This document shows positions 1 through 64,000 of a stretch of 64,000 nucleotides of DNA, in pieces (position 1 is the stretch's first letter; the number at the start of each line of letters is the position of its first letter). The notes under the pieces are model-generated. The model worked only from the letters and a program-made list of their open reading frames with translations, was not told where the DNA came from and ran no database searches. The stretch lies in NCBI GenBank assembly GCA_000471925.1, contig CP006668.1, positions 1,984,001 through 2,048,000 on the forward strand. Reading direction: 5' to 3'. Source of the stretch: Ralstonia pickettii DTP0602. Its GTDB lineage: Bacteria; Pseudomonadota; Gammaproteobacteria; Burkholderiales; Burkholderiaceae. The position numbers and the translations under genes are program-made.

Positions 1-1654
1 CATCGGCAGCGTCTACCGCGAGGCGCTCCCGATGGGCGCGCACGCCGGCTTCGAAGGCCGCCAGCGCGGTGACATGGGCTTGCGTTGCGGTGCCACTGGC
101 CTGCGCATGCGAAAGCACCGCTGCATCGAACAAGGACAGATCGCCGACACGCACCCCGGCATCGTCGAGCACCGCATCCACCGCCACACGCAGCGCCGAG
201 ATCAGCCGCTGCACTGCCTCCGGGGTAAAGCGGTCGGCGTCGTAGCGCCACTGGCCGCGCAGGCGCTCGCCTTCATCCTGCCAGCGCAGGTTCATGTCGT
301 TGGCCGCGCCGCGCTGCGTGGCCAGGTATTCGCGCACCAGGTAGCGGCCCAGCACCTTGCGCGGGCCCACCGGCACGAAGGTCGTCATGTGCCGGAACAA
401 GGGTCCGGAGGTGCGATCCGCGCCGCCCATGCGCGCCAGCGGATATTGCTGGTGGCGCAAGGCGCCGCGCATCTGCCGGGCGCAGTCGCGCACCACCGCG
501 GCAAAGGCCGGATTGGCGGAGAAATCCGCGCGCAACGGCACGGCGTTGAGCGTATAGCCGATCAGGTCGGCATGCTGCGCGCCGGAGCGTCCGGCCGTGG
601 GCGTGCCGACCAGGAAGTCGTCCTCGCCGCTGGCCCGGTGCAGCACGGTCTTGAACAGCGCCAGCATCACCACGAAGACGCTGACCTCCAGCCGCGCGGC
701 CAGGTCGCGCAGGCCCTGCGTCTGTTGCGCCGTCAGGTGGAATTCGAGCTCGGCGCCGCGCAGGCGCGGCTCGACGGCGCGCTCGCCGGCCAGCGCCGGC
801 GACGCGGGCGCGTCCTCGAGCACGCCGTCCCAGTAGGCGCGCAGCGATGCACCGCGCGGCCCCGCCAGCAACTGGCGCTGGCGCACCAGCCAGTCGCGGT
901 AGCGCCCTGTCTGCGACGCCATCGGCGGACTGGCCGGGTCGTTGACGCGCAGCGCATCGCAGGTCGCAAAGATCTGGTCGCAAACCGTTTCGAAGCCGAG
1001 GTAGTCGCCGGCGACATGGTGCATGCCGGCACACATCCACGTGCGCTCGCTGCCGTCGGCCTGACGCGACACCAGGAAGCGGAAGCGGCAGACCTGGCCG
1101 GCATCGGGGTCGAACGGCTCGTCCGCTTCGCGCTCGAACCAGGCCAGCAGGTCGGGCTCGGCAATACCGTCGACGCGCGTCAGCGAGACCTCTGCTGCAA
1201 AGCCGGCCGGCCGTGCCATCACGATCTCGCCGTCCTCTTCCAGGCAGGCACTGTGCAGCGCCTCGTGGCAGTCCACCACATGGCGCACGGCCTGCTCCAG
1301 CAGGTCGAAGCGCAGCCCCGGCGCCAGCTCGATCGCGAACACCATGTTGTACGCGGCGCTGTGCGGATGGCGGCGATGGAAGGCCAGCAAGGCCAGTTGC
1401 CCGGGCCCGGCGGGATAGCGGTCGAAGTAGCCGGGATGCGCGGCCAGCCAGGCATCGGCCTCGGCCGCGCGCGTGGCGAGCAGCGTGGCCGCGGCGTCCA
1501 GCGCCCCGGGGCTGGCGGCGCTGCCCTCGGCCACGCGCCAGCGCCCGTCCTGCAGGCGCAGGCGCACGCCTTCAGCGCGCAGGGTTCGCATCAGGGCACC
1601 GGTTTCGGCCGGCAGGGAAGCGGCGTGCTGCAAGGAAGCTACGGAAGACGACAT
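1..1654 (-). CDS. Non-ribosomal peptide synthetase, siderophore type (N-terminal part; runs off the window)
   Basis: The minus-strand frame opens at an ATG at 1654 and stays open to the left edge (551 codons). Residues about 16-70 (starting AETGALMRTLRAEGVRLRL) look like a TubC-type N-terminal docking domain, which lets an NRPS receive a chain from another polypeptide. A condensation domain follows, with the HHxxxD motif as HHVAGD at residues 212-217. Near the window edge the sequence resembles the end of a C domain and then the start of an adenylation domain (AAFEAGVRAHRERLAV). So at least docking-C-A is encoded; substrate specificity cannot be read because the A-domain core lies outside. 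The gene starts 71 bp after the hydroxylase gene on the same strand, suggesting one operon. With MbtH, a PPTase, an Asp-hydroxylase-like gene and a diaminobutyrate aminotransferase next door, a lipopeptide siderophore product is the likeliest. Confidence 0.88.
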   Translation of the reverse strand, partial: MSSSVASLQHAASLPAETGALMRTLRAEGVRLRLQDGRWRVAEGSAASPGALDAAATLLATRAAEADAWLAAHPGYFDRYPAGPGQLALLAFHRRHPHSAAYNMVFAIELAPGLRFDLLEQAVRHVVDCHEALHSACLEEDGEIVMARPAGFAAEVSLTRVDGIAEPDLLAWFEREADEPFDPDAGQVCRFRFLVSRQADGSERTWMCAGMHHVAGDYLGFETVCDQIFATCDALRVNDPASPPMASQTGRYRDWLVRQRQLLAGPRGASLRAYWDGVLEDAPASPALAGERAVEPRLRGAELEFHLTAQQTQGLRDLAARLEVSVFVVMLALFKTVLHRASGEDDFLVGTPTAGRSGAQHADLIGYTLNAVPLRADFSANPAFAAVVRDCARQMRGALRHQQYPLARMGGADRTSGPLFRHMTTFVPVGPRKVLGRYLVREYLATQRGAANDMNLRWQDEGERLRGQWRYDADRFTPEAVQRLISALRVAVDAVLDDAGVRVGDLSLFDAAVLSHAQASGTATQAHVTALAAFEAGVRAHRERLAVDAAD

Positions 1655-1725
1655 GGCGAAAACGTTGGAGATGACAAAGCCCTGGCCCGCAGGAGCGGCC
1701 AGTGGGCGTCAGGACGGCGGCGGGA

Positions 1726-2787
1726 TCAGCCCAGGCCGGGCGGCGCGGGCTCGGCCATGGCGACAATCACGCGGCGCGGGCCGCTGAAGGTGCCGCGCCC
1801 ATGAGCGGCCAGCATGTTGTCGAGCATCAGCACGTCGCCCTGCTGCCAGGGAAAGCGCACGGTGCAGTCGTCGAGCGTGGCACGGATCGAAGCGAGGGCG
1901 TCGTCTTCCAGCGGCGCGCCGTCGCCGTAGACGACATTGCGCGGCAGTTCGTCGACGCTGCCGACCACGGCCAGCAAGGCCTCGCGCACGTGGGGCGCGA
2001 GCCCCGAGACATGGAACAGGTGGGCCTGGTTGAACCACACCATCTCACCGGTCACCGGATGCCGCGCGACGGCCTGGCATAGCTGGCGCGTGCGCAGCTC
2101 GCCGTCGGCCTTCCATTCGAAATCGATCTGCTGGGCGCGGCAGAAGCGCTCCACCTGCGCGCGGTCCTCGGTGTTGAAGGCGCGTTGCCAGCTCAGGTCG
2201 AGGCCATTGCCGTAGTTGCGCACGTACATCAGGCGGCGCGCGGCGAAGCGTTCGCGGATGGCGGGGTCCAGGCGCTGGTAGACCAGCCGGCTGTCGGCGA
2301 TGGGCGTCTCGCCGCCCGCCTCGCTCGGCTGCACGCAATGGAACCAGATCTTCATCGGCCATTTCAGCGTGTACGACTGCTCGTTATGCAGCGGGATGAC
2401 CTGGTGCGCCGGGTATTCGGTGGAGGTATAGACGCCCTCCTTCACCTGCGAGCGCGGCGTCGAGCCGAACTCGTAGCTCAGCAGCGGGTGGCCGAAGGCG
2501 CTGGCGAAGGCGCGGAAATCCGAGTCGTTGTCAAAACGAAAGCCGCGGAACAGCACGCCGCCGACGCGCGGCAACTGTTCCGTGGCGATCGCGGCCATGG
2601 CGCCGAACTGGCGGCGCCAGTCGGTGTCGCCGTCGGGCGTGACCACCAGCGGCAGCGCGCGGTGCGCAAACATCGGCGCGGTGCGCAGCGCGCCCGCCCT
2701 TGCTGTCGATGCGGTGGCAGCCGCGCCAGAGCCGGCGCGATGGTCCGCATGAAGGTCGGCGATGGTGCCGGTCGTGTCCAAATCCAT
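1726..2787 (-). CDS. TauD/SyrP-type Fe(II)/2-oxoglutarate-dependent hydroxylase
   Basis: 353 residues, normal for the TauD/TfdA family. The iron-binding HxE is HNE at residues 134-136 (context IPLHNEQSYT). The distal His and following Arg lie near residue 325 (NMLAAHGRGTFSG), completing the facial triad and 2-oxoglutarate site. The HNEQSYT context is typical of SyrP-like enzymes, which beta-hydroxylate an amino acid (often Asp) bound to an NRPS. Beta-hydroxyaspartate is an iron ligand in several Cupriavidus-type siderophores, so that is the inferred role here. The gene is cytoplasmic, directly upstream of the NRPS on the same strand, and faces the Fur-box-like promoter region. The exact substrate is inference. 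Confidence 0.85.
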   Translation of the reverse strand: MDLDTTGTIADLHADHRAGSGAAATASTARAGALRTAPMFAHRALPLVVTPDGDTDWRRQFGAMAAIATEQLPRVGGVLFRGFRFDNDSDFRAFASAFGHPLLSYEFGSTPRSQVKEGVYTSTEYPAHQVIPLHNEQSYTLKWPMKIWFHCVQPSEAGGETPIADSRLVYQRLDPAIRERFAARRLMYVRNYGNGLDLSWQRAFNTEDRAQVERFCRAQQIDFEWKADGELRTRQLCQAVARHPVTGEMVWFNQAHLFHVSGLAPHVREALLAVVGSVDELPRNVVYGDGAPLEDDALASIRATLDDCTVRFPWQQGDVLMLDNMLAAHGRGTFSGPRRVIVAMAEPAPPGLG

Positions 2788-2932
2788 ATCCCTGTTGCCT
2801 CGCTGGGTTCGTTCGCGCTAGCCGCACGCGCCGGAAGGCGTTGCAGCGGGGCCTGAGGCGAGAGGGGCGCGGCCACGCGAACAATGTCTGCACATTGGAT
2901 GGAAGGCGAGTCTACCGGAAATATTTACGAAT

Positions 2933-2951
2933 GGAAATACAAATCATTATC
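2933..2951. promoter_or_regulatory. Fur-box-like site in the divergent siderophore promoter
   Basis: GGAAATACAAATCATTATC matches the classical 19-bp Fur consensus (GATAATGATAATCATTATC) at 14 of 19 positions, including an intact right half AATCATTATC. It lies between the divergent hydroxylase/NRPS arm (start 2787) and the mbtH arm (start 3036), in a locally AT-rich patch. This is where iron-dependent repression of both arms would be expected. Binding is inferred. Confidence 0.6.
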
Positions 2952-3035
2952 ATTTACGATGTTGTCCGCAGACTTTTCATTTCCGTCGCGGCGCCGGCTG
3001 CGGCGGCGTTTCACACAACCTGAAGGAGCACAGCC

Positions 3036-3242
3036 ATGAGCTGGGATCATCCCGATACGCGTTTCCACGTCGTCCGCAACGATGAAGGCCAGTATTCGAT
3101 CTGGCCCGACTACAAGCCCGTACCGGCAGGATGGGCAAGCGCGGGCTTCCAGGGCAGCCGCGACGCGTGCCTGGCCCATATCGAGACGGTCTGGACCGAT
3201 ATGCGTCCGCTGAGCCTGCAGCGCGCGCTGGCCGGCGCATGA
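3036..3242 (+). CDS. mbtH: MbtH-family NRPS chaperone
   Basis: 68 residues, the standard MbtH length. It has the family signatures NDEGQYSIWP, VPAGW and WTDMRP. MbtH proteins bind NRPS adenylation domains and are needed for their folding or activity, so this one probably partners the NRPS on the opposite strand. A Shine-Dalgarno-like AAGGAG lies about 9 bp before the ATG. The stop codon overlaps the start of the thioesterase gene (ATGA). It is the first gene of the rightward siderophore arm, directly downstream of the Fur-box-like site. Confidence 0.95.
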   Translation: MSWDHPDTRFHVVRNDEGQYSIWPDYKPVPAGWASAGFQGSRDACLAHIETVWTDMRPLSLQRALAGA

Positions 3243-4057
3243 GCTCCGCGCAGCCGATGCGCGATCCCTGGTACGCCGTGATGCCAGGCCGCTGCGGCCC
3301 GGCATCAGGCGATCGCGTGCGCCTCTACTGCCTGCCCTACGCCGGCGCCGGCCATACCGCGTATCACGGCTGGCGATCCGCGCTTCCCGCCGCGATCGAG
3401 CTGGCGCCGGTATGCCTGCCCGGGCGCGGCACGCGCACGGCCGAGCCGCATGGCGCATCGATCCACGAGCTGGCCACCGCGCTGGCCGCATCGATCGCGC
3501 GCGCGGCCCGTGCCGACGCGCCGCGCTTTGCGCTGTTCGGCCACAGCATGGGTGCGCTGCTCGGGTTCGAAACCGCGCGCGTGCTCGAGACCGTGTACGG
3601 CCTCTCCCCCGCCGCGCTGGTGGTGTCCGGTCGCGGCGCGCCCGCGCTGCCGTCGGCACGCCCGCCGTTCAGCAGCCTGCCGGACGGCGCCTTTGCCGAC
3701 GTCATCGCCGCCATGGGCGGCATGCCGGCCGAGATCCGCGAAACGCCGGAAGCGCTCGCCTTCTTCCTGCCCGTGCTGCGCGCCGATATCGCGTTGTGCG
3801 AGGCGTGGCACTATCGTCCTGGCCCGCGCCTGGGCTGTCCGATTACCGTGCTCGGCGGCAGGGACGACGTCCACGCCCCGCCCGCGATGCTGGCGGCGTG
3901 GCGCGACGAGACCCTGCACGACTGCGATCACCGGCTGTTTGCGGGCGGGCATTTTTTCCTGCACGAGGCGGCGCAGGACGTGCTGGACGCCGTCACCGAA
4001 GCCGTACTCGGTTGCGCGATGCGCACCGCCAGAGACCACGGCCATGCGCACGCCTGA
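3239..4057 (+). CDS. Type II thioesterase of the NRPS system
   Basis: 272 residues, alpha/beta hydrolase fold, GrsT-type. The nucleophile elbow GHSMG puts the catalytic Ser at residue 103. Asp candidates lie in LGGRDDVHAPP (about residue 205) and the His in FAGGHFFLHE (about residue 235). The early motif LPYAGAG is typical of external thioesterases, which clear misprimed carrier domains on the NRPS. The start at 3239 overlaps the mbtH stop by 4 bp, indicating translational coupling. In-frame upstream starts such as 3131 would run inside mbtH and were not used. Confidence 0.92.
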   Translation: MSSAQPMRDPWYAVMPGRCGPASGDRVRLYCLPYAGAGHTAYHGWRSALPAAIELAPVCLPGRGTRTAEPHGASIHELATALAASIARAARADAPRFALFGHSMGALLGFETARVLETVYGLSPAALVVSGRGAPALPSARPPFSSLPDGAFADVIAAMGGMPAEIRETPEALAFFLPVLRADIALCEAWHYRPGPRLGCPITVLGGRDDVHAPPAMLAAWRDETLHDCDHRLFAGGHFFLHEAAQDVLDAVTEAVLGCAMRTARDHGHAHA

Positions 4058-4880
4058 CATGGCCGCGCTACCGCACGGCGAGATCCACGTCTGGCACGTG
4101 ACGGTCGACGCCGCGGCCGACCTGTCCGCGTTGTCGGCGGACGAACGCACGCGCGCCGCAGCGTTCCGGCAACCCGCCGATCGCGCCCGCTTCAGCGCGG
4201 CACGCTCGGCCTTGCGCGCGATCCTGGGGCACTGCCTGGGCATGGCGCCCGACGCCGTGCCGCTGGTCGCCAACGCTTTCGGCAAGCCCACGCTCGGCAG
4301 CCTGGATACCGCGGCGCCCCCGCTGCAGTTCAACGTCAGCCACAGCGGCGCGCGCGCCGTGATCGCCTTGTCGCGCGAGCCGGTCGGGATCGACATCGAA
4401 GCCTGGCGTGCCGACATGGCGTGGGCCGCCTGGCACGACAGCGCGGCCGTGGCCTGCACCCCCGGCGAAATGCGCTGGCTGAGTGCGCTGGCGCAGCGCC
4501 AGCCGCAGGACGCCATGCTCGCTTTCCTGCGCCTGTGGACCGCCAAGGAGGCGTGCAGCAAGGCCGTCGGCACCGGTCTGTCGGCTTCGCCGCAGTCGGT
4601 GCGCGTGGCGCTACCGCCGTGCGCTGCCGGCGTGCCGCCGCTGGCGCGCGCCGAGGCCGACCTGCGCGTCTGGCATATCCACGATGCACGCGGCCTCTCC
4701 GATTGCGACACCCGCTACGTCGCAAGCCTCGCCACGCCGCTGCCAGCCGCGCGTGTGGTGCACCGGCAATACCGGCCGCGCGAACTGCCCCCGCGCGCGG
4801 CCAACCGATCCTGCCCGGCTCCCGTGCCGGGCCCTGCAGTCAACGTCCCTGTTCAACGCCCCCGCTCAACGCCCCGTTAG
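4044..4880 (+). CDS. 4'-phosphopantetheinyl transferase, Sfp type
   Basis: Transfers the phosphopantetheine arm from CoA to carrier domains, activating the NRPS. Family motifs are visible: VGIDIE (Mg/CoA-binding acidic motif) and LWTAKEACSKAVGTGL (WxxKEA), preceded by LQFNVSHSG. About 278 residues from the ATG at 4044, which overlaps the thioesterase end by 14 bp; an ATG at 4059 (MAALPHGEIHVW) is an equally reasonable start. The last 40 or so residues are Pro/Arg-rich and look non-conserved. It sits in the siderophore arm between the thioesterase and the aminotransferase. Confidence 0.9.
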   Translation: MRTPDMAALPHGEIHVWHVTVDAAADLSALSADERTRAAAFRQPADRARFSAARSALRAILGHCLGMAPDAVPLVANAFGKPTLGSLDTAAPPLQFNVSHSGARAVIALSREPVGIDIEAWRADMAWAAWHDSAAVACTPGEMRWLSALAQRQPQDAMLAFLRLWTAKEACSKAVGTGLSASPQSVRVALPPCAAGVPPLARAEADLRVWHIHDARGLSDCDTRYVASLATPLPAARVVHRQYRPRELPPRAANRSCPAPVPGPAVNVPVQRPRSTPR

Positions 4881-4890
4881 GAACGACACC

Positions 4891-6315
4891 ATGACGCCTC
4901 CCTCGCTCGCCACGCACGCCCACGGCCAACCCGCGCCGTTCTCGGCTGGCGCCTTCGTCCGGCAAGCGCCGATCCGGCTCGACGACAACCCGTACCTGCA
5001 GCGCCAGTCCGCGCGCGAGTCCAACGCCCGCTCCTATCCGCGCCGCATCCCGCTGGCGCTGGAACAGGGTTATGGCGTGTACCTGCGCGACACCAGCGGC
5101 CAGCTCTTTATCGACTGCCTGGCCGGCGCCGGCACGCTGGCGCTCGGCCACAACCACCCGGCGGTGGTGCGCGCGCTGCGCGACACGCTCGACAGCGGCC
5201 TGCCGCTGCATACGCTGGACCTGGCCACCCCGGTCAAGGACCGCTTTGTCGACGACCTGTTCGGGCTGCTGCCGCCCGAGTTCGCCGCGCGCGCCCGCAT
5301 CCAGTTCTGCGGCCCGACCGGCGCCGACGGCATCGAGGCGGCGCTCAAGCTGGCCAAGACCGCCACCGGCCGCCATACGGTGCTGAGCTTCGCCGGCGGC
5401 TACCACGGCATGACGCACGGCACGCTGGCGCTGATGGGCAACCTCGGCCCCAAGGCGCCGCTGGGCGCGCTCGGCGGCAGCGTGCAGTTCCTGCCCTACC
5501 CGTACGACTACCGCTGCCCGTTCGGCCTGCGCGGCGACGCCGGCATCGACGCGGGCCTGCGCTATATCGAGCAGATGCTGGCCGACCCGGAATCCGGCGT
5601 GCTGCCGCCGGCGGCGGTGGTGGTGGAAGCGGTACAGGGCGAAGGCGGCGTGATCCCCGCGCCCGCGCGCTGGCTGCGCGAACTGCGCCGCATCACCCGC
5701 GAGCACGGCATCGCGCTGGTGCTCGATGAAGTCCAGACCGGGCTGGGCCGCACCGGACGCATGTTCGCGTTCGAGCATGCCGGCATCGTGCCGGACGTGC
5801 TGGTACTGTCCAAGGCGATTGGCGGCGGCTTGCCGATGTCGGTGGTGATCTACGACAGCGCACTCGACGCGTGGCAGCCGGGCGCGCACGCCGGCACCTT
5901 CCGCGGCAACCAGCTGGCGATGGCGGCGGGCTCCGCCACCATCCGCACCCTGGTCGCGCAGGGCATCGTCGCCCATGCCGAGACCATGGGCCAGCGCCTG
6001 GCCACGCGGCTGCGGCAGTTGCATACCGCGTGCCCCGCGATCGGCGAAGTGCGCGGGCGCGGCCTGATGATCGGGGTGGAACTGATCGACGAACGTGCCG
6101 AGCCCGATGCGGTGGGCGCCTACCCCGCCGACGGCACCTTCGCGCGCACGGTGCAACGCGAATGCCTGCAGCGCGGGCTGATCGTCGAGCTGGGCGGCCG
6201 CCACGGCGCGACCGTACGCTTCCTGCCGCCGCTGGTCATCGGCGAGGCCGAGATCGACCTGGTGGCCGAGTTGTTCGGCGAGGCGGTCGGCGCGGCGTAC
6301 AAGCAATGCCGCTGA
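4891..6315 (+). CDS. Diaminobutyrate--2-oxoglutarate aminotransferase (siderophore precursor supply)
   Basis: 474-residue class III PLP aminotransferase. Seen motifs are GPTGADGIEAALKLAK, LVLDEVQTGLGRTGR (PLP-ring Asp) and LSKAIGGGLP with the Schiff-base Lys. The ectB/pvdH subgroup makes 2,4-diaminobutyrate from aspartate semialdehyde, a common building block of peptide siderophores; this assignment is by family resemblance plus context. The ATG at 4891 has TAGGAACG just upstream. Longer in-frame readings run back into the PPTase gene and have no support. It is the last gene of the rightward siderophore arm. Confidence 0.88.
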   Translation: MTPPSLATHAHGQPAPFSAGAFVRQAPIRLDDNPYLQRQSARESNARSYPRRIPLALEQGYGVYLRDTSGQLFIDCLAGAGTLALGHNHPAVVRALRDTLDSGLPLHTLDLATPVKDRFVDDLFGLLPPEFAARARIQFCGPTGADGIEAALKLAKTATGRHTVLSFAGGYHGMTHGTLALMGNLGPKAPLGALGGSVQFLPYPYDYRCPFGLRGDAGIDAGLRYIEQMLADPESGVLPPAAVVVEAVQGEGGVIPAPARWLRELRRITREHGIALVLDEVQTGLGRTGRMFAFEHAGIVPDVLVLSKAIGGGLPMSVVIYDSALDAWQPGAHAGTFRGNQLAMAAGSATIRTLVAQGIVAHAETMGQRLATRLRQLHTACPAIGEVRGRGLMIGVELIDERAEPDAVGAYPADGTFARTVQRECLQRGLIVELGGRHGATVRFLPPLVIGEAEIDLVAELFGEAVGAAYKQCR

Positions 6316-6332
6316 GCGCTTGCGCGCCATTG

Positions 6333-6360
6333 CGCGGTGGCCGGCGTCGCGGCCACCGCG
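6333..6360. terminator. Bidirectional terminator-like hairpin
   Basis: Perfect 10-bp stem CGCGGTGGCC / GGCCACCGCG with an 8-base loop. It lies between two convergent genes (aminotransferase and CoA ligase). There is no U-tract, so the intrinsic-termination call is tentative. Confidence 0.55.
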
Positions 6361-6369
6361 GGGGCGGGT

Positions 6370-8013
<1,644 letters not shown>

Positions 8014-8059
8014 GGGTGTCTCCTCTTTATCGGATGGCGCGGTCGGTCGTGGCGCCGCG

Positions 8060-9211
8060 TCAGGCCGGTACCGCTTCGCGCCCCGCGCGCGTGCGGGCGA
8101 TGATGGTCTTCATGATCTGGGCCGTGCCGTCGCCGATCTGGAAGCCGAGCACGTCGCGCAGGCGCTGCTCCATCACGCCACGGTCATAGCCGCCGTGGCC
8201 GAACGACAGCAGGCACTGGTGTACCACGTCGTACGCAAGCTTGGGCGCCCACCACTTGCACATCGCCGCCTCGGCGGTATGCGGCAGGCCATGGTCCTTG
8301 AGCCACAGCGTTTGCAGGCACAGCAGGCGCGCGCCCTGCACCTGGGTCTCGAAATCGGCCAGCGGATGGGACACGCCCTGGAAGGCCGACAGCGGCTTGC
8401 CGAAGGCCTGGCGCTCGGCCACGTAGGCCCAGGTCTCGTCCAGCGCGGCCTGTGCCACCGCCAGCACCTGCAGGCCGATCAGCGCGCGCGAGAAGTCGAA
8501 GCCCTGCATCACCTGCACGAACCCTTCTCCTTCGTTGCCGAGCAGATGGCTGGCCGGCACGCGCACGTTCTCGAAAAAGATCGAGCCGCGGCCAATGGCG
8601 CGCTGGCCGTGGCAGTCGAAGCGGTTGCGCGTGATCCCCGGCAGGTCCATCGGCACCAGCAGGGCCGATACTCCGCGTGCGCCGGACTCGACGGTACCGC
8701 TGCGGGCGAAGACCACCGCGGCATCGGCCTGGTCGGAGGCGGAGATCGAGGTCTTCTCGCCGTTGAGCACGTAGACGTCGCCATCGCGCTCCATGCGCAG
8801 GCGCAAGCTGGCCGCATCGGAGCCGCCGCGCGGCTCGGTCAGTGCGATCGCCAGCAGCGCCTCGCCGCGCGTCAGGCGCTGCAGCCACGGCGCGGCGATT
8901 TCCGGCCGCGCGTGCTGCGCCAGGATCTGGCCATTGAGGGAAGCTAGTAAGTTGATGTACGACAGGCTCAGGTCCGCACGCGCCACGGCTTCATGGATCA
9001 CGCCAGCCGCCAGCGAGCCCATGCCCTGCCCGCCATACGCCTCGGGCAATTCGGGCGCGATAAAGCCCATCTCGCCCATTTCGCGCATCAGCGCGCGGTC
9101 CAGCACGCGGGTCTGGTCGCGCTCCAGGTAGCCGGGCGCCACGCGCGCATCGGCAAAGCGGCGGGCGTGCTCCGCCAGTGCCGTCAGGTCTTCGTCAAGA
9201 TAGGGATTCAT
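8060..9211 (-). CDS. aliB: Cyclohexanecarboxyl-CoA dehydrogenase-like acyl-CoA dehydrogenase
   Basis: 383-residue FAD acyl-CoA dehydrogenase. Seen are the N-terminal helical domain (LPEAYGGQGMG), the middle beta-domain with ALTEPRGGSDAASL, and the C-terminal domain. The start at 9211 (MNPYLDEDL) has GGAGA upstream. The segment IGDGTAQIMK aligns with the usual YEGTxQI motif of the medium-chain family, so Asp stands where the catalytic Glu is usual. That could reflect an unusual substrate or a base located elsewhere. The likely reaction is oxidation of cyclohexanecarboxyl-CoA to the 1-ene-CoA, passing electrons to ETF. Assignment is by context with the neighbouring BadI and BadH homologues. Confidence 0.8.
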   Translation of the reverse strand: MNPYLDEDLTALAEHARRFADARVAPGYLERDQTRVLDRALMREMGEMGFIAPELPEAYGGQGMGSLAAGVIHEAVARADLSLSYINLLASLNGQILAQHARPEIAAPWLQRLTRGEALLAIALTEPRGGSDAASLRLRMERDGDVYVLNGEKTSISASDQADAAVVFARSGTVESGARGVSALLVPMDLPGITRNRFDCHGQRAIGRGSIFFENVRVPASHLLGNEGEGFVQVMQGFDFSRALIGLQVLAVAQAALDETWAYVAERQAFGKPLSAFQGVSHPLADFETQVQGARLLCLQTLWLKDHGLPHTAEAAMCKWWAPKLAYDVVHQCLLSFGHGGYDRGVMEQRLRDVLGFQIGDGTAQIMKTIIARTRAGREAVPA

Positions 9212-9247
9212 GTTGGTCTCCGCTCGATGGGACTGGGACGGCAAGGC

Positions 9248-10030
9248 TTACTTGGCGTACTTGCGGAACTCGGGCTTGCGCTTTTCCTGGAAGGCGCGCA
9301 CGCCCTCGCGCGATTCCTCGGTGTCGTAATAGAGCTTGAGCGCGTACATGCCCATGCCGGCGATGCCGCTCTGGTGCGCGGTATCCATATTGAAGGAGCG
9401 CTTGGCGATGGCGATCGCGGTGGGGCTCTTTTCCATGATCTCGTCGCACCACTTCTGCACCTCGGCATCGAGCTGCTCGTGCGGCACCACCGCATTGACC
9501 AGCCCCATCGCCAGCGCTTCCGCGGCCGGATAGCGGCGGCACATGTACCAGATCTCGCGCGCCTTCTTCTCGCCCACCACGCGCGCCAGGAAGGCAGTGC
9601 CGTAGCCCGGGTCGACCGAGCCGACCTTCGGCCCGACCTGCCCGAACACGGCCTTCTCCGACGCGATGGTGAAATCGCAGATCGTGCACAGCACGTTGCC
9701 ACCGCCGACGGCATAGCCCTGCACGCGTGCGATCACCGGCTTGGGCACGTCGCGGATGGCGTTGTGCAGTTCTTCCATCGGCAGGCCGATGGTGCCGCGG
9801 CCGTCGTACTGGCCCTCGTGCGCGGACTGGTCGCCGCCGGTGCAGAAGGCCTTCTCGCCGGCACCGGCCAGCACGATGGCGCCGATCTCGCGGTCATAGC
9901 CGGCGCGGTTGATGGCGTGGATCAGCTCGTCGCAGGTGCGGCCGCGGAAGGCGTTCATCTTTTCCGGGCGGTTGATGATGATCCAGGCGGCGCCGTTGCG
10001 CACTTCGTACAGGATGTCTTCGTATTGCAT
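9248..10030 (-). CDS. badI: 2-ketocyclohexanecarboxyl-CoA hydrolase (ring opening)
   Basis: 260-residue crotonase-fold protein very similar, as I remember it, to R. palustris BadI along its length (starts MQYEDILYEVRNGAAW; FGQVGPKVGSVDPGYGTAFLARV; ends KPEFRKYAK). BadI hydrolytically opens the ring of 2-ketocyclohexanecarboxyl-CoA to pimelyl-CoA. The oxyanion-hole and active-site segments GEKAFCTGGDQS and GYAVGGGNVL are intact. The start at 10030 has GGAGATCACC upstream. It is co-directional with and 32 bp downstream of badH. Confidence 0.92.
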   Translation of the reverse strand: MQYEDILYEVRNGAAWIIINRPEKMNAFRGRTCDELIHAINRAGYDREIGAIVLAGAGEKAFCTGGDQSAHEGQYDGRGTIGLPMEELHNAIRDVPKPVIARVQGYAVGGGNVLCTICDFTIASEKAVFGQVGPKVGSVDPGYGTAFLARVVGEKKAREIWYMCRRYPAAEALAMGLVNAVVPHEQLDAEVQKWCDEIMEKSPTAIAIAKRSFNMDTAHQSGIAGMGMYALKLYYDTEESREGVRAFQEKRKPEFRKYAK

Positions 10031-10062
10031 GGTGATCTCCGTGATCTGGTTGTGTGGTGGGT

Positions 10063-10830
10063 TCAGCCGTTCATGGTCAGGCCGCCCGACACGCTCAGCA
10101 CCTGGCCGGTGATAAAGGCAGCGTCGTCGCCGGCAAAGAACAGCACCGCGCCGGGCAGGTCGTCGGGCTGGCCGATGCGGCCCAGCGGGATCGAGCGGGT
10201 AAAGGCTTCCACCAGCTTCTCGGGGTTGCCCGCGCCCTGCTTGTAGTCTTCGAACAGCGCGGTCTCGGTCGGCCCAGGGCACACCACGTTGACGGTGATG
10301 CCGTGGCGCGCATGCTCGCGCGCGATGGTCTTGGAGAATGACACCAGCCCGCCCTTGCACGCGGCATAGACCGCTTCGCCGGACGAGCCCACGCGCGCGG
10401 CGTCGGAGGCGATATTGACGATGCGCCCGCGCTTGCGCTCGACCATGCCGGGCAGCACCGCGTGGTGCATGTGCAGCGCGCCGGTCAGGTTGATGGCGAT
10501 CAGCCGTTCCCATTGCGCGGGCTCGGTCTTGATAAAGGGACGGAACACATCCCAGCCGGCGTTGTTGACCAGTACATCCACCGGGCCCAGTTCCCGCTCC
10601 ACCGCGGCGACCGCGGCATCGACGCTGGCGCGGTCGGTGATATCGCAACGCATTGCCAGCGCGCGACCGCCGGCCTCGCGGATCTGCGCGGCCACGCGTT
10701 CGCCCGCTTCCGGGTTCAGGTCGAGCACGCCGACCGCCGCTCCCGCCCGCGCAAAGCGCAAACAGGTTGCGCTGCCGATGCCGCCACCACCACCGGTCAC
10801 GATGACCGTCTTGTCTTCGAGTCCTTGCAC
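10063..10830 (-). CDS. badH: 2-hydroxycyclohexanecarboxyl-CoA dehydrogenase
   Basis: 255-residue classical SDR. The cofactor motif is TGGGGGIGSA at residues 12-21, then NNAG, a catalytic Ser in IASDAARVGSS and YxxxK as YAACKGG. It oxidises the 2-hydroxy intermediate to the 2-keto substrate of BadI with NAD. It is the first gene of the leftward ali/bad operon and lies divergent from the MarR-type regulator gene. SDRs are numerous, so the specific name depends on the adjoining BadI homologue. Confidence 0.88.
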   Translation of the reverse strand: MQGLEDKTVIVTGGGGGIGSATCLRFARAGAAVGVLDLNPEAGERVAAQIREAGGRALAMRCDITDRASVDAAVAAVERELGPVDVLVNNAGWDVFRPFIKTEPAQWERLIAINLTGALHMHHAVLPGMVERKRGRIVNIASDAARVGSSGEAVYAACKGGLVSFSKTIAREHARHGITVNVVCPGPTETALFEDYKQGAGNPEKLVEAFTRSIPLGRIGQPDDLPGAVLFFAGDDAAFITGQVLSVSGGLTMNG

Positions 10831-10897
10831 AGCGTTCTCCTTTCAGGGTTACGGTGCTATCGTGCCGGGCGATGCCGCCGACACCTGCGCCGCGAAT

Positions 10898-10917
10898 TAG
10901 GTAAATATATTTACCTA
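10898..10917. promoter_or_regulatory. Perfect 20-bp palindromic operator (MarR type)
   Basis: TAGGTAAATATATTTACCTA is a perfect inverted repeat in the 127-bp space between badH and the divergent regulator gene. It overlaps a TATAAT hexamer at 10916-10921, a good -10 candidate for the regulator gene. Size, symmetry and position fit a MarR-family repressor operator controlling both directions. Confidence 0.8.
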
Positions 10918-10957
10918 TAATAGGAGGCAGCCGCAGTCCGCGCAAGGCGCCAACCCG

Positions 10958-11491
10958 ATGGAAACGACTATGGTTAACCCCGACACGGGAGGAGAACTCC
11001 CGACAAATGCACGCATGGAACTGGCCAACCGGCTGTTCTTCCGGCTCTACCAATGCGCAAACATGTTGCATAAAACGGGCTCGCGGGCGGTCGAGGCGGA
11101 AGGCCTGACCACGCAGCAATGGGCCGTGCTGGGCGCGCTGTCGCGCCCGGAGGCGGCCGACGGCATGAGCGTGGGCGACCTGGCCCGCTATCTGATGGTG
11201 AGCCGGCAGAACCTGTCGGGGCTGGTCAGCCGTATGGAACGCGACGGCCACATAACGCTGGCGCCGGACGGGCGCGACCGCCGCTCGCGGCTGGTGCGAA
11301 TGAGCGAGCCGGGCCGCGAGGTCTGGCTGCACCAGGCGCAGCCCAAGATCCGCGACTACTACGAGCGGGCGCTCGACGGTTTTTCGACCAACGACCTGAC
11401 CCACACGCTGCACTACTTGCTTAAGCTGCTGGACAACATGCGGGCGCTCGACACGCCTGAGGGCGCAGACGTCGGCGACCCGTCGGACTGA
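10958..11491 (+). CDS. badR: MarR-family transcriptional regulator of the ali/bad genes
   Basis: 177 residues. The winged helix-turn-helix runs from about residue 50 (LTTQQWAVLGAL, VGDLARYLMVSRQNLSGLVSRMERDGHI) to the wing DGRDRRSRLVRMS. In R. palustris, BadR is a MarR protein that represses cyclohexanecarboxylate genes until a pathway CoA intermediate binds; this gene holds the equivalent position, divergent from badH. Start choice is uncertain: the ATG at 10958 is used, ATG 10970 is in frame, and a strong AGGAGG lies unusually far upstream at 10922. Confidence 0.82.
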   Translation: METTMVNPDTGGELPTNARMELANRLFFRLYQCANMLHKTGSRAVEAEGLTTQQWAVLGALSRPEAADGMSVGDLARYLMVSRQNLSGLVSRMERDGHITLAPDGRDRRSRLVRMSEPGREVWLHQAQPKIRDYYERALDGFSTNDLTHTLHYLLKLLDNMRALDTPEGADVGDPSD

Positions 11492-11806
11492 CCGTTAGCT
11501 GTATCGCACCTGAAACACACCGGCCCGCTGCCCAACCACGCGGCGCGGCCGTTGCCCGCATTGCGGCCTGCCACGCCGACTGGCGCGCAATATGCGTCGG
11601 TACGAAGTTGCTCAGATATCCGGGTGCATGCCCGGCGAGGCGCCATGCATTTCACGCCTTGCCCGCGGCGGCCACCACGCCGGCCACGGTGCCGGCCGCC
11701 CGCCCTTGCTCCGAAGCCCTGAACCACTGCCCCGGCCGATTGCGGCGATTCGCGCCGTGCGTACGGCCGGGACGGCGTTCGATCCATCCAGACAGGAGAT
11801 CCCGCC
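11492..11806. other. Gene-free stretch upstream of the GYD protein
   Basis: About 315 bases of GC-rich DNA. Short open frames here have Arg/Pro-rich, low-complexity translations and no ribosome-binding sites. It probably holds the badR terminator and the promoter of the next gene, but no clear promoter hexamers or strong hairpin were seen. Confidence 0.5.
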
Positions 11807-12100
11807 ATGACCCGTTACATCGTGCTAGCCAGCTTCACCGACCAGGGCATCCGCGCCGTCAAGGACACCACCAAGCGCGCCGCCGCCGTGCGCGAGATGG
11901 GCGCGCGCTTCGGCGTGGAGATGAAGGACATCTACTGGACGCTGGGCGAATACGACATCGTGCTCACCGTCGAGGCGCCGGACGACGCCAGCATGACCGC
12001 CTTCGGGCTGGCCGTTGGCTCACTGGGGAACGTGCGCACGGAGACCCTGCGCGCCTTCAATGCCGACGAGATGCAGGCCATCCTCGGCAAGATGTCCTGA
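11807..12100 (+). CDS. GYD domain-containing protein
   Basis: 97 residues, the usual length for the GYD family. It has the signature LGEYDIVLTVEAPDDASMTAFGLAVGSLGNVRTETLRAF. The GYD family is a small alpha/beta ferredoxin-like fold of unknown function, common in proteobacteria and often near metabolic genes. An AGGAGA site precedes the ATG. It is transcribed alone and ends in a terminator-like hairpin, convergent with the alcohol dehydrogenase-like gene. No specific role can be assigned. Confidence 0.88.
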   Translation: MTRYIVLASFTDQGIRAVKDTTKRAAAVREMGARFGVEMKDIYWTLGEYDIVLTVEAPDDASMTAFGLAVGSLGNVRTETLRAFNADEMQAILGKMS

Positions 12101-12119
12101 TCCGCCTCAAGAACGAAAA

Positions 12120-12148
12120 ACGCCCGCCGGGGCCAACCCGGGGGGCGT
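12120..12148. terminator. Hairpin between convergent genes
   Basis: ACGCCC-gCCGGGG-ccaa-CCCGGgGGGCGT forms a GC-rich stem directly after the GYD gene. It is followed only by short T runs (CGTTG). On the minus strand it is followed by a run of Ts (reverse of GAAAAAC), so it may work better for the leftward gene. Confidence 0.6.
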
Positions 12149-12176
12149 CGTTGCCTGCGGCAGCCTGCGCGACGCC

Positions 12177-13193
12177 TCAGAAGCCTTCCAGCACCAGCTT
12201 GCCGATAGTGCGCCCGCCCTCCAGCATGGCGTGAGCGCGCCGCAGGTTCTCGGCACTGATGCGGCCCAGGTTCTCGCCCAGTGTGGTCTGCAGCCGGCCG
12301 GCATCGACCAGCCTCGCCACCTCGTTGAGCAGCCGGTGCTGCGCGATCATGTCCGGCGTGCCGAACATTGCGCGCGTGAACATGAATTCCCATACGAAGG
12401 TCGCGCTCTTGCTCTTGAGCAGTTCCACCGGCAGCGGCCGCGCGTTTTCGACGATCGTGCAGATCTTGCCCTGTGGCGCGACCAGCTCGGCCATCGCCGG
12501 GAAATGGCCGTCGGTGTCGTTGAAGCAGAGGATGTAGTCGACCCCGGCAAACCCCAACGCCTTCAACTGCGCCGGCAGATCGCCGCGATGATCCACGGTA
12601 TGGTCGGCGCCCAGCTTGCGGCACCATTCCTGCGACTCCGGCCGCGATGCCGTTGCGATCACGGTCAGCCCGGCCAGCACCTTGGCCAGCTGGATGCCGA
12701 TCGAGCCCACGCCGCCGGCGCCGCCGATGATCAGCACCGAACGGCCGGCGTGGTCGCCCTTGGGCGAAATGCCCAGGCGATCGAACAGCGCCTCCCAGGC
12801 GGTGATCGCCGTCAGCGGCAGCGCCGCCGCATTGGCAAAATCGAGCGAGGCGGGCTTGTGGCCGACGATGCGTTCGTCGACCAGGTGATATTCGGCATTG
12901 GTGCCGGGCCGGGTGATGCTGCCGGCGTAATAGACGGGATCGCCGACCTTGAACAGCGTCACGCCGGGCCCGACGGCGGCCACCGTGCCGGCTGCGTCCC
13001 AGCCCAGCACGCGCGGCGCGGGTTCGACCTGCGGCTTGGGCGCGCGCACCTTGGTGTCGACCGGGTTGACGGCGATGGCTTCGATCTTGACCAGCAGGTC
13101 GTGGCCGGTGGGGGTGGGCTTGTCGATCTCGACCTCCTGCAGGGAGCGCGGGTCGGAGATGGGCAGGTATTGGGTCAGGCCTATGGCTTTCAT
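12177..13193 (-). CDS. Zinc-type alcohol dehydrogenase-like / quinone oxidoreductase family protein
   Basis: 338-residue medium-chain dehydrogenase/reductase. The N-terminal GroES-like domain (about 1-120) includes VLGWDAAGTVAAVG. The Rossmann segment VLIIGGAGGVGSIGIQLAKVL lies at about residues 150-170. The structural and catalytic Zn-binding Cys clusters of true alcohol dehydrogenases are absent, so it is probably a zinc-independent NADPH-dependent quinone/enone reductase of the ZADH-like subgroup. It is monocistronic on the minus strand, preceded by the formate dehydrogenase terminator. The substrate is unknown. Confidence 0.85.
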   Translation of the reverse strand: MKAIGLTQYLPISDPRSLQEVEIDKPTPTGHDLLVKIEAIAVNPVDTKVRAPKPQVEPAPRVLGWDAAGTVAAVGPGVTLFKVGDPVYYAGSITRPGTNAEYHLVDERIVGHKPASLDFANAAALPLTAITAWEALFDRLGISPKGDHAGRSVLIIGGAGGVGSIGIQLAKVLAGLTVIATASRPESQEWCRKLGADHTVDHRGDLPAQLKALGFAGVDYILCFNDTDGHFPAMAELVAPQGKICTIVENARPLPVELLKSKSATFVWEFMFTRAMFGTPDMIAQHRLLNEVARLVDAGRLQTTLGENLGRISAENLRRAHAMLEGGRTIGKLVLEGF

Positions 13194-13311
13194 GGCGGGG
13201 CTCCGGTTGTGTCGGGAATGGACTCAAGCGTAGCCCGTCTGGATTAATTTGATTAGCCGGAAACTATGACAATCAATTTCCCGGAAATCAGGAAAATCGG
13301 CGCCATTGAAA

Positions 13312-13350
13312 AAGGGCCGCCTGCGCCACCGGCGCAGAACGGCCCTGCTG
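13312..13350 (-). terminator. Rho-independent terminator of the formate dehydrogenase operon
   Basis: Read on the minus strand: CAGGGCCGTTCTGCGCC, loop, GGCGCAGGCGGCCCT, then TTTTTC. A long GC stem followed by a U-tract lies just after the formate dehydrogenase alpha-subunit stop. Confidence 0.85.
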
Positions 13351-13366
13351 TTTGTCGCGGCAACTG

Positions 13367-16180
13367 CTATACGGCCAGGATCTGCCCCCCGCCGTAGCTC
13401 GACTGCACCGGCGCCTCGCCACCCAGCTTCATGCTTATCGCACAGTACTTGAACTCCGGAATCTTTCCGAACGGATCCAGCGCCGAGTTGGTCAGCTTGT
13501 TGATCGCCGCCTCGTAGTAGCAGAACGGCACGAACACCGCCCCACGCGGCGTGCCGGCATCGGCCCGTGCATAGAGCACGACCTCGCCGCGCCGCGACGA
13601 CAGCGTGACCACGTCGCCCGGCTTGCCGCCCAGCGCATCCAGGTCCAGCGGATGCACCAGCGCCACCGGGTCCGGCTCGATCGCATCCAGCACCCCGGCG
13701 CGCCGCGTCATGCTGCCGGTATGCCAGTGCTCGAGCTGGCGGCCCGTGATCAGCACCATCGGGTAGTCGCCATCGGGCCGCTCGGCCGCGGGGATGATAT
13801 CGGCCGGCACGAAGCGCCCGCGCCCGCTGGCGGTCGGGAAGCTGTCGGTGAAGATCACCGGCTCGCCGGGGTCGCCCTCTTCCTTGCACGGGTAGGTCAC
13901 GGCGTGCTCGCGCTCGAGCCGCTCCCAGGTCACGCCGCCGATGCTGGGCATGGCATGGCGCATCTCGTCGAACACGTCCGCCACGCTGTCGTAATGCCAG
14001 TCGAGGCCGAACTGCGCCGCCATCTGCTGGATGATCCACAGGTCCTGGCGCGCCTGTCCCGGCGGGTTGAGCGCCTGGCGGCCGAGCTGCACGGTGCGAT
14101 CGGTGTTGGTGAAGGTGCCGGTTTTCTCCGGGAAGGCCGAGGCCGGCAGCACCACGTCGGCCAGGTAGGCGGTCTCGGTCAGGAAGATGTCCTGCACCAC
14201 CAGGTGGTCGAGCGAGGCCAGCGCGTCGCGCGCGTGCTCGGCATCAGGGTCGGACATTGCCGGGTTCTCGCCCATGATGTACATGCCCCGCACCTCGCCG
14301 CGCTCGATCGCCTGCATCACCTCGACCACGGTCAGGCCCGGCTGGCGGTCCAGCGGCATGCCCCACAGCGCCTCGAAGCTTTCGATCGCGGACGGGTCGT
14401 CCACCCGGCGGTAGTCCGGATACATCATCGGGATCAGGCCGGCGTCGGACGCGCCCTGCACATTGTTCTGCCCGCGCAGCGGATGCAGTCCGGTGCCGGG
14501 GCGGCCGATCTGGCCGGTCATCAGCGCCAGCGCGATCAGGCAGCGCGCGTTGTCGGTGCCGTGCACGTGCTGCGACACGCCCATGCCCCACAGGATCATC
14601 GACGCCTTCGAGGTCGCATAGAGCCGCGCGACTTCACGGATGGTCTCGGCCTCGATGCCGCACACCGGCGCCATCAGTTCGGGGCTGTACGCCGCCACGT
14701 TGCGCTGCAGCTCGTCGAAGCCGATAGTGCGCTCGTCGATGAAGTCCTTGTCCACCAGGCCCTCGGCGACGATCACATGCATGATCGCGTTGAGCAGCGC
14801 CACGTCCGCATCGGGCTTGAACTGCAGGAAGCGATGCGCAAAGCGCGCCAGGTCGGAGCGGCGCGGATCGGCCACGATCAGCTTGGTGCCGTTCTTCACC
14901 GCGTTCTTGATCCAGCTCGCCGCCACCGGGTGGTTCACGGTCGGGTTGGCGCCGATCACGATCACGACCTCGGCCTTGTCGACATCCATCACCGGATTCG
15001 AGACCGCACCCGAGCCGATGCCCTCCAGCAGCGCCGCCACCGACGAGGCATGGCACAGCCGCGTGCAGTGGTCGACGTTGTTGCTGCCGAACCCGGTGCG
15101 CACCAGTTTCTGGAACAGATAGGCCTCTTCATTGCTGCCCTTGGCCGACCCAAACCCTGCCAGCGCGCGCTTGCCGTGCGTATCGCGGATCTGTGCGAGC
15201 TTGCCGCCGGCCAGCGCCAGCGCCTCTTCCCACGTGGCTTCGCGGAACACGTCCATCACGTGGTCCGGGTCCATGACGAAATCGCCGCGCTTGGGCACGC
15301 CTTCGCGGCGCACCAGCGGCACCGTCAGCCGCTGCGGGTGCTGTACGTAGTCGAAGCCGTAGCGGCCTTTCACGCACAGCCGCTGGTGGTTGGCCGGGCC
15401 GTCGCGCCCTTCCACGAACAGGATGCGGTTGTCCTTGACGTTGTAGGTCAGCTGGCAGCCCACGCCGCAATACGGGCAGACCGAGTCCACCTGCTTGTCG
15501 GGCACCGCCAGCGCCGCGTCGCGCGCGGGCATCAGCGCGCCGGTCGGGCACGCCTGCACGCATTCGCCGCAGGCCACGCAGGTGGAGGCGCCCATCGGGT
15601 CGTCCATGTCGAACACGATGCGGGCTTCGTCGCCGCGCAGCGCCAGGCCGATCACGTCGTTGACCTGCTCGTCGCGGCAGGCGCGCAGGCAGCGGGTGCA
15701 CTGGATGCAGACATCCAGGTTGACGGCAATGGCCGGGTGCGACAGGTCCGCCGCCACGCGTTCGCGCGGGGCAAAGCGGGGCTTGCCGATTTCCAGCTTC
15801 GCGGCCCACTGGTCAAGCTCGTTGTTGCGGGTGTATTCGGTCTCCGGCATGTCCGACTGCAGCAGCTCCAGCACGGTGCGCTGCGCACGGAGGGCGCGCT
15901 CGGACTCGGTCTGTACCTGCATCCCTTCGGCGGGATAGCGGCAGCAGGACGGGGCCAACACGCGCTCGCCCTTGATTTCGACCATGCAGGCGCGGCAGTT
16001 GCCGGCGGGTTCGAGGCCGTCCTTGTAGCACAGGTGCGGGACATCGAAGCCTTCGCGCTGGGCCACCTTGAGCAGGCTCTCGCCGGGCTGCGCGGATACG
16101 TCGCGGCCATTGAGCGTGAAGGTGACGGCTGGCTCGGCGGATTCGACAAGCGCGCGTTCGGCGCGGGTTAGTGCATTCAT
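13367..16180 (-). CDS. fdwA: NAD-dependent formate dehydrogenase, catalytic (alpha) subunit
   Basis: 937 residues. In order: an N-terminal [2Fe-2S] domain (Cys in HLCYKDG, NCRAC, PSCC), a NuoG-like His/Cys stretch, two [4Fe-4S] ferredoxin motifs (CIQCTRCLRAC, CVACGECVQACPTG), a further [4Fe-4S] site (CPYCGVGC), then the molybdopterin domains. The catalytic metal ligand is a Cys in HCTRLCHAS; there is no selenocysteine codon. It oxidises formate to CO2 and passes electrons to the diaphorase subunit. The two-gene organisation with a fused beta/gamma subunit matches the FdwAB type of Cupriavidus necator rather than the multi-subunit Fds type; whether it uses W or Mo cannot be read. It starts 9 bp after fdwB and would consume formate from oxalate breakdown. 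Confidence 0.9.
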   Translation of the reverse strand: MNALTRAERALVESAEPAVTFTLNGRDVSAQPGESLLKVAQREGFDVPHLCYKDGLEPAGNCRACMVEIKGERVLAPSCCRYPAEGMQVQTESERALRAQRTVLELLQSDMPETEYTRNNELDQWAAKLEIGKPRFAPRERVAADLSHPAIAVNLDVCIQCTRCLRACRDEQVNDVIGLALRGDEARIVFDMDDPMGASTCVACGECVQACPTGALMPARDAALAVPDKQVDSVCPYCGVGCQLTYNVKDNRILFVEGRDGPANHQRLCVKGRYGFDYVQHPQRLTVPLVRREGVPKRGDFVMDPDHVMDVFREATWEEALALAGGKLAQIRDTHGKRALAGFGSAKGSNEEAYLFQKLVRTGFGSNNVDHCTRLCHASSVAALLEGIGSGAVSNPVMDVDKAEVVIVIGANPTVNHPVAASWIKNAVKNGTKLIVADPRRSDLARFAHRFLQFKPDADVALLNAIMHVIVAEGLVDKDFIDERTIGFDELQRNVAAYSPELMAPVCGIEAETIREVARLYATSKASMILWGMGVSQHVHGTDNARCLIALALMTGQIGRPGTGLHPLRGQNNVQGASDAGLIPMMYPDYRRVDDPSAIESFEALWGMPLDRQPGLTVVEVMQAIERGEVRGMYIMGENPAMSDPDAEHARDALASLDHLVVQDIFLTETAYLADVVLPASAFPEKTGTFTNTDRTVQLGRQALNPPGQARQDLWIIQQMAAQFGLDWHYDSVADVFDEMRHAMPSIGGVTWERLEREHAVTYPCKEEGDPGEPVIFTDSFPTASGRGRFVPADIIPAAERPDGDYPMVLITGRQLEHWHTGSMTRRAGVLDAIEPDPVALVHPLDLDALGGKPGDVVTLSSRRGEVVLYARADAGTPRGAVFVPFCYYEAAINKLTNSALDPFGKIPEFKYCAISMKLGGEAPVQSSYGGGQILAV

Positions 16181-16189
16181 GTCAGTCTC

Positions 16190-17899
16190 TCAGGCCAGTT
16201 CGTGCGGGAAGTACTTGATCACGCAGTCGACTGGATTTGGCGCGGCTTGCCCCAGCCCGCAGATCGATGCATCGCGCATCACCGCGGACAGGTCATCCAG
16301 CGCCGACAGGTCCCACTTCGGCTGGCGGATCAGGTCGAGCGCCTTGGCGGTGCCGGTGCGGCACGGTGTGCATTGCCCGCAGGACTCGTGCTTGAAGAAG
16401 TGCATCAGGTTGCGCGCTGCCTGCGTGGCGCTGTCCTGGTCGGACAGGATCACCACCGCGGCCGAGCCGATAAAGCAGCCGTAGGGCTGCAGCGTGTCGA
16501 AGTCCAGCGGGATATTGCCCATCGATGCCGGCAGGATGCCGCCCGACGCGCCGCCCGGCAGATAGCCATAGAACGCGTGGCCATCGAGCATGCCGCCGCA
16601 GTACTCGTCGATCAGTTCGCCCACGGTGATGCCCGCTGGCGCCAGGTGTACGCCAGGCCGTTTCACACGGCCGGAGACCGAGAACGAACGCAGCCCCTTG
16701 CGCCCGTTGCGCCCCTGCGAGGCAAACCACTCGGCGCCCTTCTCGATGATGTCGCGCACCCAGTACAGGGTCTCGAAGTTGTGCTCCAGCGTGGGCCGGC
16801 CGAACAGGCCCACCTGCGCCACATACGGCGGGCGCAGCCGTGGCATGCCGCGCTTGCCTTCGATCGACTCGATCATGGCCGATTCTTCGCCGCAGATATA
16901 GGCGCCCGCGCCGCGGCGCAGCTCGATGATTGGCAGGCCGGGGATTGGCGGATGTTCGTGCAACCGGCGCAGTTCTTCGGCCAGCAGCGCGCGGCAGCCG
17001 GCGTATTCGTCGCGCAGGTAGATATAGATCGCTGACACGTTGACCACGGTCGCGGCGATCAGCATACCTTCCAGGAAACGGTGCGGATCGCGCTCCAGGT
17101 AGACGCGGTCCTTGAAGGTGCCGGGCTCGCCCTCGTCGATATTGACGGCCATCAGCCGGGGCGCGGGCTCGTTCTGCACGATGCGCCATTTGCGCCCGGT
17201 CGGGAAGCCCGCGCCGCCCAGGCCGCGCAGGCCGGAGTCCTCCATCGTGCAGAGCACGGCGGCAGGGTCCAGGTCGCCGGCGGCGAGCGACTTCAGCAAG
17301 GCATAGCCGCCGCCTTCGCGATAGGCGTCGTAGTCGATATAGGGTTCGGGCTCGTGGCGCACGGCCCTGGCCTGCACCGCTGCCTCGATCGTTTCAGCGG
17401 TCGCGCCATCGACCGGATGCTGGCCGACCAGCGCCGCGGGCGCCTTCTCGCAACGGCCGATGCACGGTGCCGCGACGACGCGCACTTCGGTGCCCAGCAG
17501 CGCCGGCAGCTTGTCGATCAGCGCCTGCGCACCCGCCAGTTCGCAGGCGATGCCTTCGCACACGCGCACGGTCAGCGCGGGTGGCGGCGCGATCTCGCCG
17601 TCGGCGTCCTCGCGCACCACGTCGAAGTGATGGTAGAAGGTCGCGACCTCGTACACCTCCGTCATCGACAGGCGCAGTTCGCTGGCCAGCGCCACCAGGT
17701 GCGGCATCGCGAGCTGGCCGTAGCGGTCGTTGATGCAGTGCAGGTGTTCGATCAGCAGGTCGCGCCGGCGGGGCATGTCGCCCAGCGCCACGCGCACTTC
17801 GGCCAGCGCGGCCGGGTCGACCTGCCGGCCCTTGGGCTGGCGGCGCTTGCGCTGCCGGCCGAGTCCTGTCGCCTCGAGGGGGATGACAACCTGGTTCAT
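16190..17899 (-). CDS. fdwB: NAD-dependent formate dehydrogenase, fused gamma-beta (diaphorase) subunit
   Basis: 569 residues from the ATG at 17899. The N-terminal NuoE-like part has the [2Fe-2S] ligands RVCEGIAC and APCIGRC. The C-terminal NuoF-like part has the NADH/FMN motifs GLRGLGGAGFPTG and GAGAYICGEESAM, and the [4Fe-4S] motif ESCGQCTPCRTG. It transfers electrons from the alpha subunit to NAD. Separate gamma and beta proteins are usual in Fds enzymes, so the fusion is diagnostic of the two-subunit type. An upstream in-frame ATG at 17989 adds 30 non-conserved residues and was not used. The gene lies 179 bp downstream of the antiporter and may be co-transcribed with it. Confidence 0.9.
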   Translation of the reverse strand: MNQVVIPLEATGLGRQRKRRQPKGRQVDPAALAEVRVALGDMPRRRDLLIEHLHCINDRYGQLAMPHLVALASELRLSMTEVYEVATFYHHFDVVREDADGEIAPPPALTVRVCEGIACELAGAQALIDKLPALLGTEVRVVAAPCIGRCEKAPAALVGQHPVDGATAETIEAAVQARAVRHEPEPYIDYDAYREGGGYALLKSLAAGDLDPAAVLCTMEDSGLRGLGGAGFPTGRKWRIVQNEPAPRLMAVNIDEGEPGTFKDRVYLERDPHRFLEGMLIAATVVNVSAIYIYLRDEYAGCRALLAEELRRLHEHPPIPGLPIIELRRGAGAYICGEESAMIESIEGKRGMPRLRPPYVAQVGLFGRPTLEHNFETLYWVRDIIEKGAEWFASQGRNGRKGLRSFSVSGRVKRPGVHLAPAGITVGELIDEYCGGMLDGHAFYGYLPGGASGGILPASMGNIPLDFDTLQPYGCFIGSAAVVILSDQDSATQAARNLMHFFKHESCGQCTPCRTGTAKALDLIRQPKWDLSALDDLSAVMRDASICGLGQAAPNPVDCVIKYFPHELA

Positions 17900-18078
17900 G
17901 GCGGTGCCTGGATTCTCTTTGTGGGGTTCGGATGCGCAATCAGGAGGCGCCCGGCGGGCGGCTCTCCTGTCGTGCTTTGTTGTTGTCATATTGTGCTACC
18001 GGGCGAGGCCGCTGTGCAGGCATCGCAGCCGCCACACCCGGGTGATGCCGGCGCCGGGGCGCCGTACTGCTTTCTTCA

Positions 18079-19398
18079 TCAGGTCAGGTCTTCCGGCACG
18101 GCGCGGTAGCCCATCGGCGCCGAGGTATTGGCATGCACATATTTGCGGGCATGGGCTTCGCGCATCGGCTTGAGCACGAACAACGCCAGGATCGCGGACA
18201 GTGCCGCCATGGCGGAGGCGAGCATGAACACCGCATGCCAGTCGCCGGTGGCGGCCGTGATCACGCTGGAGAACGGCACCAGCAGCGCGGCCGTGCCCTT
18301 GGCGGTGTACAGCAGGCCGGCGTTGGTGGCGGCGAACTTCGGACCGAAGGTATCGCCGCAGGTAGCCGGGAACAGGCTGTAGATCTCACCCCAGGCAAAG
18401 AACACCACGCCCGTCAGGACCACGAAGGCAACCGGGTTGTGGCCGTACTTGGACAGCAGCAGGATACCTACGGCCTCTACCGCGAAGGCGAAGAACATGG
18501 TGCGCTCGCGGCCGATATGGTCCGAGATCCAGCCGAAGAACGGTCGGGTCAGGCCGTTGAGCACGCGGTCGATGGTCAGCGCGAAGGTCAGCGCGGGCAG
18601 CGTCAGGCCGAGGATCGACACCGGCGAATCGTGCAGGCCGAAGTCCTTGGCGATCGGGCCGAGCTGCGCGGTGGCCATCAGGCCGCCGGCGGCCATCATC
18701 ACGAACATGCCGTACATGATCCAGAAGATCGGCGACTTCAGTACCTGGCGCGGCGTGGCGTTGTAGGTCGCGGCAGCCTTCAGCGTCGACTTGACCTCGC
18801 TCAGGATCTTGGCCGACGGCGGGTACAGGGCCATGCCCAGCAGGAACACGATCAGGCCCTGGCCGAGGCCGAACCACAGGAACGTGGCTTCATAGCCCGA
18901 GGACTTGATCATGTTGGCGATGGGCACCACCGTCATCGCGGAGCCCGCGCCGAAGCCCGCCGCGGTAATCCCCGCCGCCAGCCCCCGGCGATTCGGGAAC
19001 CACTTGAGCGCGTTGCCCACGCAGGTGCCATACACGGCGCCGGCACCGATACCGCCGATGGCCGCCGCGAAGTACAGCATCGGCAGCGACGACGCCACCG
19101 AGTTCAGGGCCCACGCAATCGCGCACAGCAGGCCGCCGCCCACTACCACCGGGCGCGGGCCATACTTGTCGACCAGGTAGCCCTCGATCGGCACCAGCCA
19201 GGTTTCAGTAACAACGAAGATGGTGAAGGCCACCTGGATCGCCGTACGGCCCCAGTGGTACTTGTCATCAATCGGGTTGACGAACAGCGTCCAGCCATAC
19301 TGCATGTTAGCGATCATCGCCATGCAGATCACGCCGAAGGCTAATTGCACCCACGGCGACGCAAAGCGCGACGTGGACTCCCTCTGCTGCAGTTCCAT
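18079..19398 (-). CDS. oxlT: Oxalate/formate antiporter (MFS), copy 1
   Basis: 439 residues with about 12 membrane segments, MFS fold, OxlT family. Characteristic stretches are NMQYGWTLFVNPID near the N-terminus, DKYGPRPVVVGGG (loop 2-3 motif) and NAGLLYTAKGTAALLVP. It exchanges external oxalate for internal formate across the cytoplasmic membrane. Its 3' neighbours are fdwB and fdwA, linking transport to formate oxidation. A copy of the shared TGATATATCA operator lies 104 bp upstream, placing it in the proposed GntR oxalate regulon. A close paralogue is encoded 2.3 kb upstream. Confidence 0.92.
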   Translation of the reverse strand: MELQQRESTSRFASPWVQLAFGVICMAMIANMQYGWTLFVNPIDDKYHWGRTAIQVAFTIFVVTETWLVPIEGYLVDKYGPRPVVVGGGLLCAIAWALNSVASSLPMLYFAAAIGGIGAGAVYGTCVGNALKWFPNRRGLAAGITAAGFGAGSAMTVVPIANMIKSSGYEATFLWFGLGQGLIVFLLGMALYPPSAKILSEVKSTLKAAATYNATPRQVLKSPIFWIMYGMFVMMAAGGLMATAQLGPIAKDFGLHDSPVSILGLTLPALTFALTIDRVLNGLTRPFFGWISDHIGRERTMFFAFAVEAVGILLLSKYGHNPVAFVVLTGVVFFAWGEIYSLFPATCGDTFGPKFAATNAGLLYTAKGTAALLVPFSSVITAATGDWHAVFMLASAMAALSAILALFVLKPMREAHARKYVHANTSAPMGYRAVPEDLT

Positions 19399-19501
19399 TG
19401 ATGTCTCCTGTTAGCGGCATGCCGCCAAGGTGGAAGGTTGGGCGCCTTGTGACGCCTCTTGCGTGACTCTCGGTCTCGAACAGCTTAGCCGTTCTAGTGC
19501 T

Positions 19502-19521
19502 ATACGGTATGTGATATATCA
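19502..19521 (-). promoter_or_regulatory. Oxalate-regulon operator upstream of oxlT copy 1
   Basis: ATACGGTATGTGATATATCA, identical over all 20 bases to the sites upstream of the oxc and second frc operons. It contains the perfect palindrome TGATATATCA. A TTGACT hexamer just upstream on the minus strand (19526-19531) is a possible -35. Confidence 0.8.
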
Positions 19522-19531
19522 ACCAAGTCAA

Positions 19532-20150
19532 GCGACTTCTCTGCGGCCCTGCAGCATGAGGTGGCCGTGATCGACGCCTTTCTGGCCGATGCTGCAGTGC
19601 GACTGGTGCGCACGCTGCATCAATAACGCATCCGAAAGCATCAAGAGTTCTTTGGAAATCAAGCAGTTGCCATGTGCCGGCGCATCAATTCGCTGGCGCA
19701 TGGCAGCATCCAGAATGCCGGGGATCGGGCCTCGCGAAAATCGGGGAAAAGGCCAGTTCGGGAAAGTCCCTAGTTCAATACAATCAATACATGAAACGCA
19801 TGGATGGCGCCGGAATCATGCGGAAAATGCCTGGGGAGGAAGCGGGCTGGCCCGGCAGAGAGGCTGCCAGAGCGCGCGGAAGGAACGCCTGCGGGCGTCA
19901 TGTAGCGGGACTGCCTGCAGCGAGCTTAAGGGGGGATGGCGGCCGCTGGTTCGCGAGGAACCCTGCCCTGCCTGCCGGCTTGTGCGGCAACCAGGGAAAT
20001 CGCACCGTGGGTACTGCTACAAGGGGTGCCGGCCGCTACAGCCCTTGCGTGGGTTTGCCGCCAGGCAGGAACGGTGCGCGTCCTGCGTGCCTGCGCGGCC
20101 GCGGTTTTAGCCGTTTGACGCCCGCGGGCGCACGGCCTTGCCGGCGTGCA
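19532..20150. other. Gene-free stretch between oxlT and the small membrane protein
   Basis: About 620 bases. Several overlapping short frames exist, but their translations (Arg-, Cys- and Trp-rich, no membrane or domain pattern) and the lack of ribosome-binding sites argue against a gene. It could be a decayed remnant, but no parent family was recognised. Confidence 0.45.
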
Positions 20151-20369
20151 TCAAGCGTATGCCAGTTCGCCGGCTGCGGGCACGATGCGGGACTGGCGGG
20201 CACGGCCCACGCCATTGCTTTCCTGGTTCGAACCCAGGCCGGCAAAGCGACCGTGCTCCTGCGCGGTCGCCAGTACCTCCATCGGCAAGCGGGTTGCCAG
20301 CATGATGGTCATGCTGACGCCGCCAGCGATAAGAACCAGGCCAAGGACGAAGAGAAGAGCGACTTCCAT
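20151..20369 (-). CDS. Small single-span membrane protein, unknown function
   Basis: 72 residues. Residues about 3-28 (MEVALLFVLGLVLIAGGVSM) form one hydrophobic segment at the extreme N-terminus. A hydrophilic tail of about 40 residues follows, with no recognised motif. GGAG lies 7-8 bp before the ATG, supporting translation. I do not recognise the family. A variant of the oxalate-regulon operator (20440-20455) lies 71 bp upstream, so it may be co-regulated with the antiporter; a small membrane partner of OxlT is a guess only. Confidence 0.65.
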   Translation of the reverse strand: MEVALLFVLGLVLIAGGVSMTIMLATRLPMEVLATAQEHGRFAGLGSNQESNGVGRARQSRIVPAAGELAYA

Positions 20370-20439
20370 TTGAAAACTCCAGTAGCGTTGTGATCAGGAG
20401 TTTTCATTATATGGTGCGCTGCAGTATGTGTAAATATCC

Positions 20440-20455
20440 TGTATGTAATATATCA
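20440..20455 (-). promoter_or_regulatory. Variant oxalate-regulon operator
   Basis: TGTATGTAATATATCA differs at two positions from the GGTATGTGATATATCA found at the main sites. It lies upstream of the 72-residue membrane protein gene in an AT-rich patch. Confidence 0.5.
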
Positions 20456-20505
20456 GTAGAATTTTTGCACTAATCCAACAGATTCATGCGGATGGTCAGC
20501 GTCGA

Positions 20506-21429
20506 TCACACCAAGGTGTTTTCACGGCGCGCCGGGGGTGACTCCTTGTACTCCAGGCCGCGCAAGGCGTCCCAGATCGCCGCCGCATTAGGCTTCAGCG
20601 ATCGGCTCTTGCGGCGCACAAGCATGACGGTCGAGGTCACCTGCGGCCTGAGCGGCCGCATTACCGCGGCCGGGTTCATGCCCGCCGCCTGCGCGCGCGA
20701 CGGCACCACGCCGATCCCCAGCCCCAGCGCCACCATGCTGAATACCGCGGCAAAGTGCCCGAGCAACTGCAGCGAGCCCGCGCGCACGTGGTAGTTGCTG
20801 AACGCCTTCTCCACCGCCGGCTGCACGCCGCACTGCTGGTCCAGTGTCAGCAAGTTGGCGTCGCTCAGGTCGCCCCACCCTACCGAGTCACGCAATGCCA
20901 GCGGATGCTGGGCAGGCAGCACAGCGTGATAGGGGTCGATGCACAGCGGTTCGCAATAGAGGTCGTCGCCCGCCCTGGGGTCGGTGGAGATGCCGAAATC
21001 CACCTCGCCGCTGCGCACGCTTTGCAGTACCGATTCCTGCGAGCGGTCCTTCAGGTGGATGGCAATCGCGGGCCACGCCTGCCGGCAGCCGGCCAGCCAC
21101 GCGGGCAGCGACATCGAGCTGAGCACCGGATCCGAGGCGATCTGCACCAGGCCCTGGCACGGACGGCTGGCGCTCTGGCTGTCGCGTAGGGTCTGCTCCA
21201 CTTCCTCGATCAGGTGGCAGATGCGCTGCGACAGGTGCTGGCCGGCGTCGGTCAGTTCCACCTGGCGTGTGGTGCGATCGAACAGGCGCTGGTCGATCTC
21301 CTCTTCCAGCTCGCGCACGCTGCGGCTGACCGCGGACTGCGTCAGGCCCAGTTCAGCGGCCGCGCGCGTAAAGCTCTTGTGCCGCGCGACCGCGGCGAAG
21401 GCTTTCAGTTGTGGCAGCGAGATATTCAT
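20506..21429 (-). CDS. LysR-family transcriptional regulator
   Basis: 307 residues from the ATG at 21429 (MNISLPQLKAFAAVARHKSF). The N-terminal winged HTH has FTRAAAELGLTQSAVSRSVRELEEEI, and the rest is the LysR effector-binding domain. It lies between the two oxlT paralogues on the same strand, which suggests a role in organic-acid uptake or use, but no target is visible. The 289-bp gap before oxlT copy 2 holds no gene. An in-frame start at 21468 adds 13 unlikely residues. Confidence 0.88.
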   Translation of the reverse strand: MNISLPQLKAFAAVARHKSFTRAAAELGLTQSAVSRSVRELEEEIDQRLFDRTTRQVELTDAGQHLSQRICHLIEEVEQTLRDSQSASRPCQGLVQIASDPVLSSMSLPAWLAGCRQAWPAIAIHLKDRSQESVLQSVRSGEVDFGISTDPRAGDDLYCEPLCIDPYHAVLPAQHPLALRDSVGWGDLSDANLLTLDQQCGVQPAVEKAFSNYHVRAGSLQLLGHFAAVFSMVALGLGIGVVPSRAQAAGMNPAAVMRPLRPQVTSTVMLVRRKSRSLKPNAAAIWDALRGLEYKESPPARRENTLV

Positions 21430-21718
21430 GACTGCGCTCCCTGGCGGGCACCGGCATCGCGGGTGCAAGGCGAGTCAGCAAGCCTGGCGTGGGGGGTGGC
21501 GAGGCATCGTGGTGCAAGCACCGTTCCGTTCAGTCCGGTCACGGCAGTCTCCTAGGTGGATCGTGGCTGTGTGCAGCCATCGTTTGGTGTCGGTCATTCT
21601 CGTGGCAGCGGCCGGCGCAAAGCGCAGGCCGGCATGCCGGGTCGATGCTGCCGGGGCGCGCTGGCTGCCTGGCTCGACGCGCGCCCCTTGTGAGGGTCCT
21701 CCTTGCTCCGTGTGCGGG

Positions 21719-23059
21719 CTAGTCTCCCTTGCTTTGCATGCCGGGCATGTAGGTGGCGCCGGACACGGCCTCGCCGTCGGCCTGGCCGGTGATGAAGCTC
21801 CTGCGCATCGGCGCCAGGAATACCTTGGCCGAGATCCCGGCCGCGATGGTCACCACCGCTGCCACCGTGAACACCGCTTCCCAGCCCCCTCGCGCCGACA
21901 GGATCGACGCCAGCGGCACCAGCATCGCCGCCGTGCCCTTGGCCGTATAAAGCGTGCCGGCATTCGACGCCGCGAACTTGCTGCCGAACGTATCCGCGCA
22001 CAGCGCCGGGAAGATCGAGAAGATCTCGCCCCAGAACAGGAATGTCAGCGCCGCGAAGAACATGAACCAGTACGGGTTGTGGCCCAGCTCCATCAGCCCG
22101 AACAACGCCAGCCCCTCGCCGATGAAGATCACGAACATCGTGTTCTCGCGCCCGAACCGGTCGGACAGAAAGCCGCACAAGGGCCGCGTGAAGCCGTTGC
22201 ACAGGTTGTCGATCGACAGGGTCATGGTCAGCAGCGGCAAGGTCATGCCGAGCATCGTCACCGGCATCGAGGCAAAGCCGTAGTCCTTGGCGATGGGGCC
22301 CAACTGCGCCGTGGCCATGATCCCGCCGGCGGCCACCGCGACGAAGCTCACATAGATCAGCCAGAACACCGGCGTCTTCACCATCTGGCCCGGCGAGTAC
22401 TCCACCGAATTGGTCAGCACCGCCCTGGCCGCGACCAGGCCCTTCGGCGCCTTCGGCTTCACCAGCAGCAGCGCCAGCACGAAGATGCACACGCCCTGCA
22501 GGATGCCGAAGGTCAGGAACGCCTTCTCATAGCCCGAGCTCTGGATCATGTTGGCGATCGGGATCACCGTGATCGCCGCGCCGGCGCCAAAGCCCGCTGC
22601 CGTCAGCCCCGCCGCCAGCCCCCGCTTGTCCGGGAACCACTTCAGTGCGTTACCGACGCAGGTCCCATAGACGCCGCCAGCCCCGATGCCGGCTATCACA
22701 GCCGCCGCGTACAGCTCCGGCAGCGTCGTCGCATACGCATTCATCACCCACGCCAGCCCGGCGCAGATCGCACCGCCGGCGACCACCGGGCGCGGCCCGA
22801 ACTTGTCGACCAGCCAGCCCTCCAGCGGCACCAGCCAGGTCTCGGTCACGATGAAAATGGAAAACGCCACCTGGATCGCGGACGCGCCCCAGTGATGCTT
22901 GGCGTCCATCGGTGATACAAAGAGGGTCCAGCCGTACTGCAGGTTGGCTACCAGCCCCATGCAAACCACCCCGATCGCGAGCTGTACCCAACGGTTCTGC
23001 AGGCCACGCCCGTTCACGTTGCCGTGACCGGGCGTGGCCGCTGCTTCATATTGCGCCAT
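21719..23059 (-). CDS. Oxalate/formate antiporter (MFS), copy 2
   Basis: 446 residues, clearly paralogous to the copy at 18079-19398: NLQYGWTLFVSPMD, TETWLVPLEGWLVDKFGPRPVV, NAGTLYTAKGTAAMLVPLAS. It differs mainly at the termini and in the central loop. It is predicted to have 12 membrane segments. It is transcribed away from the LysR gene at 23273, with which it shares a 213-bp divergent promoter region containing an inverted repeat. No copy of the GntR operator core was found here, so this paralogue is probably under LysR control instead. Confidence 0.88.
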   Translation of the reverse strand: MAQYEAAATPGHGNVNGRGLQNRWVQLAIGVVCMGLVANLQYGWTLFVSPMDAKHHWGASAIQVAFSIFIVTETWLVPLEGWLVDKFGPRPVVAGGAICAGLAWVMNAYATTLPELYAAAVIAGIGAGGVYGTCVGNALKWFPDKRGLAAGLTAAGFGAGAAITVIPIANMIQSSGYEKAFLTFGILQGVCIFVLALLLVKPKAPKGLVAARAVLTNSVEYSPGQMVKTPVFWLIYVSFVAVAAGGIMATAQLGPIAKDYGFASMPVTMLGMTLPLLTMTLSIDNLCNGFTRPLCGFLSDRFGRENTMFVIFIGEGLALFGLMELGHNPYWFMFFAALTFLFWGEIFSIFPALCADTFGSKFAASNAGTLYTAKGTAAMLVPLASILSARGGWEAVFTVAAVVTIAAGISAKVFLAPMRRSFITGQADGEAVSGATYMPGMQSKGD

Positions 23060-23227
23060 CTGTCTCTGTCTCCTTGTGCTTGTTTGCTGCGTCCCGGACG
23101 GGACACCCTCCCGGGCCTCTTCAGAACGGGCCCTTGGTCACGATGAGATCGGCGCCTGACATTGCGGCATGCAAATCTGACGATTGATGCTACTTGAATC
23201 TAAGATCAACACCGCATAAAGTTTTTT

Positions 23228-23245
23228 ATCGTTTGTATTGACGAT
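23228..23245. promoter_or_regulatory. Inverted repeat in the oxlT2/lysR promoter
   Basis: ATCGT-N8-ACGAT, a T-N11-A type palindrome as used by LysR proteins. It lies 28 bp before the lysR start and is followed by an AT-rich TTTATATATT. A diverged copy of the whole surrounding region is present at 33367-33475. Confidence 0.65.
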
Positions 23246-23272
23246 CGTTTATATATTGCACGGAACGAGGGA

Positions 23273-24214
23273 ATGAAGAACGCCACGCTGCGGCAGCTCA
23301 AGGTCTTTGAAACCGTCGCCCGTCATATGAGCTTTTCACGTGCCGCCGAGGAGCTGCACCTGACGCAGCCGGCGGTTTCCACCCAGGTGCGGCAGCTCGA
23401 GCACCACGTCGGGCTGCCGCTGTTCGAGCAGCTCGGCAAGAAGATCTACCTGACCCCGGCCGGGCATGAAATGCTGCACTACAGCCGCAGCATCATCCAG
23501 CAGTTCCGCGAGGCCGAGGACGCCATGTCCCAGCTCAAGGGGATTTCCGGCGGGCGGCTCAACGTGGCGGTGATCAGCGCCGGCGACTATTTCTTCCCAC
23601 GGCTGCTGGCCGAGTTCATGGAGCGCCACGAGGGCGTGACGCTGAACCTGGCGGTCCATAACCGGGAGGAATTGCTGCACCAGCTAGCCGGCAACCTGAC
23701 CGACCTGGCTGTGATGGTGCGACCGCCCGAGGGCATGGACACCATCAACGAAGTGTTCGCCCCACACCCTTATGTGATCGTGGCCGCCCCCACCCATCGG
23801 CTGGTCGGCCAGCGCAATATCCCGCTGGCGGGGCTGGCCGACGAAGCCTTCGTTTCGCGTGAGAAAGGCTCGGATACCTGGAATTCGATGCAGGAAGGCT
23901 TTGCCGGGCGCCTCTCCAACCTGCGCATCGCGATGGAGATCAAGAGCACCGAGACCATCAAGCAGGCGGTGATCGCCAATATGGGCATCGCCTTCCTGTC
24001 CGCGCATACGGTCGGGCTGGAACTGCAGGCCGGCAAGCTGGCGGTGCTCGATATCGAGGGCTTTCCGGTCATGCTCAACTGGTATGTGGTGCACCGCAAG
24101 AACAAGCGGCTGCCGCCGGTGGCGCTGGCGTTCAAGCAATTCCTGATGGAGGAAGGGTCAGGGCTGATTGAGCGGATCACCGGGGTGGAAGGATTGATCC
24201 GCCAGCATGCATAA
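23273..24214 (+). CDS. LysR-family transcriptional regulator, CbbR-like
   Basis: 313 residues. The N-terminal HTH has MSFSRAAEELHLTQPAVSTQVRQLEHHVGLPLFEQLGKKIYLTPAG, a stretch close to the CbbR subgroup that regulates CO2-fixation and C1 genes. The effector-binding domain follows to about residue 300. It is divergent from oxlT copy 2, the classical LysR arrangement, so autoregulation plus control of the antiporter is likely. The effector is unknown; oxalate, formate or a downstream metabolite are reasonable candidates. Confidence 0.9.
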   Translation: MKNATLRQLKVFETVARHMSFSRAAEELHLTQPAVSTQVRQLEHHVGLPLFEQLGKKIYLTPAGHEMLHYSRSIIQQFREAEDAMSQLKGISGGRLNVAVISAGDYFFPRLLAEFMERHEGVTLNLAVHNREELLHQLAGNLTDLAVMVRPPEGMDTINEVFAPHPYVIVAAPTHRLVGQRNIPLAGLADEAFVSREKGSDTWNSMQEGFAGRLSNLRIAMEIKSTETIKQAVIANMGIAFLSAHTVGLELQAGKLAVLDIEGFPVMLNWYVVHRKNKRLPPVALAFKQFLMEEGSGLIERITGVEGLIRQHA

Positions 24215-24317
24215 ACGATTACTTATGGTTTCTCAATGAAACTTTAATTATCGTAAATCCATGCTCGACCCTATGCTTGTCTCAACGCCACCGCCAGCGT
24301 GCCACGAGGAGACGAGC

Positions 24318-24623
24318 ATGAACCAGACCCAGTTGCAAAGCCGACCCGCTGCCATCACGGTCGGCACCGACAACCAACCGATTCCGCGCGAGACCCAGCT
24401 CGCCGCCTACAACGCCGCCTTTATCGAACTGGGCCTGCGCTTCCGCTGGGACGCCGAGATGTATGAATGGCTGTGCGGCATCGAATGCGAAAAAGCCCGC
24501 GTGGCCCGCTATATCGAAGAACACCACGCCCACCTGCTGGCGGCCTATGACGCTGCCTTCCTGAGCGAGCTGATCTTCGAGAAGAAGAACGAATACCTGC
24601 GCGCGGTCGGCCACCTCAACTGA
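24318..24623 (+). CDS. Conserved hypothetical protein
   Basis: 101 residues, hydrophilic, no signal peptide or membrane segment. The C-terminal half is predicted to be mostly helical (MYEWLCGIECEKARVARYIEE, YDAAFLSELIFEKKNEYLRAV). An AGGAGACGAG site precedes the ATG at 24318, and a good terminator follows, so this is a real monocistronic gene. I do not recognise a domain or function. It lies 103 bp downstream of the LysR gene. Confidence 0.75.
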   Translation: MNQTQLQSRPAAITVGTDNQPIPRETQLAAYNAAFIELGLRFRWDAEMYEWLCGIECEKARVARYIEEHHAHLLAAYDAAFLSELIFEKKNEYLRAVGHLN

Positions 24624-24643
24624 GGGGGCCTGATCGGTTACGG

Positions 24644-24673
24644 GCGAGGCGCGCGAGCGGCCTCGCCTTTTTT
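24644..24673 (+). terminator. Rho-independent terminator
   Basis: GCGAGGC - 9-base loop - GCCTCGC followed by CTTTTTT, 21 bp after the preceding stop codon. Confidence 0.88.
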
Positions 24674-24705
24674 GTTGTGACGACGATGCGGTGGGCGCGC
24701 GCCGG

Positions 24706-24985
24706 TCAGTTGGTCTTCGCCACCATCAGGCAGCAGATCGCCAGGAACGAGAACAGCGCCCGGAAGCCCAAAGAGAACCACCGGAACAGGCGCCAGTACA
24801 GCCACGATCGGCACGATATTCGCTTGCCAACACGGCATCGCCGCCAGGCGCTCCGGGGCGAGCCGGCGCGGGCATGCGCCGCGCCCCTTTATCACATGAA
24901 AGCCTCCAGCCAGCATTGCGGCGCGGGCATGCCGGCCGATATAGCTGCCGGCACCGAGCACCAGCACGCGGTGGACGCGGCCACC
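24706..24985 (-). pseudogene. Remnant of an SDR-like protein fused by deletion to a membrane-protein C-terminus
   Basis: Read leftward from about 24985, one frame gives HRVLVLGAGSYIGRHARAAM, a typical NAD(P)-binding N-terminus of a COG0702-type SDR, which soon loses similarity. A different frame further on gives WLYWRLFRWFSLGFRALFSF and then LAICCLMVAKTN before a TGA at 24706. That resembles the end of a DUF2269-type membrane protein, which often lies next to such SDRs. The pieces are out of frame and most of both genes is missing, so this looks like one deletion scar. It overlaps the proposed start of the rightward membrane protein gene. Confidence 0.5.
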
Positions 24986-25450
24986 GTGCTGCGCCGCGCC
25001 GTAGTCTCCGGCGCGTGTGCCAGCCTGCTGTCCTCCGGCATGCTGGCCTGCGGCGGCAGGCTCGACTGCGGCAGCGCTTCCGCGCCGGTCAACGCGGTCA
25101 GCCATTGGATCTGGGGCGAGCGTGCCATGCATGCAAACCGGCCTTCGTTCCGGCATACCGTGCTGGGCTACGTCATCCATCATGCGATGTCGGTATTCTG
25201 GGCGGTGCTCTATGAAGGCGCGGTGGTGAGCCGGGCAGCGCATGGGGCCGGTAATCCGGCGCTGGTGATGAGCGGCCTCGCGGTAGCGGGGCTCGCCTGC
25301 CTCGTGGACATGAAGTGCACGCCGCACCGCCTTACACCCGGGTTCGAGCGCCGGCTGTCGCCGCGCATGCTGGCGCTGGTCTACCTGGTCTTTGGGCTGG
25401 CCTTGCCGCTGGGTTCGCTGCTGGTGCGACGCGCCGGGCGCAGGCGCTGA
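24896..25450 (+). CDS. Conserved hypothetical membrane protein
   Basis: About 184 residues from the ATG at 24896. The convincing part begins around VLRRAVVSGACASLLSSGML and continues through SHWIWGERAMHANRPSFRHT and VLGYVIHHAMSVFWAVLYE to a final membrane segment MLALVYLVFGLALPLGSLLV. Three or four membrane spans are expected. Function is unknown. The true start may be a GTG at 24971 or 24986, because the first 25-30 residues overlap, antisense, the decayed SDR fragment and look non-coding. No ribosome-binding site clearly decides between them. Confidence 0.6.
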   Translation: MKASSQHCGAGMPADIAAGTEHQHAVDAATVLRRAVVSGACASLLSSGMLACGGRLDCGSASAPVNAVSHWIWGERAMHANRPSFRHTVLGYVIHHAMSVFWAVLYEGAVVSRAAHGAGNPALVMSGLAVAGLACLVDMKCTPHRLTPGFERRLSPRMLALVYLVFGLALPLGSLLVRRAGRRR

Positions 25451-25605
25451 AGCAGCACACGTGGTAATTCCGGCGGAGCCGGTTGCAAGCTTTACGTGGG
25501 ACGCACACTTCACGGAAGAGAATCGACACGGCAATCGTCGTAAGATTCGGGATCCCGACCCCATACCCCGCCGGCGCCCCGGCGGATGTCCCCGATCCCA
25601 GCTTC

Positions 25606-26211
25606 ATGGCCACGCGACGCACCGACGAAGAATTTGTCCAGGAACTGACCCGGCTGCTCAGCACCGAAGGCGTGTCGTCGCTGACCATCGGCGAGCTTGC
25701 CCGGCGCATGCGCTGTTCGCGGCGGCGCCTGTATGAGATCGCCCCGACCAAGGAAGCACTGTTTGTAGGGATCTGCAGCGATGTGCTGGCGGCCAGCCTG
25801 GAAAAGGGCTTCGCCGCGGCGCGCCGCGAAAGCGATCCGGCGCGCGCGGTGTCCGCCTACCTGCACGCAACGCTGAATACGTCAGGACTGAGCAAGGCGG
25901 CGCTGGTCGACCTGGATGCGATCGACAGCGGCAAGGCGGCCTTCGATGCCTACCAGCTGGCGCGCGTGCGCGGCCTGGAAAGCCTGCTTGAAGCCGGCAT
26001 GCGCGCCGGCCTGATGGCGCCGCACAACCCGCGGCTGGTGTCCGAGGCGATCCTCGGCGCCGCGCACCGGCTGCGCAACCAGCAGTTCCTGAAGGAAACC
26101 GGCATGAAGATCGGTGACGCCTTCAGCGAGTTCTACGAGATCATCCTTAACGGCCTGCTGTGCCGGCCGGAGCCAGGCGCGCGCGCTGGCTCGCTCCCTG
26201 CCTCGCGCTAG
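25606..26211 (+). CDS. TetR-family transcriptional regulator
   Basis: 201 residues from the ATG at 25606. The N-terminal HTH is VQELTRLLSTEGVSSLTIGELARRMRCSRRRLYEIAPTKEALF, with the usual TetR order; the C-terminal ligand domain is variable. The stop codon shares the palindrome CTAG with the stop of the convergent Bug gene (4-bp tail-to-tail overlap). It probably regulates the neighbouring Bug/acyl-CoA synthetase pair, whose promoter carries two GGTACC palindromes. A longer in-frame reading from 25483 adds 41 doubtful residues. Confidence 0.85.
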   Translation: MATRRTDEEFVQELTRLLSTEGVSSLTIGELARRMRCSRRRLYEIAPTKEALFVGICSDVLAASLEKGFAAARRESDPARAVSAYLHATLNTSGLSKAALVDLDAIDSGKAAFDAYQLARVRGLESLLEAGMRAGLMAPHNPRLVSEAILGAAHRLRNQQFLKETGMKIGDAFSEFYEIILNGLLCRPEPGARAGSLPASR

Positions 26212-27215
26212 TGCTGCGGGATATTGGCGGCGCGGATCACGCGGCCCCACTTGGTGTACTCGTCCTGGACGAAGCGGCTGGCCTGGTCCGGCGCGCCCGC
26301 CACCGGAATCAGTGCCGCCGCATCCAGCGTGGTGCGCAGGTCCGGGTTCTTCTGCGCCTGGTTGATGACCTCGTTCAGCCGTGCCACCACGGGCGCCGGC
26401 GTGCCCTTGGGCACGAACGCCGCCATCCAGCCGACCACCTCGAAGCCAGGCACGCCCGACTCGGCAATCGTCGGCACCTCCGGCAACTGCGGCGCGCGTT
26501 TGGCGGTGGTCACCGCCAGCGCCCGCACCTTGCCTGCCTTGACCTGCGTGACTGCCGCGCCGATGTTGGCGAAGAGGAAGTCCACATGTCCGCCGATCAG
26601 CCCCGACATCGCCTCGGAAGGCCCGCCGTACGGCACGTGCGTATATTCCAGGCCCTTCACTTCCTGTTTCAGCAGTTCGGCCGCAAGGTGCGCCGAGCTG
26701 CCGACGCTGCCGGACGCATAGTTGACCTTGCCGGGCCGTGCCTTGATATAGGCGAGGAACTCGGCAAAGGTCTTGGCCGGAAACTCGTTGCTGACCAGCA
26801 GCACGTTGCCGTTCAGCCCGAACACCGCCACTGCCTGGAAATCCTTCAGTGGATCATAGGGCGTCGACGCGAGCAGCCGCGGGTTGATCGCATGGGTGAC
26901 GTTGGTACCGAGCAGCAGCGTATAGCCGTCCGGCGCCGAGCGCGCGACAAAGTTGGCGCCGATGGTCGCGCCCGCGCCGGGCTTGTTCTCGGTCACCAGC
27001 GGCTTGCCGAGCGCATCGCCCATGTACTTGGCGAAGGTACGCGCGGTCAGGTCGGTGACGCCGCCCGGCGCAAAAGGCACCACGAAGCGGATCGGCCGGG
27101 CCGGGTAGTTTTCGGCGGCCTGAACGCCGGCGCAGGCCAGGCCGAGCGCCAGCAGGCAGGCTTTGGCCGCGCGCACGGCATGGCGGGCATTGAGTTGGGG
27201 CAAGCGCAATGGCAT
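26208..27215 (-). CDS. Bug-type tripartite tricarboxylate transporter substrate-binding protein
   Basis: 335 residues with a signal peptide ending around VQAAENYPARPIR. The Bug signature RFVVPFAPGGVTDLTAR follows, with NKPGAGATIGANFVARSAPDGYTLL and VPYGGPSEAMSGLIGG. These periplasmic proteins bind small carboxylates; most Bug genes, like this one, are not next to TctA/TctB membrane genes. GGAGGAG lies 5 bp before the ATG at 27215. It is 76 bp downstream of the acyl-CoA synthetase gene on the same strand, so a shared carboxylate substrate is likely. Confidence 0.92.
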   Translation of the reverse strand: MPLRLPQLNARHAVRAAKACLLALGLACAGVQAAENYPARPIRFVVPFAPGGVTDLTARTFAKYMGDALGKPLVTENKPGAGATIGANFVARSAPDGYTLLLGTNVTHAINPRLLASTPYDPLKDFQAVAVFGLNGNVLLVSNEFPAKTFAEFLAYIKARPGKVNYASGSVGSSAHLAAELLKQEVKGLEYTHVPYGGPSEAMSGLIGGHVDFLFANIGAAVTQVKAGKVRALAVTTAKRAPQLPEVPTIAESGVPGFEVVGWMAAFVPKGTPAPVVARLNEVINQAQKNPDLRTTLDAAALIPVAGAPDQASRFVQDEYTKWGRVIRAANIPQH

Positions 27216-27291
27216 GGGGTCTCCTCCGGTGTGATTGGCTGGGTCAGCCGCTGACCCTCTGTCGGGGCCGTGCGGCGCGCGGCGATGGCCG

Positions 27292-28860
27292 TCAGGCCAC
27301 CTGCCGGTCCTGGCCGCCCCAGTAGCGGCTGCGAATGGCCTTGCGGTCGATCTTGCCCAGCGCGGTGAGCGGCAGTTCCGCCGCGAACACCACCTGCTTG
27401 GGCGCATTGACCACGCCCTTGTGCTGCGTCACGTGGCCGATCACGTCGGCCTCGGCAAGCACCGCGCCGGGCCGGGTGACGACGATGGCGGTGACCGCCT
27501 CGCCCCACTTCGGGTCCGGAATGCCGATCACCGCGGACATCGCGATGGCCGGGTGCTGCGCCAGGCAGTGCTCCACTTCGCTGGGGTACACATTGAAGCC
27601 CCCGCTGATGATCATGTCCTTGGCGCGGTCGACGAGGTACAGGTAACCTTCGCTGTCACAGCGGGCCATGTCGCCGGTATGCAGCCAGTCGCCGGCAAAG
27701 ACCTTGGCGTCCTCTTCCGGCCGGTTCAGGTAGCCGTCCATCACCAGCGGGCCACGCACGCACAGTTCGCCCACTTCGCCTGGCGCGACCTCACGCAGGT
27801 CGCGGTCCAGCAGCCGCACCTGGTTGCCGGTGATGACGCGGCCGCAGGAGCGCAGCCGCTCGGGGCGTGCGGGATCGTGGTCGTGCCGGCTCAGGTAGCT
27901 GATGCACATCGGCGCTTCCGCCTGCCCGTACACCTGGCCGAACACGGGCCCGATCCGGCGCAGCGCGTCGGCCAGCCGCACGGGCGCGATCGGCGCAGCG
28001 CCGTAGAGCACCAGTTCCAGGCTGGAGAGGTCGGCCGCATCGAGGCCGTCGCAATCGAGGAGTCCATAGATCTGCGTCGGGACCAGGAAAGTCAGGTTGA
28101 TGCGATGCTGCGCTACCCGGCGCAGGAAGTCGGCCGGGCTGAACTTGTCGCACAGGTAGACCGTGCCGCCGCGCAGCAGCGTCGGCAGGATCAGGCTGCC
28201 CGAGGCGTGCGAGATCGGCGTGGTCACCAGGTAGCGGATCTGTGCCGGCCACTCGTAGGTGGCCAGCATGTGCTGCAGCATCGTCACCGTGGTGCGATGC
28301 GTATGCAGGATGCCCTTGGAACGGCCGGTGGTACCGCCGGTATAGGAGAGCTTGCTGATTTCCGTGGGGTCGTCGCCGGCAGGGTATTCCGCCGCGTCGA
28401 ATGCCGCCGCCTCACTGGCCAGCCCGGCGCCGAATTCGCCGTCGTCCAGCGGCAGGATGCGCACCGCGGCGCTGGCCGCCAGCGCGCGGGCGCGCTCGGC
28501 GAAGCGCGCGTTGTCGACCACCAGCGCGCTGACCCCGGCGTCCTGCAGCACGAAGGCGTGATCCGCTTCCGACGCCATCGGATGCAGCGACACGCTCTTC
28601 AGCCCTGCAAGTTGTGCGGCAATGATCGCGGCCACCGCCTCGGCGCGGTTGCCCACCAGGAACCCGATGGCATCCTGCCGCGCCAGGCTCCTGGCGGCAA
28701 ACAGCCGCGCGAGGCGCGCGCACTGCTGCGCCAGCGCTTCATAACTCAGCGAAATGCCGTCGCCGACGACGGCGGGCACCCCGGGGCGGCTGCGCAGGGC
28801 CGCCGCATAAAGCTGGCCCACGGTCGCGCCGCCGTACAAAGCCGAAGCCTTACGGGTCAT
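27292..28860 (-). CDS. AMP-dependent acyl-CoA synthetase
   Basis: 522-residue ANL enzyme. The P-loop is SYTGGTTGRSKGILHTHRT; further motifs are GQAEAPM, DWLHTGDMA, DRAKDMIISGGFNVYPSEVE and the catalytic Lys in LTALGKIDRKAIR. It activates an unidentified carboxylate to its CoA ester. With the Bug gene downstream and a TetR regulator beyond, it may belong to a small uptake-and-activation cassette for an aliphatic or aromatic acid. It follows the oxalate core genes on the same strand but is separated by 279 bp with its own putative operators. Confidence 0.9.
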   Translation of the reverse strand: MTRKASALYGGATVGQLYAAALRSRPGVPAVVGDGISLSYEALAQQCARLARLFAARSLARQDAIGFLVGNRAEAVAAIIAAQLAGLKSVSLHPMASEADHAFVLQDAGVSALVVDNARFAERARALAASAAVRILPLDDGEFGAGLASEAAAFDAAEYPAGDDPTEISKLSYTGGTTGRSKGILHTHRTTVTMLQHMLATYEWPAQIRYLVTTPISHASGSLILPTLLRGGTVYLCDKFSPADFLRRVAQHRINLTFLVPTQIYGLLDCDGLDAADLSSLELVLYGAAPIAPVRLADALRRIGPVFGQVYGQAEAPMCISYLSRHDHDPARPERLRSCGRVITGNQVRLLDRDLREVAPGEVGELCVRGPLVMDGYLNRPEEDAKVFAGDWLHTGDMARCDSEGYLYLVDRAKDMIISGGFNVYPSEVEHCLAQHPAIAMSAVIGIPDPKWGEAVTAIVVTRPGAVLAEADVIGHVTQHKGVVNAPKQVVFAAELPLTALGKIDRKAIRSRYWGGQDRQVA

Positions 28861-28908
28861 GTTGTCTCCTCGCTTTGTTTTTTATCCGGGTTCCCAATGT
28901 AGGAGCCA

Positions 28909-28937
28909 TTTGGTACCACGTCAACGTTTTTGGTACC
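28909..28937. promoter_or_regulatory. Two GGTACC palindromes 20 bp apart upstream of the acyl-CoA synthetase
   Basis: TTTGGTACC at 28909-28917 and again at 28929-28937, exactly two helical turns apart and 49 bp before the start codon. Each is a GGTACC palindrome with flanking T/A extension. This is a likely operator pair for the TetR-family regulator at 25606. Confidence 0.5.
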
Positions 28938-29139
28938 GAAAAGGCCGGCATCGGCTACGCCGAAGCGACGCGGAATTCGCTCGGTGTGTCAGGTGTGCGG
29001 GATCGGGGGAGAGGCAGATGCGGGCAGCCCCGGACAGGGGCCACCGCCGGGATCAGGTGGTGCAGAACAGGCCAGGTCGAACCGGGCCATCCGGACACGG
29101 CCGCTGTGGGCCGGCCCGGGTTTCGAGCGAAGGGGCGTG

Positions 29140-29577
29140 CTAGGCCTGCTCCTTGATCTGGCTCTCCAGTTCGACGATGCGCTTCTTCAACGCCCGCTCT
29201 TCCTGGAAGCGCACGGTCTCGTCGCGGACCACGGCGACGATGCCAGTGATGGCGCCGGCGTCATCCTTGAGCAGCGCCACGGTGAAGGCGATCGACATCG
29301 ACTTGCCGTCCTTGTCGACCGCGGGCACCTTGAGCAGGTCGTGGCCGTAGCGGGTGATGCCGGTGGCCATGGTCTTGTCGTAGCCCTCCCAGTGGCGTCC
29401 GCGCAGGCGCTCCGGGATGATCAGGTCGAGCGACTGGCCCATGGCCTCGGCCTGGGTGTAGCCGAACATGCGCTCGGCTGCGGGATTCCACAGCGTGATG
29501 GCGCCCTTTGCGTCGGAAATAATGACGGCGTCGCCGATGGCGGACACCAGTTGCGCGTAATCGATCTGGTCTGGCAT
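29140..29577 (-). CDS. Stand-alone PAS-domain sensor protein
   Basis: 145 residues from the ATG at 29577, which has GAGGGA upstream. Almost the whole protein is one PAS domain (YAQLVSAIGDAVIISDAKGA, ITLWNPAAERMFGYTQAEAMG) with a PAC-like end, followed by a short C-terminal coiled coil (EERALKKRIVELESQIKEQ). There is no kinase, cyclase or DNA-binding domain. It lies 159 bp after the first formyl-CoA transferase gene on the same strand, so it may be the last gene of the oxc operon. A soluble redox or ligand sensor acting by dimerising with a partner is possible; the partner is unknown. Confidence 0.85.
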   Translation of the reverse strand: MPDQIDYAQLVSAIGDAVIISDAKGAITLWNPAAERMFGYTQAEAMGQSLDLIIPERLRGRHWEGYDKTMATGITRYGHDLLKVPAVDKDGKSMSIAFTVALLKDDAGAITGIVAVVRDETVRFQEERALKKRIVELESQIKEQA

Positions 29578-29736
29578 GGGGATTCCCTCTTTATCGGTCA
29601 TTGCCGCTTGGGTCGTTGCAAGCCTGTCGTTGCCATCAAGTTAGCGCGGCATGAAGCCGCTGCGCAAGTCAAAACGCCGGAGCCCGCTTGCGCGCGGCCC
29701 CGGCGTACGCACCGGCACATGTGCCGGCGGACGGCG

Positions 29737-30987
29737 TCAGATGACCTGGGACTCGCGCAGGCGCTTGATGTCGTCCGGACCGTAGCCCAGGCCGGCCAGC
29801 ACCTCCTCGCTATGCTCGCCCAGCAGCGGCGACCCGGTGATCTCCGGCTTCAGGTCGGAGAACTTGATCGGGCTGCCCACCGTCAGGTAGGTACCACGCT
29901 CCTTGTGCGGGACTTCGGTGATGCTGCCGCTCTCGCGCAGCGACGGATCCGCAGCGATCTCCTTCATCGACAGCACCGGCGAGCACGGGATGTCATGCTT
30001 GCGCAGGATGTCCACCGCCTCGTACTTGGTCTTGTCGGCGAGCCAGTCCTCGATGGTCTTGAAGATATCGAAGATATGCGGCTGGCGTGCCTTGGCCGTG
30101 CTGTAGTTGGGATCGTCGATCCATTCCGGCTTGCCCAGCGCCTTGCAGATCGGCTCCCAGGCGTGGCCCTGGATGGTGAAGTAGATATAGGCGTTGGGGT
30201 CGGTCTCCCAGCCCTTGCACTTCAGCACCCAGCCCGGCTGTCCGCCGCCGCCCGCGTTGCCGCCGCGCGGCACCACGTCGCTGAAGCTGCCATGCGGATA
30301 CTGCGGATACTCCTCCAGGAAGCCCAGGCGGTCCAGGCGCTGCTGGTCGCGCAGCTTGACGCGGCAAAGGTTGAGCACGGCGTCCTGCATCGACACGGCC
30401 ACCTTCTGGCCCTTGCCGGTCTTGTCGCGGCCGATCAGCGCGGTGAGGATGCCAATGGCCAGGTGCATGCCGGTGTTGGAATCGCCCAGCGCCGCGGCGG
30501 ATACCGTCGGCGGGCCGTCCCAGAAGCCCGTGGTCGAAGCCGCGCCGCCGGCGCACTGGGCTACGTTTTCGTAGACCTTCAGGTCTTCATAGTGGTGGCC
30601 GTCGCTGAAGCCCTTGACCGAAGCCACGATCATCTTCGGGTTCAGCTCGTTGATGCGCTCCCACGAGAAGCCCATGCGGTCCAGCGCGCCCGGGCCGAAG
30701 TTCTCGACCAGCACATCCGACTCGCGGATCAGCTGCTCCAGGATCTTCTTGCCGTCCGGCTTCTTGGTATCCAGCGTCAGGCTGCGCTTGTTGGAGTTGA
30801 GCATGGTGAAGTACAGCGCATCGACGTCCGGGATGTCGCGCAGCTGGGTGCGCGTCACATCGCCGGAACCGGGGCGCTCGACCTTGATCACGTCTGCGCC
30901 GAACCACGCGAGAAGCTGCGTGCAGGCGGGACCGGCCTGGACGTGCGTGAAGTCAATGATCTTGATGCCGTTGAGCGGGAGGTTCAC
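29737..30987 (-). CDS. frc: Formyl-CoA:oxalate CoA-transferase, copy 1
   Basis: 416 residues, class III CoA-transferase. Catalytic Asp in LGDSNTGMH (Asp169 in the Oxalobacter enzyme), Gln in FTHVQAGP (Gln17), and the glycine loop GGGGQP are all present. It moves CoA from formyl-CoA to oxalate, giving oxalyl-CoA for the decarboxylase. It lies 42 bp downstream of oxc on the same strand, so the two steps are co-expressed. Family length about 428; complete. Confidence 0.94.
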
Positions 30988-31029
30988 TTTCGTTCTCCTA
31001 TTGGATCAGAGGGGTGAAATTCGGGTGAA

Positions 31030-32769
31030 TTACTTCTTGGCCGAGCTTTGCGGATTCAGATTGGTCAGACGACCGCTTTCGGTGCCGGCAGCCGGGTCGA
31101 TGACGGCATTGACCAGCGTGGGCTTGCCCGACCGCAGGGCTTCGTTCACCGCAGCTTCGAGTTCCGCCGGCGTGGTGACGTTGTGACCGACGCCACCGAA
31201 CGCTTCCATCATCTTGTCGTAGCGCGCGCCCGGAACGAACGTCGTGACGGCCGGATCCTTGCCGCCGGTCGGATTCACGTCGATACCCTTGTAGACGCCG
31301 TTGTTGTTGAAAATGACGATGCAGACCGGCAGGTTGTAACGGCAGATCGTCTCGACTTCCATGCCCGAGAAACCGAACGCACTGTCACCGCACAGCGCCA
31401 GCACCGGCTTGCCAGTCTCGACCGCCGCGGCGACCGCGTAGCCCATGCCCACGCCCATCACGCCCCAGGTGCCCACGTCAAGGCGCTTGCGCGGCTCGTA
31501 CATGTCGATCACGGCACGGGCGTAGTCCAGCGTGTTGGCGCCTTCGTTGACGAACGAGATGCCCGGGTTGGCCTTGACCACATCCTTCAGCACGTTCAGC
31601 GCACCGTGGAAGTTCATCGGCGAGACATCCTTGGCCTTGGCCAGGGTCTCGGCCATCTTCGCCAGGTTCTTGTCCTTGCGTTCGTCCACCGCGTTCAGCC
31701 ACTCGGCGCCCGGCTTGGCAAAGTCGTTGCCGACCTTGTCGAGGATCGCCGACACGCACGAACCAATGTCACCCACCACCGGCGCGGCGATGGCAACGTT
31801 GCTGTCCATCTCGGTCGGCGCGATGTCGATCTGGATGAATTGCTTCGGGCCACCCCAGGTCTTGCCCTTGCCGTGCGACAGCAGCCAGTTCAGGCGGGCG
31901 CCGACCAGCAACACCACGTCAGCTTCAGCCAGCACATACGAGCGTGCGGCCGAGGCCGATTGCGGGTGTGTATCGGGCAGCAGGCCCTTGGCCATCGACA
32001 TCGGCAGGTATGGAATGCCCGTCTTCTCGACCAGCGTGCGGATATCCGCATCGGCGCGTGCGTAAGCGGCACCCTTGCCCAGCAGGATCAGCGGGCGCTT
32101 GGCGTTCTTCAGCAGCGCGACGGCACGGTCGACCGAGTCCGGTGCAGGCAGTTGGCGCGGGGCCGGATCCACCACCTTGATCAGCGACTTGCGGCCCTTC
32201 TCGGCTTCCATCGACTGGCCCAGCAGCTTGGCCGGCAGGTCCAGATACACACCGCCCGGACGGCCCGACACGGCGGCACGAATAGCACGCGCGATCCCGA
32301 CACCAATGTCTTCAGCGTGCAGCACGCGGAAGGCAGCCTTGGCGTGCGGACGGGCGATGGCCAGCTGGTCCATCTCTTCGTAGTCACCCTGCTGCAAATC
32401 GACGATCTCGCGCTCGCTCGAACCGCTGATCAGGATCATCGGGAAGCAGTTGGTGGTCGCATGCGCCAGCGCCGTCAGCCCGTTCAGGAAGCCGGGCGCA
32501 GAAACGGTCAGGCACACGCCCGGCTTTTGCGTGAGAAAGCCGGCAATCGCTGCTGCGTTGCCTGCGTTCTGCTCGTGACGGAAGCTGATGACGCGCATGC
32601 CGTTGGCCTGCGCGAGACGAGCCAGATCGGTGACCGGAATGCCGGGCAGCCCGTAGATGTTTTCGATGCCGTTCAGCTTCAGCGCGTCGATGACCAGATG
32701 AAAACCATCGGTTTGTGCCTGATGTTCTTCCGCGGCGTGACGCTGCAACTCGTTTCCGACTTCTGCCAT
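31030..32769 (-). CDS. oxc: Oxalyl-CoA decarboxylase
   Basis: 579-residue thiamine-diphosphate enzyme. Segments seen are [15 protein letters not shown] and [20 protein letters not shown] (catalytic Glu region) in the N-terminal domain, a central domain, and the ThDP motif [30 protein letters not shown] in the C-terminal domain. It decarboxylates oxalyl-CoA to formyl-CoA and CO2 in the cytoplasm. Its transcript is preceded by a tiny ORF and by the oxalate-regulon operator. The AAGGAAGC before the ATG is a reasonable ribosome-binding site. Confidence 0.95.
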
Positions 32770-32811
32770 GGTTGCTTCCTTCTAGACAAATTGACTGGGG
32801 TTGGAATTTTT

Positions 32812-32871
32812 CTATTCCAGGGTGTCTTCCGCGGTGGTGCTCTCGGCCAACTTCGCTACGACTTCGGACAT
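32812..32871 (-). CDS. Tiny leader ORF of the oxc operon (19 residues)
   Basis: Encodes MSEVVAKLAESTTAEDTLE and then a stop. It has the ribosome-binding site GAGGAGA 8 bp before the ATG. Its N-terminus and DNA leader match the 47-residue ORF that heads the second frc operon (38752-38895): both begin MSEVV and contain STTA-DTL. It ends 42 bp before oxc. It may be a truncated copy of the longer peptide or a leader peptide. Unknown function; too short for confident gene prediction. Confidence 0.5.
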   Translation of the reverse strand: MSEVVAKLAESTTAEDTLE

Positions 32872-32987
32872 GTCTTGGTCTCCTCGTTGAACTCTGCTTT
32901 TCGCCGGGCTCAGGTCCTGTGCCTCTCGCCGCTAGTTGCTGCCCGTTTGCCTCGCGGCGCCCGATCGTTTCAGCCGATCTTGATGAC

Positions 32988-33007
32988 ATACGGTATGTGA
33001 TATATCA
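32988..33007 (-). promoter_or_regulatory. Oxalate-regulon operator upstream of the oxc operon
   Basis: ATACGGTATGTGATATATCA, identical to the sites at 19502 and 38942. Flanking bases CTTGATGAC before and GAA after are also shared with 38942, giving about 30 identical bases. Confidence 0.85.
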
Positions 33008-33184
33008 GAACGGCGCAAGAAGAATTTCTACTGACTCTTCAACTTTCGTCGGTGCGGCGCAGCAATCTTGCAGGCTACTGCTGCTAAATCAGGGCAATTA
33101 CTTAGTGCTAGCCATTGATGCGCGAACGACACAGATTGTCGACCCGCGATCCACGACAGGAAATACGCCCGTCACGTCGCCTTA

Positions 33185-33200
33185 GATATATCACATACCA
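33185..33200 (+). promoter_or_regulatory. Second, inverted oxalate-regulon site
   Basis: GATATATCACATACCA, the same element in opposite orientation, about 195 bp upstream of the oxc-proximal site. The frc2 operon has the same two-site layout (38942 and 39116). Confidence 0.65.
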
Positions 33201-33366
33201 CCATTCCAGTGACAATTTGGCTCACTGAAAAGGCTTGTCATGGCCCTGGCTCCCTTCGGAAGCCACGTCCTCCACTAATAGAAGTGGTCAGTCGTCAGCC
33301 CGAGGCCCGGTCACACCGCGCCAGGCCTCTCTACCGCTAAATCCGCATCACGCACCGTGACCGGTG

Positions 33367-33475
33367 CCTGGCATTGTTGCGCATGAAACCGTGGATTGAT
33401 GCTACCTGAAGCTTAATTTGCCAAGTCTTAAAGTTTTTTATCGTATCTATTCACGACCGTTTATACACCGCACGA
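33367..33475 (+). repeat. Orphan copy of the oxlT2-lysR promoter region
   Basis: Aligns without gaps to about 23155-23260: shared blocks are GATTGATGCTAC, TGAA, then 24 diverged bases, AAAGTTTTTTATCGT, TATT, ACGA, CGTTTATA and GCAC, with constant spacing. The ATCGT-N8-ACGA inverted repeat is kept. No lysR gene follows; the next gene is the 3' end of pntB. Probably a leftover of a duplicated and deleted regulator unit. Confidence 0.7.
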
Positions 33476-33535
33476 TCGGCATGAAATGCCCCGGCGGTGT
33501 TCCATAGCTTCCCGTCCATGGAACACCGCCCCGTC

Positions 33536-34933
33536 TCAGGCAGGCGCTTCTTCGAGCTGCCGCAGCAAGGCATCGACGCTGCCCTTGGCGTCGCCGAACC
33601 ACATCCGCGTGTTGTCCTTGTAGAACAACGGATTGTCGACCCCGGCATAGCCCGCGGCCATGCTGCGCTTGGACACCACCACGGTCCTGGCCTTCCACAC
33701 CTCCAGCACCGGCATGCCGGCAATGGGGCTGGCGGGATCTTCCAGCGCGCCCGGGTTGACGATATCGTTGGCGCCCACCACCAGCACCACGTCGGCCTTC
33801 TCGAAGTCGTCGTTGATCTCCTCCATCTCGAGCACGATGTCGTATGGCACCCGAGCCTCGGCCAGCAGCACGTTCATATGCCCGGGCAAACGGCCCGCCA
33901 CCGGGTGGATGCCGAAGCGGACGTTGACCCCCTGCGCGCGCAGCCGCCGCGCGATCTCGCTGATGGTGCCCTGCGCCTGCGCCACCGCCATGCCGTAGCC
34001 CGGCACGATGATGACGTCGCTGGCATCCTTGAGCAGGTTGCCGACTTCCTCGCTCGACACTGGCAGCACCTCGCCCTGCTCTGTCGCCGCCCCCTGCGCC
34101 TGCACCGCGCCGAAGCCCCCCAGGATCACCGACAGGAACTTGCGGTTCATCGCCTTGCACATGATGTAGCTGAGGATGGCGCCGCTCGATCCGACCAGCG
34201 CGCCGGTGATGATCAGCAGGTCGTTGCCCAGCATGAAACCGGTGGCCGCCGCGGCCCAGCCGGAATAGCTGTTCAGCATCGACACCACCACCGGCATGTC
34301 GGCGCCGCCGATGGCCAGCACCAGGTGCGCGCCGACCAGCAGCGCGATCCCGGTCATGACCGCCAGCGGCACCAGCCCCTGCTGCGGATCGGCAGCGCTG
34401 AGGAAGCTATACCCCAGCCACACGCACACCAGCAGCGCGCCGGCGTTGAGCATGTGGCGGCCCGGCAGCAGCATCGGCTTGCCGCCCATGGTGCCCTGCA
34501 GCTTCAGGAAGGCGATGATCGAGCCGGTGAAGGTGACCGCGCCGATCAGGATGCCGAGGTAGGTCTCGACCTCGTGGATCACCTTCTCCGCGCCGGCGAG
34601 CTTGGTCGGCTCCAGGTAGCTGGCATAGCCCACCAGCACCGCGGCCAGGCCGACGAAGCTGTGCAGCACCGCCACCAGCTGCGGCATCTGCGTCATCTCC
34701 ACGCGCTTGGCCAGCATCGAGCCGGCGATGCCGCCCGCCAGCATCGCGCCGATGATGATGGCGATGCCGTCGGGGCTGCCGGCCAGCACGGTGGTCGCGA
34801 TCGCGATCACCATGCCGGCGATGCCCAGCATGTTGCCGCGCCGCGCGGTGTCGGGATGGCTCAGGCCGCTCAGGCTGAGGATGAACAGCGCACTGGCGCT
34901 CAGGTAAGCGATATTGCTGATTCCGGAAGGCAT
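33536..34933 (-). CDS. pntB: NAD(P) transhydrogenase subunit beta
   Basis: 465 residues. About 8-9 membrane segments lie in the first 270 residues (domain II), followed by the NADP(H)-binding domain III with [43 protein letters not shown] and [11 protein letters not shown]. With PntA it uses the proton-motive force to reduce NADP with NADH. It starts 16 bp after pntA. NADPH supply fits growth on oxalate/formate, where the only dehydrogenase product is NADH. Confidence 0.95.
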
Positions 34934-34949
34934 GGCTGTCTCCTTGGCC

Positions 34950-36512
34950 TTAATCTCGCTGGAACATCTTCAGCATGCGTTGCGTGACCAGGAAGCCGCC
35001 GGCGATATTGATGGTGGCGACAAACACCGCGCAGCCCGCAATAACCGCCGTCACCAACGACGGCTTGCCCAGCTGCACCAGCGCCCCCACCACGATGATC
35101 CCGCTGATGGCATTGGTCACGCTCATCAACGGCGTATGCAGCGCGGCGGTGACGTTCCACACGACCTGGTAGCCGACGAAGATCGCCAGCACGAACACCG
35201 TGAAATGCGCCATGAATGTCGGCGGCGCGACCGCGCCCAGGCCGAGCAGCGCAGCCGCCGCCAGCGCCAGCGCGACTAGCGTCACGCCGGTACGGCTTGG
35301 CGGCTCGGGGGCTTCCGCTTGCACCGGTGGCGTCGCGGCCGGCGCCTGCTGTTGCGGGATGGCCACCGTCAGCGGCGGCGGTGGCCACGTCACCGCGCCC
35401 TGGTGCAGCACCGTGGCGCCGCGGATCATCTCGTCATCCATATCGACCACGAGCTGCCCGTCCTTGCCCGGCGTCAGCTCGGTCAGCAGGTGGCGGATAT
35501 TGGTGGCGTAGAGCTGGCTGGCCTGCGCCGCCATGCGGCTGGGCAGGTCGGTATAGCCGATGATCGTCACGCCGTTGCGGCGCACCGATTCCCCAGGCTC
35601 GGTCAGCACGCAGTTGCCGCCCTGCTCCGCGGCCAGGTCCACCACCACGCTGCCCGCGCGCATCAGGCCAACGGTGCCGGCCTCGAGCAGCTTCGGGGCG
35701 GGCTTGCCCGGGATCAGCGCGGTCGTGATGATGATGTCGACCTCGCGTGCCTGCTCGGCAAAGAGGCGCATCTCCGCCTCGATAAACGCGGGACTCATCT
35801 CCTTGGCATAGCCGCCGCTGCCACTGCCGTCTTCCTCGATCTCAACCGTGAGGAACTCGGCGCCAAGGCTTTCGATCTGCTGGCGCACCACCGGCCGCGT
35901 ATCGAAGGCGCGCACCACCGCGCCCAGGCTGCGCGCCGCGCCGATCGCCGCCAGCCCCGCCACGCCCGCGCCGATCACCAGCACGCGCGCCGGCGGGATC
36001 TTTCCCGCCGCCGTGATCTGCCCGGCGAAGGGACGGCCGAAGGCATGGGCGGCCTCGATCACCGCGCGGTAGCCCGCCATATTGGCCATCGAGCTGAGGG
36101 CATCGAGCTTTTGCGCGCGCGAGATGCGCGGCACGCAATCCATCGCCAGCACCGTCGCGCCGCGCTGCGTCAGCCGCTCCAGCATCGCCATCTGCTGCGC
36201 CGGCCAGACAAAGCCGATCAGCGTGGCGTGCTTCTTCAGCAGCGCCGCCTCTTCCACGCCCAGGCTGGGATGGACCTGCGGCGGGCGCACCTTGATCACC
36301 ACGTCGACCGACGCCCACAGGCTGGCCGCATCGACAATGGCCGCGCCGGCGGCGCGATAGTCATCGTCGGAGAACGAGGCCTCCTGGCCCGCGCCGGTTT
36401 CTACCGCCACCTGGTAGCCGAGCTTGAGCAGTTCCCTGACCGAGTCCGGGGTGGCGGCGACGCGCCGCTCTCCCGGATGGACCTCGCGTGGCACACCGAT
36501 CGTCATTGGCAT
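34950..36512 (-). CDS. pntA: NAD(P) transhydrogenase subunit alpha
   Basis: 520 residues from the ATG at 36512, which has AGGA about 10 bp upstream; a GTG at 36521 is an alternative start. The N-terminal alanine-dehydrogenase/PNT domain I binds NAD(H) ([41 protein letters not shown]). A Pro/Ala-rich linker near residue 400 leads to four membrane segments ([19 protein letters not shown] onward). Single-chain alpha subunit as in E. coli, not split into PntAA/PntAB. It follows the FAH-family gene in the same direction. Confidence 0.94.
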
Positions 36513-36548
36513 GGCATTCACCGTCCTGTATGTGAGTGCGGACGGCGT

Positions 36549-37331
36549 TCAGCCGTGCACGTGGTTGACCAGCGAGCCGATGCCCGCGATCGCCACCTCC
36601 ACCACCGCGCCGTCCTTCATCGAGCCCACGCCGAGCGAAGTGCCGACCGCGATCACATCGCCCGGCATCAGCGTCAGGTCCTGCGAGATGCGGCTGACCT
36701 GCTCCTCGGGCGAAAAGATCATGTCCGACAGCGGGTAGTTCTGCCGCTCCACGCCGTCCAGGCGCGTCACCACGCTGGCCGCCTTCCAGTTGAAGCCGGT
36801 GACGATGGCCGGGCCGACGCAGCCGAAGGTGTCGAAGCCCTTGGCGCGCGTCCACTGCGGGAAGTTGGGGTCGGCGGTGATCAGCTCGGCCGCGGTGACG
36901 TCGTTGACGATGGTGTAGCCGAAGATATGCGCGCCCGCTTCCGCCACCGACACGTTACGCGCCATCTTGCCGATGACGATGCCGAGCTCGCCCTCATAGA
37001 CGATCTTGCCGTCATAGCTCTTGGGGCGCTGCACCGCGTCGCCGGGTCCGGCCAGCGACGATGCCGGCTTGATCAGGAACAGCGGGTGCGTGGGCACGGG
37101 CTTTTCCAGCTTGCGGGCGAGCGCGTGGAAGTTGTTCCACAGCGCCACCACCTTGCCGGGCTCGCAGGGTGCCAGCAGTGTCAGCGCCGCGCGCTCGTGC
37201 ACGGCACCCGTCGGGGCGGGGTCGTTGAAACCATCACCGTCGTATTCGACGACGCGGCTGCCATCGGGTCCATCCAGACGGCCATGGGCGATGCGGCCGT
37301 CAGCGCGGCGAAAGCGTATCCAGGTTTGCAC
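36549..37331 (-). CDS. Fumarylacetoacetate hydrolase (FAH) family protein
   Basis: 260 residues. The FAH-fold metal-binding signature is seen as YEGELGIVIGK (Glu ligands) and GYTIVNDVTAAEL, with PGDVIAVGTSLGVGS near the C-terminus. Family members hydrolyse or decarboxylate C-C bonds of 2-oxo or acyl-pyruvate compounds and include oxaloacetate decarboxylases. Its place between frc copy 2 and pntA in one operon is unusual and suggests a function in C2/C4 dicarboxylate metabolism, such as oxaloacetate or hydroxy-oxo-acid turnover. The actual substrate is unknown. Confidence 0.88.
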   Translation of the reverse strand: MQTWIRFRRADGRIAHGRLDGPDGSRVVEYDGDGFNDPAPTGAVHERAALTLLAPCEPGKVVALWNNFHALARKLEKPVPTHPLFLIKPASSLAGPGDAVQRPKSYDGKIVYEGELGIVIGKMARNVSVAEAGAHIFGYTIVNDVTAAELITADPNFPQWTRAKGFDTFGCVGPAIVTGFNWKAASVVTRLDGVERQNYPLSDMIFSPEEQVSRISQDLTLMPGDVIAVGTSLGVGSMKDGAVVEVAIAGIGSLVNHVHG

Positions 37332-37437
37332 AACGTGCTCCTTGCGCAGGCAAAAGGGGGGCTTGCCTGCTCCGTGATGGGTTGCAGGATATTGGAAGAG
37401 AAAAAGGAATTCGGGGCGGCGCGCGCGCCTTGCCTGT

Positions 37438-37461
37438 CATTCCCGCGCAGGCGGGAACGAC
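37438..37461. repeat. REP-like extragenic palindrome
   Basis: CATTCCCGCGCAGGCGGGAACG, with stem TTCCCGC/GCGGGAA, is of the type scattered between genes in many beta- and gammaproteobacteria. It lies in the 161-bp gap between frc copy 2 and the FAH gene and could attenuate transcription into pntAB. Confidence 0.65.
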
Positions 37462-37492
37462 ATGGTGGCAAGGCGTCGCGTCGGTCGCTACC

Positions 37493-38725
37493 TCATACCG
37501 CCCCGGCCAGCTTCATCGCCGCGATCTGCGCGGGCGTGCGTCCCAGCCACTCAAGGATCTCGTCGGTATGCTCGCCCAGCAGCGGCGAACGCTCGACTTC
37601 CACCGGCGAGGCCGACAGCGTGATCGGGCAACCCAGCTGCACGTAGTTGCCGCGCTGCGGATGCTCGAGCTCCACCAGGTAGCCACGCTGGTACAGCGAC
37701 TGGTCCTCGATCAGGTCCTTCATCGACAGGATCGGGCCGCACGGCACATCGACTTCATTGAGCGCCGCCATCACGTCGAATTTGCTCAGGCCGCCGGTCC
37801 ATTTCTCGATCACGGCGAAACAGTCGGCCAGGTGCTTGAGCCGCGCTTCTGGCGTGGCGTAGTCGGGATTGTTGATCAGGTCCTCACGGCCGCACAGGCG
37901 CATCAGCGGCTCCCAGCCCTGCGGCTGGATGATGACGTAGACATAGTCATTGGGGCCGCCCGGCGCACAGCGCAACGCCGCGCCCGGCTGGCCGCCGCCC
38001 GAGGCATTGCCGGCGCGCGGCACGTGGTCGCCGAACTCTTCATTCGGGTACTCGCGCAGCGGTCCGTTGTCCAGGCGCTGCTGGTCGCGCAGCTTGACGC
38101 GGCACAGGTTCAGCACCGCATCCTGCATCGCCACCTCCACGCGCTGGCCGCGGCCGGTGTGCTCGCGCTGCAGCAGCGCGGCCAGGATGCCGACCACGCA
38201 ATGCACGCCCGTGCCCGAGTCGCCGATCTGCGCGCCGGTCACGGTGGGCACGCCCTCGGCATCGCCCGTGGTGGAGGCCGAGCCGCCCATGCACTGCGCC
38301 ACGTTCTCATACGCCTTGCAGTCGGCGTATGGCCCCGGGCCGAAGCCCTTGATCGACGCATAGACCAGCCGCGGATTCAGGTCCTGCAGGTGCTCCCAGT
38401 CGAAGCCGGCGCGCGCCAGCACGCCGGGCCCGAAGTTCTCGATCAGCACGTCGCTGCGCTGTACCAGGTCTTCGAGCAGCGCCTTGCCTTCGGGCGTCTT
38501 CATGTTCAGCGTCAGGCTGCGCTTGTTGGAGTTGAGCATGGTGAAGTACAGGCTGTCGGCGTTGGGCACGTCGCGCAGCTGGCTGCGGGTGATATCCCCG
38601 CGGCCCGGCATTTCCACCTTGATCACGTCCGCGCCCAGCCACGCCATCAGCTGCGTGGCCGAGGGGCCTGCCTGGACGTGGGTCATGTCCAGGATGCGAA
38701 CACCTTGCAGGGCCTTGGTTTCCAT
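37493..38725 (-). CDS. frc: Formyl-CoA:oxalate CoA-transferase, copy 2
   Basis: 410 residues, paralogous to the copy at 29737. Catalytic Asp in IGDSGTGVH, Gln in MTHVQAGP, glycine loop as SGGGQPG. It keeps the active-site residues, so it is likely a functional class III CoA-transferase; altered loops (for example [11 protein letters not shown]) may change the acyl acceptor. It is the second gene of the operon small ORF-frc-FAH-pntA-pntB, preceded by the shared oxalate operator. Differences in specificity between the two copies cannot be judged by eye. Confidence 0.9.
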
Positions 38726-38751
38726 TGCGGTTGTCTCCTCGGGCGATGGTT

Positions 38752-38895
38752 TTACTTGTACATGGTCTGGTTCTTGGTGCCTGGCGCGTACTCGCTCGGA
38801 TCCACCCAGATACTGATCACCGCCGACTTGCCGGGCGTCAGGGTGTCATCCGCGGTGGTGCTCCCGGCCCGCGTGGCTTCGACGACTTCGGACAT
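38752..38895 (-). CDS. Small unknown protein heading the frc2-pntAB operon (47 residues)
   Basis: Starts at the ATG at 38895 with GAGGAGA 8 bp upstream and reads [20 protein letters not shown] and then [20 protein letters not shown], ending KNQTMYK. It is hydrophilic, with no signal or membrane segment. It lies 26 bp before frc copy 2 and 47 bp after the oxalate operator, so it is almost certainly transcribed with the operon. A shorter paralogue heads the oxc operon. I do not recognise the family. Confidence 0.7.
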
Positions 38896-38941
38896 GTCTT
38901 GGTCTCCTCGTGGATTTACCGTTTTCGGCTGCCTTGATGAC

Positions 38942-38961
38942 ATACGGTATGTGATATATCA
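38942..38961 (-). promoter_or_regulatory. Oxalate-regulon operator upstream of the frc2-pntAB operon
   Basis: ATACGGTATGTGATATATCA, 47 bp before the small ORF start, identical to the oxlT and oxc sites. Position suggests overlap with the promoter and therefore repression. Confidence 0.85.
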
Positions 38962-39115
38962 GAAGAGAGCAAGGGGAGTTTGCCCGATCCCACGCACATT
39001 TCGACGGTGCAGCGCAGCAAATCCGGCCAGGAAGCCGTCTTTTCCCGACAATTCAGCGTAATGCCGGAGGGTTCAGAACATCCGCGCATCAATCCGGCCG
39101 ACCGACTTTTCGCAT

Positions 39116-39131
39116 TGATATATCACATACC
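39116..39131 (+). promoter_or_regulatory. Inverted oxalate-regulon site between gntR and the frc2 operon
   Basis: TGATATATCACATACC, opposite orientation to the site at 38942 and about 172 bp away (centre to centre). It forms the same pair layout as at the oxc promoter. Confidence 0.75.
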
Positions 39132-39217
39132 ATCAAGCGAAACGGAGTCAGACTGCCAGAAATGAAAACGGCGGACATCGTCCGCCATTCCGCCGCCCTG
39201 CCCCTGCCCCGCCGTCG

Positions 39218-39937
39218 TCAGTCGAGGAAATCGCAGTGCGTCTCGACGTAGTCGGCCAGGTCCAGAGAGTGCTGCCGCACCAGCCGCTCGGCCAGCTCGG
39301 TATCGCGCCGTTCCAGCGCTTCGATGATGCGCAGGTGGTCCACGATCGAACGCGACGCGCGGTCGCTCTGCGAGATCGTCATCTTCCGGATCGCCCGCAC
39401 GTGGATAAAGATATTGCGGATCGTGTCCATGATGATCTGCGACTTGGACAGCTGCACGATCGCCTGGTGGAACGCGATATTGGCGTCGGAATACTCTTCA
39501 ATATGCTCGGCCGGCGTGGAATCGCGGAAGCTGTCGAACATATGGCGCAGCTGCCTGATCTCCGCATCGGTCGCGTTCTGGGTCGCCAGCCGCGCCGCCA
39601 TGCTTTCAAGCGCCGCCCACATCTGGATCATCTCGACGATCTCGCGCTTGGTCTTGCGCATGATGTAGATGCCGCGGCGCGGTACGGTGCGCAGGAAGCC
39701 TTCCTGCTCCAGCAGCGTCATCGCTTCGCGGATCGGCGTGCGGCTCACGCCCATGGCCTCGCTCAGCACCCGTTCATCGAGCCGGATCTCTTCATGCGAC
39801 TGGTAGATGTCGGCGTCGGCAATGGCCTGCCGCAGCATGGCGTAGGCCTGGTCGCGCAGGCTGGCGCCGGCGTTGATCGGTTGCACGGACAGGCTCAGGC
39901 CGGGAGGCTGAGCGATCGATTGGCTTTGCGCAGACAT
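39218..39937 (-). CDS. GntR-family (FadR/FCD type) regulator, proposed oxalate regulator
   Basis: 239 residues from the ATG at 39937. The N-terminal winged HTH reads LRDQAYAMLRQAI, RLDERVLSEAMGVSRTPIREAMTLLEQEGFL and VPRRGIYIM. The C-terminal FCD all-helical ligand domain has metal-binding His candidates in IAFHQAIVQ and VDHLRIIEALERRD. It sits inside the cluster of shared operators, and FCD-type GntR proteins bind short palindromes such as TGATATATCA, so it is the natural candidate to control oxlT, oxc-frc, frc2-pntAB and panE. The ligand may be oxalate, oxalyl-CoA or formyl-CoA. Direct evidence is lacking. Confidence 0.88.
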   Translation of the reverse strand: MSAQSQSIAQPPGLSLSVQPINAGASLRDQAYAMLRQAIADADIYQSHEEIRLDERVLSEAMGVSRTPIREAMTLLEQEGFLRTVPRRGIYIMRKTKREIVEMIQMWAALESMAARLATQNATDAEIRQLRHMFDSFRDSTPAEHIEEYSDANIAFHQAIVQLSKSQIIMDTIRNIFIHVRAIRKMTISQSDRASRSIVDHLRIIEALERRDTELAERLVRQHSLDLADYVETHCDFLD

Positions 39938-40094
39938 GAATGAGCTCGTGTGAGACCGTGGCGCGGCGGCCGGAATGGCTGCCCTCCGCATTCCCGCACA
40001 GCTTAGCAAAAACGCCCGACTCATTACGAATATGCATCAAGCAATGCGTCGTCGTCATGCATCGGCACTGCGGCGGTGCGCGGTCTGTCGTATA

Positions 40095-40104
40095 TGGTAT
40101 ATCA
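40095..40104. promoter_or_regulatory. Operator variant upstream of gntR
   Basis: TGGTATATCA differs at one position from the TGATATATCA core. It lies 158 bp before the gntR start, suggesting autoregulation. Confidence 0.5.
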
Positions 40105-40212
40105 CTATCGCCCTGCCTTCCCGCTTTGCAAGCCAGGCGCGCGCAACATTTGCGCCGCCGGCGTGCCGCAGGGGGCACCCGACACTGCGATGCCCCCCGC
40201 TGTGGTCCGTCT

Positions 40213-41190
40213 TCAGGCGGCCAGTTTCGCCATCGCGTCGCGCTGCTTGATCAAGCCCAGAACGGCGTCACACATCGGCGTGGGCTGTCCCACCCGCCGC
40301 CCCATCTCCTGCACCACGGTCAGCAGCGGGTCGATTTCCATGGCCCGCCCTGCCTCCAGGTCCTGCAGCATCGAAGTCTTGTGCGCACCCACGGCGCCGG
40401 CACCGTCGATGCGACGCTCCACGTCGACACGGAACTTCACGCCGAAGCGCTCGGCAATGGCCTGCGCCTCGACCATCATCTGGCGCGACAGCGCGCGCGT
40501 GGCGGGGTCCGAGGTAATGACGTCGAGCGTGGCATGCGTGAGCGCGCTGATCGGGTTGAAGCACAGGTTGCCCCACAGCTTGAGCCAGATCTCGTCGCGG
40601 ATGTTATCGCGCACCGGCGCCTCCAGGTCGGCGGCCATCATCATCTCGCTCAGCTGCGTGACGCGCGACGAGCGGCTGCCGTCGGGCTCGCCCAGCGGAA
40701 ACTTCTTGCCGTAGACGTGCTTGATCACGCCGGGCGCCACGATCTCGGCGGCGGGATAGACCACGCAGCCGATCGCGCGCTCAGGGCCCAGGCCTTTCCA
40801 CTGGCGCGCGCCAGGATCCACGCTCTCCAGCGTGCTGCCGGCGAGGTCGCCGCCATGCTTGTAGAAGTACCAGTATGGGATGCCGTTGACGCCGGTGACG
40901 ATCGCGGTCTGGGCCCCCAGCAGCGGCTGTATCAGGTCGACCACGCCGGGCACCGAATGTGCCTTCAGGGTAATGAACACATAATCCTGCGGCCCGAGTT
41001 CGTGCGGATCGCTGGTGCAGCGCACCTGCGCCACGCGCTCCTCGCCGTCGATCAGCAGCCTGACGCCGTTCTCCTTCATCGCCGCCAGGTGCGGACCGCG
41101 CGCAACGAAGCTGACCTCCGCCCCCGCGCGCGCCAGTTGCGCCCCGACATAGCCGCCAATGGCGCCCGCGCCATAGATACACACTTTCAT
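40213..41190 (-). CDS. PanE/ApbA-type ketopantoate reductase-like protein
   Basis: 325 residues. The N-terminal Rossmann motif is YGAGAIGGYVGAQLARAG (residues 6-23), with the C-terminal all-helical PanE domain including the catalytic Lys/Asn region (LKLWGNLCFNPISALT). True PanE makes pantoate for CoA synthesis, but many homologues reduce other 2-oxo acids. Here the gene carries an oxalate-regulon operator 45 bp before its start, so it may supply pantoate/CoA for a CoA-heavy pathway or reduce a C2-C4 oxo acid such as glyoxylate. It is separate from the usual panBC genes. Ends 275 bp before the gntR start. Confidence 0.85.
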   Translation of the reverse strand: MKVCIYGAGAIGGYVGAQLARAGAEVSFVARGPHLAAMKENGVRLLIDGEERVAQVRCTSDPHELGPQDYVFITLKAHSVPGVVDLIQPLLGAQTAIVTGVNGIPYWYFYKHGGDLAGSTLESVDPGARQWKGLGPERAIGCVVYPAAEIVAPGVIKHVYGKKFPLGEPDGSRSSRVTQLSEMMMAADLEAPVRDNIRDEIWLKLWGNLCFNPISALTHATLDVITSDPATRALSRQMMVEAQAIAERFGVKFRVDVERRIDGAGAVGAHKTSMLQDLEAGRAMEIDPLLTVVQEMGRRVGQPTPMCDAVLGLIKQRDAMAKLAA

Positions 41191-41234
41191 GCCTGTCTCC
41201 TTGTGGCTCGATATGAAGCTCGATAACGATCTTT

Positions 41235-41250
41235 TGATATATCACATACT
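41235..41250 (+). promoter_or_regulatory. Oxalate-regulon operator upstream of the panE-like gene
   Basis: TGATATATCACATACT, differing from the site at 39116 only in the last base. It is 45 bp before the start codon, the same distance as at the frc2 operon. Confidence 0.8.
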
Positions 41251-41391
41251 ATATTCCACAAAGGCGCAAAACAACCTTTATCTTTCCGGACACGTTTGGC
41301 GACAAGCGACGCTGCGCTAACATGAAGCTTCATGCGCCTTCGGCGAATCACGCGCCGGGCGCCAGCCTTAAAACTGACACCCGGAGCTTGT

Positions 41392-42147
41392 ATGGAATCG
41401 ACGCTGGCATTGGTGCAGGACCCGGCCGCCTGGGCGGCGCTGGCTACCCTGGTGGCCATGGAAATCGTACTGGGGATCGACAACCTGATCTTTATCTCGA
41501 TCCTGACCAACAAGCTGCCCGAAGCCATGCGCGAGAAGGCACGCAAGATCGGCATCAGCCTGGCGCTGCTGATGCGGCTGGGGCTGCTGGCCACCATCGC
41601 CATCATCGTCAAGCTCACCGAGCCGGTGTTCACCATCCTCGGCCAGGGAATCTCGTGGCGCGACATGATCCTGATTGCCGGCGGCGCCTTCCTGGTGTGG
41701 AAGGCAACGCGTGAAATCCACCAGCACGTCAGCGGCGACGAAGAAGGCGAGGACAGCGGCACGGCCAAGGCGGTGCAGAGCTTTGCCTCGGCCATCGGGC
41801 AGATCCTGGTCCTCGACCTGGTGTTCTCGATCGACAGCATCATCACCGCGGTCGGCATGACCGAGCACGTGCAGATCATGTTCGTGGCGGTGATCGCCGC
41901 CGTGATGACGATGCTGTTCGCCGCCACCCCGCTGGCCAACTTCATCAACCGCAACCCGACCATCGTGATGCTGGCGCTGGCCTTCCTGATCATGATCGGC
42001 ATGACGCTGATCGCCGAAGGGCTCGGCCACCATGTGCCCAAGGGCTATATCTATACGGCGATGGCGTTCTCGGCGGGAGTCGAGGGGCTCAACATGCTGT
42101 CGCGCCAGCGGCGCAAGCACCGCCGGGAGCATGGCGAAGCGCACTGA
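41392..42147 (+). CDS. TerC-family integral membrane protein
   Basis: 251 residues with about 7 membrane segments. Acidic TerC motifs are seen in [15 protein letters not shown] and [16 protein letters not shown]. TerC proteins have been linked to metal (especially Mn) export at the membrane and to tellurite resistance. The start at 41392 has CCGGAG upstream; an upstream ATG at 41332 gives a doubtful extension. It is monocistronic, divergent from the panE-like gene, and ends in a terminator. Confidence 0.9.
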
Positions 42148-42193
42148 GTGTGTTCTGCGCCGCACACATAGCGGGTGCCCGTAGCCTGTAACA

Positions 42194-42233
42194 GACGGTG
42201 TCCGAACTTTCCGCGGACGGCGCCGTCTTTTAC
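42194..42233 (+). terminator. Rho-independent terminator after the TerC gene
   Basis: GACGG-TGTCCG ... CGGAC-GGCGCCGTC stem followed by TTTTA, 47 bp after the stop. Confidence 0.75.
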
Positions 42234-42276
42234 AGTTCTGCACTAACCCCGGACAAAAAAAGGACGCTTTCGCCAC

Positions 42277-43890
42277 ATGATGAATCGCCGAACCCTGCTG
42301 GTCTCCGCCACCGCCTCTGCCGCGCTTGCCGCGCTCGGCATTACCCCATCGGTACTGGCAGCCAGCCGGATCAAGCTCGGCGACGCCCAGCCGTTCGGCT
42401 TCGACGCCCTGATCGAGCGCGCCCGCGCGCTGGCGGCAAAGCCGTACGCGGCGCCGCCGTCGCCCCCGGCCGATGTGCTATCGCGCATCGACTACGATGC
42501 CCACGGCAAGATCCGCTTCCGCACCGACGACGCGCTGTTCGCCAATGGCCCTGGCCAGTTCCCGGTCACCTTCTTCCACCTCGGCACCTACTTCCGCACG
42601 CCGGTGCGCATGCATGTGATCGAGCGCGGCAAGGACGGCGCGGGCAAGGCGCGCGAGATCGTCTACGACGATGCCTACTTCGACATGCCGGCCGACAGTC
42701 CCGCGCACAAGCTGCCGCCTGGCAGCGGCTTTGCCGGCTTCCGCTTCCAGGAAAGCCGCCTGGGCGACCAGAAGGTGCGCGACTGGCGCAAGAACGACTG
42801 GGTTGCCTTCCTGGGCGCCTCGTATTTCCGCGCCATCGGCGACCTGTACCAGTACGGGCTGTCGGCGCGCGGCATCGCCATCGACGTGGCCGAGGCGGGC
42901 AAGTCCGAGGAATTCCCTGCCTTCACCCATTTCTGGTTTGAGACACCCGAAGGCAACGGCGATAAGGTCACCGTCTATGCGCTGCTCGACGGCCCCAGCA
43001 TCTCCGGCGCCTACCGCTTCGTCATGCAGCGCGCCAAGGCCGTGATCATGGACGTGGAGTGCGCGCTGTTCCTGCGCAAGGACGTGGGGCGCCTGGGGCT
43101 GGCGCCGCTGACGTCGATGTACTGGTTCTCGGAAAGCATCAAGGGCACCGCCGTCGACTGGCGGCCGGAGGTGCACGATTCCGACGGCCTGGCGCTCTGG
43201 AACGGCGCGGGCGAGCATATCTGGCGCCCGCTGAACAATCCGCCGCAGACCACCGCCTCGGCGTTTTCCGACGAGAACCCGAAGGGCTTCGGCCTGCTGC
43301 AGCGCGACCGGTTGTTCGACCACTACCAGGACGGCGTCAACTACGAGCGCCGCCCGAGCCTGTGGGTCGAGCCGCGCGACGGCTGGGGCGCCGGCGCGGT
43401 GCAGCTGATCGAGCTGCGCACCGACGACGAGATCCACGACAACATCGTCGCCATGTGGGTGCCCAAGGCGCCCGCCAAGGCCGGCAACACCTATCGCCTG
43501 CGCTACCGCCTGCACTGGCAGGCCGACGAGCCCTCTCCCTCGCCGCTGGCGCGCTGCGTCGCCACGCGCCTGGGCAATGGCGGCCAGCCCGGGCAGCAGC
43601 GGCCCAAGGGCGTACGCAAGTTCATGGTGGAGTTCAAGGGCGCACCGTTGGAGAAAATCCCCTTCGGCGTCAAGCCCGAGGCCGTGCTGACCGCCTCGCG
43701 CGGCACCTTCTCCTATGTCTTCACCGAAGCCGTGCCCAATAACGTGCCTGGCCACTGGCGCGCCCAGTTCGACCTCGCCGCCGATGGCAACCAGCCAGTC
43801 GATATCCGCCTGTTCCTGCGCCTGAACGGCAAGCCGCTGTCGGAAACCTGGCTGTACCAGTACCACCCGTTCCAGTCGCCGGCGGGCTGA
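42277..43890 (+). CDS. opgD: Glucan biosynthesis protein D (osmoregulated periplasmic glucans)
   Basis: 537 residues, the usual OpgD/MdoD length. A twin-arginine signal (MNRRTLLVSATASAALAALG) ends near LAASRIKLG, so export is by Tat into the periplasm. The body has family stretches such as FRFQESRLGDQKVRDWRK, SAYRF-like ISGAYRFVMQRAK and LTSMYWFSE. OpgD acts on the backbone of osmoregulated periplasmic glucans. Two adjacent Met codons give one-residue start ambiguity. Monocistronic; opgG/opgH are not nearby. Confidence 0.92.
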   Translation: MMNRRTLLVSATASAALAALGITPSVLAASRIKLGDAQPFGFDALIERARALAAKPYAAPPSPPADVLSRIDYDAHGKIRFRTDDALFANGPGQFPVTFFHLGTYFRTPVRMHVIERGKDGAGKAREIVYDDAYFDMPADSPAHKLPPGSGFAGFRFQESRLGDQKVRDWRKNDWVAFLGASYFRAIGDLYQYGLSARGIAIDVAEAGKSEEFPAFTHFWFETPEGNGDKVTVYALLDGPSISGAYRFVMQRAKAVIMDVECALFLRKDVGRLGLAPLTSMYWFSESIKGTAVDWRPEVHDSDGLALWNGAGEHIWRPLNNPPQTTASAFSDENPKGFGLLQRDRLFDHYQDGVNYERRPSLWVEPRDGWGAGAVQLIELRTDDEIHDNIVAMWVPKAPAKAGNTYRLRYRLHWQADEPSPSPLARCVATRLGNGGQPGQQRPKGVRKFMVEFKGAPLEKIPFGVKPEAVLTASRGTFSYVFTEAVPNNVPGHWRAQFDLAADGNQPVDIRLFLRLNGKPLSETWLYQYHPFQSPAG

Positions 43891-43993
43891 AGCCGGGATC
43901 GCCTTGCACCATATTGCGACCCCGTGATGTCGACCGCGCACGACCGGGTATGATGGCTGGTAACAACAGTCACACAGCACCAGCCAGCCTCAC

Positions 43994-44686
43994 ATGATTT
44001 CTCAAGAGTTCGCCGGTGCCGCCGAGGGCGGCCAGGCTGCATCGCTCCCGCGCTCAGAGCGCGCCTACCAGCAACTGCGCGCCGCCATCCAGGCTGGCCA
44101 GCTCTCGCCCGGCACGCGGCTGCGCGAGGTGGAACTGGCGGAAACGCTGGGCCTGTCGCGCACGCCCGTGCGCGAAGCGCTGTCGCGGCTGGAATCCGAA
44201 GGCCTGGTCGTCAACGAGCCCAACCGCGGCATGATGGTGACCCAGCTCGACGCCAGCATGGTCAGCGAGCTGTACGTAATGCGCGAAGTGCTGGAAGGCA
44301 CCGCTGCCGCGCTGGCCGCGCGCCATGCCACCGACGTGGAGATCTCGCTGCTGCGCGATATCGTCGAGCGCGACCTGGCGTTCGCCGACGATCCGGACCG
44401 GCTCGCGCAGAACAACCGGCTGTTCCACGAAACCCTGCACCGCTGCGCCCATAACCGCTACCTGCTGAAGAACCTGCGCTCGCTGCATGAATCGATGGCG
44501 CTGCTCGGGCGCACCACGTTGTCAGTGCCGGGGCGTGCGCGCAGCTCGTACGAGGAACATATCGCGTTGGTGGAGGCGCTGGAACAGCGCGACCCGGCGC
44601 TGGCGGAACAGATCGCGCGCCGGCATATCCAGCAGGCCTACAAAGTCCGGCTCTCGCTCTGGATCCAGGAGCAGTCCGGCACCTGA
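43994..44686 (+). CDS. GntR-family (FadR/FCD) transcriptional regulator
   Basis: 230 residues. The HTH is LREVELAETLGLSRTPVREALSRLESEGLVVNEPNRGMMV; the FCD ligand domain starts near residue 85 (YVMREVLEGTAAALAARHAT) and has NRLFHETLHRCAHN. It resembles but is distinct from the oxalate-region regulator at 39218. It is convergent with the EamA transporter gene, and its target is not visible in the sequence. Confidence 0.88.
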   Translation: MISQEFAGAAEGGQAASLPRSERAYQQLRAAIQAGQLSPGTRLREVELAETLGLSRTPVREALSRLESEGLVVNEPNRGMMVTQLDASMVSELYVMREVLEGTAAALAARHATDVEISLLRDIVERDLAFADDPDRLAQNNRLFHETLHRCAHNRYLLKNLRSLHESMALLGRTTLSVPGRARSSYEEHIALVEALEQRDPALAEQIARRHIQQAYKVRLSLWIQEQSGT

Positions 44687-44702
44687 ACGGCGACCGGACG
44701 GA

Positions 44703-45608
44703 TCAGGCCGCAGCCTGAGCGCGCGCCGTGCGCAGCGTGCCCAGGCTCAGCACGGTCAGCGCCAGCAGGATCAGCAGCACCGCGCCCAGCGTCTGCGGCG
44801 CGATCTGCTCGCCGCCCAGCCACGCGCCCATTGCCAGCGCCACCGGCGGATTTACGTAGACGTAGCTGGCGGCCAGCGTCTGGCTGACCGTCGACACCAG
44901 GTACATATAGGCGGAAAACGCCACCAGCGAGCCCGCCACCACCAGGTAGACCCAGGCCCAGCCGGCCTGCGCGCTGACCGATGCCGGCCACGGTTCCTGG
45001 CGCAGCGCCGACAGCACCATCAGCACCGCCCCGCCGATTAGCATCTCCGCTGCAAAGGCCGCGGGCCCCTGCGGCAGCTCCAGCCGGCGCGCCAGCTCCG
45101 AGCCGAACGACCAGCTCGCCACCGCCAGCATCAGCGCCACCACGCCCATGGTACTGACGCGGAATTCCGCGCCCGCCGTCAGCACCAGGATGCCGACGCT
45201 GCCGATCGCGATCGCCACGTACTCGTACCACCTGGGCCGGTTGCCGAAGCACGCACCCCAGATCAGCGCGAAGATCGGCATCGACCCGATCATCACCGTG
45301 GTCGCGCCCGACGAGATGGTCTGCTCGGCAATCGCCGTCAGCCCCATGCCGCCCACCAGCAGGAACACCGCCGGCACCGCGCAGTTGCGTAGCTGCCGCC
45401 AGTTCGGCATCGGCGTGCCGCGCCACGCCAGCCAGGCGGCCAGCAGCAGGCCCGCGCACAGGAAGCGCGTGCCCATCATGAACAGCGGCGGAAAGCTCTC
45501 CAGCGTAAAGCGGATCGCCAGGTAGGTCGTGCCCCACACCACGTAGGTGATCAGCAGGCAGAGCAGGACAAGCGGTGGCATGGTCGGACGGGAGCGTAGA
45601 GAAGGCAT
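44703..45608 (-). CDS. EamA-family (DMT) transporter, YedA-like
   Basis: About 301 residues with 10 predicted membrane segments in two EamA repeats. Typical stretches are YVVWGTTYLAIRFTLESFPPL in repeat 1 and YLVVAGSLVAFSAYMYL in repeat 2. Drug/metabolite exporters of this type pump out amino acids or metabolites; no substrate can be assigned. The start at 45608 is one of several in-frame ATGs (45581 would start at MPPLVLL); none has a strong ribosome-binding site. Confidence 0.85.
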   Translation of the reverse strand: MPSLRSRPTMPPLVLLCLLITYVVWGTTYLAIRFTLESFPPLFMMGTRFLCAGLLLAAWLAWRGTPMPNWRQLRNCAVPAVFLLVGGMGLTAIAEQTISSGATTVMIGSMPIFALIWGACFGNRPRWYEYVAIAIGSVGILVLTAGAEFRVSTMGVVALMLAVASWSFGSELARRLELPQGPAAFAAEMLIGGAVLMVLSALRQEPWPASVSAQAGWAWVYLVVAGSLVAFSAYMYLVSTVSQTLAASYVYVNPPVALAMGAWLGGEQIAPQTLGAVLLILLALTVLSLGTLRTARAQAAA

Positions 45609-45769
45609 CCACGATAGCCCCCGCATCCGGCGCGACCAAACGAAAAGGTCTGGCAAGCCTTGCGAAAGTTGCTCACAAAGCACGCAAAAACCGCAGGAAA
45701 AACAAAACCGGCCGCGCGTCAGCCCCCAGCGGGCGCGCGTATGGCCGGTTCTACAATGCAGCCGCGAGG

Positions 45770-45814
45770 CCGCAGAAAGCCCGCAATTTGCCGCAGATAC
45801 CGCAAATTACCGCA
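45770..45814. repeat. Five CCGCA direct repeats at about 10-bp spacing
   Basis: CCGCA occurs at 45770, 45781, 45791, 45800 and 45810, in phase with the DNA helix and alternating with AAATT-type AT tracts. It lies just downstream of the small-protein gene at 45828. Confidence 0.6.
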
Positions 45815-45827
45815 GCTTCAGCACAGC

Positions 45828-46013
45828 TTAGCCGTTGGCGTAAACTACCTTGGCCTTGCGGGCCTGGGTCTGCAGGCGCTCGACCATGGCCTGGAAGGCA
45901 GCGATGGTGCGCTTCACGTCGTGGGCGAAACCCAGGCGTTGCGTACCGAGTTCGCGGTCGATCAGATCGCGTTCGAGTTGGTCAGTCAGCTTGATATCGG
46001 ATTGGGTGTTCAT
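45828..46013 (-). CDS. Small conserved hypothetical protein
   Basis: 61 residues from the ATG at 46013, preceded by AAAGGAAG. It is highly charged, mostly helical and probably coiled-coil (DQLERDLIDRELGTQR, RTIAAFQAMVERLQTQARKA). There is no signal peptide. I do not recognise the family. Base composition matches its surroundings. It appears monocistronic, with the phased CCGCA repeats just after its stop codon. Confidence 0.7.
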   Translation of the reverse strand: MNTQSDIKLTDQLERDLIDRELGTQRLGFAHDVKRTIAAFQAMVERLQTQARKAKVVYANG

Positions 46014-46359
46014 GGCGTTCTTCCTTTCGGGATTACCCTCATCGGGTTTTCCCTGATTGTAGCAAAGGAATTGTCGCATCGCAGCATTAGGTGAAAGTAC
46101 GTATGGGGGAAAGCAACGGTTAGTGCCGAGAAAGACAGCCTGAGATGTCGGAAGTGAAGCGATATGCCTTTTGACAAGCTGCGGCACGAATAGAAAAGCC
46201 AAGCGGTTGACCAACGAACAACGCTTCGCGGAGGGTGTCACTACGAACGGCCGACAGGGCTACGCGCCGGCCCGCGGCCCCACGGCATCCGCGGCACCTC
46301 TCCGATATGTGCCTGTGCCACGTTTCGGTATTACTGTCAGGCGCCCCACGCCCAACCGA
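46014..46359. other. Gene-free stretch before the AraC gene
   Basis: 346 bases. It contains the promoter of the 61-residue protein on its left side (AT-rich around 46060-46090). Open frames here have no supporting ribosome-binding site or recognisable motif. Confidence 0.5.
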
Positions 46360-47367
46360 TCACGCAGTAACGCGGCGCCGTGACGTCGCAACAGCCGATC
46401 GCGCACGCTTCTGCCGCGTGAGCGCCATACTGTCCCATTCCAAATGGTCGAGCATTACCGCCGGCGAGAGCGTGAACGACTCGCGCATGTCACGCACCTC
46501 TTCGACCGGCGTCCTGCCGAACAGGCGCTTGAACTCGCGGCTGAACTGGGATGCGCTTTCATAGCCAACACGCGCCGAAGCCGCCGCCGCGGTCACGCCG
46601 TCTCGAATCATCAGCAGCCGGGCCTGATGAAGACGGGTCGACTTGATGTACTGGATCGGCGATGTCTGCGTCACCGTACGGAAGTTGGCATGAAACGCCG
46701 GCACACTCATGCCCGCTTCCTCCGCAAGACGCGTGACGTTGAGCGGCGTTGCATAGTCGGCATGAATCCGCTTGAGTGCCCGCGCCACCCGTCCGAATCG
46801 GCCATGATGCGCCAGCGCAGCGCGCATTGCCCCGCCTTGCTCGCCCGTCAGCACGCGATAGCAGATTTCGCGCACGATGTCGGGCCCCAGAACCTGCGCA
46901 TCGAGCGGTGACGTCAATGCCTGCAACAGCCGTAGCGTCGCGTCAGCAAGATCCCCTGCAAGCGGTGTGGAAACGATGCCGGTCGGGGGCGCCTCGGGAT
47001 GATGCCCGGCGGCGTCGATCTGCGTGATCAATTCGCTGAGTTCGATCAAGTCCAGGCGCACCGACACCGCGAGCATTGGCTCCCCTGGCGTGGCCTGAGT
47101 CTCTGTCGAGAACGGCAACGGCACGGACAGCACGAGATAGTGCTGCGCGTCGTAGACGTAGACCCCATCGCCCAGGAATCCGATCTTGCGCCCCTGGCAA
47201 ACAATGACGATGCTCGGCTCATACAGCACTGGCGTGCGCCCGAGCGGACGGTCCGAGCGCATCAGCCGGACGCTGTCGAGCGCCGATTGGGTATAGCCCT
47301 CGTTCGGCGCCAGTCGCTCAAGCAGGCGGACCATGCGAGTGGAAGCAGGATTCAGGGCGTTCGACAC
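46360..47367 (-). CDS. AraC-family transcriptional regulator
   Basis: 335 residues. The N-terminal AraC-type ligand arm (about residues 25-190) contains YEPSIVIVCQGRKIGFLGD. Two C-terminal HTH motifs follow: LNVTRLAEEAGMSVPAFHANFR and AAAASARVGYESASQFSREFKRLFG. It is divergent from the three-SDR operon across a 248-bp gap, which fits a local activator. The inducer is unknown. Confidence 0.9.
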   Translation of the reverse strand: MSNALNPASTRMVRLLERLAPNEGYTQSALDSVRLMRSDRPLGRTPVLYEPSIVIVCQGRKIGFLGDGVYVYDAQHYLVLSVPLPFSTETQATPGEPMLAVSVRLDLIELSELITQIDAAGHHPEAPPTGIVSTPLAGDLADATLRLLQALTSPLDAQVLGPDIVREICYRVLTGEQGGAMRAALAHHGRFGRVARALKRIHADYATPLNVTRLAEEAGMSVPAFHANFRTVTQTSPIQYIKSTRLHQARLLMIRDGVTAAAASARVGYESASQFSREFKRLFGRTPVEEVRDMRESFTLSPAVMLDHLEWDSMALTRQKRARSAVATSRRRVTA

Positions 47368-47615
47368 GGCTCTCTCCTTTCGCTTGCGATTGTCGCCATT
47401 CTAGTCCCCGCCATCCGCGCCCGTCACCCAGATTGATAGAAATAGGCAATAACGCCATCGATACGTGTATTCGCCGCGGCGCTGGACGTACCTAACATTC
47501 CCTCACCGGCCAACGAACAGTATCGCTTTCCTGAAGGCCGATCCTGGAAAGACGTCTCGCGCGGCAATCGCCGGCAGCCGCCTCCCAAACCGAGCCACCA
47601 ATAGGAGTATGCAAG

Positions 47616-48356
47616 ATGGCAATCCAACCCACCGAATCGAAGGTCATCCTCATCACCGGCGCCAGCAGCGGCATTGGCGAAGGCACCGCCCGATTGCTCG
47701 CCGCCCAAGGTCATCGCCTTGTCATCGGCGCACGACGCACGGATCGGCTCGCCGAACTGGCCGAATCGCTGCAGGCGGCCGGCGCCACCGTCCGCTATCG
47801 CGCACTCGATGTCACTTCGGCCGAAGACGTTGCTGCCTTCGCGCGCTTCGCGCTCGAATCCTTCGGCCGCATCGACGTGCTGATCAACAACGCTGGCGTG
47901 ATGCCGCTCTCTCCGCTGAACGCGCTGAAGGTCAATGAGTGGGACCGGATGATCGACGTGAACATCCGCGGCGTGCTGCACGGCATCGCCGCCGTGCTGC
48001 CAGCGATGGAGCAGCAAGGCGCGGGCCAGATCATCAGCATCTCGTCGATCGGCGGCTTGTCCGTCTCGCCGACCGCAGCCGTCTACTGCGCAACCAAATT
48101 CGCCGTGCGCGCCATTTCCGATGGGCTGCGCCAGGAAACGGACAAGATCCGCGTGACAGTCGTCTGTCCCGGCGTCGTCGAATCCGAACTGGCCGACTCG
48201 ATCTCCGACGATGTCGCACGCTCGGCGATGCAGGAATTTCGACGCATCGCCATCACGCCAGATGCGATCGCCCGCGCCATTGCGTACGCGGTGGAACAAC
48301 CGGCCGATGTCGACGTGAGCGAGATCATCGTGCGTCCGACGGCCAGCCCGTTCTGA
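47616..48356 (+). CDS. Short-chain dehydrogenase/reductase 1 of the AraC-linked operon
   Basis: 246 residues. Cofactor motif TGASSGIGEG (residues 15-24), NNAG, catalytic Ser in SISSIGGLS and YxxxK in YCATKFAV. An Arg-Arg after beta-2 (GARRTDRL) points to NADP(H). Substrate unknown. It is first in a row of three SDR genes. TAGGAG precedes the ATG. Confidence 0.9.
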   Translation: MAIQPTESKVILITGASSGIGEGTARLLAAQGHRLVIGARRTDRLAELAESLQAAGATVRYRALDVTSAEDVAAFARFALESFGRIDVLINNAGVMPLSPLNALKVNEWDRMIDVNIRGVLHGIAAVLPAMEQQGAGQIISISSIGGLSVSPTAAVYCATKFAVRAISDGLRQETDKIRVTVVCPGVVESELADSISDDVARSAMQEFRRIAITPDAIARAIAYAVEQPADVDVSEIIVRPTASPF

Positions 48357-48401
48357 ACGCGTTGAACACATAGCACAAGTCAATCCCAGGAGAACCTCAT
48401 C

Positions 48402-49163
48402 ATGACACCACGCAATGCAGCGACTGGCGCCTTCGCAGGCAAGGTCGCAATCGTAACCGGCGCGGCCAGCGGCATCGGACTGGCCACCACTGAACTGCTG
48501 CACGCCCAGGGCGCAAACGTTGTCGCAGTTGACCGCAACGCCAACGTCGAGACGCTCAGCAGACCCGGCGTCCTGCCGCTCGTGGCCGACATTGCGCGCG
48601 AGGAAAGCGCGGTGCGAGCTGTGTCGACCGCCGTCGAACAGTTTGGCAAGCTGGATATCCTCGTCAACAACGCCGGGATCATCATCAACAAGCCGGTGGT
48701 CGAGATGTCGCTCGACGACTGGAACAGCATCCAGGCAGTCAACGCAACCGGCGCGTTCCTGTTCTCGCGCGAGGCGATGCGCGTGATGGTGTCGGCCAGG
48801 TCGGGCGCCATCGTCAATGTCGGCTCCTATGCATGCCAGCAGGCGTTTCCGCTCATCGCGGCTTATGCCGCCTCGAAGGGCGCACTGGCGCAATTGACGC
48901 GCGCGTTGTCGCTCGAAGCCATCGGGCACGGCATCCGCGTCAATGCGGTGGGCTCAGGCGACGTGGTGACCAACATCACCAACCACATCCATGCCGATGG
49001 ACCAGCGTTCCTGGCCGAACACGGCAAGAATGCTCCCATACGCCGCGCAGCCCAGCCCGAGGAGATTGCAGAAGTGATCGCATTCCTGGCTTCGGAAAAG
49101 GCCAGCTACATCGTCGGCGCGCTCGTGATGGCCGACGGCGGCATGAGCGTCGCGTTGCCTTGA
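48402..49163 (+). CDS. Short-chain dehydrogenase/reductase 2
   Basis: 253 residues. TGAASGIGLA cofactor motif, an Asp-Arg after beta-2 (VAVDRNANVE) that favours NAD(H), NNAG, catalytic Ser in VGSYAC and YxxxK in YAASKGAL. Ends with a classical SDR tail (VMADGGMSVALP). AGGAGAA lies upstream. It lies 45 bp after SDR 1 and probably oxidises or reduces a small alcohol or ketone together with its neighbours. Confidence 0.9.
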   Translation: MTPRNAATGAFAGKVAIVTGAASGIGLATTELLHAQGANVVAVDRNANVETLSRPGVLPLVADIAREESAVRAVSTAVEQFGKLDILVNNAGIIINKPVVEMSLDDWNSIQAVNATGAFLFSREAMRVMVSARSGAIVNVGSYACQQAFPLIAAYAASKGALAQLTRALSLEAIGHGIRVNAVGSGDVVTNITNHIHADGPAFLAEHGKNAPIRRAAQPEEIAEVIAFLASEKASYIVGALVMADGGMSVALP

Positions 49164-49204
49164 ACGCGCGTAGTCAACAATCCCAACCCCACAGGAATAC
49201 CATC

Positions 49205-50053
49205 ATGAAGCAAGCATCCCGCACCTGGTTTGTAACCGGCGCATCGAAAGGCCTGGGTCAGAAGCTCGTCAAGCATCTCCTTGAGCAGGGCCATCGCGTG
49301 GCCGCAACGTCACGCACGGCAGCCTCACTTGCGCACGCCATCGGTGACTCGTCCGAACGATTTCTACCACTCGAGGTCGACCTGACCGATGACCGAAGCG
49401 TCCACGCGGCGATCGAAAGCACCGTGCAAAGGTTTGGCTCGATCGACGTGATCGTCAACAATGCCGGCTACGCACAGCAAGGGACTGTCGAGGCGCTGTC
49501 CGACGAGGAGGTCCGCCAGAACTTCGAGGTCAACTTTTTCGCGCCACTGCTCGTGCAGCGCCATGCCCTGCCGCATCTGCGGGGCCAGCGCAGCGGACAC
49601 ATCATCAATATTGCATCCATCGTCGGCTACCAGGGCGGCTACGCCGGCTGGGGCAGCTACGTGGCGAGCAAGTTCGCGCTGGCGGGTCTGACCGAGTCGT
49701 TGGCCGCGGAAGTCGCCGAACTCGGCATTCGCGCGACCGTGGTCTATCCGGGGCCCGTGCGCACCGACTTCCTGTCAAGTGGTGCGCTGGCGGTGGCCAC
49801 GCACCAGATCAGTGAGTATACGGAGGCCAAGGCATCGATCGACCTTCATCTCGGCACGCTGCATGGACGGCAGGCTGGTGACCCCGACAAGCTGGCCCGG
49901 TTGATCATTCAGGCCGCCAGTGTCGAATCGCCGCCGCTGCACCTGTTTGCGGGCAAGATCGCGAACGAACTCGCGGCAGCCAAGGCCGAAGGGGTCAGGA
50001 AGGATCTCGACGTGTGGAAGGGGTCCTCTGAAGCCACGGACTTCGCCGAGTAA
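49205..50053 (+). CDS. Short-chain dehydrogenase/reductase 3 (longer form)
   Basis: 282 residues. TGASKGLGQK motif near the N-terminus, NNAGYAQQGTVE, catalytic Ser in IASIVGYQG and YxxxK in YVASKFAL. The longer C-terminal part with VVYPGPVRTDFLSSG is typical of the group acting on larger or unknown substrates. Third gene of the AraC-linked operon. A longer upstream reading in the same frame runs inside SDR 2 and is rejected. Confidence 0.88.
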   Translation: MKQASRTWFVTGASKGLGQKLVKHLLEQGHRVAATSRTAASLAHAIGDSSERFLPLEVDLTDDRSVHAAIESTVQRFGSIDVIVNNAGYAQQGTVEALSDEEVRQNFEVNFFAPLLVQRHALPHLRGQRSGHIINIASIVGYQGGYAGWGSYVASKFALAGLTESLAAEVAELGIRATVVYPGPVRTDFLSSGALAVATHQISEYTEAKASIDLHLGTLHGRQAGDPDKLARLIIQAASVESPPLHLFAGKIANELAAAKAEGVRKDLDVWKGSSEATDFAE

Positions 50054-50067
50054 TCGAGAGGTAAGGG

Positions 50068-50113
50068 GGTGCCGCGTACGCAGCCCAGGAGACCTGGGAC
50101 CGAAAGCGGCACC
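50068..50113. terminator. Nested stem-loop between convergent genes
   Basis: Outer stem GGTGCCGC / GCGGCACC and inner stem CCCAGG-aga-CCTGGG. It sits between SDR 3 and the convergent senA gene. It lacks a U-tract, so its role as a terminator is only suggested. Confidence 0.45.
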
Positions 50114-50197
50114 GACTCCAGTCTTAAGCTCCGTACGCTGGCTCTTGCCGATGGCCCATCGCTTCGCCTGCGTCCATCGTCGACGCGTAACCGGCCG

Positions 50198-51391
50198 TCA
50201 ATCGCTGCACCGGAATCCGACAAACATGTCACTGCGGTGCGGCAGGTAGAAATTCCGGTAACGGGGATGCTGCATGCGGGCATGCGTGGCGAACGATCCG
50301 CCGCGCACCGCGCGATGCGTGCGGAACCAGGGCGCGGAGTACTCCTGGTAGGGGTCTGCCGAGAAACCCGCAAAAGGCAGGAACGGATCGGCCGTCCATT
50401 CCCACACCGCCCCACCCCATTCGATCAGGCCGCGGCTCGCCGCATACTCCCATTCAGCTTCCGTGGGCAGGCGCTTGCCGGCCCACCGGCAATAGGCCTG
50501 CGCTTCATAGGCGTTGACATGGCAGACCGGCAGGTCGAGGGGAAGCGGCACCCACTGCCCGAACCAGCGCGATTCCCATTGCCCCGGCACGTCGCGCGCC
50601 GCCTGGCGCCACCGTGCCGGATGCGCCAGCCCGCTCTGCTGCCGCCACGCCAGACCTTCATCCGACCACCAGCGCCGGTCGCGATAGCCGCCCGCGGCCA
50701 CGAATTCGGCGAATGCCGCGTTGCTGACGCATTGGCGGTCGATACGAGCGGGCGCGATACGGACCGGGTGCCCCCACTTCTCATTGTCAAACACGAACCC
50801 GCTGTCCCCCGACGCCCCCATCAGGAAGGCATCGTCGGCGATCGCCACATCGCCGCCGCCGGGCGCGAGCGAAGGCATCGCCAGCGGAGCATGCAGCGGA
50901 TAGTCAAGCGTCTGGCGCATGTAGGTCAGCGCCTCGGCGTGCATGTCCTCGTGGAACAAGGCGAGACGGCAAAAATAGAGCGCCTCGTCGGTGTCGTCAG
51001 TGGCGGCAAGCCTGTTGCGCACGCCATCGAGCACCGCGCCCACGTAGTCGCGTATCTCTGCGAGCTGAGGCAGGTCCAGATGCCAGCGGTCCTGGTGGGC
51101 AACGCGCATGGAATCGAACCAGCGGTCCGCGTCGGCCAGCAAGGAGGGGAGCCTGGCAGCGAATCGCCCTCCCTGGCCGGCGCGCGGATCGCGCAGGATC
51201 CAGTGCTCCGTGAACCAGGCGATATGGGCATACTCCCATAATGGCGGGTTGATCCCCGGATCGTAGCGAACCCGCCATTGGGACGGCGACAAATCCTGCA
51301 GGATGGCCCACGTGCGTCGATGCGCTTCGACGAACGCCTCATCCAGCCCGAACTTGTTTATGCTTCTCGCAGCAAGCCCTTCAGCCCTCAT
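50198..51391 (-). CDS. senA: Selenoneine synthase SenA-like (EgtB/SUMF1 family non-heme iron enzyme)
   Basis: 397 residues. The N-terminal DinB-like domain has a His motif HIAWFTEHW and the iron-binding HX3HXE as HEDMHAE. The C-terminal formylglycine-generating-enzyme-like domain has [24 protein letters not shown] and [11 protein letters not shown]. EgtB-type enzymes join a sulfur or selenium donor to trimethylhistidine; SenA makes the C-Se bond of selenoneine. The Sen assignment over EgtB rests on the adjacent senB homologue. The start is ATG 51391 (GGAGGG 9 bp upstream) or 51397. It begins head to head with senB. Confidence 0.82.
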
Positions 51392-51395
51392 CGCC

Positions 51396-52412
51396 ATGCA
51401 CCCTCCAAAGGCCACCGTGGCAATTATCAGTCCGGCACTCCGGAAAGCCAATAATGGCAACTGGCAGACCGCCAGCCGCTGGTCCCGCTTTTTGCGCGCC
51501 GACTACGGTGTCGTGCTGGCCGCGGAGTGGCCGTCGGACGGCGAGCGCGGCGCCCTGCCCGACTGCATGATCGCCTTGCACGCCCGGCGGTCGGCGGACA
51601 GTATTTCAAGGTTTGCCGCGGCCTGCCCGGATCGGCCGCTGGTGGCGGTGCTGACCGGAACCGACCTCTATCGCGACATCCACTGTGACGAATCCGCCCG
51701 GCGCTCCCTCGATCTCGCGACCCACCTGGTGGTGCTGCAGGATGAAGGGCTAGCCGAACTGCCTCCCCGGCATCGCGCCAAGTGCCGTGTGATTTACCAG
51801 TCGGCCCCGGCATACGTGCCGGGCACATCCGGTGGTGGCAGCACCTTCGATATCGTACTGGTAGGCCACATGCGGGCGGAAAAGGACCCTCTGACCCCCA
51901 TGCGGGCGCTGGAACTGCTTCCCGACGATTCGCGCGTGCGGCTCATCCACATAGGCGGCGCCCTTGACGATGCGTACGTGCAGGCGGCGCAGGCTCTGCA
52001 AGCGCGCGCCTGGCCAGCGGTGCAGCGCTACGTCTGGCTGGCCAGACTGCCGCATGCCGAGACGCGCCGGCGCATCCGGCAAGCACAGGCGATGGTGATC
52101 TCTAGCGTGATGGAAGGCGGCGCCAACGTCATCGCCGAGGCCGTAACCAGCGGTGTGCCGGTGCTGGCCAGCCGCATCCCGGGAAATATCGGCATGCTGG
52201 GCTGCGACTATGAGGGTTATTTCCCCGCGGGAGACGCCCGGCAGCTGGCGCTCCTGCTCGAGCGGGTCAGCCGGGATGCCGGCTTTCTGGCCCGCCTGCG
52301 GGAGCAAGTTGCGCACCGGGCGCCGCTGTTCGCACCGACGCGGGAACAGGCGGAAGTGACTAAACTTGTCGCCGACGCCCTGAAACAAGCACAAGCCGCA
52401 TCCCCGCCGTGA
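51396..52412 (+). CDS. senB: Selenosugar synthase SenB-like glycosyltransferase
   Basis: 338 residues, GT-B fold. As remembered, this family (TIGR04348) is recognisable from [83 protein letters not shown] and [10 protein letters not shown], all present here. In selenoneine synthesis SenB joins selenophosphate-derived Se to a UDP-sugar, giving the selenosugar used by SenA. Its start ATG lies 4 bp from the senA start. A Se-phosphate synthetase (senC) is not nearby. Confidence 0.88.
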
Positions 52413-52585
52413 ACCAGGCAACGAATGGCGGAGGTTGCGGACCCCGGTGTGCTGTCGGAGATCCTCATGAATTCAAGGCAAATTGAGGTACTTCCCGGCC
52501 CCGTCATCGCTGCTGGTCGGTATCGCGGCCAGCGATGAAAGGCCGTCCCCACCATTGCCGTGCCAACCCTGGATCCTTCTCCACC

Positions 52586-53449
52586 ATGTTCCCTGTTCTC
52601 TCGCGCACCCTGAGGCGCCTTTCCATGCTTGGCCTGCTGGGCCTGGCCGGTCTTGCCAGCGCCCAGCCGGTGCTCAAGGTGTCGGCCATCCCCGATGAGT
52701 CACCGACCGAATTGCAGCGCAAGTTCGCGCCGCTGGGCAAATACCTGGAGAAGGAGACTGGCATGAAGGTGGAGTTCGTGCCGGTCACGGACTACGCTGC
52801 CGTGGTGGAGTCGCTGGCAACCGGCAAGATCGACATGGCCTGGCTGGGCGGTTTTACCTACGTGCAGAGCAAGATCCGCACGAATGGGGCGACCATCCCC
52901 ATCGTCCAGCGGCAGGAAGATGCCGCCTTCACCAGTAAATTCATCACCGCCGACAAGACGATCAGGTCCCTGGCGGACCTGAAGGGCCGCACCTTCGCCT
53001 TCGGTTCGCCGTCCTCGACTTCCGGCCACCTGATGCCGCGGCATTTCCTGTTGCAGGCCGGCATCAATCCGGACAAGGACTTCAAGACCGTCGCCTATTC
53101 AGGCGCCCACGATGCGACGGTCGCCTTCGTCCAGGCCGGCCGGGCCGACGCCGGCGTCCTCAATGCCTCGGTCTGGGACAAGCTGGTGGAGCAGAAAAAG
53201 GTAGATCCCGACAAGGTCAGGGTGTTCGCCGTCACGCCGCCCTATTACGACTACAACTGGACCGTACGCGGCGGTCTCGATCCGGCCCTGCGCAAGAAGC
53301 TGACCGAGGCCTTCCTCCGGCTTGACCCGGGCAACCCCGAACAGCGGGAGATCATGGCATTGCAGCGGACGTCTAAATACATCACCACCCGGCCGGAGAA
53401 CTACGCGGGCATCGAGTCCGCGGCGCGTGGCGCGGGCCTGATCAAGTGA
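52586..53449 (+). CDS. Phosphonate/selenate-type ABC transporter periplasmic binding protein
   Basis: 287 residues with a signal peptide ending at LASAQP. PhnD-like fold: [69 protein letters not shown]. This subgroup is annotated in many genomes as a putative selenate transporter component because it occurs with selenium genes, which matches its place right after senB. The ligand is not proven. The ATG at 52586 is used; an alternative is 52625. Confidence 0.85.
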
Positions 53450-54273
53450 GCTTCCGCATCGAGACCGCGAGCATCCGCTACGCCAACGGACAGCGCGCGC
53501 TCAGCCAGCTGACGCTCGCCGGGGGCCGCGGCGAACGCATCGCCGTCATCGGCCCATCGGGGGCCGGCAAGACTTCCTTGCTGCGTTTGCTGGCAACGGC
53601 CCTGCGGCCAAGCGAGGGCCGCGTCGAGGTGTTGGAGCAAAGCCCCTGGGCGCTGTCCGCCGGACACCTGCGGCGCTTGCGCTGCAGTATCGGCATGGTG
53701 CACCAGGCGCCGCCAATGCCACCACGGCAGCGCGTCGTCACCGCCATTCTGGCCGGCCGCCTCGGCGTCTGGCCAGCATGGAAGTCGATGCTGTCCCTGG
53801 CCTACCCGGCTGATCTTGCCGGCGCCACCGAACAGCTCGCCCGCCTCGATCTGGCCGACCGCCTGTTCGACCGTTGCGATCAACTGTCCGGGGGCCAGCT
53901 CCAGCGGGTAGGCGTCGCTCGCGTGCTATACCAGCGCCCGGAGCTGATCCTGGCGGACGAACCCGTCGCGGCCATGGACCCTGCGCTGGCCAACCTGACC
54001 TTGGGCGAGCTGAGCAAGGGAGCGGCGACGCGGACAGCGACGCTGGTCGCCAGCCTGCACGCAGTGGATCTGGCCTTGCGCTGGTTTCCGCGCATCGTGG
54101 GGCTCAGGGCAGGCGCGATCGCCTTCGACCTGCCGGCCGAACGCGTCACCGATGCCCTGCTGCGGGAGCTTTATGCCTCCGAAAGCGAGTCGCCGCCGGT
54201 GCAGGGCCGCGAGCCGCTGCTCATGGCCGCCGGATCGGCTGGCGGCGACCGGCCCAAATCGGCGTGCCGATGA
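53446..54273 (+). CDS. ABC transporter ATP-binding protein of the selenium-linked system
   Basis: 275 residues. Walker A GPSGAGKT, signature [15 protein letters not shown], Walker B LILADEP. It resembles PhnC-type subunits for phosphonate-like oxyanions. It starts with GTG overlapping the stop of the binding-protein gene by 4 bp and overlaps the first permease gene by 4 bp, so the operon is translationally coupled. Confidence 0.9.
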
Positions 54274-55091
54274 GCGCCCACCCGCGCGATCCGCAGGCGC
54301 TGCGCCGGGCGAGCGGCCTGGTCGTTGCGCTGCTTTTGCTGTGGCCCTTGCTGAGGCTTTCCCAGTTCGATCCGTCGGCGCTGTTCGAGGCCGGCAACCT
54401 GAAGGTGATGGGGAGCTTTTTGCGCAACTTTCTCCCCCCTGAGGTTTCGGCCGAGTTTCTCGGCTACGTGGTCAAGGCCACGCTGGAGACACTGGCGATC
54501 GCCACGGCGGGAATTGCCCTCGCCTTCGTCGTTGCCACGCCGCTGGCCGTAGCGATGACGAACAGCCTGTCGATCTCCCGCATCGGACCCGGCCCCGCCC
54601 GCAAGCAGCGCATGGCATTGCGCATCGGCGTGCGCGCCCTTGTGCTCCTGCTGCGCGGAGTGCCCGAACTGGTCTGGGCCCTGCTCTTCGTGCGCGCCCT
54701 GGGCCTGGGGCCAGCGGCCGGCGTGTTGGCACTTGCCATCACCTATGGCGGCATGCTGGCCAAGGTCTATGCGGAAATCCTCGAGTCCGGCGACCGGCGC
54801 GCGGTGGACGCGCTGCTCGGCGGTGGCAGCGGGCGCGTGGTGGCGCTGCTCTATGGGCTGCTGCCGAATGCGGCGCAGGAGCTGGTTTCCTACACGGTCT
54901 ATCGCTGGGAGTGCGCGATCCGGGCTTCGGTGGTGATGGGCTTCGTCGGCGCCGGTGGGCTCGGCCAATTGATGGACCAGGCGATGAAACTGCTCAATGG
55001 CGGTGAAGCCGCGACCATCCTGCTTGTCTTCCTGCTGCTGGTCCTGCTGGCGGACGCGATCAGCGCCCGGCTGCGCAAACTGCTGGCGTAA
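54270..55091 (+). CDS. ABC transporter permease 1 (PhnE-like)
   Basis: 273 residues with about 5-6 membrane segments. The permease EAA-like region is [26 protein letters not shown], followed by [20 protein letters not shown]. The N-terminal segment ([16 protein letters not shown]) is the first span. An ATGA overlap couples it to the ATPase gene. With permease 2 it would form the membrane channel. Confidence 0.88.
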
Positions 55092-55094
55092 ATC

Positions 55095-55892
55095 ATGGCA
55101 GACAAGACCAAGGCCGCCCAGCTCTGCTTGAGCTGCCTGTTCACCCTCCTCGCCGTGGCACTGGTAGTGTCGGCCAGTTTCGCTTATCTCTCGCTCAATC
55201 TTGGCCGGCTCTTCTCCATGGACGCGGCCGGCGAGATGCTGCGCTTCCTGCAATCCTTCTTCCCCCCCGACCTGTCGGCCGGCCTTCTTGCAAGGACCGC
55301 GAGGGGCATGCTCGAAACGCTTGCAATGTCTGCCGTGGGCACCTTGTGCGCGGCGGTCCTTGGCCTGGTCCTGGCCTTACCTGCCTCCGGCCGTCATGGC
55401 GCTGCGCTGAAGGCGCTGTCGCGGCTGGCACTGAACCTGTTGCGCTCGGTGCCCGAGCTCGTGTGGGCGGTCCTCACCGTACTGGCTGTGGGCCTCGGAC
55501 CATTTGCCGGCACCCTTGCCCTGGCCTTGCACACCGCCGGCGTGCTTGGCCGCCTGTTCGCCGAAGCACTGGAGAATGCCCCGGCCGCACCGGCACAGGC
55601 GCTGCTGGCAACCGGGGCGTCCCCCGCCCTCGCCTTCCTGTATGGCACGCTCCCCTGCGTCCAGCCGCAGTTCCTGGCCTACACCCTGTATCGGTGGGAG
55701 ACAAATATCCGCATGGCCGCGATCCTGGGCTTCGTCGGCGCCGGCGGGCTTGGGCAGATGCTGTACTTCGAACTCTCGCTCTTTCACCTGGCGCAGGCCT
55801 GCACGGTCATCATCGCCATGCTCGTCCTTGCGGCACTGGTCGACGCCGCCAGCGCATTCATGCGCCGCGATCGGGTCATGGTTCACGCCTGA
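55095..55892 (+). CDS. ABC transporter permease 2 (PhnE-like)
   Basis: 265 residues, clearly paralogous to permease 1: [26 protein letters not shown] aligns with the same region. Two different permeases suggest a heterodimeric channel, unlike most PhnE homodimers. It is the last gene of the transporter operon, 4 bp after permease 1 and convergent with the response regulator gene. Confidence 0.88.
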   Translation: MADKTKAAQLCLSCLFTLLAVALVVSASFAYLSLNLGRLFSMDAAGEMLRFLQSFFPPDLSAGLLARTARGMLETLAMSAVGTLCAAVLGLVLALPASGRHGAALKALSRLALNLLRSVPELVWAVLTVLAVGLGPFAGTLALALHTAGVLGRLFAEALENAPAAPAQALLATGASPALAFLYGTLPCVQPQFLAYTLYRWETNIRMAAILGFVGAGGLGQMLYFELSLFHLAQACTVIIAMLVLAALVDAASAFMRRDRVMVHA

Positions 55893-55948
55893 CCGCGGTG
55901 CCCGGCCAGAGAGTTTCCAGGCGATTGCCTGATCCGGTGGACCCCGCC

Positions 55949-56614
55949 CTATTGGCTCTCGAGCCACTGAATGGCGAAGCGCATCAGTTCCTTGCCGTTA
56001 GGAATATCCAGCTTTTCCTTGATGTTGGCCTGATGTGCCTCGACGGTTTTGACGCTCCGATTCAGTTTCCCGGCGATCTCGCGGGTGCTGAAGCCGAGTC
56101 CGATCAGGTGCAGGACCTCGAACTCCCGTTCCGAAAGGCTCGCGATCGAGCCCGTCGCAATTTTTTTGGGAACCGTCAGAGCCCGCGCCAACCTCTCATG
56201 CATTGCGGCGCTCAGGTAAATATTACCGGCCAGCACCTCGCGGATCGCGTTCAAGATATGCTCCGTGGCCTCCAGTTTCATCAGATACCCGTTTGCTCCT
56301 GCCCGCAGTGCGCGCTCGGCAAACAAGGTTTCGTCATGCATGCTGAGGACGAGGATTGCCAGCGTTGGATAGTGTTGCCGCAGCGTCTTGACAAGATCCA
56401 GGCCGGAGTTCGAGTGCAGGCTGAGGTCCACAATGGCCAGGTCAGGCTGGCAGGCCACCGCCGCCATGGCTTCTTCGGCACTGGCGGCCGCACAGCAGAC
56501 GTGCAGATCCTCATGCTGATTCAGCAAGTGGGTTAACCCCTCCCGGATAATGGGGTGGTCATCCACGATCAGGATCTGGGTCGCACGGCCCAGGCTAGAT
56601 GGCTTCCCTTTCAT
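55949..56614 (-). CDS. NarL/LuxR-type response regulator
   Basis: 221 residues from the ATG at 56614. The receiver domain has DDHPIIREGL, the phosphoacceptor Asp in PDLAIVDLSL and Lys in GYLMKLEA. The C-terminal LuxR HTH has LSEREFEVLHLIGLGFSTREIAGKLNRSVKTVEAHQANIKEKL. The start overlaps the 3' end of the histidine kinase gene by 20 bp. Targets are unknown; a TAGGG-N5-CCCTA palindrome near the small secreted protein is a candidate site. Confidence 0.93.
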   Translation of the reverse strand: MKGKPSSLGRATQILIVDDHPIIREGLTHLLNQHEDLHVCCAAASAEEAMAAVACQPDLAIVDLSLHSNSGLDLVKTLRQHYPTLAILVLSMHDETLFAERALRAGANGYLMKLEATEHILNAIREVLAGNIYLSAAMHERLARALTVPKKIATGSIASLSEREFEVLHLIGLGFSTREIAGKLNRSVKTVEAHQANIKEKLDIPNGKELMRFAIQWLESQ

Positions 56615-58265
56615 TGCCCGGACTCTCCGGTATCGGATAGCTGATGGCAACCGTGGTGCCACCCAAAGCATTGCGGGTGACCGTGCAAGAGCCGCCCAGA
56701 AGGCTCGCCCGGTGACGCAGGTTGTGAAGTCCCAGTCCCGAGGCACGCTCCATTTGCTCCGGGTCGACCCCCACCCCGTCGTCACTGATGGAAAGCCTCT
56801 GCATTCCGCCATCGCGCTCCAGGTCGATCCAGATGTGGCGGCCCTGGCTATACTTCAGCGCGTTATTGACGGCTTCCTGTGCCGCACGGTAGAGGTTGAT
56901 CTGCATCGGCGGATCCAGTAAGTCCACATCTGACTCGATGCGAAGCGCGCATTCGATGCCATTCAGCGAGCGGGTCGTCTGTGCCAGCCCTTGCAGGGCG
57001 ACCGTAAGGCCACCAGATTCCATGGCGACCGGGTCCAGGCCATGGGCAATCTTGCGCGTCATCTGGGACGCCTGCTTCACCAGTTCGACGATGGTAGCCG
57101 CCTCCGCGGCGGCCGGGTGGCAATGCTCCTGTAGTTCCTGATTCAAGGTGGTGCAGTAGAAGCCAAGGCTGGTGAGGTGCTGCCCGAGGCCGTCATGCAG
57201 TTCCCGGCCAATGAGTCTCTGCTGCCGATCGCCGATTCGGATCAGCTCTCCTTCCAGCCGACGACGTCGCGCCATCTCCTGCTTCAGTTCATTGTTGGCG
57301 CGCTCCAGTTCCTGGGTTCGCTCTTGCACGCGCCGTTCCAACTCGACGTGGGAGGCGAGCAGGAGGCTATGGAAGCGCTTTCCCTGAGCATGTGCCGCTA
57401 CCAGCAACAGTCCGGTAACTGCCACGACATTGGCGAAGGCGCACCATCTCACGAGGCTATCCACCGGAGATTCGGCGGCAAAGGGACCGGTGCCGTTCGC
57501 GGTGCCCCAGATGGCCACGATTGAGACCAGCAAGGTTGAGAGGCAGGTGCCCAAGTGATCGAAGCGGAGAGCCGCCCAGATCGTGAACGGAAAAATCGCG
57601 AGGGCTGCCGGATAGTAGCCGTGCCCGGCAAGTTCGGTGGCGCCGAAGATAAGGTAACTCACCCAGAAGATCGCAACGGTCAGTCCGCACGCTTCCACGG
57701 CCTGCTTTGCGGAGCGGATCGGGCTCGGATACTTGAGCAAGATGAGCAGCGGCGGGGCCACCACGAGCACCCCCATCATGTCACCGAGCCACCATTTTAG
57801 AAGAGCTGCGCCGTACCCGCTGACTGGCACCAGGCCCGCTCCTACGAGGGCGCTCGCACCGATCAGCGCACTCACTGCCGTGCTGACCGTCGCAGCCAGG
57901 ATGATGAAGGCAATCACGTCGTTGATGCGATCCAGGGTGATTTGGAATCGGGCTACCCGCTTCAACAATAACGAAGCCGTCAAGGCTGCAGCCGTTGCCC
58001 CGAGGCCAATCACCGCAGCCACCGGTAGCGGCACGCCCACCGACACGTTTGCCAAAACGGAGCCGATGGCAATTCCGGGGGCAACTGCGAAGCCCATGAC
58101 AAGCAGTGCAACGAGGGCGATGCCGCTGGAAGGCCACACCAGGGACACTGCACCGCCCACTACCGCATAGGCAAGTCCCAGCTTTGCACCTGCGAAATAC
58201 GCCAATGCGACCAATGCAGTGTTAACGAAGAGGCTGAGCCTCGAGTTTCGCGTAATGATTACCAT
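56595..58265 (-). CDS. MASE1-domain sensor histidine kinase (NarX-like HisKA_3)
   Basis: 556 residues. About 8 membrane segments in residues 10-300 form a MASE1 sensor domain (LGLAYAVVGGAVSLVWPSSGIALVAL). A coiled coil follows (HVELERRVQERTQELERANN) and then a HisKA_3 box with His in GRELHDGLGQHLTSLG. The ATPase domain has AAQEAVNNALKYSQG, DDGVGVD and GLGLHNLRHRA. It likely senses a membrane or metabolic cue and phosphorylates the overlapping response regulator. Confidence 0.92.
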   Translation of the reverse strand: MVIITRNSRLSLFVNTALVALAYFAGAKLGLAYAVVGGAVSLVWPSSGIALVALLVMGFAVAPGIAIGSVLANVSVGVPLPVAAVIGLGATAAALTASLLLKRVARFQITLDRINDVIAFIILAATVSTAVSALIGASALVGAGLVPVSGYGAALLKWWLGDMMGVLVVAPPLLILLKYPSPIRSAKQAVEACGLTVAIFWVSYLIFGATELAGHGYYPAALAIFPFTIWAALRFDHLGTCLSTLLVSIVAIWGTANGTGPFAAESPVDSLVRWCAFANVVAVTGLLLVAAHAQGKRFHSLLLASHVELERRVQERTQELERANNELKQEMARRRRLEGELIRIGDRQQRLIGRELHDGLGQHLTSLGFYCTTLNQELQEHCHPAAAEAATIVELVKQASQMTRKIAHGLDPVAMESGGLTVALQGLAQTTRSLNGIECALRIESDVDLLDPPMQINLYRAAQEAVNNALKYSQGRHIWIDLERDGGMQRLSISDDGVGVDPEQMERASGLGLHNLRHRASLLGGSCTVTRNALGGTTVAISYPIPESPGNEREAI

Positions 58266-58753
58266 TGCTCGCTTCGAATCCTGGGGACAGCCCGTGGCAC
58301 ATCAGGTCTTTTTCTCGTTAGCCGCAATGACAATACTCTTGCGATAGTTAGTATCCGACGCACCTGTGGCAAATCACGTATTTGCACCAAATTCCTGCCA
58401 GGCGAAGTGCTGCGAAACCAAGGTGCCGCAAGACTACTATGAATCTACTTCAGAACTCCCCTGTGCGGTAAGCGTAGCCAGGTGGATTCGGTGAGCTATA
58501 CCGTCCGGGTTCGACGCGAGATTCCGTATTAGCGCCGGGTTTCGGGTATTCGTCCAGGATCCGGGGCAGCCCAACAGGGCGGAGTCCGCCCCGCCATCGA
58601 ATAGGGCAATCCCCTAGCCTCTTTTCGGACCAGCCCCTTATACATGCGCTTGCCGTCAGGGCATACATTGAAGTGGTACAAAGTTGCGGCGCACAAACTG
58701 GCGCGGAAAGAATTCGTCTCGGGTTCTTGCAACCACCTTAGGAGGTGAGAAAA
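58266..58753. other. Intergenic region upstream of the secreted repeat protein
   Basis: 488 bases, less GC-rich than the left part of the window. It has a stem-loop GGCGGA-g-TCCGCC at 58579-58591, the inverted repeat at 58602-58616 and an AGGAGG ribosome-binding site at its end. No coding frame in it is supported. Confidence 0.6.
58602..58616. promoter_or_regulatory. TAGGG-N5-CCCTA inverted repeat
   Basis: TAGGGCAATCCCCTA, about 138 bp before the start of the small secreted protein. A 5-bp inverted repeat with 5-bp spacer is suitable for a NarL/LuxR-type dimer, so the response regulator at 55949 is a candidate. Confidence 0.45.
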
Positions 58754-58972
58754 ATGGTAAGAACGTTCTTACTGCTCGCTGCGGCGGGTGCGGCGCTTAG
58801 CGCCGGGGTGGCCTATGCCGGCATCGGGGCGCGAGATGTCTACACCGACGGCGCCAGCGTGATGGGGCCGCGAGATCCATATACCGATGGGGGAAAGACC
58901 ACCAAGTTTGACGTCTATTCAGATGGTGCGAGAGTCACGGATAGGCGAGACGGGTTCACCGATGGCGCATGA
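58754..58972 (+). CDS. Small secreted protein with four RDxYTDGA-type repeats
   Basis: 72 residues. A signal peptide ends at about AYAG. The mature part consists almost only of four tandem repeats of 11-13 residues: ARDVYTDGA, PRDPYTDGG, FDVYSDGA and RRDGFTDGA. The acidic/aromatic residues could bind metal, but no known motif is recognised. AGGAGG is 8 bp before the ATG, giving strong expression, and a strong terminator follows. Probably periplasmic; function unknown. Confidence 0.8.
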   Translation: MVRTFLLLAAAGAALSAGVAYAGIGARDVYTDGASVMGPRDPYTDGGKTTKFDVYSDGARVTDRRDGFTDGA

Positions 58973-59091
58973 ATCACCAACCGCGATGGACTGGTTGACG
59001 TCAGTATGTCAGTAAGTAAGCAACTACAGAAGGGTCCCCAATAGAACACAGTGGTCGGGCGTACAGGGTACCCGGCCACAAACCAGCACCT

Positions 59092-59126
59092 CCCCCGAGT
59101 AACAGCCTCGGGGGATTCTTTTTTTT
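59092..59126 (+). terminator. Strong rho-independent terminator
   Basis: CCCCCGAG-taacagc-CTCGGGGG followed by ATTCTTTTTTTT, 120 bp after the small secreted protein. Confidence 0.9.
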
Positions 59127-59190
59127 GCAGCGACTCGTTAGCTCCCGAGCCACGCTGTTGCATAACTGAAACAGATAGTGCAGAGCGCCA

Positions 59191-59220
59191 AGCCACCTGC
59201 CCGCAGGTGGCTTTTCCTTC
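59191..59220 (+). terminator. Second terminator-like hairpin
   Basis: AGCCACCTGC-cc-GCAGGTGGCT followed by TTTCCTT. It lies just after the oxidase operon's last gene (which is on the minus strand) and in tandem with the terminator at 59092. Confidence 0.7.
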
Positions 59221-59224
59221 AAAG

Positions 59225-59794
59225 CTAAGGCGCCTCCTCGAATTGGCGGGGGCGCCACTGGAACGCCTTGAACAGCCAAGCCATCAGGACAGCGGCGGCA
59301 AGTGCCATCATGGCTAAGCCGGCCGACTCCTGCTGGTTGGAAAGATAGACACTACAGAGCTGCTCAGGCGTCGACTGGTATAGCAAGCCCGCGACAAATG
59401 TCATCCACGCCCAGTTAAGCACAAAGAACGCCTGCACGATGATGCCGGCACTACGCCACGATAGCCCGCCAAGCACGCCGGCCAGGACCATACTGCCAAC
59501 CTTGCCCATGCCGGCACTCGGACTGAGCACCGCACTGTCTAATGCCACGGGTAGCATCCAATAGCCCAGAATCAACGCTGAGCCGGCAAGACCCGGAATC
59601 CCGAACGCATTCCAGCGCTCCAACGCATGGCGCATTGGTGCCCGGCATAGGACTGCGGCATGAAACCCGACTGCAAACAATAGTGGCAACTCTATCGCCA
59701 TGTGCCGCGCCATCGATGCTTCCAGCCATGGGCGCAGTAGCGCGGCGGCGCTGAGCATCATGCCAGGCAACCACGGCAGAAGCCGGACATACAT
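59225..59794 (-). CDS. Membrane protein of the cbb3-like oxidase operon, unknown
   Basis: 189 residues from the ATG at 59794 with 5-6 predicted membrane segments (MAIELPLLFAVGFHAAVLC, SALILGYWMLPVALDSAVLS, AGIIVQAFFVLNWAWMTFVAGL, ALAAAVLMAWLFKAF). The end (WMLPVALDSAV, WAWMTF) is a little like CtaG-type copper-handling proteins, but this is not certain. It is the last gene of the oxidase operon, 7 bp after the SCO gene, so an assembly role is plausible. Confidence 0.75.
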   Translation of the reverse strand: MYVRLLPWLPGMMLSAAALLRPWLEASMARHMAIELPLLFAVGFHAAVLCRAPMRHALERWNAFGIPGLAGSALILGYWMLPVALDSAVLSPSAGMGKVGSMVLAGVLGGLSWRSAGIIVQAFFVLNWAWMTFVAGLLYQSTPEQLCSVYLSNQQESAGLAMMALAAAVLMAWLFKAFQWRPRQFEEAP

Positions 59795-59801
59795 AGCGTG
59801 G

Positions 59802-60449
59802 TCACCCTTTGAGTGCGGAGGCAATCTCGGCCAGGGCGAGATCCGGTCGGGCAACATCGTAGGCACGGACAAGGTGTCCGCTCGCATCCACGAGGAATAG
59901 CGCAGTATTGTGGGAGTAACCTCCAAGCCCGTCGGGCAGGACAACGATGCCAAACTCACGCAACGCTGACTTGATCTCGGCCGGATCCGTGACAGTGGCA
60001 AAGCGCCAGTTTGGGGCATCGGCCTGCATTCTGCGCGCGGCAGCGGCCAGCACAGCCTGCGTGTCCCGCCTTGGATCAAAGCTCAGCGTGAGGAGCCTGA
60101 CCCGGTCATCAAGCCCTCTCGCCTTCAGCTGCTGCTGCAGGTAGGAGAACTCGGCCAGCGTCGAGCGGCAGACAGTCTGGCACTCAATGTAGACCCATAG
60201 GACAAGCGTGAGCTGTCGGCCTCCCCTGTCGAGCGCTGATAAGCTGAAGGTTGAGCCTTCCTGGTCGACCAGCTTCACGGGAGGCAACTCCCGCGGGGCG
60301 CGGGCAATCTCGATTCGGCGAAGTCCGTCACTGGTGACAGCCGAAAAGCCGGCCGTCGTCGCCCAGTACGCAGCGATACCCAGAACAATTACCGCGAGCA
60401 GCGCGACGATCGTTCCCGACAACCCGGGCTTCGAGATCGCCTGGTTCAC
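59802..60449 (-). CDS. SCO1/SenC-family copper chaperone
   Basis: 215 residues. An N-terminal membrane anchor (GTIVALLAVIVLGIAAYWAT) is followed by a thioredoxin-like domain with the copper-binding CxxxC as ECQTVC and the third ligand His in GGYSHNTALF. SCO proteins deliver copper to the CuB site of haem-copper oxidases. The gene overlaps the preceding cytochrome gene by 4 bp. Confidence 0.9.
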   Translation of the reverse strand: MNQAISKPGLSGTIVALLAVIVLGIAAYWATTAGFSAVTSDGLRRIEIARAPRELPPVKLVDQEGSTFSLSALDRGGRQLTLVLWVYIECQTVCRSTLAEFSYLQQQLKARGLDDRVRLLTLSFDPRRDTQAVLAAAARRMQADAPNWRFATVTDPAEIKSALREFGIVVLPDGLGGYSHNTALFLVDASGHLVRAYDVARPDLALAEIASALKG

Positions 60450-61060
60450 CTGGCGTCACCCTGCCCGCCTTTACCAGCGACGAAGGCTCGCAGCTCGGCC
60501 GCCCCGTTCCATTGGGCCTTCTGGTCAGCCGATAGCTGCCGCGCAGCCGCCAACGCATCGGGCTCGACCGCTGGAGCGCTATTGCCCCAATTCGACCGGA
60601 CGTAGCTCAGGACCGCAGCGAGCTCATTATCCGCGAGTTGCGCGCCGAACGCCGGCATCGAGCCGCTATAGGTCTTGCCCAGGACTTCAATTTCACCGGT
60701 CATCCCGTGCAGGACGAGCTGTACCAACGGCCCGGGGTCCCCGGTGACCCATGGCGAGCCTGCCAGCGGCGGAAAGACGCCGGGCAAGCCCTGCCCGCCG
60801 GCCTGGTGGCAGGCTTGGCAGTTGGCGGCATACACCTGTGCGCCATCGACACGACCAGTCGACTTGCCTCCCGTTCCGACAAGTGCCGACGCAGGCCGCT
60901 GGTCACCTAACGCGCTGCTCTCATCGGGACGAGCGATGAGAATATAGCCGACAGCCCACAAGACCATGCCGCAAACCAGGCCCAATACCACGCGTGGCAC
61001 CGGATTGTATTGCTCATGCGGATCGGAATGCTCGCCGCGGCGGATATCTTCAGACGTCAT
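60446..61060 (-). CDS. Membrane-anchored mono-haem cytochrome c (CcoP-like)
   Basis: 204 residues. An N-terminal membrane anchor (VVLGLVCGMVLWAVGYILIA) is followed by one cytochrome c domain with CQACH and an axial Met in GSMPAFG. Canonical CcoP has two haem c sites; this protein has only one. It ends in a hydrophilic tail of about 50 residues. It overlaps the SCO gene by 4 bp, and it starts 13 bp after the CcoO-like gene. Confidence 0.88.
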   Translation of the reverse strand: MTSEDIRRGEHSDPHEQYNPVPRVVLGLVCGMVLWAVGYILIARPDESSALGDQRPASALVGTGGKSTGRVDGAQVYAANCQACHQAGGQGLPGVFPPLAGSPWVTGDPGPLVQLVLHGMTGEIEVLGKTYSGSMPAFGAQLADNELAAVLSYVRSNWGNSAPAVEPDALAAARQLSADQKAQWNGAAELRAFVAGKGGQGDAR

Positions 61061-61073
61061 TGCATAACCTCTT

Positions 61074-61721
61074 TCACTTCGCGTGCTCCGAACTGGCCGC
61101 AGGGGGCTTTATCCTGGTTGCATTCGCAGCATCCTCCGGCGTGAGCACCGCGTATGTGTGGTTCAGGGATTGCAGATACGCAACCAGGTCCATGGCCTCA
61201 GGACGAGCGACTACCACCTTGTCATATGGCGCAACGCCTGGCGGCAAGGACACCACTCGCTCACCCTTCGCGACCGCAGACTCGTCCTTGACCTCGAACA
61301 GGAAGGGATAGGCCGGCATGATGCTTTCCGGCACATACGCCCTCGGCTGAAACAAATGCCCGAGATGCCAGTCGGCGCTGGGTTGCCTGGCGCCAATGTT
61401 GAACAGGTCAGGCCCCGTACGCATCGTGCCAAGGAGCGGGGGATCGTCGTAGTGATAGTCTGCCGCTACCGAGGGGCGCCCCCAGCCTCGCCTGGCATCA
61501 GCGCGGCCGGCGCCTGTGCTGCTGGGCTGCTGCGTATGGCAGGCGATGCAACCGTTCGCCATATAGACTTCCCTACCACGCAGTTCGGCACTGGTATAAG
61601 GCTTCAGGTCCTTAGGAGCAGGCACATCCTTCAGTTGCAGGAACGGTGTCACCACCATCGCCGCGGTAGCGAGCGACAGCGTCACCATTGCCCCGCCCAC
61701 CAGTTTCAGTTCGTTTTCCAT
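61074..61721 (-). CDS. ccoO: cbb3-type oxidase subunit II (CcoO-like mono-haem cytochrome c)
   Basis: 215 residues from the ATG at 61721. An N-terminal membrane anchor (LVGGAMVTLSLATAAMVVTPF), a haem c motif CIACHTQQ and the CcoO signatures GPDLFNIGAR and SIMPAYPFLF are present. It passes electrons to the CcoN haem b/CuB centre. It starts 2 bp after the catalytic subunit gene. A longer in-frame reading into ccoN was rejected. Confidence 0.9.
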   Translation of the reverse strand: MENELKLVGGAMVTLSLATAAMVVTPFLQLKDVPAPKDLKPYTSAELRGREVYMANGCIACHTQQPSSTGAGRADARRGWGRPSVAADYHYDDPPLLGTMRTGPDLFNIGARQPSADWHLGHLFQPRAYVPESIMPAYPFLFEVKDESAVAKGERVVSLPPGVAPYDKVVVARPEAMDLVAYLQSLNHTYAVLTPEDAANATRIKPPAASSEHAK

Positions 61722-61723
61722 TT

Positions 61724-63352
61724 CTATGCTGCCGAATGCAGGGGTTTCTGCTCGTTCTGCGTGAAGACACCGGACGGAAGCGCGAACAAGACCATATGCG
61801 TGGCAAACACGAGGTGTCCGAGCGTCATTAACGCACCACCAATCGAGCGGCCGTATAGCCACGGCAGCGTGACCGTCACCGATTCGAGGAACGGCTGGTC
61901 CGGATTCAACAGCGACAGCCCCTGCAGGACGCCGCCGATGCTTAGCGTAACCATGTAGACGGTGAACCCGGCCACCACGAGCCAAAAATGCAACGCAATC
62001 AGCCTGGGATGCGGCCAGCGGGTATCCAGGATCCGCGGCAGTGCGAAATAGACACCACCAAAGATAACCATCGAGACGAACCCGTACATACCCAGGTGGG
62101 CGTGGGCCACTGTGAAATGGGTGAAATGCGTTATGGCATTTAGACTCCGCAGCGCCTCGAAACTGCCCTGCAACGAGGCCAACGTGTACATAATCGCGCC
62201 AAAGACGATGAAACGCAGGGTTGGCGAATGGCGCAGCGCCCCGAAGTTCCCCTTCAATGTCAGGTGCTGGTTCAAGGAGAAGGAGACCACCGGGATGATC
62301 ATCATCACACTCTGCACAATGGACAGGGTGATGAGCCACTCAGGAACCGGGCCGCCAATCAGATGATGGGCGCCCACCTGACCATAGAAGAATGCAAGGG
62401 TCCAGAAACCGAGTAGTGACAAGTTGTAGGATTGGACTGGCTTGCCAATGACCTTTGGCAACAGGTAGTAAATGGTTGCGAGAGACAGCGGCGTATAGAA
62501 GAGGCCAAGCACGTTATGGCCAAACCACCAATTCATCGTCGCCTGCTCTACCCCGAAGTGGACACCTGGGATCTTGGCCACGATATAGAGAACGGGGAAC
62601 CAAAAGAGGGCCGCTCCCATATACCAGACCGAAACGTAGAGATGATGTACGTTCCGGCGTTGCAGCATGAAAACCAGCGGAAGGCCAATCATCATTCCAC
62701 CGACCGCAAACAAGCCACCGATCTGCCATGGGATTTCCAGCCACTCCATCCCGGCGCTCAGACCTGCAGCAATGGCACCAAGGCCCGCCACCACCCCGGC
62801 ATTCCAGACAATCGCGCCAAAGATCGCAAAGCGCCCGCCAACCAGGGGCGTACGCAGCAAGCGCGGCATCATCCAGATAGCGAGGCCAAGCAGCCCCATC
62901 GGCGCCCATCCGTAAGCCACGGCATTCAGGTGAATGGTGCGCAGGCGCCCGAACGTCATCCATGCGCTGTCTGTAAGCAGGTCAGGCCAGTGAAGCTTCA
63001 TCGAGCTGAGCAGACCAGCTGCAGACGCGACAATTAGCCACACCACCGAGGACATCAACATGATGAACGCTGGAAAGGCGCTCGACCGATCCGCGCTCTC
63101 GCGCAACGCCAGGTCTTCCCTGGAAACCCCGGTCGTTGCATGATCGCGGCGTCCCACATTGCGCTCGAGGGCATCATGCTGTGCCGGATCGGCAGCGGGT
63201 TCCTCGGGAACGCCAATCTCATTGGCCGAGAAGATGACTTTCGCCGCGTTGGTGTCAAGATCAAACAGGCCGCGCCGCAGTGACCATATGAAGGAAAAGA
63301 GGCCCACGATCGATAGAACGAAAGTGGCCAATAGCAAACCTGTGGGATTCAT
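61724..63352 (-). CDS. ccoN: cbb3-type oxidase catalytic subunit with a CcoS-like N-terminal extension
   Basis: 542 residues. The first about 60 residues contain one membrane segment and LRRGLFDLDTNAAKVIFSAN, similar to the assembly protein CcoS. The remaining residues are CcoN: the low-spin haem His in TIHLNAVAYGW, CuB His in WWFGHNVLGLFY, the crosslinked Tyr region FFYGQVGAHHL, and HFTHFTVAHAHLG with the haem ligands. It reduces O2 and may pump protons. First gene of a five-gene operon on the minus strand. Confidence 0.9.
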   Translation of the reverse strand: MNPTGLLLATFVLSIVGLFSFIWSLRRGLFDLDTNAAKVIFSANEIGVPEEPAADPAQHDALERNVGRRDHATTGVSREDLALRESADRSSAFPAFIMLMSSVVWLIVASAAGLLSSMKLHWPDLLTDSAWMTFGRLRTIHLNAVAYGWAPMGLLGLAIWMMPRLLRTPLVGGRFAIFGAIVWNAGVVAGLGAIAAGLSAGMEWLEIPWQIGGLFAVGGMMIGLPLVFMLQRRNVHHLYVSVWYMGAALFWFPVLYIVAKIPGVHFGVEQATMNWWFGHNVLGLFYTPLSLATIYYLLPKVIGKPVQSYNLSLLGFWTLAFFYGQVGAHHLIGGPVPEWLITLSIVQSVMMIIPVVSFSLNQHLTLKGNFGALRHSPTLRFIVFGAIMYTLASLQGSFEALRSLNAITHFTHFTVAHAHLGMYGFVSMVIFGGVYFALPRILDTRWPHPRLIALHFWLVVAGFTVYMVTLSIGGVLQGLSLLNPDQPFLESVTVTLPWLYGRSIGGALMTLGHLVFATHMVLFALPSGVFTQNEQKPLHSAA

Positions 63353-63629
63353 GAACTTCTACGCTCTCTGCCAGGACGAATGTCAGCCGTTTGTCGGCGG
63401 ACGGTACGCGGCTATGCTATGCGGTCATTTCACCGGGCGAAAGACGCAGATGCGGGAAAAAAGAGCGGAGCAGATTCACGGATCGCAATCGCTGGCATGG
63501 GGCTTTCATGGCGGCCCGATGAGGACGACCGGATCCGGTTCCTGCAAGACGCGCATGAGCATCTGATACGCTGCACACACGTCAAACGCCACTCCGGCAG
63601 TCTTCCGCACATACAGCATACGAATTCAG

Positions 63630-64000
63630 ATGAGCAGCATGAAGCGATATGAAACCCTTGCGTCCGACATTGCGGAGTCCATCCGCAAGGGTGTTCTCAG
63701 GCCCGGCGACCGGCTACCGTCCGTCCGGCACTGTAGTGAAAGTCGTGGAATCAGCCAGTCGACTGTCTTTCAGGCTTACTACCGGCTGGAGGCGCAGGGG
63801 CTCGTTCGTGCCCGGCATCGTTCCGGGTATTTCGTCGCCGCAGGAGACACAGCGATTCCTCCGGAACCTGAGACCGCGCCGCGACCGCTTGAAGAGGCGG
63901 TGTCCCCGGATGTAAGCGAACGTGTCTTTGAGGTCATGGAGTCCAGCTTGGCAAGAGATCTCGTGCCCTTTGGCTCGGCGTTTCCCAGCCCACTGCACTT
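63630..64000 (+). CDS. MocR-type GntR regulator (N-terminal part; runs off the window)
   Basis: Opens at ATG 63630 (or 63639) and stays open to the edge. The first 75 residues give a GntR HTH (YETLASDIAESIRKGVLRPG, DRLPSVRHCSESRGISQSTV, FQAYYRLEAQGLVRARHRSG). A linker and PFGSAFPSP follow, resembling the start of an aminotransferase-like domain. MocR regulators fuse a GntR HTH to a PLP-binding aminotransferase fold. Divergent from the oxidase operon. Confidence 0.82.
   Translation, partial: MSSMKRYETLASDIAESIRKGVLRPGDRLPSVRHCSESRGISQSTVFQAYYRLEAQGLVRARHRSGYFVAAGDTAIPPEPETAPRPLEEAVSPDVSERVFEVMESSLARDLVPFGSAFPSPLH

What the first reader, a model, noticed from the sequence alone, without database searches (positions are those of the whole stretch)
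19502..41250. A GntR-controlled oxalate regulon defined by a shared TGATATATCA operator
The same 20-bp sequence ATACGGTATGTGATATATCA occurs unchanged at 19502 (oxlT), 32988 (oxc-frc) and 38942 (frc2-FAH-pntAB). Inverted or variant copies occur at 33185, 39116, 40095 (gntR), 41235 (panE-like) and 20440 (small membrane protein). A FadR/FCD-type GntR protein is encoded in the middle. This would tie transport, both CoA-transferases, the decarboxylase, transhydrogenase, a ketopantoate-reductase homologue and two unknown small proteins into one circuit.
Basis: partly seen in the sequence, partly recalled or inferred. Interest (0 to 1): 0.85.

Follow-up and report, generated by a model that had tools for sequence, protein, structure and literature searches.

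The report
GntR operator network for oxalate use
A soil bacterium appears to switch its oxalate-eating genes through one repressor that recognises a shared short DNA word, and comparing relatives suggests that the key enzyme's gene took over the promoter of a different enzyme that it now replaces.

Summary
The 20-mer occurs unchanged at 19502, 32988 and 38942. Over the 8.13 Mb Cupriavidus genome, the core 15-mer GTATGTGATATATCA occurs exactly six times: five in this cluster, the sixth before a third oxalate/formate antiporter on another contig. Among 398 genomes of the family the motif tracks gntR (149 of 197 with it, 1 of 201 without) and not oxc (0 of 54 oxc+ gntR- genomes). Best reading: an FCD-type GntR repressor, autoregulated, with operators inside promoters and often a second, conserved operator upstream. 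Binding, repression and effector are inferred.

Corrections: panE-like is probably oxalyl-CoA reductase ApbA2/PanE2; oxlT2 has no site; the oxlT1 operon probably includes formate dehydrogenase; the small ORF before frc2 is the in-frame deletion scar of a ThDP enzyme; oxc sits behind a copy of that enzyme's promoter and first codons.

Unexpected: of 135 gntR+ genomes in three genera, 92 have oxc only, 35 the ThDP enzyme only, 4 both, 4 neither, as if the ThDP enzyme replaces oxalyl-CoA decarboxylase. The regulon is a new member of a known kind.

The parts
39218..39937 (-). GntR/FCD regulator gene, probable start at 39937 (239 aa); the ORF as listed runs to 40024
   Evidence: Pfam GntR 46.7 bits and FCD 93.8 bits; most aligned orthologues begin at this MS.. 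start
40090..40104 (+). operator before gntR (variant GTATATGGTATATCA), probable autoregulation site
   Evidence: a site is found before gntR in 75 of 80 relatives' loci
41235..41254 (-). operator before the panE-like gene
   Evidence: a site before panE in 32 of 59 loci that hold the gene
40213..41190 (-). panE/apbA family reductase, probably oxalyl-CoA reductase (ApbA2/PanE2)
   Evidence: NCBIfam PRK06522.1-4, 539.6 bits; ApbA2 of C. necator H16 lies close to frc-oxc and its deletion slows growth on oxalate (PMC7486775, passages)
38942..38961 (+). proximal operator of frc2, between a CTTG -35-like box and a TACCGT -10-like box
   Evidence: logo of 68 proximal sites of relatives
39116..39135 (-). 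distal operator of frc2, opposite orientation, 164 bp core to core from the proximal one
   Evidence: distance; paired architecture in relatives
38752..38895 (-). 47-aa leader ORF: in-frame deletion scar of a 584-aa ThDP enzyme
   Evidence: its ends match the N- and C-termini of the intact protein of L053, L057, L060, L062 and L064
37493..38725 (-). frc2, formyl-CoA transferase family
   Evidence: TIGR03253, 634.5 bits against cut-off 504.2
36549..37331 (-). FAH-family hydrolase
   Evidence: Pfam FAA_hydrolase, 204.3 bits
34950..36521 (-). pntA transhydrogenase subunit
   Evidence: TIGR00561, 742 bits
33536..34933 (-). pntB transhydrogenase subunit
   Evidence: NF006974, 691.6 bits against cut-off 689
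32988..33007 (+). proximal operator of oxc-frc
   Evidence: a site before oxc in 19 of 19 relatives' loci with oxc at 45% identity or more
33184..33199 (-). distal operator of oxc-frc, opposite orientation, 186 bp core to core
32812..32871 (-). 19-aa leader ORF before oxc: remnant of the first codons of the ThDP gene
   Evidence: a short ORF of this kind, by eye, in 17 of 19 relatives' oxc leaders
31030..32769 (-). oxc, oxalyl-CoA decarboxylase
   Evidence: TIGR03254, 1053 bits
29737..30987 (-). frc, formyl-CoA transferase
   Evidence: TIGR03253, 733 bits
19502..19521 (+). operator of oxlT1
18079..19398 (-). oxlT1, oxalate/formate antiporter
   Evidence: TIGR04259, 631 bits
16190..17989 (-). 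NuoEF-like subunit, probably of formate dehydrogenase and co-transcribed with oxlT1
   Evidence: best hits NuoF/NuoE families, all below cut-off; same strand, 89-bp gap
13367..16180 (-). formate dehydrogenase alpha subunit
   Evidence: TIGR01591, 766.6 bits against cut-off 666.25; 9-bp gap to the preceding gene
20436..20455 (+). operator before the 72-aa membrane-protein gene, just upstream of a TTTACA-N17-TATAAT promoter-like pair (by eye)
   Evidence: conserved in 10 of 10 aligned sequences, the own genome among them
20151..20369 (-). conserved 72-aa small membrane protein of unknown function
   Evidence: 72 codons open in 10 of 10 aligned sequences, own genome plus 9 relatives; DNA match in 48 of 60 genus genomes, own included

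Best explanation
The FCD-type GntR protein encoded at 39218-39937 binds the operator GGTATGTGATATATCA. In its complete form this is the palindrome GTATGTGATATATCACATAC, but most sites have only one outer arm. In the absence of substrate it represses oxc-frc, frc2-FAH-pntAB, panE/apbA2, oxlT1 (probably with formate dehydrogenase), oxlT3 on another contig, and itself. At the oxc, frc2, oxlT1 and oxlT3 promoters the operator fills the spacer between the -35-like and -10-like boxes, so bound protein would exclude polymerase. At oxc and frc2 a second, oppositely oriented operator upstream probably strengthens repression. Oxalate, or a close product such as oxalyl-CoA or glyoxylate, binds the metal-containing FCD pocket and releases the DNA. 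Shown here: the sites, their specificity, their conservation and their co-occurrence with gntR. Inferred: binding, repression, the second operator's role and the effector.
For: Six exact 15-mers in 8.13 Mb, all before oxalate genes. Motif in 149 of 197 gntR+ and 1 of 201 gntR- family genomes, reversed control 0 of 398 (cross-tallied by hand). In 0 of 54 oxc+ gntR- genomes; in the genus's 17 oxc- genomes, 12 of 13 with gntR and 0 of 4 without. Distant exact sites in other genomes: 15 of 15 in the genus stand before oxlT3; of 5 fetched from genus g9, 3 before oxlT1, 1 before oxlT3, 1 at panE/gntR. The one gntR- exception (G233) has its site 35 bp before a panE that is cut by the start of a 5.3 kb contig. 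Site before gntR in 75 of 80 loci. 68 operator pairs in 53 loci; proximal logo CTTG..N17..TACCGT. FCD residues D, H, H, H align with T. maritima 3sxy; that these bind the metal is recalled.
Against: No binding or expression data. The consensus promoter scan found no sigma-70 site at frc2 or oxc: TACCGT matches the -10 consensus at only 3 of 6, so the promoter assignment rests on conservation. At the 72-aa gene the operator lies upstream of the -35-like box, which suits activation or no role as well as repression. Operator-pair spacing shows no common helical phase, so looping is not established. L067 and L071 carry the GntR (85 and 83% identity) but no site at 3 mismatches or fewer in the DNA held. 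Of 20 strongly gntR+ genomes without the exact motif, 2 have no 1-mismatch site either, and some 1-mismatch sites are off target: three that I examined (two of G034, one of G017) have none of the query genes near. 28 more genomes (g10) have a weaker homologue (about 1e-102 to 1e-105), oxc, and no motif.
Confidence: 0.78

Rival explanations
1. The operator is bound by another regulator that travels with the oxalate genes, such as one of the two LysR proteins (20506-21468, 23273-24214), and GntR is a bystander.
For: lysR2 and lysR1 lie near oxlT2 in many relatives.
Against: oxlT2, which is divergent to lysR2, has no site at 3 mismatches or fewer. Several loci with gntR and sites show no lysR2 or lysR1 in the DNA held (L051, L054-L058), though the flanks are finite. 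The site precedes gntR in 75 of 80 loci. An inverted repeat with TGRT/AYCA halves suits a GntR dimer.
Confidence: 0.08
2. GntR binds the sites but acts as an activator, or as both, rather than as a pure repressor.
For: The FadR-subfamily member GlcC is an activator (stated in a passage of PMC11323563). At the 72-aa gene the operator lies just upstream of the -35-like box.
Against: At oxc, frc2, oxlT1 and oxlT3 the operator fills the -35/-10 spacer as I read it, where a bound dimer should block polymerase.
Confidence: 0.14
3. The shared 20-mer is only the trace of a promoter duplication and has no regulatory role.
For: The oxc and frc2 upstream regions are homologous.
Against: The 16-mer stays nearly invariant while the flanks have diverged across the 80 loci (logos), and it occurs before oxlT1, oxlT3, panE and gntR, whose upstream regions gave no match longer than 36 bp.
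Confidence: 0.02

Closest known systems
GlcR/GlcC/LldR, FadR-subfamily GntR regulators of hydroxy-acid use (PMC11323563, passages seen)
   Same: Same subfamily; GlcR and GlcC genes lie beside the carboxylate catabolism genes they control; GlcR is a repressor
   Different: Different pathway; the operator here is TGAT-N2-ATCA with outer GTAT arms, not the TKGT-N3-ACMA form given for the subfamily (PMC4494728, passages seen); LldR and GlcC equivalog scores far below cut-off
PhnR of Burkholderia (TIGR03338)
   Same: Best NCBIfam hit of the regulator
   Different: 107.1 bits against a cut-off of 271.5
Oxalate use in Cupriavidus necator H16: frc-oxc and apbA2 (PMC7486775, passages seen)
   Same: Same enzymes and neighbourhood; deletion phenotypes on oxalate are known
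   Different: None of the passages shown treats oxalate regulation; 'GntR' has 0 occurrences in its main text
NanR, a FadR-subfamily repressor with a (GGTATA)3 operator (PMC8012715, start of the abstract in the listing)
   Same: GRTAT-like half-sites used more than once in one operator
   Different: Here two half-sites are inverted and a third, GGTAT, lies 7 bp away as a direct repeat

Membership tests
GntR, FadR/FCD subfamily | GntR wHTH plus FCD domain | tested here: met
   PF00392 46.7 bits, PF07729 93.8 bits, both above cut-off
GntR, FadR/FCD subfamily | FCD metal-ligand residues (Asp and three His) | tested here: met
   D..H..H..H align with 3sxy; their role as metal ligands is recalled
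GntR, FadR/FCD subfamily | Operator TKGT-N3-ACMA | tested here: not met
   Core is TGAT-AT-ATCA, 2-nt centre; the same paper lists exceptions such as NanR and BioR
GntR, FadR/FCD subfamily | Carboxylate effector changes DNA binding | not testable with these tools
   needs binding assays
PhnR equivalog (TIGR03338) | score above the curated cut-off | tested here: not met
   107.1 against 271.5
Oxalyl-CoA decarboxylase (TIGR03254), for the ThDP enzyme of relatives | score above the curated cut-off | tested here: not met
   215.1 against 739.4
Oxalyl-CoA decarboxylase, for the ThDP enzyme of relatives | Oxc Tyr-Glu (DYEE) and C-terminal SGR | tested here: not met
   aligned positions read SLQD and no SGR; the role of these residues is recalled
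2-hydroxyacyl-CoA lyase (NF058623), for the ThDP enzyme of relatives | score above the curated cut-off | tested here: not met
   357.6 against 600

The most novel reading that the evidence does not exclude
The 584-aa ThDP enzyme that shares this operator in relatives is an unrecognised, non-orthologous stand-in for oxalyl-CoA decarboxylase. In Cupriavidus, oxc entered the GntR circuit by acquiring a copy of that enzyme's promoter, operators and first codons, after which the ThDP gene was lost, leaving a 47-aa scar in this genome. This would be regulatory capture by promoter duplication followed by displacement of the donor enzyme.
Probability: 0.42. Interest if true: 0.75.

Novelty: new member of a known kind. 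Interest (0 to 1): 0.57.

Why it matters
Oxalate is an abundant plant and fungal acid, and in the listings of my paper searches (open-licence PMC papers only) I saw no described transcription factor for its use in Cupriavidus or Paraburkholderia. A defined operator and regulator would give an oxalate-responsive genetic switch. The either/or pattern of oxc and the ThDP enzyme under one regulator makes a direct enzymatic test possible and offers a clear case of promoter capture.

Tried and rejected
Considered and rejected: (a) chance repeats, by shuffles and a whole-genome scan; (b) the motif as a marker of oxc rather than gntR (0 of 54 oxc+ gntR- genomes); (c) a strict helical register for looping; (d) the frc2 leader ORF as an ordinary small protein: its two ends are those of a larger enzyme. 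Led nowhere: consensus promoter scans (nothing found); a structure prediction of GntR, still unfinished at its last poll, so no fold was used; PMC7057948, no occurrence of oxal-, GntR, formyl-CoA or glyoxyl- in its main text; PMC5789663, one unrelated 'oxal' hit; PMC12927642 and PMC9476978, no occurrence of 'regulator'; searching print for TGATATATCA: 30 papers hold the string, 15 were listed, none of those titles is about oxalate.

Rows dropped or limited: gene hits under 45% identity were ignored; 43 of 274 sites were then unassigned, and 36 of these stand before the ThDP-type gene, the other 7 at or near contig or locus ends or without a query gene. Overlapping matches within 12 bp were merged. 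One search counts only neighbouring +/- sites 30-300 bp apart. One search tested 80 of 104 gntR+ genomes of g20 and g9 (53 of 53 and 27 of 51). Handle lists, and the motif/gntR/oxc cross-tallies, were transcribed by hand; one genome (G398) is outside the 398 and was not used. The match lists were cut, so the genome rows were used; one search's output was cut and partly re-read. The distant sites fetched were chosen from the listed part. The Fisher values ignore phylogeny. The tree is midpoint-rooted and has 15 open forks of 38.
Full report
WHERE IT IS. The window is G000:C2:1984001-2048000 of an 8.13 Mb genome in three contigs. The GntR protein is 97% identical to that of Cupriavidus necator A5-1 and 91-92% to several other Cupriavidus, so this is a Cupriavidus. 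Family searches confirm two oxalate/formate antiporters, oxc, two frc genes, pntA, pntB, an FAH-family hydrolase and a panE/apbA-family reductase.

THE OBSERVATION. The 20-mer is exact at 19502, 32988 and 38942, with three further places at up to three mismatches and none in 100 shuffles. Eight TGATATATCA-like places compare with 0.29 expected. Across the whole genome the 15-mer GTATGTGATATATCA has six exact places. Five are in the window (oxlT1, oxc, frc2 proximal, frc2 distal, panE); the sixth is on contig C1, about 200 bp before a 433-aa OxlT-like antiporter, here called oxlT3. One-mismatch places are the 20436 and 33184 sites. Two-mismatch places are the gntR site and one unexplained place on C3. 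The 16 places with three mismatches are near the level of the reversed-pattern control (14 in all up to three mismatches).

DOES IT BELONG TO GNTR? The exact 14-mer TATGTGATATATCA is in 150 of 398 genomes of the family, and its reverse in none. GntR homologues (E <= 1e-40) are in 197 of the same 398. Cross-tallied by hand, 149 of the 197 have the motif and 1 of the other 201 does. That one (G233) has the site 35 bp before a panE cut by the start of its 5.3 kb contig, so its gntR may be an assembly gap. Of the 48 gntR+ genomes without the exact motif, 28 have only a weaker homologue (about 1e-102 to 1e-105, genus g10). Of the remaining 20, 18 have a one-mismatch site; with G233 these 21 genomes gave one control match. 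Many of those one-mismatch sites lie within a few kb of gntR, but two of G034 and one of G017 that I examined do not adjoin any query gene. oxc is in 206 of 398; 54 of these lack gntR, and none of the 54 has the motif. Inside the genus, of 17 genomes without oxc, 12 of the 13 with gntR have the motif and 0 of the 4 without. So the motif follows gntR and not oxc. Shared ancestry inflates any p-value, but the pattern repeats in Cupriavidus (54 of 55 gntR+, 0 of 4 gntR-), g20 (53 of 53, 0 of 6) and g9 (40 of 51, 0 of 7).

WHAT THE SITES STAND BEFORE. In 80 relatives' loci a site precedes gntR in 75 of 80, oxc in 19 of 19, frc2 in 21 of 27, frc in 30 of 60, panE in 32 of 59 and oxlT1 in 3 of 3. 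The frc count includes copies that follow oxc in its operon. I then fetched 20 further exact sites of other genomes. All 15 distant ones in the Cupriavidus genomes of the listed part stand before the oxlT3 orthologue. Of five from g9, three stand before oxlT1, one before oxlT3 and one at panE/gntR.

ANATOMY. Aligned over 68 proximal sites, the conserved string is CTTG, about 17 bp, TACCGT, with TGATATATCACATACC filling the spacer. Distal sites conserve only GGTATGTGATATATCA and a few neighbouring bases. I read the proximal site as an operator inside a promoter and the distal one as a second operator. The consensus scan does not call these promoters, so this rests on conservation. Some Paraburkholderia sites carry both outer arms (GTATGTGATATATCACATAC in L094), which shows the full palindrome expected for a dimer. 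Pair spacing, core to core, is 164 (frc2) and 186 (oxc) here; in relatives it is 154-160 in 25 of 27 pairs of L068-L113, 183-187 for Cupriavidus oxc and 110-209 for frc2, with no common helical phase. The regulator's FCD residues D, H, H, H align with a solved FCD protein; from recalled knowledge these bind a metal, and oxalate is a metal chelator, so direct sensing of oxalate is plausible but untested.

PATHWAY. In C. necator H16, deleting frc-oxc abolishes growth on oxalate and deleting apbA2, which lies close to frc-oxc, slows it (PMC7486775, passages). The panE-like gene here has the same neighbourhood and family, so I take it as ApbA2, the oxalyl-CoA reductase; orthology was not tested directly. 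Oxalyl-CoA reduction (NADPH use is recalled) would explain the transhydrogenase. Behind oxlT1, 89 bp away on the same strand, lie a NuoEF-like subunit and a formate dehydrogenase alpha subunit, which would join formate oxidation to the circuit. oxlT2 has no site. In a transcriptome of Burkholderia terrae, genes of two oxalate clusters rise near a fungus (PMC5209427), which agrees with substrate control; the 12 of 16 passages shown name no regulator for them.

THE TWO SMALL LEADERS. The 47-aa ORF between operator and frc2 has about the first 19 and the last 26 residues of a 584-aa ThDP enzyme that is intact at this place in C. basilensis KF708, C. gilardii J11, C. respiraculi, C. pauculus and several Paraburkholderia (names). 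It is an in-frame deletion scar. The 19-aa ORF before oxc is the same enzyme's N-terminus, and the oxc upstream DNA matches the ThDP upstream DNA in blocks around the operator and around those codons. In 17 of 19 relatives the oxc leader keeps a short ORF that I read as such a remnant, three of them (L050, L056, L059) less alike. In 17 oxc loci that I took from other genera, the promoter instead has a different, related word (TNGTATATCA, often GAATATTGTATATCAC or TATGGTATATCAC) in 15, and none in L118 and L129. In six of these loci a second GntR paralogue stands beside oxc, and those six form a clade (100/97). The split is not clean: regulators of g9 and g17, whose loci carry the TGATATATCA-type site, group with these six (98/96). 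Cupriavidus genomes with gntR have a single match at E <= 1e-40, except one with two. The simplest history is that oxc in Cupriavidus acquired a copy of the ThDP promoter and so passed to this GntR.

EITHER/OR. The ThDP enzyme is in 14 of 60 Cupriavidus genomes: the 13 that have gntR but no oxc, plus one with two clusters that has both. Over 135 gntR+ genomes of three genera, 92 have oxc only, 35 ThDP only, 4 both, 4 neither. This suggests that the two enzymes fill one role. Against it, the ThDP enzyme is only about 28% identical to Oxc and lacks its Tyr-Glu and SGR residues. Its best curated family is an acetolactate synthase model, then 2-hydroxyacyl-CoA lyase, both below cut-off. Its best solved relatives are 2-hydroxyacyl-CoA lyases, but it has Ile at the position that differs among those lyase chains (that this is their catalytic Glu is recalled). 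Its cluster in L053 also holds an ADP-forming CoA ligase and SucCD-like genes, so another substrate is possible.

VERDICT. A real, genome-wide specific regulon with a well-supported regulator. Direct binding, sign and effector remain to be shown. The kind of system is known; I did not see this regulon, its operator or its evolution described in the listings and passages that I looked at.

Noticed in passing
window 20372-20405 (minus strand): The 72-aa gene's GGAG ribosome-binding stretch lies in a 9-bp hairpin (GAAAACTCC..GGAGTTTTC) directly before the ATG; both arms are identical in 10 of 10 aligned sequences, -15.3 kcal/mol, z -3.2 with the first codons. A possible translational switch.
   Followed up: partly
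window 29140-29601: A 153-aa PAS-domain protein follows the oxc-linked frc in many loci of several genera; its role in oxalate use is unknown.
   Followed up: no
L053:13641-15392 and relatives: ThDP enzyme with an either/or distribution against oxc.
   Followed up: yes
L114-L133, promoters of oxc: A second GntR paralogue beside oxc in six loci and a related word (TNGTATATCA) before oxc in 15 of 17 in other genera: a likely sister oxalate regulator.
   Followed up: partly
G000:C3:402443-402457: Two-mismatch operator-like site 86 bp before an ORF that looks like a deacetylase by eye, the only hit at 2 mismatches or fewer outside oxalate genes.
   Followed up: no
L053:10985-13082 (minus strand): SucCD/malate-CoA-ligase-like genes divergent to the ThDP operon, so the distal operator there may serve as their proximal one.
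   Followed up: no
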